This document shows positions 1-64,000 of a DNA stretch of 64,000 nucleotides, piece by piece. This DNA is from Loxodes magnus. Its lineage: Eukaryota; Ciliophora; Karyorelictea; Loxodida; Loxodidae. The translations under genes and the position numbers were made by a program. How positions within the stretch are numbered: the stretch's first letter is position 1; every line of letters begins with the position of its first letter. The notes under the pieces are model-generated. The model worked only from the letters and a program-made list of their open reading frames with translations. It made no database searches and was not told the origin of the DNA. Location: assembly GCA_946699065.1 (NCBI GenBank), contig CAMPDV010001984.1, forward strand, positions 1 to 64,000, in the 5' to 3' direction.

Positions 1-300
1 AAAAACATGGAAATAGAAAAAGAAAAAAATGAATAATATTGATGAAAAATGAAAATAAGGAAAAGGAAACGTTGCTACTACTGTAATAGCTAATAAAATT
101 TATATAGAAATTACTGAAAATTCTTAAAATTTAAAAAACATTATTGAATCTAGGAAAAAAGAAAAAGAGAACAACTTTATTGCAATCAAGAAAGATAAAT
201 CTATAGAAAAAAGAAAATTAACAACTGCTGTGATTACATTAAACAGGACCTTAAAGAAGAAAACTTTATGATATACAAGAGCGACCTTCTCACAAATTTC
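1..300 (+). mobile_element. Eroded relic of a zinc-knuckle ORF1-only element
   Basis: In the frame starting at base 1, with TAA/TAG as Gln, bases 67-90 read KRCYYCNS, identical to the start of the CCHC knuckle of element a. The later His and Cys have become Asn and Tyr. The next ~60 residues (KFLKFKKHY, then a basic stretch) resemble the region after the knuckle in element a (EFLSFKNQY, then basic). Several TGA codons interrupt the frame. It is a worn non-LTR ORF1 fragment. The upstream part lies outside the window, and its mirror would lie beyond 64000. Confidence 0.5.
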
Positions 301-1921
301 TAAACTTCTTTGAGCAGCGGTCATGAACTACTGCAAAACTATTTTTAATTAGTTAATTAAATATTAAAATTTATGTTTACAATATACATTTTATTAGATT
401 AATTATATGATATGCTATACTTAGATCTTCATTAGAATAAATGTATTAATATAAATTAAACAGTTATAAGTTAGTTTTAGAAGTAAAGAAAACAAGAAAT
501 AAATTCTAAATTTATTATTATTTTATAAGCTAAAAGAACTTAATATTTTTAACTACTAACTTAGTTATTTTAACTCTATTTATATATATTTTATTATAAT
601 AGTAAAAAGTTTAAATACTATTTTAATTACTATCATTTCAAAAATTAAGTATGCAAAAAAATAAGTAACTAAAATTGAAAAGCAATTAAGTTCTTATCAT
701 GAATAAACACTCTTTGTAAATAAATAACAAAACTTTAATAAAGAGTATTTGCTACATAGCATTCATCAATTAATTTTTAATATAATATTAAATTAAAACA
801 AAATTAGGCTATAAAAGACTATTTATTTTATAAACATTTTCAAAATATTTTTAAGAGAGATAAGTTCTATATTTTCTAAGCCTTTAAAATATAATTCTAT
901 TTTATAAAAAAATAATCTAAATTGATATTTAAATTTAATTATTTTTGCTATTAGCAGATATTTTTAAATATTTTATTAATTGATAACCATTTTAGCTATT
1001 TCCAAACATAAACTTTTAATATTTTTACTCATCATTAACCATTTTTTAGTTTTATTAAAAGTAGTATTAAATAAAAATTAAATACCCAGCTTTTTATTAA
1101 GATACAAAAGAAAACATTTATTACATTTTAAGAAATTAGCCTTCTTTTGTGTTTATTATTTTAATTGTAAGAAATTCATTTTTAATCATTACTTAAGTTT
1201 TATTTATGGATATCAAATATAATGTTAAGTAAAATAAGCAAAGATATTCAAATTATACTACTGTTGGAAAAATCTACTTAAAAGGATTTAGAAAGTAAAA
1301 AAGTAAATTAAAATAGTTTCATCACTTAGATTAAATGTAAATAACTTTATCTACTCTCAATATATTATTAAAAAAAATTGTATTCCTGAATGCTAAGAAT
1401 CATCTAACATTAATGTAAATATTAAAATTAACTTAGATTGTAAAATATATCTTAATTACTTAAGTTATGGTAAGTAAAATTTAATCTACTTTAAGTAAAT
1501 TATTGTTACTTTTTAAATTTAACTTATTTTATTAAAAATTTTACTAAACTTTTTATAATAATTAAGTTAGGAATTATTCTTTATTACTTCTATTGATATT
1601 TAGCTTATATTCTTTTATAACTAGTAAACTTATATTTTGTTGTTTACAAATTTTAATTATTCATTTTTTAGTGATTCAAAGGAATTTTTATTTTGATCAA
1701 TTTTAAAATAGAAAGTCTCTGAATAATTTTTAATTTTATAATAAAGTAACTTTTTTATTAGGCACATTTTTACTATAGAGTAAGAGATAAATATTATTAA
1801 ATACTAAAACTTAAATATTTTTACACTTTATTTTCAATTTTTAAGTTATCTTTAAATAATTTAAAAAAGAGATTTTCCTATTAAGTTTAATCTATTTTAA
1901 TAAGATAGTTTTAAATCTTCT
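301..1921. other. AT-rich stretch without recognisable gene
   Basis: Extremely AT-rich sequence with homopolymer and TTTA/TAAT runs. I see no protein-like frame, RNA gene or repeat shared with the rest of the window apart from its membership of the inverted repeat from 1509 onward. Confidence 0.6.
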
Positions 1922-2055
1922 TTGTTCATTATAAGGATTCTTCCTTTTATTAGAATTATTAAATTTATTATTTATATCTTTTATTTAAATCTATATAATC
2001 ATATTTTAATAAAACTATCTCTTCTATTTATTATCACTATTATATTATATTCAAC

Positions 2056-2340
2056 CTTTTCTTCCCTCAGGCCAAAGCTAGTCCTCTATCAAAACATTCA
2101 AATCAATTTAGGTACAAGATTCTAAAATAACCAATACCATGAAAGAACCATTTTTTAACCTTCTAATTCCTAACTTCAGTCGAAATCCCCTGATAGAGCA
2201 AAAACTTGAGAAAGTTTCATCTATTTGGAACAAGAAATTCAAATAGTGCAAGATGAACATTTGAAAATACATTTTAGGGCAACCTGATTTGAATAGTTAT
2301 AGATATCGAAAAAGAATAATTAAAGTATGATTAGAAATGT
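2056..2340 (+). pseudogene. Coding-like island, unknown protein (left copy)
   Basis: GC rises here. The frame through the ATG at about 2139 reads a plausible soluble peptide (MKEPFFNLLIPNFSRNPLIE, then KLEKVSSIWNKKFKQ) with two in-frame TGA codons (after KMNI and after IIKV). A pyrimidine-rich stretch ending in CAG at about 2070 resembles a 3' splice site, so this could be an exon. The same sequence, TGAs included, is in the right arm at 63170-63453. I do not recognise the family. Confidence 0.3.
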
Positions 2341-2559
2341 TTAAAATAAAATTATTATTTCAAGAGTAGAAAATCTAAACAGAGATTAAAGAAAAAAATT
2401 GAAGATAAGAAGTTTTTCTTTCTTATTATATAAAGAGCTAAATATTGATAAGCAATTAACGCTGAATCATTATAATAAACTATTATTATTATATATATTA
2501 ATTTTAAATAGGGATGAGCAATCCCCCAACTGAGATTTATTTTAATTACTGTACCAGGA

Positions 2560-2780
2560 AATACCATGAGCGAAGAACCGAACAAGAATCTTTTAGAAGC
2601 CAAGAGTAGATAAGACTGAAGAAGTATCAAGAAAAGTTAATGATGAAAGATGCCAGATATTAAGGTCTCTTAGGGAGTATTCTGATCACGGCCCTATAGA
2701 AGACAAGACATACAAAGGAATGTTAGCACTTTGGAAGACTTCAGCAAAGAGATATTTAAATTTTAAAAACCTTTATTAAA
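2560..2780 (+). pseudogene. GC-rich coding-like island ending at a shared hairpin
   Basis: One frame reads about 60 well-formed residues (DERCQILRSLREYSDHGP, then a basic LALWKTSAKRYLNF). It is followed at once by the hairpin at 2781-2811. The layout matches the islands at 35.4, 40.4 and 45.5 kb: a GC-rich peptide-coding stretch, the hairpin, then an AT tail. It is probably the 3' end of a mobile element. Family unknown. The mirror copy is at 62730-62950. Confidence 0.35.
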
Positions 2781-2811
2781 GAACTTCACGTCATTAAGGT
2801 GCTACGTTCTC
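2781..2811 (+). repeat. Copy of the shared 3' hairpin motif
   Basis: Reads GAACTTCACGTCATTAAGG then TGCTACGTTCTCT, followed by CTATAATC and a TTTA-rich tail. It aligns with the hairpins at 29656-29687 (same strand) and with the reverse complements of 40360-40392 and 45498-45530. The core is CGCxxCATTxA followed by TGCTACG. Confidence 0.55.
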
Positions 2812-2965
2812 TATAATCTTATTTATTAATTTATAAAATTTAAAAAGTTTACTATACTCATTTAAATCTATTTAAATATGATTATGATTATATAAATTAT
2901 AAATATACCCGTTATTCATAATCTAAGTATAAATAGTCTGATAAAATTAAATAATTATAATAAAA

Positions 2966-4804
2966 ATGTAAAGTAGGACTGATTAATCAACTAGTAACTA
3001 GAATTATATACTAGATAATCCAAATTAATAGTCCTCTTCTGATCGATAATAAGAAGAATCTAATAAACACCTCCAAGAAACTTAAGTAACAGCACAAATC
3101 CAAAACAATTTGGCATAAGATTAAAAATAAAAAAACAATTTGATAAATTAAACAATATCAATAAAAAAGTAGTAAGATTAAGAAATAACGCTTCCAATGA
3201 AGAGAATTAATGAGCACTTAAACTAAGAAGAAGAGTTTTCTTAATAATAATAAAGCACTGAGCAGTTTAAAAGTAGTAAACAAATTTTATTTTCTAATTC
3301 TTATATTCTTCAAAATATTAGCTAGTTCCTTAAAAATAGAGACAAAAGTAGACTGCAATAGGTTAGTTAATTTCTAAATAAGTTTAAGTATTAATTTGAA
3401 AAGTTAGAAATAAAACAATATTCAAGTAATAAAGGCTACGTTTAAAATAAAATAAACTGAACTATCAAACAAATTATATGATCTGATACTAAATTTCTAT
3501 ATATTAATACTTAAAATTGATAAGAACAAAATTAAGCAGAAAAAGTTTTTTAAGAAATAATAAAATGTTTATAGCTGAAAATGAATCTAGATCAGAAAGG
3601 TTATAAACTAGTATAAGAAATTCATTTACTTGGACTAATAAATTTAGATAAAACCTTTTAAGAATATATTTCAAAATGCTCAAATCTAAAAAAAGTTGTT
3701 TTAAAGATTAACTTTTTATTTGAAGAAAATTTAAGTTTTTTGTAAAACTTGACTCATTTATAATCCTTAGAAGTCTAAGACATAAATTAGGAATCGATAA
3801 CAGGAAAGTTTTTAATAGACTACTGTTAAGGATTGAATTTAAAGGAACTAAAATTATTTAGTAATGGAATTAATCAAGAAATTTTAATACAATATTTGAA
3901 ATAAAAAGGAAACTCATTAGAAGAAATAAACATTAACTATAATGAGAATATGGATAAGTATATTGATTTATGCCCTAATTTAAACAAAATTGTATGGTAT
4001 TAAATTAAAAGTTCTTAAGATAAATTCATATTGAAGTTAAAAAACTTTAACCTTAGTTATTTAAAAATTTAGTGAGACTTATAAACAGAAACAATATAAG
4101 AATTATTTTCTAAGTAGCATAATAATTTATAACATATTGAGATTGATGATTGCGATAATTTTAATGATAATCAACTGATATCTTTAATGTAAAATTGTCC
4201 TAGTTTAAAATCTATTATATTAGATTCATTATATGAACTTACTAATGTATCTTTGAAGAAAATAGGAGATTATGGATAGAATTATAAAAAAATATAAATT
4301 TGCAATCTTAGATAGCTTTCTAATGAAACTCTATGTTATATTTTTGAGAATTGTAGAAAACTAACTAAGTTATCTCTTAGTGATATGGAAAAACTAAAAA
4401 ATAAGACTTTACATTCTTTGAATTAAAACTGTAAGAAGTTAGAAAGCTTAGATTTGGAATGAAGCGAAATGTTAGATGAGAATTGAATAAATGAAATAGT
4501 TAAAATAAATAAATTAAAAGAATTATATTTTTAATAAATTTAACTAAATAATAAAGATATAGTATAAATAGTAACTAACTGTAAACATTTAAAATCTTTA
4601 ATTCTTTAGGATTCAAAGGTTGTTACATAGGAAGGCTTTCCAATTTATGATTAAGAGGGATAAGAATATCCTTTTTATAGAAATCTTAAATACTTAGATA
4701 TTGAAGGAACGTCAATAAACGAATAGTGGGCTAATTAACTTAAATAGAAGTTCGTAAGGATGACAATAATCCATAATGTTGAGAAAGGTAGCAAACAAAC
4801 TTGA
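2966..4804 (+). CDS. F-box/LRR protein, copy L1 (in-frame TGA codons)
   Basis: Reading TAA/TAG as Gln gives 612 codons from ATG (MQSGTDQSTSNQ) to TGA at 4802-4804 with no frameshift; I read it codon by codon. Residues 1-105 are Gln-rich. Residues ~108-150 form an F-box-like motif (SNSYILQNI, then QFLKNRDKSRLQQVSQFL). From ~200 to ~590 there are imperfect leucine-rich repeats (NCRKLTKLSL, NCKKLESLDL, NCKHLKSLIL), as in FBXL/AMN1 proteins that select substrates for SCF ubiquitin ligases. Six internal TGA codons occur; two (3458-3460 and 4484-4486) are present in all eight copies. If TGA always stops, the product is a 164-residue F-box fragment. The mirror is L8. Confidence 0.6.
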
Positions 4805-5564
4805 AAGAAAGTAAATAAAATAAATATTAAATTTTATATTTTAAAAATAATTTACGCTAAACAAATAAAATTACTTAAAGTTGCTTATTAAGATACTTTT
4901 TATATATAATAAACTATAAATTTTACATAACTTTGTTCATAAAATAGGTAGAATAAAGAGATAATAAGTAATGCTTCAATTGTTATATATAAATAAATGG
5001 AAATTGAAATATTTAATGAAAAGTATAGCAATAAATAAATTTCTTAAATTTTGATATTAAAGCCTTACTTCATATAGTTATTTAGTTGATAATCTTTAAA
5101 TTATTGCACATAAACTTGAAAATAATAAAAAGGAAAACAGCTAGAGTATATAATAAAGAAGTTTAGTAGAGAATTGATGAGATAATAATAATTTGAAAGC
5201 AATAAATGAAAAGTTAAGATGTAATAAATAATTTAAAGAATGTTTAATTATGCTCAAATATCTAATAAATTTAAATAAAAATATCTATTAGCTTATTATA
5301 ATATGAAACTAAGTTATTGTAATTTGGTCTAAAATTCTTATGTAGTTATCATATAAGTATTCTTAAATAAGAAATTAATATCTTAAATAAATTAAAGTTA
5401 CACTTTATACAAAAAATAAAGAACTTCATTAAAAGCATATTATTTAAAGATTGGTAACATATAACTTGTTTAAATTAGCTATTATCTAGTTTGTATTCTA
5501 ATAGATTTATTAAATACGTTAAATATAATTAAAATTTAAGAACTAATGACTTAAAAATTAATAA
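4805..5564. repeat. Spacer downstream of L1, part of the LRR-gene repeat unit
   Basis: This AT-rich spacer is repeated downstream of L4 (28490-29200), L5 (36510-36907 plus 37778-38250) and L8 (59990-60700), so the duplicated unit includes the 3' flank of the LRR gene. The copy beside L5 is split by element d. I see no gene in it. Confidence 0.7.
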
Positions 5565-5981
5565 TCAACATAGTTATTTCATTTAATTTAGTTGAATTTT
5601 CAATCTTTCAATTAGCTCAATCTTATGTTTTCTGACCTCGATAGATACGATCTTTTCTTCATTTTAGATGAAGGAATTTGCTTATCTTATCGCGTTTTTT
5701 TCATTTGTTGGTTATTTTTCCTTAAATTTAAAAGTTGTTATTTTAGAAGGATCAGATTGGTATACTCTTTATTTGAAATTAAACTAGAAACTCTTTATAA
5801 TCTCTAAAAGCTTCAAATATACTAATAATCCCATCAATATGATTGTAGTTACTATTTATTGTAAATTAATAACTATCTTAAATAACTGAAAATCTAGTAT
5901 AATAAGCTATTTTATTTAAACTGAAAGCTTCAATTATAAGAAAATTTCTGAAATATGATATTAATAGTTAAGTAGTAGCAT
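5565..5981 (-). CDS. Hypothetical 138-aa protein (left copy)
   Basis: Under the ciliate code an ORF runs from the ATG at 5981 to TGA at 5565-5567 (139 codons including stop). The right-arm copy (59533-59949) has exactly the same length. The first ~70 residues are hydrophobic and could span a membrane (ILMGLLVYLKLLEIIKSF). The last ~60 are charged and helical (NEEKIVSIEVRKHKIELIER). The frame stays open upstream of the ATG. I know no homologue. Equal length in both arms is only weak evidence for coding, because the arms are close copies. Confidence 0.35.
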
Positions 5982-6347
5982 AGATATTGAATGTGGGTAA
6001 TATTGGAAGGTATTCTTATATAAGAATTTTGAAAGTAATGGTAATATGCCTTTGATCTATATATTTAATAATGAATATGATATAATTACATAATAATTAT
6101 ATGCAGATATTTTTATTTCTAAGATAATTATTAAAATATTAGATTTTAAATAATAAATGCATCTATAAGGTAAGTATAGTAACTTACCTATTTATACTTA
6201 ATTTTACTTTTTAGTTTATTTTAAATTATTATTTTCATTTACAAATTTAAAATATGATACTGCTTATTTAAACCTTAAGCTTTATTTATAAATATAGCCC
6301 TATAAATTAAGTATAAATAGTCTGATAAAATTAATAATTATAATAAA

Positions 6348-8163
6348 ATGTAAAGTGGGACTGATTAATCAACTAGTAACTCAAACTATACACTAGATAA
6401 CCCAAACTAATAGTCCTCTTCTAATCAATAATAAGAAGAGTCTGATATCCAAGAAATTTAAATATCAACTCAAATCCGTAAAAATTTAACAAAAGACTAA
6501 AAATAATAGAACAGTTAAATAAATTAAGAAAACTCTATAGAAAGATTAATAAATTTAAGAAATAACGTTTTCAATCAAGATATTTTATTAACACTTAAGC
6601 AAAGAAGAGTTTTCTTAAGAAAAATAAAAAACTAAACAGTTTAAAAATAGTTAGTTAAATTTAGTTTCCAATTCTTATATTTTTTAGTACATTTGCTAGT
6701 TCCTCAAAAATAGAGACATCTGTAGATACAATAGGTTTGCTTGTTCCTTAATAATTTCAAATATTAATTTCAAAAGTTAGCTATTAAAGAATATTCAAGT
6801 AATCATGACTATGTTTAAAGTAAAACCAATTGAACCCTTAAGTAAATTTTATAGTCAGATACTAAAATTTTATTCATTAATACTTACTATTTAAAAGGAG
6901 AAAAATAGAAAGAATAAATTTAGCAAAAACTTAAAAAATACTTACAACTAAAATTAAATTTAAATCAAAAAGGATATAAATAAGTATAAGAAATTAAATT
7001 ACTTGGATTAGCAAATGTAGATAAAGCTATTCAAGATTATATATCAAAATGCCTAAATCTAAAAATATTTATTTTAGTGACTAACTTTCATAAGAAGAAA
7101 ATTTAAGTTTTTTATAAAACTTTACTCATTTACAATATTTGCATATCACAGTATCAAATAATAAATAGGTTACAGAAGAATTTTTACAAGATTACTGTTA
7201 AGAGTTAAATATAAAGGTACTTAAATTATTTAGTGAAGGACTTAATCAAGAAACTTTATTGCAATATTTATAGAAAAAAGGAAATTAATTAGAGGAAGTA
7301 AGTATAAACTAAAATGAGAATATGGATAGTTATATTGATTTATGTCCTAATTTAAACAAAATTGACTCTTATAAAGTATAAAATTAATTAGAATAACTCA
7401 TACTGAAGATAAGAAACTTTGACCTTATCCATTTAAAACTTATGTAATCTCAAAGTTTATAAGCAGAAGTAGTATAATTTTCTAAGTAGTAAAATAAATT
7501 ATAATATATAGAGATTTTTATTGCTAGTAATTTAATGATAAAAACCTGATAACTCTAATATAAAACTCTCCTAACTTGAAATCTCTTACATTTACTCTAT
7601 TGTATTAACTTACTAATAATGCTTTGAAAAAGATTGGAGATTATGGATAAAACTATGAATAAATATCTCTTAGTCATGTTAAATAACTTTCTAATAAAAC
7701 TCTACAATATATATTTGAGAAGTGTAGAAAACTAACTAAATTATCTCTTCAAGGTATGAAACAACTAAAAAATAAGAGTTTTCAATCTATGAGTTAAAAC
7801 TGCTTATAATTAGAAAGTTTAGATTTGGATGATTGCAAATTCTTAGATGAAAACTGAATAGATGAAATAGTTTAAATAAAGAAATTAAAAGAATTAAGTT
7901 TTTAAGGAAGTAAGCTTACTAATAAAGAAATCGTACAAATAGTAACTAACTATAAATAATTGAAAGTTCTAAAATTGTAATATTCAAAGGATGTTACATA
8001 GGAAGGTTTTCCATTTTGTGATTAAGAAGGATAAGAATATCCTTTCTATAGAAATCTTAAATATTTAGATATTCAAGGAATTTAGATAAAAGAGGATCGA
8101 GCTAATAAACTTAAATAGAAGTTCGCTACAATATCGAGAAGGATAGGAAATAAATTTGAATGA
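6348..8163 (+). pseudogene. F-box/LRR gene copy L2, frameshifted
   Basis: The most diverged LRR copy in this arm. It begins with the same MQSGTDQSTSN start and contains the same LRR blocks, but the distance from ATG to the consensus terminal TGA (8161-8163) is not a multiple of three. The frame shifts in the F-box region and again in the first LRR block. It still has TGA at the two codons shared by all copies (between Asn and Thr, and in the DEN-TGA-I motif). Its mirror L7 is also out of frame. Likely a dead paralogue. Confidence 0.7.
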
Positions 8164-8918
8164 AAAATTTCTAAATAACGATAAACTTAAATTAAAATAA
8201 CTTAATAAAAATGATATATTTACTATTCTAAAAATATCTGAAATTATTTTTAAAAAGCTTACTTCAAATATTTTTTTGATTTATATGTTTTTTATTAAAG
8301 CTAAAGTTTTTAAAGGTTAGTAAATAAAAATTTGATTTAAAAAAATAGTTTATCCTACGAAAACTTGTAACAATAAATTTAACTTTTCTAACATTGATCT
8401 GATTTATACTTGATATATATTAAGCACTAAAATAAAGCTAATAATTATATATAATGTAGATTATTTTTGAATGAGAAAGTAGTTTATTTAGTAGTAAGTT
8501 AATAGTTGTATATTAAAGATAATAATAAGGAATAATAATAATATTTAGGTACTTTAGTTAAATACAATAGTTATATTTATTTTAGAATTAATTTATAGAT
8601 ATAAATTTGTTATATTTAATAACTGTTATTTATAGATTTAATAAAATTAAATTGAAAATAATTAAGATATAATTAAGCTAAAATAATTATTTTATAAGAT
8701 ATTAAAAATAGATATTTATCATTACATACCATATTATGAAATTATCAAAACTAAATATTAATGCTATTTTAATTAACTTTGTATATTTTACACTATTATT
8801 TAAAATAGTCTAATAAAAAATACTTTAATTCATTTTAAACAGTATAAAGCTAAAATACTAAATTAAATATCTAATGCTTTAACTTCATTGCTATTAACAT
8901 TTCTATTTAGATTAATCA
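8164..8918. other. AT-rich intergenic stretch
   Basis: About 750 bp of very AT-rich DNA between L2 and element a. No convincing frame, RNA or repeat was seen apart from its mirror in the right arm (56596-57350). Confidence 0.5.
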
Positions 8919-9886
8919 ATATTTATTATTATATAGATTAAGTTAGGCCATCTTTGAGGAATTTCACCTTTTCCCGCCAATCACCGGATTGCTCCGGGAT
9001 TAAATCAAAAAGTTTAAAAGTTTCTCATTTCACATCCATTCATCTTGTTATGGCTAGTTCCATCTTGCGTTCCGCGAAAATTTCTTCTTATAAATGGTTC
9101 CAATTTCCGTCATTCATAGTCTTTCTTTTATTCTCCTCTGCTGCAATTGTCTAGCCTTTCTTTTCTGTGCTTATTGCTTTCTCTATATTCCCCAGTATTG
9201 GTTCTTGAAACTCAGGAATTCCTTGCATTTTCTTCACAAGTGTTGCTCTGAATTGCAATAATAGCATCTTTTTACAATCTTGATTGGTTTGGTCTTCTTC
9301 AAGTTCTTGTCAATTTCTTCAATCAGCATTGGGTCGCCTTTCTGCTCATTTAGTTTCTCTTCTAATCTCTCAAGTCTGTTGTCAAATTCAGTCTGATTTT
9401 AATGCTAATTCTGGGATTAGCTAGTTTAATCCTACGATATATTCCAGAAAGCATTCAGTTATCGTTCTTAAGACATAAGTCTTGACTCTATTCCTTCAGC
9501 TAGGTCAAGCTTTTCCATTAATTTGTCATTGTCTTTCTTGAGTTTCCTAACCTCTTCCTGGAGGTTTAGCACTACTCTGATGAGCTATTCCATGCTCATC
9601 TGGCCAGAAGGATTGAATTCCGTCACCTCCTGATGGAGAGCAGATTTCATCTGCTTTCTCGGTTTCTCAGCTGAGATTGGAGTATCTATATGGGCTGTCT
9701 TAAATGCTTGCTTCCGCTCTTGTTGTTAAATTCCAGGTTGTTAGTTCAATATAGATTAGGGTTAAGATAGAGAAGATTATTAAGTCTTGGTTTCCTGCTT
9801 CCTCCCTTCCTTTTTGGCTTAAGAGGTGGTATAGAAGCCTGATTTGAAAGCTTCCACCATTTTATTTATCCATATTTATTATTATA
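8919..9886 (-). mobile_element. ORF1-only retroelement a (left copy) with target-site duplication
   Basis: The element body is 8934-9871 (938 bp), flanked by a perfect 15-bp duplication (ATATTTATTATTATA at 8919-8933 and 9872-9886). On - it encodes a coiled-coil protein starting at the ATG at 9860, with KPRKQMKSALHQE, a heptad-rich central part, and a CCHC knuckle starting KRCYYCNSEQH, then a basic tail. A TGA lies inside the knuckle (between Leu and Arg), as in the right copy. The base composition is clearly richer in GC than the flanks. Both arms carry it with the same duplication, so it inserted before the arms were duplicated. Confidence 0.75.
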
Positions 9887-10258
9887 CCCTTAATTTTTAT
9901 ATGGATTGTTTTTACCAAATCTAGTGTTCTCTTTATTAAAGTCCACAAACTCAGATAGAGGACTCTGGACATAAACTATTAGCACTACTGGAAATAAAGA
10001 ATAAGTAGTTTAAGTCTGATATTTGATAAAAGAGTTGCGAGTCTGATACTTTGACTATAATAAATAATTTGAATTGGTATATTATTTTTAATATAATAAA
10101 TTTAAAGCATTCATGTTAAATAAATACTAAATAATCTTTACCAAAAAATTAGATCATAAATATTTTAGAATTATCAATTTTTAAATGATAGTAAATTAAT
10201 TAAATATATTCTATTTATTTTAGACACATTTCTTTCAAATATTTATAAGAGTAATTAA
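9887..10258. other. AT-rich stretch
   Basis: No gene seen. A short motif near 10000-10065 (AAGTAGTTT, then AGTCTGATAT) weakly resembles one at 10540-10600, perhaps an old small duplication. Confidence 0.4.
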
Positions 10259-10675
10259 ATGGAGGAGTCCGTATTTTGGATCTTTAAGCTTTTAATATTC
10301 TGATTTAAGACGAAATTTACTGCTTGATCATCTGCTATATTAAGTGAATTCTAAATGATATCAGATACTCAAATAGTACTAGGATGAAATTTTGAAAATG
10401 ATTATGTATCAAACAAATTAAAAGTGGTTCTTGTATTGAAGCATGATTTGAATATCTTTTAGATTAAAATTTCTAATGATATTGTATAGAAGTAGAAGAT
10501 TAAAATAGAAACTAAAATAAACAGAAAAGATAAAAGGACAAGTAGTTTTAGTCTCGCATTTTATAAAAGATCAAACAGTGGCAAATCTATGAAAGGCACT
10601 TTCAAAGGATCGTAGAGTTTTATATCTAAAATAAAAAATACTTAATAATAAAAGATTTAATTAAGCAATTTATGA
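10259..10675 (+). pseudogene. Coding-like frame of 138 codons with three TGAs (left copy)
   Basis: From the ATG at 10259 the frame runs without frameshift to a TGA at 10673-10675. It begins MEESVFWIFKLLIF and ends in a Ser/Lys-rich tail (SFSLAFYKRSNSGKSMKG). Three TGA codons lie in the first 43 codons, in hydrophobic contexts (IF-TGA-FK, TA-TGA-SS, LG-TGA-NF). The right arm has the same sequence at about 54838-55256. No family recognised; it may be a relic exon. Confidence 0.25.
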
Positions 10676-11119
10676 TAAATAACAATTAGAAACAGTATAT
10701 TACATTTTATGTTTAATAAATCATTAATAGCTAATTAATTTAATTAGAGCATTCTTTCTTAAGATTAATTCATCTTAATTAAAATTGTTTTCTCGTTATT
10801 AATTTAATAACTTAAACTAAGTTTCTTTAAAGCTATTTCAAATTTTAAATACTTTAAAAAGAATATGAAGCTATTAGTTCAACAATTGTAAGCAGATTCA
10901 AATTTATAAATGACTAGTAAAATTTTTTAAAATGTTGGCTCAACTAACTTTAGTTGAATCTATATTTGCAGCATATTTAAGAAATAATATTTCTGTTCTT
11001 TAGTTATTATTTATTCTAGAAAATAAATATCTCAAATAAATAAAAAATACTTTTTATTAATAACCAAATAATTAATTACTTTTATTATATAGAAGTACCA
11101 TCTAGTTTATATCTCTTTA

Positions 11120-11400
11120 AAAATTAATATTCAAAAGTCTTCTCATACTTCTGCCTTTCGTTCTACCCGCCTAATGAGTCACTTCAGCTTTTCCAAATTG
11201 AGAATCTACTTATTAAAGACTATTCTCAAACTTTGAACCAAATATTTTAGTCTTCTTGAATAAGAATTAATATTTAAGAACATTAGATAGTCCGTCAGTC
11301 AAACATTTATACTGTTAGCAAGAATCCTCTGGCAAGATAGATTTGTCTCTTCCGAATCTGTCCACTCTTCTTCGTGGTGGCACCTAGGTTGAGTTAAAAA
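11120..11400 (-). repeat. R-family GC-rich coding-like repeat, copy R1 (left)
   Basis: About 280 bp related to 35400-35735 (R2) and 45531-45870 (R3), and mirrored at 54125-54410. On - it has a conserved peptide pattern: a GRDKS block, an LIQED block, a RFSIW block, and THQAGR before the end. It contains a TGA where R2 has a CGA Arg codon. This copy lacks the terminal hairpin seen beside R3. Probably part of a mobile element of unknown family. Confidence 0.5.
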
Positions 11401-12010
11401 GTTAGATAGCGAATTGAAGAGTAAGCAAATAGAGCAAAATAATATTGTTAAAAATATCTAAGAACATAGAGGAAAGTTAACTGCCTTTTTTAAGGATAAA
11501 GGAAATGAAAAGTAAGATTTAAAATTATAATGAAAAAGGTTACAAAGATTCAATTGTTCCATTTATATTTAAGACAGAATAGAGCACTAGTTTAAAGATG
11601 ACTGGTATAAACAAAAGTGTTGGGGTACATTTAAGATTAACAGATAATTTAACCTGAAGAGTAAATAAAAAACCAGTCTATCAGTTAACAGTCCTATTAA
11701 GTGTTTTGTAGAGATTTAAAGAGAAATTAAGAAATAGAAAAGTAGAATATTAAAGACCCGAAAACAGCAACTGAAATACTCTAGAAGAATAAATATATAA
11801 ATATATCTGGGCTTTTAAGGCTTTTTTAGATAATTAAAGGGATTTTAAATATGCAGCAGAAAAAGCAAACCAAACCAGCATATTAATTATTGATTATATA
11901 TGACATACATTCCCCATCGAAAAACCAAAATCGAATGTTTCAAGTTAAAAATTCATGCAATGGCCAAAGACTTCTAAATTTAGAATACTTTATTTTCTAA
12001 GATGAGTACA
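11400..12010 (+). pseudogene. Unassigned coding-like region (left copy)
   Basis: Two overlapping frames look protein-like. One has KPVYQLTVLLSVLQRFKEKL and later IYKYIWAFKAFL, interrupted by three TGAs. Another is basic and has one TGA. Both arms carry it (right copy about 53500-54110). It abuts R1, so it may be the body of the same element. I cannot choose the frame or name a family. Confidence 0.25.
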
Positions 12011-13405
12011 ACTATAATAAGTTTCTACTTTTTCATTCTTAACTTCAGTTAATAGTTTTTCATTTAAAAAATCCAATAAAATAAAAATGTATAATAAAAA
12101 TCTATTGGATATTAAGTCTAATCTTATTTCATTTTTTAATAAGGAGTTTTATAATTCATTTTTATAGCTAAAGGTTATAAAATATCTTAAAGAGAATTAT
12201 CGTTACTTAATAGAAAATACATGTTTAATTTTTATATTTAGCTTTAAAGAAAAATCTTGAAGGTTTGGAATAAGTAGCTTTAACTGCATCTCTACAGGTC
12301 AAAATAGTAATAGCTAGAGGCTAGAGTTAGTATGAGACTTATATTTATAATCGTTAGCCTTTTTTATTTCCCCTTTAATTCATAAACAGATGAGAAAATC
12401 AATCACTAAAAGACTTTAAAAGGATAAATTTAAAGCTTTTAACTAAGTTAATCTTTTGTTTAAAGCTAAGTTTTTATAAGAGAACTAAAAAAGAAAGAAT
12501 GAAGTAGCTTATATAGGTTATCTTGAAGTATCTTAAGAGGCAGAGAAAGATAAAAGGAAATACCTATAAACTTTAACTTAAGTAAGTCAAATTAAAACTT
12601 AGAAGAGAGAAAGGAATAACTAGCAAAAGGATTATTCTAAATATGCTAATTTAATTCTTTCTCTCATATATAAACTATCATTCTTTTAAGTTAATCAAAT
12701 TTATATAAATCATGGTCTATTCTCATTTCATATAGAAGGGAAAAATAAATATGATTAAGCATATTTTATCTTTAATCTCACGCTTAAATTATTATCAACA
12801 TCTAAATTTTAACTTCTTTAGCAAAAGATCAGTAAAGCATTATCATAATAAACTTGAAGTTGATCTCTATTCACACTTTAGCAAGTGTTTTTACATTTAT
12901 TAATGCTTATTTATAGTTTAAGCATCATATATTAAATGCAAATTCTATTTTGAGTTAATACTCAAAGATATGTTAAATTATTGAACTAAATTATCACTTT
13001 TACTATAGAAATAGTGACTCTACTTTAGCATCTTGTAATATAATTTTAAAGGTTAAAATGAATTGAGTCATTATTTAATATATAGAAACTTCAATTACCA
13101 ACATCATGAAAAAAACTTACTAATTCGAAAAAAATAAAGACAACTATATCCTTAATAACTTAGTTTATTTATATCGACAATTTTAAAAAATTAAATCATG
13201 ACTATATGCGTTTCTTTTGAAGTTACATTTAGAGTGTTTTCTGAATGTAATCTTACTTTTAAGATAGCTTTAGCGCTTTTTCTTATCTTGTTACCTTTTT
13301 GTTGAAAAGATCGCCTTAATTTTCTTACACTCAATCTGGATAAATACTTTCAACTGTTTCTTATCTTTCAATAGTTTTATAAAGAAACCGATATAATAAC
13401 TATGA
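12011..13405. other. AT-rich region, no confident gene
   Basis: Somewhat purine-rich on + around 12200-12650, with no frame I would defend. The same sequence is present in the right arm (about 52110-53500). Confidence 0.4.
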
Positions 13406-13540
13406 TTTAATAAAAAAAATGATAGCAAAATCATTCTGCCTTAAGCAATCATAGCATTTATAGCTAGAGTCCTTATTCAAAAAGTGCAAGAAAAAAGCAA
13501 ATTAGCTAATGAGATTAATAGCTAGGAAAGAGGTTTAAAT

Positions 13541-14383
13541 ATGTAGTTATAGGACTCGAGAAATGGAATGAAGGAGTAATTTCTATCATTCATTCCAAAC
13601 TCTTCTAAGTTCTTGAATTTAAGTTAAGCTATGGGAACGTCAATAATCGGTAAGAAAAAAAGTAAGCTGATTAAAAAAATTCGGTCAACTTATTTTTGCC
13701 ATTTAGTTTTAAGGAGGGATAAGATAAAAGAAAAAAAGATGATGAATATTTACTAATCAACAACAAAGCAAGATTAAGCTAGCTTGTAAGATATAATTGT
13801 TTATACATTTGAATCAAATAATTAAATTCAGATTTTATTTCTTTGTAATGCTATAAAATTAATTTAATCACTTAAGACTTTAAAATAAATAAATTAAAAA
13901 AATTTAACTAAAAAAAATAAAAACTTAGTAATTAAGATTCAAGAAATCGCATACTTAAATATAATAAAGCATTTCACAAATTTTCCTCTCTAAAGAACTA
14001 ACTTATCTAAAAAAAGCTTTTAGTAAGTTAGTATTATAATAAGTTAATTCTATTTTAAAACTCTAAAAATATCATAAAACTTTCTAATTAGAAGTATGAA
14101 GATGAAATAGTAAAACTAAAATAGGAGTATTAATTTTTTAATTTAATAAGCAAAAAAAAATTTTTTAAATATAGGCAGTAAATACTTCATCAGTAATAAC
14201 TTACTGATTTTCGCATATTAATCATTAGTTACTAAATACATAAAATAATCTGACTATTAATCGGCCGAATTTTATTTAGACTAGGAAGAAAATTAATTTC
14301 TGGCTTAAGTAAAATAAAAAAAACATATTCTACAACTTACTAAAATAAAAAACTTCATAGATATGAGCATAATTAATGATTGA
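13541..14383 (+). CDS. Gene X, unrecognised protein upstream of L3
   Basis: The frame is open from 13406. The first in-frame ATG is 13541 (MQLQDSRNGMKEQF), giving 280 codons to TGA at 14381-14383, all without frameshift and with many TAA/TAG Gln codons. The protein is basic, with a Lys-rich centre (GTSIIGKKKSKLIKKIRS). Just before the ATG the open frame contains IIAFIARVLIQKVQEKSKL. This block and the following KLANEINS/QLQDSRNG are conserved as protein in the diverged copy upstream of L5, so an upstream exon or start is likely. The same frame continues past the stop for 44 codons to a second TGA. Function unknown. Confidence 0.45.
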
Positions 14384-15016
14384 CTAATTATATAAAATGG
14401 TTTAAAGTAGAGGTCAGCAAAGAAGAATGCTAATAGGATAACTAAATATTAAAGAATAATATAGTAAAGCTAAGCTGAAAGTTTCAATCTATAATAATTT
14501 TCAGAAGTTTCATGAACAAAATTTATTAAAAAATGTATAAAAGCAAGGTTTATCTTATTTTTTTAGAAAGACTTGCAAGCCGTTTCTGGTCTATAATTTT
14601 TATAGGAGACTATTATGTATGCACTATATATCAGCATAACTGCACTGAAATACATATGGAATTATAAATAAAGATATACAAGGATATCTAATTTCTCTAA
14701 GCATTTATATTCATAAATTTAAAATTAAGTTTAACTTCAAATTTTCATTTTCCTAAAGGAATATTAATTAAAATAGCTCTCTAATAAATATTAAGAAAGC
14801 ATTTATATTAAGCTTATTATAAAGAATAGCTATAAGATAAATAAACCATTTACGCTTTTAATTTAATTTAGTTCTTTTATTTAATTGAAAAAGTAAATTT
14901 AATTAAGTTACTTAAATATGATAATGCTTATTTAAACCTTAAGTTTTATTTATAAATATAGCCGTTATTGTTAATCTAAGTATAAATAGTCTGATAAAAT
15001 TAAAAATTATAATAAA
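14384..15016. promoter_or_regulatory. X-L3 intergenic region, probable LRR upstream region
   Basis: Between the X stop and the L3 ATG. The part near 14570-14660 (CTTGCAAGCCGTTTCTGG, then GGAGACTATTATGTATGC) is richer in GC and conserved upstream of L4, L5 and L6. The last ~130 bp before the ATG is conserved before every LRR copy. Conservation outside the ORF suggests promoter or 5'-leader function, or simply duplication with the gene. No specific element can be named. Confidence 0.35.
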
Positions 15017-16854
15017 ATGTAAAGTGGGACTGATTAATCAACTAGTAACTAAAACTACACACTAGATATATCAAACTAATAGTCCTCTTCTTTTCGATAA
15101 TAAGAAGAATCTAATAAACACCTCCAAGAAACTTAAGTAGTAACACAAATATAAAAGGATTTAACTTAAGACTAAAAATAAAAAATTAGTTAAATAAATT
15201 AAACAATATCTAAAGAAGACTAAAAAGATTAAGAAATAACGCTTCCATTGAAGAGAATTAATGACCACTTAAACTAAGAAAAAGAGTTTTCGTAATAATA
15301 ATAAAGCACTGAGCAGTTTAAAAGTAATAAATAAACTTTATTTTCTAATTCTTATATTCTTCAAAATATTTGTTAGTTCCTTAAAAATAGAGACAAAAGT
15401 AGACTGCAATAGGTTAGTTAATTTCTAAATAAGTTTAAGTATTAATTTGAAAAGTTAGAAATAAAACAATATTCAAGTAATAAAGACTATGTTTAAAATA
15501 AAATAAACTGAACTATCAAACAAATATTATAATCTAATGCTAAGATTTTATATATTAATACTTAAAATTGATAAGAAAATAATTAAGCAGAAGAAATCTT
15601 TTAAGAAATAATAAAATGCTTATAGCTGAAAATGAATCTAGATAAAAAAGGATTTAAACTAGTATAAGAAATTAATGTAATTGGACTAAATAATTTAGAT
15701 AAAATAATTCAAGAATATATAATAAAATGCTCAAATCTAAATAAACTAGTTTTAAGTGTTTTCAATCTTTAAGAAGAAAATTTAAGTTTTTTGTAAAATT
15801 TGACTCATTTATAATCCTTAGAAATTTAATAATTAAATTAAAACCAGATAACAGGAAAGTTTTTAATAGACTACTGTTAAGGATTGAATTTAAAGGAACT
15901 AAAATTATTTAGCAATGGAATTAATCAAGAAATTTTATTATAATATTTGAAATAAAAAGGAAACTAATTAGAAGAAATAAACATTAACTACAATAGAGAT
16001 ATTGGTAAGTATATTGATTTTTGCCCTAATTTAAATAAAATTAACACTTTTTATATAAAAAATTCTTAAGATTAATTCATAATAAAGTTAAAAAACTTGA
16101 ATCTTAGTAGTTTAAAAATTTATCGAAACTTATAAATAGAAACAATATAAGAATTATTTTCTAAGTAGCATAATAAATTATAACATATAGATATTTATAA
16201 CTGTAATAATTTTAATGATAATAACTTGATATCTTTAATGTAAAACTGTCCTAGTTTAATTTCACTTAGGTTAACTTCATTATATGAACTTACTAATACA
16301 TCTTTGAAGAAAATAGGAGATTATGGATAAAATTATAAAGGCATGTCTTTTAGTTATGTTAGATAACTAACTAATGGAACTCTATGTTATATTTTTGAGA
16401 ATTGTAGAAAACTAACTAAATTATCTCTTAGTTAAATGAAAAAACTAAAAAATAAGACTTTACAATCTATTAGTTAAAACTGTTAGGAGTTAGAAAGTTT
16501 AGAATTGGCATATTGCTAAATGTTAGATGAAAATTGAATAGATGAAATAGTTAAAATAAACAAATTAAAATAATTAAAATTTTTTGAAACTTAACTAAGT
16601 AATAAAGATATAGTATAAATAGTAACTAACTGTAAACATTTAAAAATCTTAAATATAAAGTATTAAAAGCATGTTACATAGTAAGGCTTTCCTATTTGTG
16701 AATAAGAGGGATAAGAATATCCTTTTTATAGAAAACTTAAATATTTAGATATTAAAGGAACATCAATAAGTGAATAGTGGGCTAATTAACTTAAATAGAA
16801 GTTCGTAAGGATGACAATTATCCACAATTTGAGGAAGATAGCAATCAATATTGA
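15017..16854 (+). CDS. F-box/LRR protein, copy L3 (fewest TGAs; terminal frameshift)
   Basis: From ATG 15017 the protein reads through the Gln-rich N-terminus, the F-box-like segment (QNICQFLKNRDKSRLQQVSQ) and the LRRs with only three internal TGAs, the fewest of the copies read. Two of them are the family-wide sites (15509-15511 and 16535-16537). Where L1 and L5 have TGA before Asp, L3 has CGA (Arg). A one-base difference about 15 codons before the end shifts the frame off the consensus stop (16852-16854), so the frame would run on into element b. Closest partner: mirror L6. Confidence 0.6.
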
Positions 16855-16916
16855 AAGAAAGTAAAGAACATTAAATATTTAATTTTATATTTTAATAAAT
16901 AATTTATATTAAATAT

Positions 16917-17781
16917 TAAATTACTTAAAGCATATAAAAAATGGCAGAAGGTCTCAGGAAGGGTTTTTTTCCAGCTCCATAGAAAAAGGAAAAAAAACCA
17001 GAGACTTCTAATTCTTCTCCTACCACGTCTTCTTTAATAATATAATAATTTTCTTAGGCTCTTTAACCCCCAAATTTAGAAAAATAAAGATAATCTTAAA
17101 TTGAACAAGAAATTAAATCAACAGAAACTGACTAAAGCAAGCGAGACTTTTTACTCCCATAGCCACGATCAAGCAACTACATGAAAAGTGGTAACTAAAA
17201 AATAATGTAGAAATAGAAAAATGATGAATAGCTAATAATAGAATAACTTATGAAATCTATCCGTAACCTATAAGAAGAAGTTTAAATATTAAAGAAAGAA
17301 AACCAAAAATTACTATAGAAAAGTTAAAACAATGAAGAAAGATTAATGAAACAGGAAATCGAAGTGAAACTTTTGGGAGAAAAAAGAATTTAACCTTAAA
17401 CTTTAGCTGAAAATAAAATGGAACTAGAATGCACAAAACCCTTAGAGATAACTCCTCCCAGAAGGATCGTCAAGCTGTGCTACCTGTGCAAATCAAAATT
17501 CCACACATACAAGAGATGCAAGATATATTTGGATAAACAGAGAAGAAACAGTGAAGAGATTTGGAGAGAACTTTCAAGAATTTATGTAGACAAGGATGGA
17601 AGAATATTTAGAAGGAGGCTTTTTCAAGGGAGTGCCAGAACTCCAAAAAAACTGGGAGTCCCGAACTTTTATTTTAAACCTCAAGGAACGAACTCTGGAG
17701 GTATGTATTGAAGGGGTTTAAAATCCCCGGAGATACGAACACTTTAATTTAGTATATTAAATAAATAAATTACTTAAAGCA
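16917..17781 (+). mobile_element. ORF1-only retroelement b (left copy) with 16-bp TSD
   Basis: The insert is 16933-17765 (833 bp), flanked by TAAATTACTTAAAGCA at 16917-16932 and 17766-17781. The right arm and the other LRR copies have an uninterrupted version of this site, so it is a real insertion made after the arms were formed. It contains one intact ORF and ends in ACTTTAATTTAGTATATTA, the same kind of tail as elements d and right b. A long duplication and an AT-rich 3' tail without terminal repeats indicate target-primed (LINE-type) insertion. Confidence 0.85.
16941..17711 (+). CDS. ORF1-like zinc-knuckle protein of element b
   Basis: 256 codons plus TGA, fully open under the ciliate code, with dozens of TAA/TAG Gln codons. 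The order is MAEGLRKGFFPAP, a Ser/Thr/Gln-rich stretch, and a coiled coil at ~105-150 (RNLQEEVQILKKENQKLLQK). A CCHC knuckle follows at ~177-190 (CYLCKSKFHTYKRC, CX2CX4HX4C), then a basic tail (DKQRRNSEEIWREL). CCHC plus coiled coil is the layout of LINE ORF1 RNA-binding proteins and of Gag. No reverse transcriptase follows, so movement would need an enzyme in trans. The extreme C-terminus differs by a frame from the right copy, so the true stop is uncertain. Confidence 0.7.
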
Positions 17782-18620
17782 GTTTATTAAGATACTTTTA
17801 ATATTGTATAACAAAATATAAGTTTTAGATAAGTAGAATAAAGAGAGGAGTATGTTAGTTAGAAATGGAAAATATGAATAGTAATATAGTATAAGATATA
17901 TAATATAAGATATATAGAAATAATAGTATTAAATATGAATAAAAGAAAATTTGATGTGTTTATAGATTCTAACTACTATAAAACTTAACTTATTTTAGTA
18001 TTTACACTAAAGAATACTATTTTAAATAGATTTAAATCTCCTAATTAAAGTAATAAAACTTACTATAGTCTAAACATAAAAGTATACTTAGAAAAAGATT
18101 AAATTAAGAAGCTTTTAAATTTTCTATTAAGAGTTAAATCTTAAATAAAGTAGATTTTATATAAATAAAAGTTTAGATAAACTAACATAAGTAAGTTCCT
18201 ATTAATATATTTAGTTATAATTAACAATTATAAATTAACATAATATCAACTATTTAGACTACGTCATTTTCATCACTATCAACTACTTTAAATACAACAC
18301 TAAGCCTTATAATATCCTAAATCATCATATTATTTTAGTTATATCATACAATCCTAACTTCATTACTATATTTCAGTCTAGCTAAAATTACTATACCATG
18401 CAGTCTATATATTATCACAACTAATAAACTTTCTTTACTTTACAATTTTCTAACTATAAATTAAAATCACTTAAAAAAGAATTGAGCTTGAAAGTTTCTA
18501 CAAATCTATTTAATTAAGATAAAATTTAAGAATTAGAAAACTCAGTTAAATAAACCACTAATAAATTATGATTAAAGCTATAAATGATTTAATGGAGATT
18601 GTGCAATCAAACTTAAATAA
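17782..18620. other. AT-rich stretch, end of left arm
   Basis: Very AT-rich, mirrored at 47720-48560 in the right arm. No convincing gene. Two purely AT motifs repeat near 17890-17925 (ATATAAGATATAT). Confidence 0.5.
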
Positions 18621-18624
18621 TAAC

Positions 18625-19480
18625 TTATTTATTCAATTAAAATTTTTTAGCAGCAATTTCACACCTAACGCTTAGAAAGTGTTTTTAATTTTGATCTCTC
18701 TTCCATTTGCTTTAATCCTTGTCGTCTTTTCCTATAGATCTTGTTAAATCAGCCTCAGTGTATTTTGATTCCCTTCTCTCCTATAAATTCCTCCTTCCCA
18801 ATTGCACAATAACATTTATCTTTCTTTTTTACTTGATTCAGTATTTTTCCTTGAATTAATAAAATTTATTGAATTTCATGTTTAAGTGACCTAGTTAGCA
18901 ACAGAAATCGCATTTTTTTCTAAATTTTAGTCTGCCTCTTGTTCTTATGTATATTTTGTTTCCTCCTATTTCCTCAATCTCCATTTTACAGTTTTAATTA
19001 AATTTCTTTTCCGTTTTTTCGATTTGTTGTTAGTCTGAGATTTTAGTTTCCAGCTATGTATTTTAGCTCTATATCTAAGATTTAGTTTAGCTATTTTACT
19101 CTTGCTAATATTTTGAATTAGCATCAATCTCCCTCTCCTAATTTACCATTCTGAGATCAAGTGTATTAAAGTCCGTGCTAAATTTATTCTGTTAGCTTAA
19201 TATTTTCCTGTCAGAGTTTCTAAACCTCTATCTGGAAGTTCAGCACCACCTTAATGAGCTGTTCCATGATCATCTGTCCAGAAAAATTGAATTCTATGAT
19301 CTCCTGGTGTAAGGCAGACTTCGTCTATTTCTTCGACTTCTCGTCCGAGGTTGGCGTTATTGCATCATGGGTTATTTTTTGCGGCTTTATATTCTCCTCT
19401 AAGTTCTGCTGTCTCCGTATTCCTTCCTTTGGAGTGCAAAATAAACCTTTTCTTAAGTTCGACATCTTTTTATAACTAAA
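18625..19480 (-). mobile_element. ORF1-only retroelement c (decayed), related to element a
   Basis: On - from the ATG at 19465 the peptide starts MSNLRKGLFCTPKEG and continues SKKQTKSALHQEIIEF, GQMIMEQLIKVVLNF. This matches element a (KSALHQEVTEF, GQMSMEQHIRVVLNL) and shares the MxxLRKGxF start with element b. The frame then breaks, and the knuckle at about 18905-18945 (CDFCCQLGHLNM) has lost its last Cys. The 3' end is an ATT-type tail at the inner edge of the left arm. It lies directly beyond the 3' end of the LINE, so one inserted beside or into the tail of the other. Confidence 0.6.
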
Positions 19481-20920
19481 ATAATAATCAAAAATAAAAA
19501 AATGAGATTAAATTAAATTAAATAATGTTCGCCTTTCAGCTTAATAAAATAATTTTTATGATATCACTCTCATTCTGAAACTCTTAGGTCTTCATTATTG
19601 TTTTTATTTGATTTTTTTAGTTTAGTTTCTCTTCTTCTTGTATCTTTGTTCATTCTAAAAATAATTATTTAAGTCTTCTTTATTCAAATGTTACTAATGG
19701 ATTTATTTTACCCTCAATCATTCTTAAAATCAAGTTATTTGTTAATGTTTTTGTTTTATGCTAGAACATGTTTTTTTAATCTTAAGATCAATATCTTCTA
19801 GGATTTATTTATTCTTTTTTGTTTCTTAATTTATTAATATTTGATTATATTCTATCATTTCTTTTAAATTTTTCTCTATTTTTTATTAATTTCATTGTTT
19901 ACTTGAAAATTTTTTTTGTATTTTGTTTAGATTTCTTTAGTATAATTGTTTATGTTAAGATCTTTTATTTATTCATTGTTTATTTCATAGTATTTTTCAA
20001 TTTAATGCTTTTTCTATATTTTGAGTTCTATTTTTAACTCTGTTTGAAAAGTTATTAGAATTTTGTATCTTATCTACTTTTTTCTTTTTCTTGATCATTT
20101 CTGAATTAATCTTATAACTTTTTGTAGCATTTTAAAAATCTTTATGCTGTTGAATCTTCAAATTTACATCAGTTGAAATCTATATTCTATATTTCTTTAA
20201 ATGATGCTTGTGGAATTTTCAAGTATTTTCTTAGGATTTATCTTTGTGCTATTTAGATTTTATTTTTTCATTTTTTTATTCCTAATTGAGTACTATATGG
20301 GATTAATTCCGAGCAATATTCTAATTTTGGCATTATAAATAATCTGAATAAGTTCTTAAAGTTAATTGGTTATGTTTTGTTATAGTTTTTAAAGAATTAG
20401 GATTAGAATATAAATATCTATTATTAAAATTTCTTGAAGAGGTACTCAATCTGAACCTTTTCTTCATTAAGTTAGTTTATTTGATATCCTAGGTATTAAA
20501 TTTGTTATTTTTATTAAATTTTTTTTCCTAATAGAAAAAGTTCGATCTCTTTGTTAGTTGTGTTTCTATTCTTGAGTATTTATATAAATTCGCATTTCTC
20601 CGTGTTAATATTAAGTTTTATTAATTTAAAAATATTTTCAGTTTCGTTTTGTAAAATTTACATATTTTTTGATTATTTAATATTAGTATTAAATCATCTG
20701 CTCAAGCAAGTTTAGTGTGATAAATTTTTTTAATTTTATGCCCTAGTTTTTCATATTTTTTTAAATACCTTAATACTATATCATATTATATTATTGCTAA
20801 TATTGGTCCACTTGAGCTGCCTTGTAAGACTCCATTTACTTACCGAATTTTTCTAGTTATTTCTTCATCAAGATAGAAGTTAATTTATACTTTTTAATAT
20901 GTATCTTTTATTATATTAAT

Positions 20921-22061
<1,141 letters not shown>

Positions 22062-23070
22062 TGTTTAATCTTTTCATCTGGTCAAATAAAAATCTACGAT
22101 TTATTGTGTCGAACATTTTTTCTACATCAACCAACGTGATTAATAACTCTTCATTATAATTTTCTTTTTTCTTTTTATTTTTATAGTTTTCTATGATTTG
22201 TTTTAATTATCATATATTATTAACAGTTTGCATCTTTTTTAAAAATCCTTTTTAATCTTTGTTTAATATATCTTAATCTTATATTTCTTAGTATAATTGG
22301 TTAGTTACTAATTTATCAAATATTTTTTAAATTACGTTTATGAGTGCTATCGGTCTGTAATTTTTTCAATTTTATTTGTTTCCTTTTTTGTGAAGCATTA
22401 TTATTTTAACTTTGTTCATATTTTTAGGTAGTTTTTATTGCTTCTAACAATTTTAGAAAAATTTGCATAGCATTTATCATAGTTCATGTGGTGCGTTTTT
22501 TATTAGTTCATTTGATATTGAATCAAATTCTTGAGCCTTATTGTTAGGTAAAAATCTTATTACATCTCATACTTACTAGTATAGAATATTTTTTATTTTT
22601 TTTTAATATTTCTTTAATATTTGTTCCATAGATTTTGTCAATTTCTTTATTAATTTTGTTATTTTAGTTTGGAGAAAGATTTTATTATTTATTAAATAAA
22701 TTTTTCTCCCAATTTTGAATGAAGTCTACTTATTAAATTTTCGTCAGCTTCATTTTTGTTCCTTTTTTTGGGTTTAAAATATTTTCGGCTTAATTGGCCA
22801 TTTCTTGATTATTACCATTTAGGAATATTGATTAATTATTTTTATTTTGCTGTTGTTCTTCTTTTTACATTTTGCTGTGCTTATTTTTTCTTTTAAATAT
22901 TTCTTTTTGAGTTTTAATATATAATCGTTATTTCTATTATATTAATTTATTTCTTGCACATACATATTTCTAGCTATATTTTTTCTCAGCATTTATTAGT
23001 ATTATTTTTAAGATTTTTTAACCTCTTATTCTCTTTATATTCTTATACTATTGAATGCTGATATATGAAT

Positions 23071-23160
23071 TAGATTTATAATAAAGTCGTATTATTCTTC
23101 TAGATTTATAATAAAGTCGTATTATTCTTCTAGATTTATAATAAAGTCGTATTATTCTTC
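23071..23160 (-). repeat. Three perfect 30-bp tandem units inside LINE ORF2
   Basis: The unit begins TAGATTTATAATAAAGTCGT on +. It lies between the endonuclease and RT motifs. Because 30 is a multiple of three, each unit adds ten in-frame residues (EEQYDFIINL on -). Confidence 0.9.
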
Positions 23161-23999
23161 TAGATTTTGTTCATCTATTAATTAATTAAAAAATTCATAT
23201 GTCCCTCTATATTCTTCTTTATAGGGATACTTTCAGATATCTTATTTTAATTTTTTTAAATTTATAACTTATTTTAAATTATGTGAACTTGTCATTTTTT
23301 TAGATTATTGGTTATCTAATTTAAGTTTATGTTATGAGTAGAAAATGATCTGTTGTTAACCCCACTTCTTCTTAAACGTTACATCTGAAGTTTTCTTATT
23401 AACTGTTTTTTTAATTAGTGAATATATAATCAATTATTTATCTTTGCTTTGCTTATTTAATTATATGAGTATTTTATCTTTCTTAGTTTATATCTATTAA
23501 ATCAAAAGTTCGCACAAATTGCTTTAGAAGTTTATCTACGTATTTTATGTTTTATTGTTTATTTGATTGAGCATTAAAATCTCCACATATGATTATTTTG
23601 TGATTTTTAAATTAGTCTATTAACTATCCTAGTTCTTAATAACAATTATATATTAGTTCCACATAGTGATTACTAGTTGGCATATAGATATTTATAACTA
23701 TTAATTCATTTAATTTGAAGTCATGTATCCTGTTATAATTATGCTATATTTGAATTTCTTCAACTTGATCTTCAATTAAAAAAAAAGCAAATAGTCCTTC
23801 TGTTTTTCCAGTTGCTTACAGGAAATATTATTTGAAGTTTTTGTTTAATATTCCATATTCTTTAGTAGTTTAAGTTTCTTGGAGCATTAGAATATCCAGG
23901 TTATTTTCTTATATAAGATTATTTATTTTTAATTTTTTTTAAGTATCCTCTATTTATATTTATGGATCCGATTCTGTATATTTTTTCGTATTCTTCTAT

Positions 24000-25559
24000 A
24001 TATTATGAGTTAATTCCATTTCCTTCTCAATTTTCCAGTTGTTGTAAAAATAGGTGAAAATCTTTTAGTTAGGTAAAGTCCTGATATATTTAGCTATATT
24101 ATTTATCTTTAATTAAATTACATTTATTCAAATTTTATAGTTTTTTCTAATTCTCATAGTTTTATTATACATATTACTAGTGGTGATGCGATTAATTTGC
24201 TTGATTTCAGAGATTATTTTGTGGTTATCTTGCTCCACTTTTTAAACCTCTTGGCTTAATTCAGATTTAGTTTTTCTTTGGATATAGTTTTACTTTTAAT
24301 AGATTTTCTTCTTGTTTAAAACTTTTTTTAATTCATTTATATTATTCTAATATTCTAGGTATTCTTTTTAGTATTTTTTAGTCTATGTTTAAGTCGATAA
24401 ATTTTTTATTTTTTTGTTTGTTAGATTAAATCAGCGCTTTTAACTATTTATTAATAATTAGTTTTTATCATCATTATTAATCTAAATTTTCTTTTTATGT
24501 GTTTTTCTAGGCTTTGTTTTATAAACGCGTTAGATTTATTTAAATAGTATGGCTAGAATTTTATTTAGTTTTTAGTTTATATTTTTTATTATTTTAAATC
24601 TTAAGTTAAAGTACTTTTAATAATTTTTTAGTCTTCTTTTTACGTTTATATCAGAATTATTAACATTTTGTTTCTAAATTTTCCAAATTTTATGTTGCTT
24701 CTCTTTTTTTTTAATTATTTTCTTATGAAGATATTTAAAATGTTTTGTATTTGAGAAGAAATACATTGTCCCTAATATTATATTTATCATTTTAAGTAAT
24801 TATATTTGTTTTTTTCTTAGTTATTAAATTATTTCTTATTGTTGTATATTTTAAGTTAAATTGTTTTTATTCTTAGTAATTTTGTTTCTCTTCTAATGAT
24901 TTGCTCAAATTTCTCTGTAGTTAAATAATTTAGTTTTACTTATCTTCTATTATTTAATTTTTTTTATTTATTTCTAGATTCCTATTTGCGTATTCTTTAA
25001 TTATAAATTTGATGTCTACCTCTTTTTCTTCCAATTATTTTAAATATTGTTATTCGATTTCAGTAATCTAATCTTATAATAATTGGTCTTTTTCCTTGTT
25101 TATTATATCTTTTAATTTTAAATATTGCTTTAATTTTGTTATTTTTCTAACTCAAGTTTTAGATTTTCTTTTTTTTATTTCATTTTGGTAATCGAAAATT
25201 CAAATTGTTCTTTTCTATCTCTGAATTTATATTTAGATTTTAAATTTCTTACTCTAATAAATCGTTATAATCTATTTATTATGTTCATTTTTCTTACAAC
25301 ACTATATTATTATCTTTAAATCTTTCTTTAATTTCATAGAGTTCTTATATTTATTTTTCTTGATTATTTATTTCTTTTTATAATTTTATTATTTCTTCTT
25401 ATTTTTTTTATGAGCATTTTGTTTTTAGATTTTTAGTGGGAAATTATTTATTTTTAAGAAGAATTATTAAATATTCTTTATGCGCATTAACTTTTCGATA
25501 TTATTTGATGTATTTTTTATTTTAATTAATGAAATTAAATGTTTTTAGTTCATTACTAT
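24000..25559 (-). pseudogene. Coiled-coil region between LINE ORF1 and the endonuclease
   Basis: Long protein-like stretches under the ciliate code, rich in Glu/Lys/Gln/Leu heptads (EEIIKLQKEINNQEKQIQEL; ITEIEQQYLKQLEEKEVDI; LQRNLSKSLEEKQNYQEQK). They lie in more than one frame, with a few TGAs. It could be the N-terminal extension of ORF2 or a separate middle ORF, now frameshifted. No enzymatic motif seen. Confidence 0.45.
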
Positions 25560-26738
25560 TCATCTTGATTCTTCTTCATTGTTTTTCTCATCCTAAAATT
25601 AATCAGCTCTTTCCATTTTTTGCATTTCTTAGTTTTCTTACTATTTCTTAAGGTTATTTTATTCAAATAATTTTCTCTAGGAATTTAAAGGTGAACTTTT
25701 TTGATATTTTGTTTCTTTTTCGTTCTTTTCTTTCGATATTTCAATATTATTAAAGGTTTCTGCTTATTATCTTATATTTTTTTTTAGTTCCTGCAGCATT
25801 TTGTGCTCTGGGATTTCTTCTTATATAACTAAATTATTGTTTAGGAATTTGTTAAACTATTACTAGTTACTTTGCTACTATTAATTTTTTAATTCTTAAA
25901 GTTTCGTTGCTGACTGTAAAAAAATTATTTTATCTAGTTCTTATTGTTAAATTTTTATTTGCGCTTAAAACTCTAAGCGCTTTTAAATTGCATCTCTTTT
26001 TGTCCTTTTGATTTTTTGATTTATTTATTCGATTTTTTAATCTTTTATTCTTCTGCAGAAGTCAAATTTGTGTCCCACTTAGCCACAGAATATACATATT
26101 ATTTAAGTTTTGTGTCTCATAGTTATATTTTAATCGTAATATTTTATTTCATTTGGTAATTTTGAAATTTCTTGTTATGTGATTTCACATATTATTTCTA
26201 TTATTGGGTAGGACTTGTTTTCTATTTGTTTTAAGTTAATTTCTTTTATATTTTCGCTTATAAAAGTTAAAAAGAGATTTAGAATATCATCTAATTTCAT
26301 TGCATTTGTGCTTGTTATTCTTATTTTATAGTGATTTCTGTTATATTAGTTATCGAATAATTTTTCTTCAATTTTTAGTTATGCCAATTATTTTGGCATA
26401 TTGTTATCGGCTAGGTTAATGTGAAAAAATTGTTTATTGGTGTATTTCTTCACTAGTTCTTTACTTTTGAAGAAAAGTACGTAATTCCCTTTAAAATTAA
26501 ACTTCGAGTTGCATAGAACCTCTATTCTTTTGATATTTCCAAAGATTTTATTGAATATTTCGTTTTCGATTAGTTTTTTAATTTGATTATAGTTTCCCGG
26601 GTCATTTTCGAATTAAGTCAAAAGTTGATTTGTGTAAATAATTGATTAATAGTTAGTGGTTTATTCGTCTAGAAATTTGATAGTTAGGAGAGAGTTATCC
26701 CTTCTTTCAGTTGACAACCAACCTACCTGGTTAAGCAT
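25560..26738 (-). CDS. LINE ORF1 protein, intact (392 aa)
   Basis: ATG at 26738-26736 to TGA at 25562-25560: 393 codons, no frameshift, with TAA/TAG as Gln. It starts MLNQVGWLSTERRD. Residues ~60-190 look like an RNA-binding fold (KRIEVLCNSKFNFKGNYVLF, an RRM-like beta-strand pattern; this is inference). A CCHC knuckle follows (CIFCGQVGHKFDFC, CX2CX4HX4C, ~26045-26090). The rest is Gln/Lys-rich coiled coil ending NNEEESR. The start codon sits in the loop of a 15-bp hairpin. An ORF with only TGA excluded is unlikely to stay open this long by chance, so it is a recent or selected copy. Role: RNA-binding partner of ORF2 in the LINE RNP. Confidence 0.8.
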
Positions 26739-26757
26739 TAAAGTTGATTGTCAACTG
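26708..26757 (-). promoter_or_regulatory. 15-bp hairpin with the LINE ORF1 start codon in its loop
   Basis: CAGTTGACAACCAAC (26708-26722) pairs with GTTGATTGTCAACTG (26743-26757), with one mismatch (a G-U pair in the RNA) and a 20-nt loop. The ATG of ORF1 (26736-26738 on -) is inside the loop. In RNA this would present or hide the start codon. It also marks the 5' edge of the LINE. Confidence 0.7.
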
Positions 26758-28480
26758 ATTTCTAGGAAATTTAATAATCAATTTTTTTTAGATATTAAGA
26801 AGCATATATATAGATATTTTAGTTGAATAGTTTATAGAGTATCTGAAATGATATTTAAGACTTAATTATTTTATATTTCTATAATAGATAGTAAATAGTT
26901 TTTAGATGATCATTTATAGTATCTTTATCTGATATTTATAAAGTTATTTTAGATACTAAACTCTAAAGAGATCTATTCTATTAATTTAATGTATTTAATG
27001 TAATAACTATGAATAAATATTTAGTTTCTTAAGAGGTAATATTTTGATTAGTTTTAAACAAATCCATAATATAAATTAATAAATTTATAATTATTATTAA
27101 TGTAAATATTTATCATTAGACTTATTAAACTTTATATCATTCCAATCTACTTTTAAATAGCTACTTTTTTAGATAAATAATAATAAATCTACCTATTTAA
27201 GATATGCTACAATTTTCCTTAGATTATTTAAAACATATCAAGTATAAATCAAACTAAATATATACCTTTCTAATACTTTTATTATTTAACTATAATTCAA
27301 CATACATATTTCCCAACCAATATAACTCATATCAACATCCCAGTCAATTAACAATAACATCAACATTTCAACAAACAGATCAATTGTCTTATTAACAGAC
27401 TAATTAACCCACAAAACTCATCCTCATAAATCACTAAAATAGATAACATTATCACCCATTTTTAATTCTTTTTCTACTTAAACAGATCAAGATTTAATTA
27501 TAATACAAGATCTTCTAATTAAAAAGAGAACTAATTCTTCCTATTATTACTATTAAGTATTTATTCACAACTGTTTAAAGCATTTTGTTCAAAATTAATA
27601 TCTAAAATAGAAAAATCAAAAAGTTAAAAACATTATTATTTTAAAATACTATCAATTCATCAAACCTTTACAACTAAGCAGAACTAAAAAGCTCTAAAGT
27701 AAATCATAGGAGTCAAATAGACTAAATTTTTAATAATTAACAGAGATATTTAAACCTTTTATTTAACTTTCAGTCAATGAAGTTAATGGAAAGGAGAATA
27801 AAATAAATAAAGAACACTAAAAATATCTTTATTCAAGCAAATTAACAAATAAAAAAGATAATTATTTTATTTTGATTTATTTGAATTTTAATTAGTATTT
27901 AAATAAAATTAATATATTAAATATATTAAAATATATAACAAATGATTAATATATTAAATTTAAGATTTTATAGTAATCAAAGTTTATATTTACTTTAAAT
28001 ATTTGCTTTATAAGGAATTTTATAAAATCCTTCTACTATGTTTTTAATATTAAACCACTAGAAATAAACTTTATTTGAGATATTAAATTTTATAATATCT
28101 TACATTAATAAATTAATTATTAAATAAATCAACACTAAGATATAACATTTTTAGAATATATGTATTTAATCAATAGTAATATGATTGCTTAGATTTAGTA
28201 TAAGCATATAGAGATTAATAAATTAAAAGTAGCATATAAAAATGTTAATTAATTACTTTTATTATAAAGTATTAAGTGTATTATGCTACTATAAATGCTA
28301 TAAATTACTTCTATCATATAGAAACTTATTTATTTTATTAATTACCAAAATAAGATTAATACATTTTATAAATAACCAAGTTATATAAATGTATATTAGT
28401 TACTATTATACAATCTTAATAAAATAAGAGTTTATTTAAACTATATTCACCATTATCATCAAAAATATTTCTATATTCTA
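26758..28480. other. AT-rich spacer
   Basis: No gene seen. The part 27500-27900 is a direct repeat of 45060-45450; the rest matches nothing else in the window. Confidence 0.5.
27500..27900 (+). repeat. Direct repeat, copy 1 (with 45060-45450)
   Basis: Diverged direct repeat. Anchors include AATTAATATCTAAAATAG and TTTAATAATTAACA in the same order, followed by a TCAATGAA block in both. It carries no evident coding frame. Confidence 0.65.
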
Positions 28481-28489
28481 TAATTAAAG

Positions 28490-29200
28490 AGAAGCTTTGG
28501 ACTTAAATTTATATAATATAGTAAGAGTGCATTTTTTAAGAGATGGTTATAATTATAGCATTAGTTTAAATAATTTAATAGAAATTTATAAGATAGAAAT
28601 GATTAAAGTGATTTGATAAGAATATTGATTAGGTTGGTCTATATAATTTTTAAGTTAATAGTTCTTAAATTTAATTATTATTCTCGTATTTACTAAATCT
28701 AATAGAATACAAACTAGATAATAGCTAGCATAAACTAATTATATGTTACCAATCTCTAAATAGTATCAATTAATTTTTTTAAGTGTAACTTTAATTTATT
28801 TAAGATATTAATTTCTTATTTAAGAATACTTATATGATAACTACATAAGAATTTTAGACTAAATTACAATAACTTAGTTTCATATTATAACAAGAGATAT
28901 TTTCATTTAAACTTATTAGATATTTGAGCATAATTATAACATCCTTTTAAATTATTTATTACACCTAAACTTGCCATTTATTGCTTTCAAACTATTTATT
29001 TCTCATCAATTCTCTACTAAACTTCTTTATTATATACTCTATCTGTATTCCTTTTTATCGCTTTCATTCTTAAGTGCAATATTTTAAAGATTATCAACTA
29101 AATAATTATATAAAATAATGGTTTTATATCAAAGCTAAATATTTTATTTATAGTTATGCTTTAAATTCATATTTAAATAGTCATTTATTTATATATAACA
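28490..29200 (-). repeat. 3'-flank spacer of LRR unit L4
   Basis: Matches the spacer downstream of L5 (36510-38250, minus element d) and the L1/L8 flanks. It contains an empty version of the site where right element d inserted (near 28880). No gene. Confidence 0.7.
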
Positions 29201-29219
29201 ATTTAAGCATTATTTATTA

Positions 29220-29640
29220 TGTTCAAAGGTGAACAACAAGGGACGGCTTCATCATAGGTTGGGGAAGCTAAGTACCCATAATCGACTCTATGTCTTCCTC
29301 TGCTTTGGCTTGGCCTCGAGACATCTGCTAGTTTGACCTTCGGCACTGACTTATTTTAATTTTTAATTCTGGAAATAAAAGAAAATTATTTTTGCGAGCT
29401 TCATCAGAATTGGGGAATTTAAGTACCCATAATTGACACATGTCGTCCTCTGCTTTGATGATGCAATGAGACGTAACTTTGCCATGTCCTTGCATCTCCA
29501 ACAAGTATTAAAGATTACGAGTATTCTGAAATTATATCAGTATTGAACATTTTTATATTTACTGATTAATTATACCAGTATTGAACAAGGTTTTACCAGT
29601 ATCTGATAATTTTATCAGTAACAAACATTCTTGTCAGTAT
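29220..29640 (-). repeat. GC-rich island with two ~80-bp related units
   Basis: Units at about 29245-29320 and 29398-29475 share TTGGGGAA, AAGTACCCATAAT and TCCTCTGCTTTG, with a period near 153 bp. On -, the second unit reads as protein (IKAEDDMCQLWVLKFPNSDE); the first is the same peptide shifted by one base. Likely a decayed coding repeat in the same element as the hairpin that follows. Not a 5S rRNA or tRNA. Confidence 0.5.
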
Positions 29641-29655
29641 GAAACTTTTTTTAAA

Positions 29656-29687
29656 GAGCTGCGCACCAATGAGAGTGCTACGCGCTC
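29656..29687 (+). repeat. Shared 3' hairpin motif with (TTTA)n tail
   Basis: GAGCTGCGCACC and GGTGCTACGCGCTC-type arms around AATGAGA, followed by TATAATC and TTTATTTATTTATTTA. It is the clearest copy of the motif also seen at 2781, 40360, 45498 and 62699. Confidence 0.65.
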
Positions 29688-29875
29688 TATAATCAAATTT
29701 ATTTATTTATTTATTTATCTCTTTATTCTACTTATTTTATGAACAAGTTATGTAAAATTTATAGTTTATTATTTATAAAAAATATTTTAATAAGCAACTT
29801 TAAGTAATTTTATTTGCTTAGCATAAATTATTTATTAAAATATAAGACTTAATATTTATTGTTATTTACCTTCTT

Positions 29876-31714
29876 TCAAGTTTGATTGCTATCTTCCTCA
29901 ACATTATGATTTATTGTCATCCTTACGAACTTCTATTTAAGTTTATTAGCCCACTATTCGTTTATTGACGTTCCTTCAATATTTAAGTATTTAAGATTTC
30001 TATAAAAAGGATATTTTTATCCCTCTTAATCATAAATTGGAAAGCCTTCCTAAGTAACAGCCTTTGAATCCTAAAGATTTAAAGATTTTAAATGTTTACA
30101 GTTAGTTACTATTTATACTATATCTTTATTATTTAGTTAAATTTCTTGAAGATTTAATTATTTTAATTTGTTTATTTTAACTATTTCATCTATTCAATTC
30201 TCATCTAGCATTGTACTTCATTCCAAGTCTAAACTTTCTAACTCCTTACAGTTTTAACTAATAGAATGTAGAGTTTTATTATTTAATTTTTGCATATCAC
30301 TAAGAGATAATTTAGTTAGTTTTCTACAATTCTCAAAAATATAACATAGAGTTTCATTAGAAAATTATCTAAGATTGCAAATTTATATTTCTTTATAATT
30401 CTATCCATAATCTCCTATTTTCTTCAAAGATACATTAGTAAGTTTAAATAAAGAACTCAATCTAAGAGACTTTAAACTAGGACAATTTTACATTAAAGAA
30501 ATCAGGTGATTATCATTAAAATTATCGCAATCATCAATCTCAATATGTTATAATTTATTATGCTACTTAGAAAATAATTCTTATATTGTTTCTGTTTATA
30601 AGTCTCACTAAATTTTTAAACTACTAAGGTTCAAGTTTTTTAACTTCATTATGAATTATTCGTAAGAATTTTTTATATTATATTAGTTAATTTTGTTTAA
30701 ATTAGGGCATAAGTCAATATACTTATCCATATTCTCATTATAGTTAATGTTTATTTCTTCTAATGAATTTTCTTTTTTTTTCAAATATTGTATTAAAATT
30801 TCTTGATTAATTCCTTCACTAAATATAATTAGTTCCTTTAAATTTAATCCTAAGCAGTAGTCTATTAAAAACTTTCCTGTTATCTGGTTTTAATTTTATT
30901 ATCAAATTTCTAAGGATTATAAATTAGTCAAATTTTACAAAAAACTTAAATTTTCTTCTTAAAGGTTAAAAGCAGTTAAAACTAGTTTTCTTAGGTTTGA
31001 GCATTTTTTCATATATTCTTGGATTATTTTATCTAAATTATTTAGTTTAAGTAAATGAATTTCTTATACTAGTTTATATCCTTTTTTATTTAAATTTAAT
31101 TTTAGTTCTAAGCATTTTTTTATTTATTGAAAGATTCCTTCTGCTTAATTTTGTTCTTATCAATCATAAGTATTAACATAAAAGATTTTAGTATTAGATT
31201 ATAATATTTGTTTGAGAGTTCAGTTAAGCTTGCTTTAAACATAGTCATTATTACTTGAATATTGTTTTATTTCTAACTTTTCAAATTAATACTTAAACTT
31301 ATTTAGATTTTAACTAACTTATTGCAGTCTACCTATGTCTCTATTTTTAAGGAACTAACAAATATGTTGAAGAATATAAGAATTTGAAAATAAAGTTTGT
31401 TTACTACTTTTAAACTGCTTAGTACTTTATTATTATTAAGAAAACTCTTCTTCTTAGTTTAAGTGCTCATTAATTCTCTTCATTGGAAGCGTTATTTCTT
31501 AGTCTTACTACTTTTTTATTGATATTGTTTAATTTATTTGACTCATTTTTTATTTTTAATCTTATGCTAAATTGTTTTGGATTTAGGCTGTTACTTAAGT
31601 TTCTTGGAGGTGTTTATGAGATTCTTCTTATTATTGATTAGAAGAGGACTATTAGTTTGATATATCTAGTGTATAGTTTTAGTTACTAGTTGATTAATCA
31701 GTCCCACTTTACAT
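29876..31714 (-). CDS. F-box/LRR protein, copy L4
   Basis: ATG at 31714-31712 to the consensus terminal TGA at 29878-29876 is exactly 613 codons. The C-terminus ends NVEEDSNQT before TGA, the family consensus. It has the same domain order as L1. TGA is present at both family-wide codons, at the Asp site, and after EI (where L3 has a TAA Gln codon). I checked motif blocks and total length, not every codon. It is not part of the palindrome. It lies in direct orientation with L5, so it arose by a separate duplication. Confidence 0.55.
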
Positions 31715-32026
31715 TTTATTATAATTTTATTTTATCAGACTATTTATACTTAGATTAATAATAACGGCTATATTTATAAATAAAACTTAAGATTTAAATA
31801 AGCATTATCATATTTAAGTAACTTAATTAAATTTACTTTTTCAATTAAATAAAAGAACTAAATTAAATTAAAAGCGTAAATGGTTTATTTATCTTATAGC
31901 TATTCTTCTTAATAAGCTTAATATAAATGCTTTCTTAATATTTATTAGAGAGCTAATTAATTAATATTCCTTTAGGAAAATGAATTTTAAGTCATGCTTA
32001 TTTTAAAATTTATGAATATAAATGCT
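31715..32026. promoter_or_regulatory. Upstream region of L4
   Basis: Conserved with the upstream regions of L3, L5 and L6 (ATG-proximal ~130 bp, then AAAAGCGTAAATGG). Interrupted by right element b about 310 bp upstream of the gene. Confidence 0.35.
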
Positions 32027-32875
32027 TAGAGAAATATGATAATAATAATAATAATAATATACTAAATTAAAGTGTTCGTATCTCTGGGAATTCTAAACCC
32101 CTTCAATACATACCTCAAAGTTCGTTTCTTGATGTTTAAAATAAAAGTTCGGTCTCCCAGTTTTTTTGGAGTTCTGTCACTCCATTGAAAAAGCCTCCTT
32201 CTAAATATTCTTCCATCCTTGTCTACATAAATTTTTGACAGTTCTCTCCAAATCTCTTCACTGTTTCTTCTCTGTTTATCCAAATATATCTTGCATCTCT
32301 TGTATGTGTGGAATCTTGATTAGCACAGTTTTATGATCCTTCTGGGAGGAGTTATCTCTATGGAATTTATGCATTCTAGTTCCATTTAATTTTCAGCTAA
32401 GGTTTAAGGTTAAATTCTTTTTTTCACAAAAGTTTCACTTCGATTTCCTGTTTCATTAATCTTTCTTCATTGTTTTAACTTTTCTATAATAATTTTTGGT
32501 TTTCTTTCTTTAATATTTAAACTTCTTCTTATAGGATAGATTTCATAAGTTATTCTATTATTAGCTATTCATTATTTTTCTATTTCTACATTATTTTTTA
32601 GTTACCACTTTTCATGTAGTTGCTTGATCGTGGCTATGGGAGTATTAAGTCTCGCTTGCTTTAGTCAGTTTCTGTTGATTTGATTTCTGATTCAATTTAA
32701 GATTATCTTTAGTTTTCAAAATTTGGGGGTTAAAGAGTCTAAGAAAATTATTATGTTATTAAAGAAGACATGGTAGAAGAAGAATTAGAAGTCTCTGATT
32801 TTCTTTCCTTTTTCTATGGAGCTGAAAAAAAGCCGTTCTTGAGACCTTCTGCCATTTTATTATTAGAGAAATTAG
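32027..32875 (-). mobile_element. ORF1-only retroelement b (right copy)
   Basis: A - copy of element b: ATG at 32855, the same coiled coil, a changed knuckle region, and DKQRRNSEEIWREL at about 32240-32283. The 3' tail at 32041 is TATATTATTATT-type. The imperfect duplication around TTAGAGAAAT (32025 and 32864) is seen unbroken at 40700 and 50775, so the insertion is real. It has more damage than the left copy; its C-terminal frame (LRYVLKGFRIPRDTN) has no TGA before the tail. Different target sites mean two independent insertions. Confidence 0.75.
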
Positions 32876-33000
32876 ATATCCTTGTATATAATTATTTATA
32901 ATTCCATATGTATTTCAGTGGAGTTATGCTGATATATAGTGCATACATAATAGTCTCCTATAAAAATTATAGAGCAGACTTTAAAATCTTAGTGAAAAAG
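32876..33000 (-). repeat. Remnant of the LRR upstream region
   Basis: TGTATTTCAGTGGAG and ATAGTCTCCTATAAAAATTA match 14570-14660, 40740-40830 and 50820-50900. The duplicated unit around L4 stops here, so L4 lacks gene X. Confidence 0.6.
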
Positions 33001-33349
33001 GAAGATAAATGAAGAAATATAGTCTGAATTTGAATATTTGATTAAGATGTAGAAATATGTTAGGTTACTTAAGCTTAGTGGCTTATTAGTAAGAATGGTA
33101 AAGAATTGTATATTAGTATATTTGGATATTAGTTGGTGAAAATAAAGAGAAAAGAAATGATATTAAAGTTAATGAGTTATTTGATAATTGAAGTATTACA
33201 TAAACTGATTTTAATTATTAATAAATAAAATTTCCTAATTGTTAGTTTAATAAAACAGATAGATAAAAGAAGCTTGCTTCTTCAAAGATAAGCATATTTC
33301 GTTATACTTAAATATTTGTCTATTATTTACAAGAAGGAAAGTAAAATTA

Positions 33350-34150
33350 AGAAAATATCATTTTTATGTCATTTAAAAAAGGCAGAACTACTAGAATAAA
33401 ACTAAGATTAACTCTAAGATTCAATATTAACAAAGATATAGCAGCAAAAACAAAACTACTAAAATAAATAATTAAGTGAAGAGTCAATTTTATTTATACA
33501 CCCATTTATTATCACTAGGGAACATTTACTTGCAGGATGGCGGATTATGTTGAAATTACTAAAAATAAGAAATTTAATTATACTTTTCATCAAAGTAAAT
33601 AAAGAAATTATGGCTTTTCTATTGGAAAAAATTAATAAAGTAAGCATAAACTTCTAAAAGGAAATACAAAATTAATTCTCAGAATATGAGATCTAAAGTT
33701 TAAATCATAGAATCACATTAAAAAATATTGAAATTAATATAAATTTGTTGAAGATTCAACATGAGAATAACTAATTAAAAAAGAAAATTAGAAGCAATTC
33801 TGAAATGAAAGAGTTAAGTTTGCAAATAAATAGAAGAAAGCCTTAATCAATTAACCTATATTTGAAATCTATAATCTTAAATAATAAATTAAATGAGATA
33901 CCTAAGCATTTATAAGGAGTAAAAGTCTGCTTATATCTATAACTAAGAGAAATATATTAAGATGTTAATTATGCAAGAAAAAAGGACACCAACAGTGCTG
34001 ATATTTAATAAAAGTAAATTAAAGAAAAAATAATTAACCAAAGGGAGTTAAATATATTTTCTCGAGAATGTAAAACCATGATGATTCTATTAAAGGAGGG
34101 ATAATAATATATTGATAAAGATATATAGTCTTAATTAAGAGCATATTAAT
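33350..34150 (+). mobile_element. Decayed zinc-knuckle ORF1 relic (element f)
   Basis: On + around 33520-33860 there is a basic coiled-coil-like frame. At about 33958-34002 another frame reads RCQLCKKKGHQQC, a CCHC-like knuckle with a shortened last spacing, followed by TGA. The ends are not clear, though an AT-rich tail may lie near 34100. Probably an old member of the ORF1-only class; weaker than a to e. Confidence 0.35.
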
Positions 34151-35335
34151 ATGATTTAAAAGATAATTAGTTGATATGATTTCATAGAAGAAAAAGACTT
34201 AGCAAAATATTAGTAATATACATTTGTTTATATTAAGTTGAATATTTGTTTATTAATTACTCTTTTTTAATAACTAGCACAAATGTAAGATGCATTATAT
34301 TTGATAACAATTTGCACATATATGTGTATAGTAAAATAGCTTAATATTGTTATCACAACTAATAATAAAATTCTAATGATTTAATTATAAATTATTATTG
34401 TTGAGATATATTAATACTTGATTATCTAATTTCTTCTTAGCATAGCTTTTATTAATTGATATTGCTTATTATATTAGTTGATATGAAACAATTAATAATA
34501 AGAATAATAAGAGATATAGTAGTATAAATATGATTAATTAATAGTATAATAGTATGGATGTTATGACTGCTACTAAAAGGAAGAATATAGATATAATGTT
34601 TAGTATTTAGAAGATTGAAATGGCCTAAATGTATGTTGTAGTTAGTTTTAAACCATTAATTTGGCTTATTTTCTTAATTATTTAATATATATAACTAGAG
34701 TTTTTATTTAATATTAACAGTATCTATCTTTATAAACAATATTATAACTCATAAGGATCTTTACAAAGAAGCAAATTATAATAAGAAGTTCTAATATAAT
34801 TGTATATCAAAACCAATTCAATTACTAAATTAAGATAGTTAATAGACTATTTATTATCTATTTAGCTACTTTAACTAGTTACAAACTTATAAATTGCTTT
34901 AATTCATTCTAACTAACTTTATATCCAACTTTAAATATCAATCACTATTAATATTTCCTTCATATCAAAAACTAAATACTACCTTAAACAAATAACTAAC
35001 TAACATTTTTCAAACTAGTTCAACAAACTACCTAGATATTAAGCTTAAGCAAACATACATTTTCATCTTTATTATTCAAAAAGTAACCATATTAATACCT
35101 AGAATTTAGCACAAGAGTAACTTATTTTTATTACAAACAATAAAAACTCTTCATTGCTTAAAAAGAAATCCTACTACTTTACATTTAGAATTACCAAAAA
35201 TTAAGTCAAGTAGCTTACGTTAAAGACAGTAACAATTCTTGGCAAAGTAAAAAACAATCTCATAAAATTTGGATTCTATAGCTGCAATAAAAGGAAACTA
35301 AAAAAATAATAAATTTAAGAAAATTTATTATAAAT
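34151..35335. other. AT-rich spacer
   Basis: No gene, RNA or repeat recognised. Confidence 0.5.
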
Positions 35336-35339
35336 AAAT

Positions 35340-35735
35340 ATTATTATAAAGAGCACCTCGTTGTTCTTTCAATATTCATATTTTAAATTAAAAAAAGTCC
35401 TCTCATAATTATTGCTATCATTCTACCCGTTTAATGAGTTATGTCACTTTCCCAAATGGGGAATCTGCTTATTAAAATTTATTCTCGGATCTTTAATAAA
35501 ATGTTCCAGTCTTCTTTAATAAGATTCAAATAAGAATCAGTAATTAAATCATTAGTAGAACCCTCAATCTAACGTTCATACTACAAACGAGATCCCTCGG
35601 TCATTTTAGACTTGTCTCTTCCGAGCTTATCCATCCTTTCAAGTGGTAACATCTAGGGCGAGATTACTTGCAAAGCAGTATACAATGAACCAGACTATCT
35701 ACTAGTTCTCCTGACGAAATCGATTCTATATATAT
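35340..35735 (-). repeat. R-family repeat, copy R2 (best preserved)
   Basis: On - it reads a continuous peptide: MDKLGRDKSKMTEGSRLQYE, then STNDLITDSYLNLIKEDW, then FPIWESDITHQTGRM, without TGA. R1 and R3 share the same blocks but have TGA or frame changes. A short relic of the hairpin (GAGCACCTCGTTGTTC) lies at 35351-35367. Family unknown. It may be the C-terminal part of an element ORF. Confidence 0.5.
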
Positions 35736-35999
35736 AATATAATTAAAAAGAAGGATAAAAAGGGGAAAATAAAATAAACTATGAATATGTTTAGCAAATC
35801 TTTGCATAACTTAAAGGGTAACAATATTTGAAGTATCTATAAAAATCTAGTAATAGTAAGTTTATTAAGTCTAATAGTTTTAGATTATTCCTATAAATAA
35901 TAATTGTAATAATAAAAAGCTTAATAAATGGAAATATTTGTAGAAAAAGCATTAACAGTAAATAACGAGAGAACAGTATCATATTTTAAGTGAAAATAA

Positions 36000-36907
36000 A
36001 GATTTTTAAATAAACAAAAAAGTAAAATTAAGTATAAATAGGTAAATTTTTATATTTATCTTATAGATATTCTTAATAAGATGCTAAATACCTATATTTA
36101 ATTACTTTTATTTGAAATGTTTTTTTATCATTCCTTAAATTTTATTTCTAGCTAAATTTTAAATTTAATGAAATAAAATGATAAAACAAAATCAATTATT
36201 GCATAAATTATTGAAATTCTTATATTTTAAAAATTATCTTAGACGTAAAAACATGATCATATAATTATATAGTCATTATATCATATTCATTACTAGATTA
36301 TATAGTAAGAAACTTATGGCAAATCTTTCAAATATAATTATATAAGAAATGTTTCTAATAATACTAACCCTCAATTCCGAGCTATTACTAAATTATAAAT
36401 ATGATATTTTTGAAAGTTTATTATAATTGAAACTTTTAGTTAAATTAAGGTAGCTTATTATACTAGATTTTTACCAATTTATTTAGATTATTCTTATTAT
36501 GTTTTGTGTGTGAGAATTAAAAGGGAGGTTTTGGACTTAATTTGATATAATAAAATAAGAGTAGATTTTTTAAGAGATGGTAATAATTATAGCATTAGTT
36601 TAAATAATTTAATAGAAATGTATAAGATAGAAATGGTTAAAGTGATTTGATAAGAATATTGATTGGTTGATCTATATAAGTTTTAATAGTTCTTAAATAT
36701 AATTATTATTAGCGTATTTAATAAATCTATTAGAATACAAACTAGATAATAGCTAACATAAACTAATTATATCTTACCAATCTCTAAATAGTATCAATTA
36801 ATTTTTTTTAAGTGTAACTTTAATTTATTTAAGATATTAATTTCTTATTTAGGAATATCTTATATGATAACTACATAAGAATTTTAGACCAAATTAAAAT
36901 AACTTAG
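36000..36907 (-). repeat. 3' spacer of LRR unit L5, part 1
   Basis: 36000-36480 resembles 59280-59640 (the region of the 138-aa ORF, here not open). 36510-36907 resembles 28490-28880. Continues at 37778 after element d. Confidence 0.6.
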
Positions 36908-37777
36908 CTTCATATTATAATAATAATAATAATATACTTAAAGCTAGTAGAGTTTTGCATTCTCTGGAATTGCAACCAGTTCCTACGGACAGTTTTTTTA
37001 ACGTGGGTGTGATCCACGACCTTTTTATTAAGTGGAAGGTTACCACTGTAACCGTTCAAGTGGTCTTGCAAAAAGCTTTTATTTGTAGATCCCTGTTGGA
37101 GTTATTCATAGTTTATTGAGTTGTCTCCATGTTCTTTTTTGCTCTTATTCGTTTATTTTCTTTCATTATCAACAGTTTTTTAAAATATGTTGATTTGATT
37201 TGCAACATCAACAAAGTTTGTATTATTGCCTTTATTTCGTTCTTTTTTATGATAATTTATTTTCTATATTTTCTAATCTTTTAATGAAACTTGTAGCAAT
37301 CATTTCTTTTTCTGGATTCAATTCTGTTTTTAATTCTATTGGTATTTTTTCTATTTCCATTTTCGTGTCATATTTAAAGTTTTATTGCGACTAAGTTCAG
37401 AGTTGTTCTTCCGTTATCAAATTGCTTTGAATGAGCTGTTTTCTGAGTATTAATAATTCGTTGTTTTAATCCTCTATGCTATTTATTAATTCCCTTATTT
37501 TTCTCCTTAGTTATAAGCTGTATCTTCATACTTTTAAATTAATTTTTACATTTGATCTAGTTAAATTTAAAGTTTTTGATCAGATTCGTTCTTAGGTTAT
37601 CTTATCTCTATAGATCCTACCATCACTTTACCTTCTGATGACGAACTTGACTCCTCTCGTTGGTATTGTTTTTTCTAAATTTCTTTTGCCGCTTTTCTCT
37701 TTAGGTTTTTAAGTTAATTCTTTGAGAGTCGAAGAGATTAATCCATTTTTCTGAAAATATCCTTCATATTATAATAA
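36908..37777 (-). mobile_element. ORF1-only retroelement d (right copy) with 16-bp TSD
   Basis: The insert is 36924-37761 (838 bp). The duplication CTTCATATTATAATAA lies at 36908-36923 and 37762-37777. Unoccupied versions of this site exist at ~28880, ~60205 and (reverse) ~5290, so the boundaries are certain. It is nearly identical to left d over the coding part, with one base more near the C-terminus, but the (ATT)n tail has only about five units against 89. Both copies share most coding lesions, so both descend from an already defective source. Confidence 0.9.
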
Positions 37778-38258
37778 GATATATTTTCATTTAAACTTAA
37801 TATTTAAAGTATAATTAGACTATCCTTTTAAATTATTTATTAACATAAACTTGTCATTTATTGTTTCCAAACTATTCTTTTCTTATCAATTCTCTACTAA
37901 ACTTCTTTATTATATAATCTAGCTGTTTTTCTTTTTATCTTTTTCAATCTTAGTGCAATATTTTAAAGATTATCAACTAAATAATTATATAAAATAATGC
38001 TTTAATATCAAAAGCTAAATAGTTTATTTATTATTATGCTTTACAATTCATATTTCAATTTCCATTTATTTATATATAAAAATTGAACCATTACTTATTA
38101 TCTCTTTATTCTACTTATTTTATGAACAAATTATGTAAAATTTATAGTTTATTATATATAAAAAATATCTTAATAAGCAACTTTAAGTAATTTTATTTGT
38201 TTAACATAAATTATTTATTAAAATATAAAATTTAATATTTATTGTTATTTACTTTCTT
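37778..38258 (-). repeat. 3' spacer of LRR unit L5, part 2
   Basis: Continuation of the spacer; matches 28890-29200 and 60230-60710. No gene. Confidence 0.6.
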
Positions 38259-40091
38259 TCAAGTTTGATTGCTATCTTCCTCAACATTATGATTTATTGT
38301 CATCCTTACGAACTTCTATTTAAGTTAATTAGCCCATTATTTGTTTATTGACGTTCTTTCAATATTTAAATATTTAAGATTTCTATAAAAAGGATATTCT
38401 TATCCCTCTTAATCATAAATTGGAAAGCCTTCCTATGTAACAGCCTTTGAATTATAAAGATTTAAGATTTTTAAATGTTTACAGTTAGTTACTATTTATA
38501 CTATATCTTTATTTCTTAGTTAAATGCCATAAAAATGTAATTATTTTAATTTGTTTATTTTAACTATTTCATCTATTCAATTTTCATCCAATATTGTGCA
38601 ATATTTCAAGTCTAAGCTTTCTAACTCCTTACAGTTTTAACTCATAGATTGTAAAGTCTTATTTTTCATTTTTCCCATTTCAATAAGAGATAATTTAGTT
38701 ATTTTTGTACAATTCTCAAAAATATAACATAGAGTTTCATTAGTTAGTTATCTAACATAATTAAAGGATATTTCTTTATAATTCTATCCATAATCTCCTA
38801 TTTTCTTCAAAGATGTATTAGTAAGTTTATATAATGAATCTAATATAATAGATTTTAAACTAGGACAGTTTTACATTAAAGATATCAAGTTATTATCATT
38901 AAAATTATTACAGTTATAAATCTCAATATGCTATAAATTATTATGCTACTTAGAAAATAATTCTTATATTGTTTCTGTTTATAAATCTCAATAAATTTTT
39001 AAACTACTAAGGTTCAAGTTTTTTAACTTCATTATGAATTATTCGTAAGAACTTTTCATTTAACACCATACAATTTTATTTAAATTAGGGCATAAGTCAA
39101 TATACTTATCCATATTCTTATTATAGTTAATGTTTATTTCTTTTAACAAGTTTCCTTTTTATTTCAAATATTATAATTACATTTCTTGATTAATTCCTTC
39201 ACTAAATATAATTAGTTCCTTTAAATTTAATCCTAAGCAGTAGTCTATTAAAAACTTTCCTGTTATCTGGTTTTAATTTTATTATCAAATTTCTAAGGAT
39301 TATAAATTAGTCAAATTTTACAAAAAACTTAAATTTTCTTCTTAAAGGTTAAAAGCAGTTAAAACTAGTTTTCTTAGGTTTGAGCATTTTTTCATATATT
39401 CTTAAAAGGCTTTATCTAAATTATTTAGTCCAATTAAATGAATTCCTTATACTAGTTTATATCCTTTTTTATCTAGATTCATTTTCAGCTATAAGCATTT
39501 TATTATTTCTTGAAAGATTTCTTCTTTTTAATTTTTTTCAGCAAAATAAGTACTAATATACAAGATTTTAGTATTAGATTATAATATTTGTTTAAGAGTT
39601 CAGTTAAGCTTGCTTTAAACATAGTCTTTATTACTTGAATATTGTTTTATTTCTAACTTTTCAAATTAATACTTAAACTTATTTAGAAATTAACTAACTT
39701 ACTGAAGTCTACTGATATCTCTTTTTTTAAGGAACTAACAAATATGTTGAAGAATATAAGAATTAGAAAATAAAGTTTATTTACTACTTTTAAACTGCTT
39801 AGTACTTTATTATTCTTACGAAAGCTCTTCTTCTTAGTTTAAGTTTTCATGAAATCTCTTCATTGGAAGCGTTATTTCTTAGTCTTACTACTTTTTTATT
39901 GATATTGCTTAATTTATTTGACTCATTTTTTATTTTTAATCTTATGCTAAATTGTTTTGGATTTAGGCTGCTACTTAAGTTTCTTGGAGGTGTTTATTAG
40001 ATTCTTCTTATTATTGATTAGAAGACTATTAGTTTGATATATCTAGTGTATAGTTTTAGTTACTAGTTGATTAATCAGTCCCACTTTACAT
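38259..40091 (-). CDS. F-box/LRR protein, copy L5
   Basis: Read codon by codon: 611 codons from ATG (40091-40089) to TGA (38261-38259), no frameshift, ending EEDSNQT. It is two codons shorter than L1, through in-frame indels only. F-box-like segment QHICQFLKKRDISRLQQVSQ; LRR blocks as in L1. It has four internal TGAs: the two family-wide sites, one before Asp, and one after EI. In the LRR block where L1 has TGA it has Tyr (LDLKYCTIL). Frame-preserving indels suggest selection on the reading frame for part of its history. Confidence 0.6.
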
Positions 40092-40350
40092 TTTATTATA
40101 ATTTTTAATTTTATCAGACTATTTATACTTAGATTAACAATAACGGCTATATTTATAAATAAAACTTAAGGTTTAAATAAGCATTATCATATTTAAGTAA
40201 CTTAATTAAATTTACTTTTTCAATTAAATAAAAGAACTAAATTAAATTAAAAGCGTAAATGGTTTATTTATCTTATAGCTATTCTTTATAATAAGCTTAA
40301 TATAAATACTTTCTTAATATTTATTAGAGAGCTAATTTAATTACTTAAAA
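40092..40350. promoter_or_regulatory. Upstream region of L5
   Basis: Same conserved upstream sequence as before L3 and L6. The next GC-rich island is inserted into it. Confidence 0.35.
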
Positions 40351-40640
40351 CTTTGATTAGAGTGCGCGTAGCCTGTTAATGATGCGCAGCACTATAAGAA
40401 GTCAATTTTAAAGTCTTTAAATTCGCGATAATCCCTTTGAATCTTCTCTTCTAAATGTGGGCAAGGTTTCAGTTCCAATTCTTCAAAAGCACGGTACGCC
40501 AACAGGCGATTACAGGTAATTTCCAACCCATGATAAAGAGATTAGTCTGTTACAATACTTAGAAGGATTTCTGAGTTAGTTCATCCTTGGGGATTCTTCT
40601 CGTAACTTTTAGAGGCAAGGTTCACCCTATTTAAATTAAA
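40350..40640 (-). repeat. GC-rich coding-like island with terminal hairpin
   Basis: On - the stretch 40640 to 40395 reads LEITCNRLLAYRAFEELEL and CPHLEEKIQRDYREFKDF, then reaches the hairpin at 40392-40360 (GTGCTGCGCATCATTAACAG, then GCTACGCGCAC). It is absent from the same place upstream of L3 and L6, so it was inserted here. The peptide differs from the other islands, but the hairpin is shared. Probably the 3' end of a mobile element of unknown family. Confidence 0.5.
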
Positions 40641-41058
40641 TTAATATTCCTTCAGAAAAATTAAATTTTAAGTCAAATTTATCTTAACATTATGAATATA
40701 AATGCTTAGAGAAATATGATATTCTTGTATATCTTTATTTATAATTCCATAGGTATTACAGTTCAGTCATATTCATATATAGTTTATAAATAATAGTCTC
40801 CTATAAAAATTATAGACCAGAAACGACTTGCAAGTCTTTCTAAAAAAATAAGATAAACCTTGCTTTTATACATTATTTAATAAATTTTCCTTATGAAACT
40901 TCTGAAATTTATTATAGATTGAAACTTTTAGCTTAGTTTAACTAGATTGTTCTACTAAGTTAGTTGCTTAGTATATGTTTTATTATATTTTACTTATTTA
41001 GTTATCCTATTAGCATTCTTCTTTGTTGTCTTCTACTTTAAACAATTTATGGAATTAA

Positions 41059-42060
41059 TCAATCACTAATCATACTCATATCTATGAAAAAATTTTATTT
41101 TAGTAACTAGTAAAATATGTTTCTTTAGTTTACTTAAGCCAGAAATTAATTTTCTTCCTAGTCTAAATAAAATTTGGTCGACTAATAATCAGATTATTTG
41201 TATATGCTTCGAAACTAAGTATTAATATGTGAAAAAGGAAATTTACTACAGATAAAGTATTTATTGCTTATATTTTTTAAAATTTTTTGTCTATTAAATT
41301 AATAAATTAATACTCCTATTTTAGTTTTACTATTTCATCTTCATACTTCTAATTAGAAAGTTTTATGATATTTTTAGAGTTTTAAAATGGAATAAACTTA
41401 TGATAATACTAATTTAATAAAAGCTTATTTAGTTAAGTTAGTTCTTTAGAGAGGAAAATTTGTGAAATGCTTTATTATATTTAAGCATGCGATTTCTTTA
41501 ATTTTAATTACTGATTTTTTATTCCTTTTTAGTTAACTTTTTTGTTTCTTTTTCTAATTAAAAATCTTAAGTGCACTAAATGAGTTTCTTAGCATTATGA
41601 AGAAATAAAATCTGAATTTTAATATTTGATTCAAATGTAGAAATATTAATATCTTAGAAGCTTTCTCAATCTACCTTTGTCTCAGATTAGCCAACATCCA
41701 CCATTAATTTTTCCTTTTATCTTATTTCCTGTCTAAAACTAACTGCAACTCCTAAACTGACATAATTTTTTAAAATCAGGTAACTTTTATTCTTACTGAT
41801 TATTGACGTTCCCATAGTATGTCAATGACTTAGAAGAGTTTAGACAATTTATCTTTCTTTCTTATAAAAATAATTCTTCTTGATATAGCTAAAGCTTTGG
41901 AATAAATTATATAATACTCCTATATTCCATTTCTCAAGTCCTATAACTATATACTTAAACTTATTTCCCAGCTATTAATCTCATTAACTAATTTGTTTTT
42001 TCTAGCCTTTTGTAGAATAAGCACTCTAGCTATAAACGCTATGATTGTTTAAGGTATTAA
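41059..42060 (-). pseudogene. Diverged copy of gene X upstream of L5
   Basis: On - the block IPQTIIAFIARVLILQK, KLVNEINSWE and IQLQDLRNGIQE matches gene X of the left arm with mostly amino-acid-conservative changes. The C-terminal EENQFLAQVNQ and IDMSMISD before TGA also match. The frame changes between the blocks (around the GGGAACGTCAATAAT site), so this copy is broken. Its protein-level similarity is the best evidence that X once coded. Confidence 0.45.
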
Positions 42061-42129
42061 ATACTTTCACTTATCTATTTCTTAGTAAATCATAGTTAGT
42101 ATATAAAGCTTCTTTATAGAACTATTGAA

Positions 42130-43180
42130 GTATAAACATTAGTTGAGAGTTTATATCCAACTTGAGTGTTTCTTCATTCTTTAGAACTTCTTTTCGTTCT
42201 AATATGAAATATATTCAATTATATTTATCAGCTATGATAGTGATAATACATAATCATACTCTAAGCTTTATAGATTTTAATTCATCTTTTATTCTTAAGA
42301 AGTGTAAGGATAGATGAAGAATAAACTTAGATAAAAACTATCTTAATTAGCTTATAGTGAATTACGAAGAATCTTGCACAGATATGGAAATTAGCTCTGA
42401 AATTCTTATTTTAGCATATAAAAGCTACTAGTAAAAATACTTAAGGTATTTAAATCTCCTTGTATGAACTTTGTTAATAACATGTTATTTCATTTTCCGT
42501 AACTAAGATATCAACTAGTTAACTAATTTAAGCTCTTTTTTTGTTTATCTATTTGATTCTGTCTAAACCTTTATATGCTTCATTCTATTGAGAATTTTAT
42601 AGAAGAAAAGATAGAAAATAACTTTATTAAGAAACAAGTTTACGCTATAGAGGTATGGATTACTGCACAGATATTCAGAGTAACTTGAAGGAATTTTGAA
42701 ATTTATCGAAATAAAATATAATAAATTTAACAAGGAATATAGGCAAGAAATAATCTCAATCTTTAAGTTATTTACAAATTAAAAGCAATTGCATTTTAGT
42801 AAAAACATATAAAATCAAAGTTGTAGGTAGAATAAAAAATATTTAGAAGCGATAAAAATGAAAAAAATATAAGAAATCAAATGATAAAAGAAATTTGCAA
42901 ACTTAAACTTTCATAAAATAAAGTATCTTAATTAAATAAGAAGATTCAAACAATAATTCTTTGATTAAAGGGAATTATTATTATATATAATATTAACGCA
43001 ATTTTTATTATTTAAACTTACTCATTATAAAGTTAATTTAATTTATATCTAATTACAAAAGATTGTTCCTAGTAAATTAGAAAGCATTAAAAAAGTAAAA
43101 AAATATAAGAATTTTGATGTTTAGTAATAGCATAACTATATTTATAAACTAATTAATTAATTATAAACTTAATTCAATTT
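42130..43180. other. AT-rich spacer
   Basis: No convincing gene. The direct similarity to 50500-52170 ends near 42130. Confidence 0.5.
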
Positions 43181-43189
43181 CTCTTTCAA

Positions 43190-43445
43190 CCTACTGGAAA
43201 CCCGTTCTAGCTAAAAGCCAAGTCACTCTCTTGATGCACATAACATGGATATCTTGTTGTTTTATTCAACAAACTTCGACCAGGGAGTTCCATAACTATG
43301 GCCGACAGCCGCTAGCAAGAGTGAATAACCAGAAAATGTTTTCACTTGCTAAGATTGACTTTAACCAGGAACATTCTCAATGACAGGATAGGAAGTTGAC
43401 CATATCCATAAAACTAGAATTTTTGATCAGAGAATCAACTAAGCT
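43190..43445. other. GC-rich island, unassigned
   Basis: Base composition jumps above the flanks. Both strands stay open with few TGAs: + gives NMDILLFYSTNFDQGVPQLW, - gives a similar length. No copy was seen elsewhere in the window, and no RNA fold is evident. Probably a relic exon or element fragment. Confidence 0.3.
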
Positions 43446-43799
43446 TCTGGTATTTTTTTAATTATCAATATTTATAAATTAATCTTAAAATTCTTAATAA
43501 TAATAAATATAAACATTTTATCAGTCCTCTAACTATATCAGATAGAATTTTTCAAGATCCAAGCTTTCTTAAGTAATAAGATTAGTCACTTTCATTAGCA
43601 ATTATTGAAATAAAGATTAGAATTTTTAATTTGGAAAATGAAATATCAAAAAATTAATTAATTTTTCAAGCAGCATTAAAAAAGAATTTGAAAAAGGAGT
43701 AAATTGAGCATTTGAAGGAATTTAATTTAATTTAAAAATGTACCAATTCTAAATCTAAAACTTTTATAATTTTTATTATATATAAAAAAAGAAGAAAAA

Positions 43800-44530
43800 A
43801 TGGAATATTTCTTGTCATCAGTCTCTTCTTAAAAGATTTCATCTTAATCAAGCAACAAATATTAAAAAATACTTTAAGAACTCAGAGTCATGCAACAAGA
43901 AAATTTTAACTTATTTAGACAAGTATAAGAACTAGAAAAGAAAACGGAATTTCTATTGATCAATGTGTAAGATAAAAAATTGGAAATAATCAAGAAGAAA
44001 ATGTTAAAATAGAATAATTAGAAAATAAATTCAATCAATTCTCAGAATTGACGGAAAGCATACTCCTATCAAATCTTTCGATGAATGATATAATGGACAT
44101 AAATTAGTTTATCCCAAAAACTTATATTCCCTAACGAAAAATTATGACATGTTGATATTGCAAGAGCCTGGGCATAAAGTAAGAAACTGCTTCCAATTTA
44201 GACTTAGGAAAAGAGAATCATAGAAAATCAATGGAAAAATATTTTCAGAATCTACTGCAATTTTGAAGGAAAACTTTATAGAAAGAAAATACTCCAACTT
44301 AATAGAGAAGCTCCGCATATTTAGCATGCAGTTAATGAGTTCAATAAGAAATGAATGGGAATTGACCTATCGGAAACCATTAGAAAAAACAAATTAAAAA
44401 TCATGAGAACTTATGATAGACTTGACCCAGACAAATTCTAAATTTCTTTTTATTAACATAAAAGCTATTAATTCGTGGAAAACCAAATAAAGGTGACTCC
44501 ACGTTAATGAATTATTATTATTATATTATT
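43800..44530 (+). mobile_element. ORF1-only retroelement e, second ORF1 type
   Basis: The ATG at 43800 opens 236 codons to TGA at 44508-44510 without frameshift but with four internal TGAs. The N-terminal half is coiled coil (ENFNLFRQVQELEKKTEF). The C-terminal part (IRKNKLKIMRTYDRLDPDKF, then HKSYQFVENQIKV) resembles the C-terminal domain pattern of L1-type ORF1 proteins, with no CCHC knuckle. An ATTATTATTATTATATT tail follows directly. So at least two kinds of ORF1-only element share ATT tails here. Confidence 0.5.
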
Positions 44531-45059
44531 TCTGTCCTAAAAAATTCGCCTTCTATAAAGGAAATTTGATAATCTCTTATAAAAATATTGAGTCATATGT
44601 AATAAATGTTTTGCTTAAGAGATGTTTAAATAAAGCTTATATAAAAAATAAAAAAAAGTGTAAAATTATTAAAAATAAAATCTCGTTATTCATAAAATCT
44701 TTATAAGCTAATGAAATAGTTTAATTTTTTTAAAGTGAATCTAGTATTTTTAAATTAAATAAATCTATCAATATATTAATATAACTACAATTTTTCTATA
44801 TATGAAGATTATAGTGAATTAGCAAATGGCAAAATAATATCAACATTTTTCCTCAAGAATGAGATAAATTGTCTTATTAAGCTTGCAATGAAGCCAGAAA
44901 AATCAGGCAAACATTTAAGCTCATATACCACAAAAGTAAAATATATAAATAGATAAGATTATTAGGGAGTAAAAAGAATTGTTCTACTTTATTAATGAAA
45001 GAGTTAAAGATTAAATGATAATAGAAGATGTTTAATTTATAAATTAAAAAGAAAGCAAT
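44531..45059. other. AT-rich spacer
   Basis: Nothing recognised. Confidence 0.5.
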
Positions 45060-45450
45060 CCTTGATATTATTGCAATTAAAATATTTATTCAAAAGGATC
45101 TAAAAGTTTTTTGTTAAAATTAATATCTAAAATAGAAAAATAAAGGGTTTAAAAAGAAGATAATTTAAAAATAATATGAATTAAAAAAAGCTTTACTCAA
45201 TAATTAAGGAGATGCAAAGAGCTCAAAGTAAATCATGAAGAGAACTGGATAAACTTTTTAATAATTAACAAAGATATTTAAACTTCCTATTTAACCTTTG
45301 GTCAATGAAAGTAATGAAATTAGAATAAAACAATAAAGAACAATAAAAAAGACTAAAAATTTCTTTATTTATATATTAAAAATAAAAATAAATGTTTTAT
45401 TTTTATTTATTCAAATTTTAATTAATATTTCAATAAAATTAAGTTTTATT
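45060..45450 (+). repeat. Direct repeat, copy 2 (with 27500-27900)
   Basis: See 27500-27900; same orientation, diverged. Confidence 0.65.
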
Positions 45451-45497
45451 AAATATTTTATTCTATATATAAATAATAAATCAATCAAGATTATTAT

Positions 45498-45870
45498 ACA
45501 GCGCCTAGTACCTCGATGGCGCGCAGATCTTTCAATATTAATATAAAAAGAATCTTCTCATACTTCTTACTTTCATTCTAGTAGTCCAATGAGTCACGTC
45601 AGCTTTTCCAAATAGGGAATTTGCGTATTAAAGATTAATCTATATCTTTGAACCAAATCTTTCAGTCTTCTTGAATAAGATTCTAATAAGAATTAATAAT
45701 TAAGGATATTAGATGGCTTGGTAGTAAACGTATATACTCCTAGAGAAAACCTTGGGTAAATTAGACATGTCTCTTCCGAGCTTGTTCACCCTTCCCCGTG
45801 GTGGCATCTAGTAGGAGATTACTCGCAATGCAGCATACTGTGCCAGATTAGGTACTAGTTTCCTGACTGT
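45498..45870 (-). repeat. R-family repeat, copy R3, with terminal hairpin
   Basis: On - the element starts at ~45870, passes VNKLGRDMSNLPKVF, LIQED followed by TGA, and IRKFPIWKS, and ends in the shared hairpin 45530-45498 (CTGCGCGCCATCGAGG, then TACTAGGCGC), then TATAATAATC. The TGA in the LIQED block aligns with a TGG Trp codon in R2 and a TAA codon in R1. It links the R family to the hairpin family. Confidence 0.55.
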
Positions 45871-47538
45871 AGCCGTCATTATTATTTTTATAGATAAAAA
45901 AAGAAAGTTGAATTTTGAATAAAATATATGAAAACTGAAGATATTAATAAAAATATTAATTTAAAAAGTTCTACAATAATAATTTATACCAAATAGATAA
46001 ATTTTACTTAATAATTACTTGAATAAACAATTTATCACATATAAGTTAATTATGTAAATTAATTCTGAATAATTCTTATCAAATATTAAAGAAATACAAT
46101 TCATTTCATAAGAAGATTATTATAAGAGCGAGTGTAGTCATTAACATTTCAATTTAAGTGATAGCAAATACGTAGTTTATTTTTATAATTTTCTAAATTA
46201 TTTGAAGTTAGATTTTTATAAAAGTAATATGATTTAATATCTCTAAAATCTTTTTAACTTAATAATTATTTAGAATATTAAAAATCCATATCTATATAAT
46301 ATAACATTAGCTATCATTCAAAAAGGATTTAAAAATAAACAGCATAAAGGCAAAATAAATTAAAATATTAATTTTGAGTAAAAATAGTTAAACTTTTCTA
46401 CTTTATAATTTTACTTTTTTTAATTATTTTATTTCTAATTTTTTAATTTTCTAGAATCATTCTAAAGCATACTTCAAATATATGCAAATAAAGATATTGG
46501 ATCTTAAAATAATTTTTAAAAAGCTGCTTAATAAAATGCTTATTATTTAATTAAAAAATATTTATTAAATATCGAAAATATTTAAAATTAAAGTGAAAAG
46601 CATTTTTAGATTTATATTTATAATTTATATATTTTTATTTAAAAAGTTTATTTTAAATGTTGAACAAAAGAAAATAAAAAATGGGAATTGATCTTAATTT
46701 TATTAGATAGAAGTCTGAAAGTTTTTCTTAAAATAATGATAGTTTTATAATAAAATTATAAATTTATTTAATTTTTATATTTATATATTTATAAAAATGA
46801 TTTTATATATATTCAGTAATTATAATGTTATTTAAAAATATACTTAATAATAAATTAAATTAATTGCTTTTAATTTACAAAGTGTTCTAAGAACTAATTA
46901 TTTCAACTAAATCTCTTATTAATTTATTGTTTCTATTTTCATATTTTTAATTATGTTCTCTACATCATTTTTTAATTATAAGCTAAGAATTTTTAATTTT
47001 ATAATTTTGAATCTAATTGAAATGAATAATATTATAAAAAGTTAGGTAAGTAGTTAAGTAATGATATTTACTTTTATCCCTATTAATTTTAAGCATCTTA
47101 GTAATTAATAAATTAATTAAATATTCATTTTCTCAATTCTATATTTTATAGTCTAATTTCTTAAGTTTATATTAATCAATTCAAACTATTCTTATGAAGA
47201 TTCAAATTCTTTAGATATTTAAAAATACTAATGAAGTGCATCTTGTAAAATATAAACTTTAATATCATTTTCATAAATAAAGTACAATTTTAATTAGAAA
47301 TCTTTGCAAATGCTATCTTTTTTAATTTATTATATCAAATATAAACATTTTATATAATTACTTAGTTAAATCCAAAATTTAACAATAATCAAAATAATAT
47401 CAAAATAAATCAACATCAAATTATTAAAATATCACTTTTTCCATTTATAAAGTCAATACAATCAAGATTTAAGCAAAATTAATTAATAATTATTAAAATA
47501 TTACTTTTATTTATTACGTTTCTATTAGACTTTCTTAG
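45871..47538. other. AT-rich spacer
   Basis: No gene recognised. Confidence 0.5.
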
Positions 47539-47711
47539 TCAATTAGACAAATTAAAAAAAAATGGAATATTTCGTTAGGATAATTCAGAACCTTTTGCTT
47601 TCAAAACTTTAAAATTTTTGGTACCTCCAACGTTTTTTTGTTCTATAACTTCAGCAGAATCAGTACGTAAATTATTTCTTTTTATTACTCGTTTAATTAT
47701 CAAATTTTTTT
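47539..47711 (-). CDS. Possible small coding segment at the arm boundary
   Basis: On -, a stretch richer in GC reads LRTDSAEVIEQKNVGGTKNF and KVLKAKGSELSQRN before TGA at 47541-47539. The upstream part runs into the ATT-rich arm end. It has no counterpart in the left arm, where element c begins. Family unknown; possibly a terminal exon or the end of a mobile element. Confidence 0.25.
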
Positions 47712-48624
47712 ATTATTATTTAAGTTTGATTGTTCAATCTCCATTGTCCTGCGTATAGCTTTAATAATAATGTTTTTATTATTTATTTAATTAAGATTTA
47801 TAATTCCTCATATTTTATCTTCTTTTCTTAAAAAAAATGTGAAAGCTTTTAAGCTCAATTCAGTTTTCAGTTATTTTAATATAGAGTTAGTAAATTATAA
47901 AATTAAGACAGTTTATTAGTCGTGATAATATGTAGACTGCATGGTATAGTAATTTTAGCTAGACTGAAATATAGTAATGAAGTTAGGATTGTATGATATA
48001 ACTAAAATAATATGATGATTTAGGATATTATAAGGCTTAGTGTTGTATTTAAAGTAGTTGATAGTGATGAAAATGATGTAGTCTAAATAGTTGATATTAT
48101 GTTAATTTATAATTGTTAATTATAACTAAATATATTAATAGGAACTTACTTATGTTAGTTTATCTAAACTTTTATTTATATAGAATCTACTTTATTTAAG
48201 ATTTAACTCTTAATAGAAAATTTAAAAGCTTCTTAATTTAATCTTTTTCTAAGTATACTTTTATGTTTAGACTATAGTAAGTTTTATTACTTTAATTAGG
48301 AGATTTAAATCTATTTAAAATAGTATTCTTTAGTGTAAATACTAAAATAAGTTGAGCTTTATAGTAGTTAGAATCTATAAACACATTAAATTTACTTTTA
48401 TTCATATTTAATACTATTATTTCTATATATCTTATACTATATTATTATTCATATTTTCCATTTGTAACTAGCATACTCCTCTCTTTATTCTACTTATCTA
48501 AAACTTATATTTTGTTATACAATATTAAAATTATCTTAATAAACTGCTTTAAGTAATTTTATTTGTTTATCATAAATTATTTATTGAAATATAAAATTAA
48601 ATATTTATTGTTATTTACTTTCTT

Positions 48625-50460
48625 TCAAGTTTGATCACTATCTTCCTCAACATTGTGGAGAATTGTCATCCTTACGAACTTCTATTTAAGTTAATTAGCC
48701 CACTATTAGCTTATTTACGTTCCTCTAATATCTAAATATTTAAGTTTTCTATAAAAAGGATATTCTTATCCCTCTTAATCATAAATTGGAAAGCCTTCCT
48801 ATGTAACAGCCTTTGAATTATAAAGATTTAAGATTTTTAAATGTTTACAGTTAGTTACTATTTATACTATATCTTTATTATTTAGTTAAGTTTTATAAAA
48901 TTTTAATTATTTTAATTTGTTTATTTTAACTATTTCATCTATTCAATTTTCATCTAACATCTAGCAATATGCCAATTCTAAGCTTTCTAACTCTTAACTG
49001 TTTTAACTAATAGATTGTAAAGTCTTATTTTTTATTTTTTTCATTTAACTAAGAGATAATTTAGTTAGTTTTCTACAATTCTCAAAAATATAACATAGAG
49101 TTTCATTAGTTAGTTAGCTAACATAATTAAAGGATATTTCTTCATAATTCTATCCATAATCTCCTATTTTCTTCAAAGATGTATTAGTAAGTTCACATAA
49201 TAAAATCAGCCTAAGAAACTTTAAATTAGGACAGTTTTACATTAAAGATATCAGGTGATTATCATTAAAATTATCGCAATTATAAATCTCAATATGCTAT
49301 AAATTATTATGTTACTTAGAAAATAATTCTTATATTGTTTCTGCTTATATGTCTCACTAAATTTTTAAACTACTAAGGTTCAAGTTTTTTAGCTTCAATA
49401 TTAATTAGTTGTAAGAAATTTCTAATTCATAAGGGTCAATTTTATTTAAATTAGCGCAAAAATCAATATACTTATCCATATTCTCATTATAGTTAATGTT
49501 TATTTCTTCTAATGAGTTTCCTTTTTATTTCAAGTATTCTAATAAAATTTCTTGATTAATTCCATTGCTAAATAATTTTAGTTCCTTTAAATTCAATCCT
49601 TAGCAGTAGTCTATTAAAAACTTTCCTGTTATCGATTCCTAATTTATGTCTTAGACTTCCAAAGATTATAAGCAAGTCAAGTTTTACAAAAAACTTAAAT
49701 TTTCTTCTTAAAGGTTAAAAACAGTTAAAACTAGTTTTCTTAGGTTTGAGCATTTTGTCATATATTCTTAAAAGGCTTTATCTAAATTATTTAGTCCAAT
49801 TAAATGAATTTCTTATACTAGTTTATATCCTTTTTTATCTAGATTCATTTTCAGCTATAAGCATTTTGTTATTTCTTGAAAGATTTCTTCTGTTTAATTT
49901 TTTTCAGCAAAATAAGTATCAATATACAAGATTTTAGTATTAGATTATAATATTTGTTTAAGAGTTCAGTTAAGCTTGCTTTAAACATAGTCTTTATTAC
50001 TTGAATATTGTTTTATTTCTAACTTTTCAAATTAATACTTAAACTTATTTAGAAATTAACTAACCTATTGCAGTCTACTTTTGTCTCTATTTTTAAGGAA
50101 CTAACAAATATTTTGAAGAATATAAGAATTAGAAAATAAAGTTTATTTATTACTTTTAAACTGCTCAGTGCTTTATTATTATTAAGAAAACTCTTTTTCT
50201 TAGTTTAAGTGCTCATTAATTCTCTTCAATGGAAGCGTTATTTCTTAATCTTTTTAGTCTTCTTTAGATATTGTTTAATTTATTTAACTAATTTTTTATT
50301 TTTAGTCTTAAGTTAAATCCTTTTATATTTGTGTTACTACTTAAGTTTCTTGGAGGTGTTTATTAGATTCTTCTTATTATTGATTAGAAGAGGACTATTA
50401 GTTTGATATATCTAGTGTATAGTTTTAGTTACTAGTTGATTAATCAGTCCCACTTTACAT
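48625..50460 (-). CDS. F-box/LRR protein, copy L6
   Basis: 612 codons from ATG (50460-50458) to the consensus TGA (48627-48625), a multiple of three; the C-terminus ends EEDSDQT. Motifs as in L3, its mirror, but it keeps the consensus C-terminus that L3 has lost. TGA is at both family-wide sites and at the Asp site; the residue before CQM is Tyr, as in L3. The region from 49600 to 49750 differs more from L3 than its neighbourhood does (it resembles L1/L8 and L5), suggesting gene conversion among copies. Confidence 0.55.
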
Positions 50461-51129
50461 TTTATTATAATTTTTAATTTTATCAGACTATTTATACTTA
50501 GATTAACAATAACGGCTATATTTATAAATAAAACTTAAGGTTTAAATAAGCATTATCATATTTAAGTAACTTAATTAAATTTACTTTTTCAATTAAATAA
50601 AAGAACTAAATTAAATTAAAAGCGTAAATGGTTTATTTATCTTATAGCTATTCTTTATAATAAGCTTAATATAAATATTTTCTTAATTTTTATTAGAAAG
50701 CTATTTAATTAATATTCCTTTAGGAAAATGAAAATTTGAAGTCAAACTTAATTTTAAAATTTATGAATATAAATGCTTAGAGAAATTAGATATCCTTGTA
50801 TATCTTTATTTATAATTCCATATGTATTTCAGTGCAGTTATGCTGATATATAGTGCATACATAATAGTCTCCTATAAAAATTATAGACCAGAAACGGCTT
50901 GCAAGTCTTTCTAAAAAAATAAGATAAACCTTGCTTTTATACATTTTTTAATAAATTTTGTTCATGAAACTTCTGAAAATTATTATAGATTGAAACTTTC
51001 AGCTTAGCTTTACTATATTATTCTACTAAGTTAGTTGCTTTGTATATGCTTTATTATTCTTTAATATTTAGTTATCCTATTAGCATTCTTCTTTGCTGAC
51101 CTCTACTTTAAACCATTTTATATAATTAG
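50461..51129. promoter_or_regulatory. X-L6 intergenic region (mirror of 14384-15016)
   Basis: Same conserved upstream sequence as L3, including the GC-richer block at 50820-50910. Confidence 0.35.
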
Positions 51130-51973
51130 TCAATCATTAATTATGCTCATATCTATGAAGTTTTTTATTTTAGTAAGTTGTAGAATATGTTTTTTTTATT
51201 TTACTTAAGCCAGAAATTAATTTTCTTCCTAGTCTAAATAAAATTCGGCCGATTAATAGTCAGATTATTTTATGTATTTAGTAACTAATGATTAATATGC
51301 GAAAATCAGTAAGTTACTACTGATGAAGTATTTACTACCTATATTTAAAAAATTTTTTTTTGCTTATTAAATTAAAAAATTAATACTCCTATTTTAGTTT
51401 TACTATTTCATCTTCATACTTCTAATTAGAAAGTTTTATGATATTTTTAGAGTTTTAAAATAGAATTAACTTATTATAATACTAACTTACTAAAAGCTTT
51501 TTTTAGATAAGTTAGTTCTTTAGAGAGGAAAATTTGTGAAATGCTTTATTATATTTAAGTATGCGATTTCTTGAATCTTAATTACTAAGTTTTTATTTTT
51601 TTTTAGTTAAATTTTTTTAATTTATTTATTTTAAAGTCTTAAGTGATTAAATTAATTTTATAGCATTACAAAGAAATAAAATCTGAATTTAATTATTTGA
51701 TTCAAATGTATAAACAATTATATCTTACAAGCTAGCTTAATCTTGCTTTGTTGTTGATTAGTAAATATTCATCATCTTTTTTTCTTTTATCTTATCCCTC
51801 CTTAAAACTAAATGGCAAAAATAAGTTGACCGAATTTTTTTAATCAGCTTACTTTTTTTCTTACCGATTATTGACGTTCCCATAGCTTAACTTAAATTCA
51901 AGAACTTAGAAGAGTTTGGAATGAATGATAGAAATTACTCCTTCATTCCATTTCTCGAGTCCTATAACTACAT
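51130..51973 (-). pseudogene. Gene X, right-arm copy
   Basis: Mirror of 13541-14383. The distance from the ATG (51973-51971) to the TGA (51132-51130) is 844 bases, one more than in the left copy, so one of the two is frameshifted. Sequence is otherwise close to identical. The upstream block IIAFIARVLIQK is at about 52030-52090. Confidence 0.5.
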
Positions 51974-53499
51974 ACTTAAACCTCTTTCCTAGCTATTAAT
52001 CTCATTAGCTAATTTGCTTTTTTCTTGCACTTTTTGAATAAGGACTCTAGCTATAAATGCTATGATTGCTTAAGGCAGAATGATTTTGCTATCATTTTTT
52101 TTAGTAAATCATAGTTATTATATCGGTTTCTTTATAAAACTATTGAAAGATAAGAAACAGTTGAAAGTATTTATCCAGATTGAGTGTAAGAAAATTAAGG
52201 CGATCTTTTCAACAAAAAGGTAACAAGATAAGAAAAAGCGCTAAAGCTATCTTAAAAGTAAGATTATATTCAGAAAGCACTCTAAATGTAACTTCAAAAG
52301 AAACGCATATAGTCATGATTTAATTTTTTAAAATTGTCGATATAAATAAACTAAGTTATTAAGGATATAGTTGTCTTTATTTTTTTCGAATTAGTAAGTT
52401 TTTTTCATGATGTTGGTAATTGAAGTTTCTATATATTAAATAATGACTCAATTCATTTTAACCTTTAAAATTATATTACAAGATGCTAAAGTAGAGTCAC
52501 TATTTCTATAGTAAAAGTGATAATTTAGTTCAATAATTTAACATATCTTTGAGTATTAACTCAAAATAGAATTTGCATTTAATATATGATGCTTAAACTA
52601 TAAATAAGCATTAATAAATGTAAAAACACTTGCTAAAGTGTGAATAGAGATCAACTTCAAGTTTATTATGATAATGCTTTACTGATCTTTTGCTAAAGAA
52701 GTTAAAATTTAGATGTTGATAATAATTTAAGCGTGAGATTAAAGATAAAATATGCTTAATCATATTTATTTTTCCCTTCTATATGAAATGAGAATAGACC
52801 ATGATTTATATAAATTTGATTAACTTAAAAGAATGATAGTTTATATATGAGAGAAAGAATTAAATTAGCATATTTAGAATAATCCTTTTGCTAGTTATTC
52901 CTTTCTCTCTTCTAAGTTTTAATTTGACTTACTTAAGCTAAAGTTTATAGGTATTTCCTTTTATCTTTCTCTACCTCTTAAGATACTCCAAGATAACCTA
53001 TATAAGCTACTTCATTCTTTCTTTTTTAGTTCTCTTATAAAATCTTAGCTTCAAACCAAAGATTAACTTAGTTAAAAGCTTTTAATTTATCCTTTTAAAG
53101 TCTTTTAGTGATTGATTTTCCCATCTGTTTATGAATTAAAGGGGAAATAAAAAAGGCTAACGATTATAAATATAAGTCTCATACTAACTATAGCCTCTAG
53201 CTATTACTATTTTGACCTGTAGAGATACAGTTAAAGCTACTTATTCCAAACCTTCAAGATTTTTCTTTAAAGCTAAATATAAAAATTAAACATGTATTTT
53301 CTATTAAGTAACGATAATTCTCTTTAAGATATTTTATAACCTTTAGCTATAAAAATGAATTATAAAACTCCTTATTAAAAAATGAAATAAGATTAGATTT
53401 AATATCCAATAGATTTTTATTATACATTTTTATTTTATTGGATTTTTTAAATGAAAAACTATTAACTGAAGTTAAGAATGAAAAAGGAGAAACTTATTA

Positions 53500-54120
53500 T
53501 AGTTGTACTCATCTTAGAAAATAAAGTACTCTAAATTTAGAAGTCTTTGGCCATTGCATAAATTTTTAACTTGAAATATTCAATTTTGGTTTTTCGATGG
53601 GGAATGTATGTCATATATAATCAATAATTAATATGCTGGTTTGGTTTGCTTTTTCTGCTGCATATTTAAAATCCCTTTAATTATCTAAAAAAGCCTTAAA
53701 AGCCCAGATATATTTATATATTTATTCTTCTAGAGTATTTCAGTTGCTGTTTTCGGGTCTTTAATATTCTACTTTTCTATTTCTTAATTCCTCTTTAAAT
53801 CTCTACAAAACACTTAATAGGACTGTTAACTGATAGACTGGTTTTTTATTTACTCTTCAGGTTAAATTATCTGTTAATCTTAAATGTACCCCAACACTTT
53901 TGTTTATACCAGTCATCTTTAAACTAGTGCTCTATTCTGTCTTCAAATATAAATGGAACAATTGAATCTTTGTAACCTTTTTCATTATAATTTTAAATCT
54001 TACTTTTCATTTCCTTTATCCTTAAAAAAGGCAGTTAACTTTCCTCTATGTTATTAGATATTTTTAACAATATTCTTTTGCTCTATTTGCTTACTCTTCA
54101 ATTCGCTATCTAACTTTTTA
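53500..54120 (-). pseudogene. Unassigned coding-like region (right copy)
   Basis: Mirror of 11400-12010, with the same in-frame TGAs. Family unknown. Confidence 0.25.
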
Positions 54121-54124
54121 ACTC

Positions 54125-54410
54125 ACCTAGGTGCCACCACGAAGAAGAGTGGACAGATTCGGAAGAGATAAATCTATCTTGCCAGAGGATTCTTGCTAAC
54201 AGTATAAATGTTTGACTGACGGACTATCTAATGTTCTTAAATATTAATTCTTATTCAAGAAGACTAAAATATTTGGTTCAAAGTTTGAGAATAGTCTTTA
54301 ATAAGTAGATTCTCAATTTGGAAAAGCTGAAGTGACTCATTAGGCGGGTAGAACGAAAGGCAGAAGTATGAGAAGACTTTTGAATATTAATTTTTAAAGA
54401 GATATAAACT
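54125..54410 (+). repeat. R-family repeat, copy R1 (right)
   Basis: Mirror of 11120-11400. On + it reads VPPRRRVDRFGRDKS, then blocks related to R2 and R3. Confidence 0.5.
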
Positions 54411-54837
54411 AGATGGTACTTCTATATAATAAAAGTAATTAATTATTTGGTTATTAATAAAAAGTATTTTTTATTTATTTGAGATATTTATTTTCTAGAA
54501 TAAATAATAACTAAAGAACAGAAATATTATTTCTTAAATATGCTGCAAATATAGATTCAACTAAAGTTAGTTGAGCCAACATTTTAAAAATTTTACTAGT
54601 CATTTATAAATTTGAATCTGCTTACAATTGTTGAACTAATAGCTTCATATTCTTTTTAAAGTATTTAAAATTTGAAATAGCTTTAAAGAAACTTAGTTTA
54701 AGTTATTAAATTAATAACGAGAAAACAATTTTAATTAAGATGAATTAATCTTAAGAAAGAATGCTCTAATTAAATTAATTAGCTATTAATGATTTATTAA
54801 ACATAAAATGTAATATACTGTTTCTAATTGTTATTTA

Positions 54838-55256
54838 TCATAAATTGCTTAATTAAATCTTTTATTATTAAGTATTTTTTATTTTAGATATAAAACTCTA
54901 CGATCCTTTGAAAGTGCCTTTCATAGATTTGCCACTGTTTGATCTTTTATAAAATGCGAGACTAAAACTACTTGTCCTTTTATCTTTTCTGTTTATTTTA
55001 GTTTCTATTTTAATCTTCTACTTCTATACAATATCATTAGAAATTTTAATCTAAAAGATATTCAAATCATGCTTCAATACAAGAACCACTTTTAATTTGT
55101 TTGATACATAATCATTTTCAAAATTTCATCCTAGTACTATTTGAGTATCTGATATCATTTAGAATTCACTTAATATAGCAGATGATCAAGCAGTAAATTT
55201 CGTCTTAAATCAGAATATTAAAAGCTTAAAGATCCAAAATACGGACTCCTCCATTT
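54838..55256 (-). pseudogene. Coding-like frame with three TGAs (right copy)
   Basis: Mirror of 10259-10675; starts MEESVFWIFK at about 55256. The TGA sites that I checked are shared with the left copy. Confidence 0.25.
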
Positions 55257-55626
55257 AATTACTCTTATAAATATTTGAAAGAAATGTGTCTAAAATAAAT
55301 AGAATATATTTAATTAATTTACTATCATTTAAAAATTGATAATTCTAAAATATTTATGATCTAATTTTTTGGTAAAGATTATTTAGTATTTATTTAACAT
55401 GAATGCTTTAAATTTATTATATTAAAAATAATATACCAATTCAAATTATTTATTATAGTCAAAGTATCAGACTCGCAACTCTTTTATCAAATATCAGACT
55501 AAAACTACTTATTCTTTATTTCCAGTAGTGCTAATAGTTTATGTCCAGAGTCCTCTATCTGAGTTTGTGGACTTTAATAAAGAGAACACTAGATTTGGTA
55601 AAAACAATCCATATAAAAATTAAGGG

Positions 55627-56595
55627 TATAATAATAAATATGGATAAATAAAATGCTGGAAGCTTTCAAATCAGGCTTCTATACCACCTCTTAAGCCAAA
55701 AAGGAAGGGAGGAAGCAGGAAACCAAGACTTAATAATCTTCTCTATCTTAACCCTAATCTATATTGAACTAACTACCTGGAATTTAACAACAAGAGCGGA
55801 AGCAAGCATTTAAGACAGCCCATATAGATACTCCAATCTCAGCTGAGAAACCGAGAAAGCAGATGAAATCTGCTCTCCACCAGGAGGTGACGGAATTCAA
55901 TCCTTCTGGCCAGATGAGCATGGAATAGCACATCAGAGTAGTGCTAAACCTCCAGGAAGAGGTTAGGAAACTCAAGAAAGACAATGACGAATTAATGGAA
56001 AAGCTTGACCTAGCTGAAGGAATAGAGTCAAGATTTATGTCTTAAGAACGAGAACTGAATGCTTTCTGGAACATATCGTAGGATTAAACTAGCTAATCCC
56101 AGAATTAGCATTAAAATCAGACTGAATTTGACAACAGACTTGAGAGATTAGAAGAGAAACTAAATGAGCAGAAAGGCGACCCAATGATGATTGAAGAAAT
56201 TGACAAGAACTTGAAGAAGACCAAACCAATCAAGATTGTAAAAAGATGCTATTATTGCAATTCAGAGCAACACTTGTGAAGAAAATGCAAGGAATTCCTG
56301 AGTTTCAAGAACCAATACTGGGGAATATAGAGAAAGCAATAAGCACAGAAAAGAAAGGCTAGACAATTGCAGCAGAGGAGAATAAAAGAAAGACTATGAA
56401 TGACGGAAATTAGAACCATTTATAAGAAGAAATTTTCGCGGAACGCAAGATGGAACTAGCCATAACAAGATCAAGTGGATGTGAAATGAGAAACTTTTAA
56501 ACTTTTTGATTTAATCCCGAAGCAATCTGGCGATTGGCGGGAAGAGGTGAAATTCCTCAAAGATGGCCTAACTTAATCTATATAATAATAAATAT
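55627..56595 (+). mobile_element. ORF1-only retroelement a (right copy) with 15-bp TSD
   Basis: The insert is 55642-56580 (939 bp) between TATAATAATAAATAT at 55627-55641 and 56581-56595. The ORF from ATG 55653 reads MLEAFKSGFYTTSQ, SALHQEVTEFNPSGQMSMEQ, a coiled coil (LNLQEEVRKLKKDNDELMEK) and a CCHC knuckle (CYYCNSEQHL, TGA, RKC), then a basic tail. A second TGA follows KERL, and a third after QVDVK may be the real stop. There is no frameshift over about 278 codons. Substitutions between the two copies are partly synonymous. Shared by both arms, so older than the inverted duplication. Confidence 0.8.
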
Positions 56596-57350
56596 TGATT
56601 AATCTAAATAGAAATGTTAATAGCAATGAAGTTAAAGCATTAGATATTTAATTTAGTATTTTAGCTTTATACTGTTTAAAATGAATTAAAGTATTTTTTA
56701 TTAGACTATTTTAAATAATAGTGTAAAATATACAAAGTTAATTAAAATAGCATTAATATTTAGTTTTGATAATTTCATAATATGGTATGTAATGATAAAT
56801 ATCTATTTTTAATATCTTATAAAATAATTATTTTAGCTTAATTATATCTTAATTATTTTCAATTTAATTTTATTAAATCTATAAATAACAGTTATTAAAT
56901 ATAACAAATTTATATCTATAAATTAATTCTAAAATAAATATAACTATTGTATTTAACTAAAGTACCTAAATATTATTATTATTCCTTATTATTATCTTTA
57001 ATATACAACTATTAACTTACTACTAAATAAACTACTTTCTCATTCAAAAATAATCTACATTATATATAATTATTAGCTTTATTTTAGTGCTTAATATATA
57101 TCAAGTATAAATCAGATCAATGTTAGAAAAGTTAAATTTATTGTTACAAGTTTTCGTAGGATAAACTATTTTTTTAAATCAAATTTTTATTTACTAACCT
57201 TTAAAAACTTTAGCTTTAATAAAAAACATATAAATCAAAAAAATATTTGAAGTAAGCTTTTTAAAAATAATTTCAGATATTTTTAGAATAGTAAATATAT
57301 CATTTTTATTAAGTTATTTTAATTTAAGTTTATCGTTATTTAGAAATTTT
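56596..57350. other. AT-rich spacer (mirror of 8164-8918)
   Basis: Nothing recognised. Confidence 0.5.
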
Positions 57351-59166
57351 TCATTCAAATTTATTTCCTATCCTTCTCGATATTGTAGCGAACTTCTATT
57401 TAAGTTTATTAGCTCGATCCTCTTTTATCTAAATTCCTTGAATATCTAAATATTTAAGATTTCTATAGAAAGGATATTCTTATCCTTCTTAATCACAAAA
57501 TGGAAAACCTTCCTATGTAACATCCTTTGAATATTACAATTTTAGAACTTTCAATTATTTATAGTTAGTTACTATTTGTACGATTTCTTTATTAGTAAGC
57601 TTACTTCCTTAAAAACTTAATTCTTTTAATTTCTTTATTTAAACTATTTCATCTATTCAGTTTTCATCTAAGAATTTGCAATCATCCAAATCTAAACTTT
57701 CTAATTATAAGCAATTTTAACTCATAGATTGAAAACTCTTATTTTTTAGTTGTTTCATACCTTGAAGAGATAATTTAGTTAGTTTTCTACACTTCTCAAA
57801 TATATATTGTAGAGTTTTATTAGAAAGTTATTTAACATGACTAAGAGATATTTATTCATAGTTTTATCCATAATCTCCAATCTTTTTCAAAGCATTATTA
57901 GTAAGTTAATACAATAGAGTAAATGTAAGAGATTTCAAGTTAGGAGAGTTTTATATTAGAGTTATCAGGTTTTTATCATTAAATTACTAGCAATAAAAAT
58001 CTCTATATATTATAATTTATTTTACTACTTAGAAAATTATACTACTTCTGCTTATAAACTTTGAGATTACATAAGTTTTAAATGGATAAGGTCAAAGTTT
58101 CTTATCTTCAGTATGAGTTATTCTAATTAATTTTATACTTTATAAGAGTCAATTTTGTTTAAATTAGGACATAAATCAATATAACTATCCATATTCTCAT
58201 TTTAGTTTATACTTACTTCCTCTAATTAATTTCCTTTTTTCTATAAATATTGCAATAAAGTTTCTTGATTAAGTCCTTCACTAAATAATTTAAGTACCTT
58301 TATATTTAACTCTTAACAGTAATCTTGTAAAAATTCTTCTGTAACCTATTTATTATTTGATACTGTGATATGCAAATATTGTAAATGAGTAAAGTTTTAT
58401 AAAAAACTTAAATTTTCTTCTTATGAAAGTTAGTCACTAAAATAAATATTTTTAGATTTAGGCATTTTGATATATAATCTTGAATAGCTTTATCTACATT
58501 TGCTAATCCAAGTAATTTAATTTCTTATACTTATTTATATCCTTTTTGATTTAAATTTAATTTTAGTTGTAAGTATTTTTTAAGTTTTTGCTAAATTTAT
58601 TCTTTCTATTTTTCTCCTTTTAAATAGTAAGTATTAATGAATAAAATTTTAGTATCTGACTATAAAATTTACTTAAGGGTTCAATTGGTTTTACTTTAAA
58701 CATAGTCATGATTACTTGAATATTCTTTAATAGCTAACTTTTGAAATTAATATTTGAAATTATTAAGGAACAAGCAAACCTATTGTATCTACAGATGTCT
58801 CTATTTTTGAGGAACTAGCAAATGTACTAAAAAATATAAGAATTGGAAACTAAATTTAACTAACTATTTTTAAACTGTTTAGTTTTTTATTTTTCTTAAG
58901 AAAACTCTTCTTTGCTTAAGTGTTAATAAAATATCTTGATTGAAAACGTTATTTCTTAAATTTATTAATCTTTCTATAGAGTTTTCTTAATTTATTTAAC
59001 TGTTCTATTATTTTTAGTCTTTTGTTAAATTTTTACGGATTTGAGTTGATATTTAAATTTCTTGGATATCAGACTCTTCTTATTATTGATTAGAAGAGGA
59101 CTATTAGTTTGGGTTATCTAGTGTATAGTTTGAGTTACTAGTTGATTAATCAGTCCCACTTTACAT
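57351..59166 (-). pseudogene. F-box/LRR gene copy L7, frameshifted
   Basis: Mirror of L2: the most diverged LRR sequence. Start at 59166; consensus end at 57353-57351. The length is not a multiple of three from the consensus start to the consensus stop. Both family-wide TGA codons are present (AAT TGA ACC near 58685; the DEN-TGA-I motif near 57660). Confidence 0.65.
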
Positions 59167-59532
59167 TTTATTATAATTATTAATTTTATCAGACTATTTA
59201 TACTTAATTTATAGGGCTATATTTATAAATAAAGCTTAAGGTTTAAATAAGCAGTATCATATTTTAAATTTGTAAATGAAAATAATAATTTAAAATAAAC
59301 TAAAAAGTAAAATTAAGTATAAATAGGTAAATTACTATACTTACCTTATAGATGCATTTATTATTTAAAATCTAATATTTTAATAATTATCTTAGAAATA
59401 AAAATATCTGCATATAATTATTATGTAATTATATCATATTCATTATTAAATATATAGATCAAAGGCATATTACCATTACTTTCAAAATTCTTATATAAGA
59501 ATACCTTCCAATATTACCCACATTCAATATCT

Positions 59533-59949
59533 ATGCTACTACTTAACTATTAATATCATATTTCAGAAATTTTCTTATAATTGAAGCTTTCAGTTTAAAT
59601 AAAGTAGCTTATTATACTAGATTTTCAGTTATTTAAGATAGTTATTAATTTACAATAAATAGTAACTACAATCATATTGATGGGATTATTAGTATATTTG
59701 AAGCTTTTAGAGATTATAAAGAGTTTCTAGTTTAATTTCAAATAAAGAGTATACCAATATGATCCTTCTAAAATAAGAAATTTTAAATTTAAGGAAAAAT
59801 AACCAACAAATTAAAAAAACGCGATAAGATAAGCAAATTCCTTCATCTAAAATGAAGAAAAGATCGTATCTATCGAGATCAGAAAACATAAGATTGAGAT
59901 AATTGAAAGATTGAAAATTCAACTAAATTAAATGAAATAACTATGTTGA
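59533..59949 (+). CDS. Hypothetical 138-aa protein (right copy)
   Basis: ATG 59533 to TGA 59947-59949, 139 codons including stop, same length as the left copy. The N-terminal half is hydrophobic, with a likely membrane segment (VTTIILMGLLVYLKLLEII). The C-terminal half is charged (RKHKIEIIERLKIQLNQ). It lies between L7 and L8 on the opposite strand. No family recognised. Confidence 0.35.
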
Positions 59950-59989
59950 TTATTAATTTTTAAGTTATTAGTTCTTAAATTTTAATTAT

Positions 59990-60710
59990 ATTTAGCGTAT
60001 TTAATAAATCTATTAGAATACAAACTAGATAATAGCTAATTTAAGCAAGTTATATGTTACCAATCTTTAAATAATATGCTTTTAATGAAGTTCTTTATTT
60101 TTTGTATAAAATGTAACTTTAATTTATTTAAGATATTAATTTCTTATTAAAGAATACTTATATGATAACTACATAAGAATTTTAGACCAAATTACAATAA
60201 CTTAGTTTCATATTATAATAAGTTAATAGATATTTTTATTTAAGATTATTAGATATTTGAGCATAATTAAACATTCTTTAAATTATTTATTACACCTAAA
60301 CTTGTCATTTATTGTTTCCAAATTATTATATTCTCATCAATTCTCTACTAAACTTCTTTATTATATACTCTATCTGTTTTCCTATTTATTATTTTCAAGT
60401 TTATGTGCAATAATTTAAAGATTATCAACTAAATAATTATATAAAGTAAGGCTTTAATATCAAAATTTAAGAAATTTATTTATTGCTATACCTTTCATTT
60501 AATATTTCAATTTCCATTTATTTATATATAACAATTGAAGCATTACTTATTATCTCTTTATTCTACTTATTTTATGAACAAAGTTATGTAAAATTTATAG
60601 TTTATTATATATAAAAAGTATCTTAATAAGCAACTTTAAGTAATTTTATTTGTTTAGCATAAATTATTTATTAAAATATAAAATTTAATATTTATTTTAT
60701 TTACTTTCTT
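59990..60710 (-). repeat. 3' spacer of L8 (mirror of the L1 spacer)
   Basis: Contains an empty element-d target site near 60205. No gene. Confidence 0.65.
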
Positions 60711-62549
60711 TCAAGTTTGTTTGCTACCTTTCTCAACATTATGGATTATTGTCATCCTTACGAACTTCTATTTAAGTTAATTAGCCCATTATTTGTTTAT
60801 TGATGTTCTTTTAATATCTAAATATTTAAGATTTCTATAAAAAGGATATTCTTATCCCTCTTAATCATAAATTGGAAAGCCTTCCTATGTAACAACCTTT
60901 GAATCCTAAAGAATTAAAGATTTTAAATGTTTACAGTTAGTTACTATTTATACTATATCTTTATTATTTAGTTAAATTTATTAAAAATATAATTATTTTA
61001 ATTTGTTTATTTTAACTATTTCATCTATTCAATTCTCATCTAACATTTCGCTTCATTCCAAATCTAAGCTTTCTAACTTCTTACAGTTTTAATTCAAAGA
61101 ATGTAAAGTCTTATTTTTTAGTTTTTCCATATCACTAAGAGATAACTTAGTTAGTTTTCTACAATTCTCAAAAATATAACATAGAGTTCCATTAGAAAGC
61201 TATCTAAGATTGCAAATTTATATTTTTTTATAATTCTATCCATAATCTCCTATTTTCTTCAAAGATGTATTAGTAAGTTCATATAATGAATCTAATATAA
61301 TAGATTTTAAACTAGGACAATTTTACATTAAAGATATCAAGTTATTATCATTAAAATTATCGCAATCATAAATCTCAATATGTTATAAATTATTATGCTA
61401 CTTAGAAAATAATTCTTATATTGTTTCTGTTTATAAGTCTCACTAAATTTTTAAATAACTAAGGTTAAAGTTTTTTAACTTCAATATGAATTTATCTTAA
61501 GAATTTTTTATATTATATTAGTTAATTTTTTTTAAATTAGGACATAAGTCAATATACTTGTCCATATTCTCATTATAGTTAATGTTTATTTCTTCTAATG
61601 AGTTTCCTTTTTATTTCAAATATTGTATTAAAATTTCTTGATTAATTCCATTACTAAATAATTTTAGTTCCTTTAAATTCAATCCTTAGCAGTAGTCTAT
61701 TAAAAACTTTCCTGTTATCGATTCCTAATTTATGTCTTAGACTTCTAAGGATTATAAATGAGTCAAGTTTTACAAAAAACTTAAATTTTCTTCAAATAAA
61801 AAGTTAATCTTTAAAACAACTTTTTTTAGATTTGAGCATTTTATTATATATTCTTGAATTATTTTATCTAAATTATTTAGTCCAATTAAATGAATTTCTT
61901 ATACTAGTTTATATCCTTTTTTATCTAGATTCATTTTCAGCTATAAACATTTTATTATTTCTTAAAAAACTTTTTCTGCTTAATTTTGTTCTTATCAATT
62001 TTAAGTATTAATATATAGAAATTTAGTATCAGATCATATAATTTGTTTGATAGTTCAGTTTATTTTATTTTAAACGTAGCCTTTATTACTTGAATATTGT
62101 TTTATTTCTAACTTTTCAAATTAATACTTAAACTTATTTAGAAATTAACTAACCTATTGCAGTCTACTTTTGTCTCTATTTTTAAGGAACTAGCTAATAT
62201 TTTGAAGAATATAAGAATTAGAAAATAAAATTTGTTTACTACTTTTAAACTGCTCAGTGCTTTATTATTATTAAGAAAACTCTTCTTCTTTGTTTAAGTG
62301 CTCATTAATTCTCTTCATTGGAAGCGTAATTTCTTAATCTTACTACTTTTTTATTGATATTGTTTAATTTATCAAATTGTTTTTTTATTTTTAATCTTAT
62401 GCTAAATTGTTTTGGATTTGTGCTGTTACTTAAGTTTCTTGGAGGTGTTTATTAGATTCTTCTTATTATCGATCAGAAGAGGACTATTAATTTGGATTAT
62501 CTAGTATATAGTTTTAGTTACTAGTTGATTAATCAGTCCCACTTTACAT
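60711..62549 (-). CDS. F-box/LRR protein, copy L8
   Basis: 613 codons including the TGA at 60713-60711; mirror of L1 with the same length. The TGAs I checked are shared with L1, including the Glu-TGA-Ser and DEN-TGA-I sites. A few amino-acid differences from L1 exist (for example Asp for Asn after DEN-TGA-I), so the two arms have diverged since duplication. Domain order as in L1. Confidence 0.58.
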
Positions 62550-62697
62550 TTTATTATAATTATTTAATTTTATCAGACTATTTATACTTAATTTATACGG
62601 CTATATTTATAATTTATATAATCATAATCATATTTAAATAGATTTAAATGAGTATAATAAACTTTTTAAATTGTATAAATTAATAAATAAGATTATA

Positions 62698-62950
62698 GAG
62701 AACGTAGCACCTTAATGACGTGAAGTTCTTTAATAAAGGTTTTTAAAATTTAAATATCTCTTTGCTGAAGTCTTCCAAAGTGCTAACATTCCTTTGTATG
62801 TCTTGTCTTCTATAGGGCCGTGATCAGAATACTCCCTAAGAGACCTTAATATCTGGCATCTTTCATCATTAACTTTTCTTGATACTTCTTCAGTCTTATC
62901 TACTCTTGGCTTCTAAAAGATTCTTGTTCGGTTCTTCGCTCATGGTATTT
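62698..62950 (-). pseudogene. GC-rich coding-like island and hairpin (right copy)
   Basis: Mirror of 2560-2811, with the hairpin at about 62699-62730. Identical over the parts compared. Confidence 0.35.
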
Positions 62951-63169
62951 CCTGGTACAGTAATTAAAATAAATCTCAGTTGGGGGATTGCTCATCCCTA
63001 TTTAAAATTAATATATATAATAATAATAGTTTATTATAATGATTCAGCTTTAATTGCTTATCAATATTTAGCTCTTTATATAATAAGAAAGAAAAACTTC
63101 TTATCTTCAATTTTTTTCTTTAATCTCTGTTTAGATTTTCTACTCTTGAAATAATAATTTTATTTTAAA

Positions 63170-63453
63170 CATTTCTAATCATACTTTAATTATTCTTTTT
63201 CGATATCTATAACTATTCAAATCAGGTTGCCCTAAAATGTATTTTCAAATGTTCATCTTGCACTATTTGAATTTCTTGTTCCAAATAGATGAAACTTTCT
63301 CAAGTTTTTGCTCTATCAGGGGATTTCGACTGAAGTTAGGAATTAGAAGGTTAAAAAATGGTTCTTTCATGGTATTGGTTATTTTAGAATCTTGTACCTA
63401 AATTGATTTGAATGTTTTGATAGAGGACTAGCTTTGGCCTGAGGGAAGAAAAG
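63170..63453 (-). pseudogene. Coding-like island, unknown protein (right copy)
   Basis: Mirror of 2056-2340; sequence identical, including both TGAs. Confidence 0.3.
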
Positions 63454-64000
63454 GTTGAATATAATATAATAGTGATAATAAATAGAAGAGATAGTTTTAT
63501 TAAAATATGATTATATAGATTTAAATAAAAGATATAAATAATAAATTTAATAATTCTAATAAAAGGAAGAATCCTTATAATGAACAAAGAAGATTTAAAA
63601 CTATCTTATTAAAATAGATTAAACTTAATAGGAAAATCTCTTTTTTAAATTATTTAAAGATAACTTAAAAATTGAAAATAAAGTGTAAAAATATTTAAGT
63701 TTTAGTATTTAATAATATTTATCTCTTACTCTATAGTAAAAATGTGCCTAATAAAAAAGTTACTTTATTATAAAATTAAAAATTATTCAGAGACTTTCTA
63801 TTTTAAAATTGATCAAAATAAAAATTCCTTTGAATCACTAAAAAATGAATAATTAAAATTTGTAAACAACAAAATATAAGTTTACTAGTTATAAAAGAAT
63901 ATAAGCTAAATATCAATAGAAGTAATAAAGAATAATTCCTAACTTAATTATTATAAAAAGTTTAGTAAAATTTTTAATAAAATAAGTTAAATTTAAAAAG
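63454..64000. other. AT-rich end of window
   Basis: Mirror of 1509-2055. No gene seen. Confidence 0.55.

Follow-up and report, generated by a model that had tools for sequence, protein, structure and literature searches.

Non-LTR elements that encode only an ORF1-type protein are already known as a kind, represented by HeT-A, TRE5-A.2 and HAL1. HAL1 of mammals is a deletion derivative of L1 in which the L1 ORF1 is kept and ORF2 is absent. In most non-autonomous retroelements, such as SINEs, no coding capacity is left. Those SINEs that have LINE-like 3' tails are short, occur in many copies with target-site duplications (TSDs) and have a 3' end presumably read by the reverse transcriptase (RT) of a LINE. 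HeT-A of Drosophila retrotransposes with a borrowed RT. It is described as a non-LTR element that encodes a Gag-like protein only, without RT, and attaches only to chromosome ends (PMC3776773). In Dictyostelium discoideum, TRE5-A.2 is reported to be ORF1-only, without all of ORF2, and to be actively mobilized in trans by ORF2 of TRE5-A.1 (PMC5391098).

Here, we analysed a window of 64,000 nucleotides of Loxodes magnus DNA, containing elements of about 0.8-1.1 kb that code only for a coiled-coil and CCHC protein and are called half-LINEs below. They resemble TRE5-A.2 and HAL1 in having ORF1 without ORF2, HeT-A in being non-LTR elements with a Gag-like protein and no RT, and SINEs in their 3' hairpin and tail, short length, many copies and TSDs. 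However, they differ from the known ORF1-only LINEs in ORF1 type, very short leader and family diversity, and in that no partner was identified in the sampled LINEs. TRE5-A.2 derives directly from an autonomous element that is known, and it has modular UTRs, whereas Loxodes has several divergent families. In contrast to HeT-A at chromosome ends, the Loxodes elements are internal insertions with TSDs, empty sites and AAAT/ATT tails. HAL1 carries the L1 ORF1, whereas the half-LINEs encode a coiled coil with a CCHC knuckle and have no parent among the sampled LINEs. Unlike SINEs, they encode a conserved protein.

ORF1-only elements in the window

The letters a, b and d of an earlier sequence-only reading were assigned by us to the elements E3, E1 and E2, respectively; its c and e have no certain match, and one of them is probably E5. 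The features are as follows.

16917..17781, plus strand: E1-left (left b) with TSDs; element 16933-17765, 8-nt leader, ATG at 16941
16917-16932 and 17766-17781: 16-bp TSD of E1-left
16941..17711, plus strand: intact ORF1-like gene of E1-left, 256 codons with TAA/TAG read as Q, coiled coil and knuckle
17478-17519, plus strand: zinc knuckle of E1-left, CYLCKSKFHTYKRC
17707..17758, plus strand: 3' hairpin of E1-left (GAA, stem of 4 bp, loop of 8 nt) with the terminal sequence that precedes the tail
48545..48559, minus strand: empty E1-left site on the right arm of the palindrome
32026..32872, minus strand: E1-right (right b) with repeats; element 32862-32036, ATT tail
20922..22061, plus strand: E2-left (left d) with 13-bp TSD; element 20935-22048, ORF from 20967
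21778-22050, plus strand: ATT tract of E2-left, 91 units
36908..37777, minus strand: E2-right (right d) with 16-bp TSD; element 37761-36924, short ATT tail
60181..60270: paralogous empty site of E2-right, one of three
within 5261-5350 and 28856-28930: two further empty sites of E2-right
1509..16932 and 64000-48545: left and right arms of an inverted palindrome, 15.4 kb, 97.8%
55627..56595, plus strand: right-arm copy of E3 (a) with 15-bp TSD; element 55642-56580, ORF from 55653, knuckle CYYCNSEQHLWRKC with TGA read as W
8919..9886, minus strand: left-arm copy of E3 (a) with TSD; element 9871-8934
18615..19487, minus strand: E5 with repeats; element 19478-18624, related to E3, degenerate knuckle
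52..198, plus strand: E3-like ORF fragment at the contig start (E 3e-6)

E1, E2 and E3 are complete mobile elements, as the earlier reading had proposed for these short units. The clear TSDs described for a, left b and both d copies were recovered (15 bp for a, 16 bp for left b, 13 bp for left d and 16 bp for right d), and the 256-codon frame of left b proved intact. The argument from unoccupied sites also held, and extends to a third element. The E1-left site is empty in all six paralogous loci L003-L008, L004 being the right palindrome arm (site 48559-48545), and the insertion is present in L002 on a different contig. Unoccupied sites of E2-right were found at the three places in the window. 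E5, which adjoins the 3' end of the window LINE (LINE-W) just downstream and has a repeat of 9 bp exact (longer if one mismatch is allowed), is present in L002, L005, L006 and L008 and absent from L003, L004 and L007, where alignment of the flank past the site reaches only 65-70%. E1-right is an older copy with a damaged frame and a direct repeat of only 10 bp, and E2-left is inserted within the RT of LINE-W. The two copies of a, however, share one TSD on both palindrome arms and therefore represent a single insertion duplicated by the palindrome; two independent insertions were rejected.

In the encoded protein, the coiled coil is followed by a CX2CX4HX4C knuckle, the arrangement of the CCHC type of LINE ORF1 protein. 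C180, C183 and H188 are invariant in seven aligned members, and the last knuckle cysteine is lost in L032. The predicted structure of the E1 protein has a long helix at 84-150 and a confident knuckle region. The ORF1 proteins of E3 and E1 share only 31% identity. Pfam assigned no family at its cut-off to seven members, with no L1 ORF1 family among the matches listed, and homology to the mammalian L1 ORF1 protein carried by HAL1 was thus not found. A PDB profile search gave no significant match (best E 0.12; nucleocapsid knuckles E 0.62-0.99). Alignment A1, in which the rows E5, L041 and L021 are in the wrong frame, was used solely for the E1/E2 C-terminal match. Comparison between E2 subfamilies shows purifying selection on the ORF, with dN/dS of 0.14-0.18 in the four of six E2-group pairs that were computable, three of these values having near-saturated dS and only E2-left versus L023 (0.144) being well measured.

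Spread and termini of the half-LINEs

A search for further copies, as the sequence-only reading had advised, gave 1422 first-look candidates for E1, and all 40 scored matches were essentially full length with ~100% identity. E1 is a very young family that has recently spread in many copies. The 30 fetched copies, which are the best of the 1422 candidates so that shorter ones may exist, comprise 14 distinct sequences; all have an open 256-codon frame and an ATG-to-tail length of 818 nt, and they lack RT and endonuclease. At 27 of 28 distinct E1 sites the copy is flanked by 12-21 bp direct repeats, compared with at least 12 nt in 22 of 756 mismatched flank pairs used as control. The element ends could likewise be defined: where TSDs are clear (27 sites), the 5' end precedes the ATG by 3-14 nt.

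It is highly improbable that the half-LINEs are 5'-truncated LINEs or fragments without an identity of their own. This species is reported to have more than 30,000 LINE repeats, the majority incomplete (PMC11441545), but truncation would produce variable lengths rather than the constant one seen in the fetched E1 copies, and these units contain ORF1, beginning at the start codon, together with a 3' end, rather than the 3' part of ORF2. Because the fixed 5' ends are bracketed by TSDs at many sites, truncation is ruled out for the fetched E1 copies; it was also rejected for E2 and E3 because of their TSDs, and the empty sites of E2-right and E5 exclude it there.

The ATT-type tails noted before occur at three of 27 E1 sites, in E1-right and in E2, whereas E1 tails are mostly AAAT-type (24/27). 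The E1 repeat opens with four A/T bases at 26 of 27 sites against 0.37 expected from flank composition, an enrichment inflated by choosing the longest match beside an A/T tail. TSDs together with 3' tails are the signature of target-primed reverse transcription, and insertion of these ORF1-only, LINE-like elements by this route is well supported. TRE5-A.2 targets tRNA genes, whereas ARAGORN found a tRNA gene in only one of 30 E1 loci (3.8 kb each).

E1, E2 and E3 share a 3' GAA-stem-loop, followed in E1 and E2 by an ATT/AAAT tail. The stems are GGGG/CCCC in E1, CTGG/CCAG in the E2 group and GAGG/CCTC in E3 (loop one shorter), with pairs counted at fixed spacing because MAFFT set the E1 and E2 stems one position out of register. 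On the plus strand of the window, 2 of 63,981 positions fit the E1/E2 form. A second scan, covering both strands and with an outer stem as an added requirement, found the four E1 and E2 copies and nothing else. Across the genome, the E2 hairpin pattern has 1674 exact sites (reversed control, 0). The 3' ends of E1 and E3 are alike, none of 200 shuffles being as good. Other E3-related ends (L032, L015, L039 and L041) carry different hairpins, and the structure is therefore not universal. Rfam gave no match in the window at its gathering score.

These termini also bear on whether the half-LINEs are processed retrocopies, with one or a few transcribed host CCHC genes copied passively by LINE machinery. 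The leader of 3-14 nt and the 47 nt between stop codon and tail in E1 resemble host mRNAs, whose median 3'-UTR is given as 41 bp (PMC11441545), and no obvious promoter lies upstream in the copies. However, the tails are AAAT/ATT repeats rather than poly(A), the hairpin is common to E1, E2 and E3, and several multi-copy families are unlike a single host gene, so that we consider a host origin improbable.

LINEs of the window and the genome

The statement that none of the elements has an RT is true of the half-LINEs themselves, but the window also holds a LINE with endonuclease and RT.

about 19508..26750, minus strand: LINE-W, with its own CCHC ORF1, endonuclease and RT motifs
25563-26750, minus strand: ORF1 of LINE-W, CIFCGQVGHKFDFC
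about 24010-23342, minus strand: endonuclease of LINE-W (Pfam on short pieces)

The RT motifs, read from the translation, flank the E2-left insert, with DVEKMFDTI before and GVLQGSSSGP and WADD after it. Pfam found nothing in the 2200-aa frames of LINE-W, and shorter pieces gave the endonuclease and no RT family; positions 40200-48600 (plus strand) yielded nothing useful. The ORF1 structure predicted without relatives has a mean pLDDT of 47.9. This ORF1 differs from those of the half-LINEs, and within the window the E4 query has no significant match other than itself; if 26750-25563 was counted among c or e, it is the ORF1 of LINE-W and not a half-LINE. Matches of the LINE-W query in L023, L029 and L038 fall within its E2 insert. 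LINE-like fragments of 24-48% identity occur in the E1 flanks of L016, L020, L011 and L012/L018 (one insertion site), none of those around E1 copies lying inside the TSDs.

LINE genes are numerous in the genome, with 3403 RT candidates and 2075 endonuclease candidates (150 of each scored). No autonomous LINE with a half-LINE ORF1 was found among the sampled LINEs, which are top-scoring RT/endonuclease copies only. The half-LINE hairpin is absent, by eye and by alignment, from six sampled LINE 3' ends. The suggested match between half-LINE 3' ends and full-LINE tails was not convincing in any of six LINE types: few of 66 comparisons scored against shuffles stood out, namely the E3-like L039 versus LINE-C (0/500, but low-complexity), E2 versus LINE-B and E1 versus g6 (2/500 each), E3 versus g2 and L032 versus g6 (4/500 each) and L041 versus LINE-W (9/500). 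By eye, none of 100 listed E2-hairpin places (of 1674) has a same-strand RT or endonuclease in the 7 kb upstream of it, a comparison of little power that used only 150 of the 3403 RT and 150 of the 2075 endonuclease candidates.

The earlier comparison with HAL1 is an analogy and no more, no matching LINE having been sampled and the window LINE carrying a different ORF1. Each half-LINE may still have arisen, as HAL1 did, when a specific autonomous LINE sharing its ORF1 and 3' end lost ORF2, the parent now being rare, unsampled or extinct; such an origin is compatible with trans-mobilization. The architecture fits, and faint resemblances exist in a TTAA-type sequence before the flank common to the E3-like end and LINE-C and in a terminal motif common to E2 and LINE-B. 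Against it stand the ORF1 of LINE-W, the lack of the hairpin in that small sample of LINEs, and the likeness of half-LINE 3' ends to one another despite the divergence between E3 and E1 ORF1. On balance we regard this origin as possible but not the likelier one. More tentatively still, the half-LINEs could be an old, independent "Gag-only" superfamily rather than recent deletion products, with an ORF1 type peculiar to them and, for E1, E2 and E3, a 3' hairpin peculiar to them as well, in a single genome that also houses several RT-bearing LINE clades. On this view, the half-LINE ORF1 protein and the LINE ORF2 protein could even be a two-component system, each serving the other.

Proposed mobilization and nuclear context

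With discrete ends, TSDs, empty sites, an open ORF and recent multi-copy spread of E1, the half-LINEs are probably non-autonomous non-LTR retrotransposons coding only for an ORF1-type RNA-binding protein and borrowing LINE machinery in trans. Since they encode no copying enzyme, they most likely move using that of full-size elements. An RNA starting a few nucleotides before the ATG, as the 5' ends of the copies suggest, would make the protein, which may oligomerize via its coiled coil, bind RNA via its zinc knuckle and chaperone preferentially its own transcript in cis. A LINE endonuclease/RT acting in trans would nick an A/T-rich site and may recognize the 3' hairpin, and copying of the RNA by target-primed reverse transcription would leave the TSDs and a slipped AAAT/ATT tail.

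The assembly, taken before as a germline genome, is probably the somatic (macronuclear) genome of L. magnus, which makes that label doubtful, and restriction of half-LINEs to the germline appears unlikely on this ground. If it is somatic, the half-LINEs would not be eliminated; the genome study itself reports finding no canonical eliminated sequences in this species (PMC11441545). The same study counts 757,000 unclassified repeat copies in the macronucleus (PMC11441545), and half-LINEs may help to name part of them. Loxodes would add a ciliate case of ORF1-only elements in which several divergent families coexist. Elements that are ORF1-only, under selection and with high and apparently recent copy number show that packaging of its own RNA may benefit a LINE parasite, and these families would offer a natural test of the cis role of the ORF1 protein and of 3'-end recognition by LINE RT.

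E1 copies and their 3' ends

The half-LINEs are short mobile elements that encode only an ORF1-like coiled-coil and CCHC protein, and in the window they form families E1, E2, E3 and E5, of which E1, E2 and E3 correspond to elements b, d and a of the sequence-only reading. E1-left consists of an 8-nt leader, ATG at 16941, a 256-codon frame that is open as the sequence-only reading had stated, a stop, 47 nt including a hairpin, and an AAAT tail. It lies between the two copies of a repeat:

16917-16932 and 17766-17781, 16-bp repeat flanking both ends of E1-left

The site is unoccupied in all six paralogous loci L003-L008 (L004 being the window's right palindrome arm), where the flanks are joined with about one repeat copy, and L002 carries the insertion. 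These data confirm the target-site duplication (TSD) and the empty sites claimed for this copy. E1-right is an older copy with a damaged frame and a repeat of only 10 bp. Its insertion recurs on contig C1015 (L039, 8486-9217), which also holds a near-identical copy of window 16398-20019 (L002).

The proposed genome search for further copies, run with E1, gave 1422 first-look candidates, and all 40 scored match at ~100% over essentially full length. In each of 30 fetched copies the frame is open and the ATG-to-tail distance is 818 nt; they comprise 14 distinct sequences, the commonest with 14 copies, and just one of the 30 loci contains a tRNA gene. As L010/L014 and L012/L018 are each the same site, the 30 loci represent 28 sites. 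The two flanks have a common word of at least 12 nt at 27 of these, compared with 22 of 756 pairings of different copies' flanks; the exception, L029 (7 nt), was left out of the following counts. Leaders are 3-14 nt long (5-12 nt at 24 of 27 sites) and four A/T bases open the repeat at 26 of 27. Tails begin with AAA at 24 sites and ATT at 3, so the ATT-type tails ascribed to these elements hold for a minority of E1.

At their 3' ends, E1 and the E2 group carry a GAA followed by a hairpin of 4-bp stem and 8-nt loop. Stem sequences are GGGG/CCCC in E1 (with one G-U pair in E1-right), CTGG/CCAG in E2 and GAGG/CCTC, with a 7-nt loop, in E3; the first two pairs differ, with both sides changed. GAA is replaced by TAC in L021 and by AAC in L038. 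The E1/E2 form fits 2 of 63,981 plus-strand positions of the window, and a separate both-strand scan (variable loop, outer stem required) recovered the two E1 and two E2 copies and nothing else. E1, E2 and E3 ends align well to each other (0 to 1 of 200 shuffles). Judged by eye, the E3-related ends in L032, L015, L039 and L041 have different hairpins, and the structure is therefore not universal in the superfamily.

Related families and genome setting

E2 represents two independent insertions, with leaders (32 and 15 nt) exceeding those of E1. E2-right has the 16-bp TSD and unoccupied sites (three paralogous) previously noted. E2-left is inserted within the reverse transcriptase (RT) of a LINE, and its ATT tail is far longer than that of E2-right (about 5 units):

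21778-22050, E2-left tail, ATT tract of 91 units with 99% matches

E3 occurs on both arms of a palindrome:

1509-16932 and 48545-64000, inverted palindrome, 15.4 kb, 97.8% identity

Since both arms carry E3 with an identical 15-bp TSD, two independent insertions are ruled out; the TSD reported for the pair stands, and the two copies are one insertion doubled by the palindrome. E5 (19478-18624, minus strand) is E3-related with a damaged knuckle, present in L002, L005, L006 and L008 and absent from L003, L004 and L007. More relatives occur in L005, L015, L017, L021, L023, L029, L032, L038, L039 (two) and L041. These loci had been retrieved for other reasons, so half-LINEs are a common repeat in the genome. 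The E2 hairpin, which marks one subfamily, is matched exactly at 1674 places in the genome, and its reversed control pattern at 0.

The window also contains eight copies of a 2-kb repeat:

2814-4754, 6163-8125, 14830-16930 and 29707-31963, copies 1-4
38091-40343, 48494-50792, 57389-59351 and 60584-62695, copies 5-8

The copy at 48494-50792 (minus strand) matches the Pfam LRR family PF24758 (E 1.6e-10, 41.5 bits against a cut-off of 27), and the repeat is perhaps an expanded gene family.

The assembly behind the window is presumably the L. magnus somatic one. Main-text excerpts on the published 706-Mbp macronuclear assembly describe LINEs and many unclassified repeats with no mention of ORF1-only elements, and report canonical eliminated sequences as absent, so the germline setting assumed earlier is probably wrong (PMC11441545). 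The same excerpts state that UGA can encode W when away from the mRNA end (PMC11441545). A sensible reading of the E2 and E3 frames requires TGA=W, under which the E2-group frames (window 20967-21779 and relatives) show no clear TGA stop ahead of the tail. In the scored RT genes (150 of 3403 candidates), the reading frame includes several TGA codons, mostly 6-9, and TAA/TAG codons as well; this codon use also underlies the assignment to L. magnus.

Candidate partner LINEs

The half-LINEs had been described as lacking an RT; the window nonetheless holds one LINE, LINE-W, with endonuclease and RT motifs and a different ORF1:

26750-25563, minus strand, LINE-W ORF1, a CCHC protein different from the half-LINE one
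about 24010-23342, minus strand, endonuclease (PF14529, E 7e-11)
either side of the E2-left insert, RT motifs DVEKMFDTI (before) and GVLQGSSSGP and WADD (after)
near 19508-19525, 3' end, where alignment to L005, L006 and L008 stops

Genome-wide, 3403 RT and 2075 endonuclease candidates were found, with 150 of each scored. The 3' ends sampled were those of LINE-W, RT-selected types A, g2 and g6, and endonuclease-selected types B and C (C from one copy). In this check, which had been proposed, for a tail shared with a full LINE, none of the six sampled ends contains the half-LINE hairpin. Eleven half-LINE ends were aligned to the six LINE ends (66 alignments) and scored against dinucleotide shuffles. 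No shuffle of 500 was as good as L039 (E3-like) against LINE-C, a low-complexity match; the counts were 2 of 500 each for E2 against LINE-B and E1 against g6, 4 each for E3 against g2 and L032 against g6, and 9 for L041 against LINE-W. Such matches are somewhat more frequent than expected by chance and indicate no single partner.

Three LINE 3' ends are followed, ~45-110 nt further downstream and on the same strand, by an ORF1-like start; chance, target preference and linked transcription are candidate readings:

L042, about 3654-3786 (reverse-strand coordinates), MASKKQQN, 8 codons of sequence covered
L080, about 360-421 (reverse-strand coordinates), MSPKKQ..., 110 residues, ORF1 likeness by eye
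window 19508-19464, minus strand, E5 start after the LINE-W 3' end

Among the RT matches listed, those on contigs C5131 and C20 form tandem arrays with constant ~2.5 kb spacing.

The encoded protein and proposed mode of movement

The half-LINE protein matches no Pfam family at its cut-off. Six E2/E3-group relatives are 22-31% identical to E1, and 12 positions are invariant among all seven, including knuckle residues C180, C183 and H188. The best structure model (7 sequences, mean pLDDT 63.4) predicts a single long helix at residues 84-150, most of it with confidence, and is also confident in the knuckle region. E2 subfamilies compared with each other give dN/dS values of 0.144, 0.157, 0.176 and 0.181 (four of six pairs computable, two saturated), and only the first has a low dS (0.32). 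The ratio is 0.91 for the two palindromic E3 copies and 1.7 for E1-left against the older E1 copy (100 codons, few changes), as expected of copies no longer coding. The comparison indicates that selection keeps the ORF while the elements spread, with decay setting in after insertion.

ORF1-only LINE-type elements are already known, HAL1 among them. According to excerpts of the respective reports, the sole product of HeT-A is a Gag-like protein (PMC3776773) and TRE5-A.2 moved in trans without any ORF2 (PMC5391098); half-LINEs resemble the former in encoding only a Gag/ORF1-type protein and the latter as ORF1-only LINE-type elements. In agreement with the sequence-only reading, titles and abstract starts of the papers listed on Loxodes, ciliate non-LTR retrotransposons and nonautonomous zinc-knuckle elements contain no description of ORF1-only elements in ciliates.

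Target-primed reverse transcription of half-LINE RNA, which a LINE endonuclease/RT would perform in trans, is suggested by the TSDs and empty sites, by target starts rich in A/T and by the variable tail of short repeats; we infer the RT donor, the transcription start and the hairpin role. Conservation of the encoded protein suggests that it acts chiefly on its own RNA.
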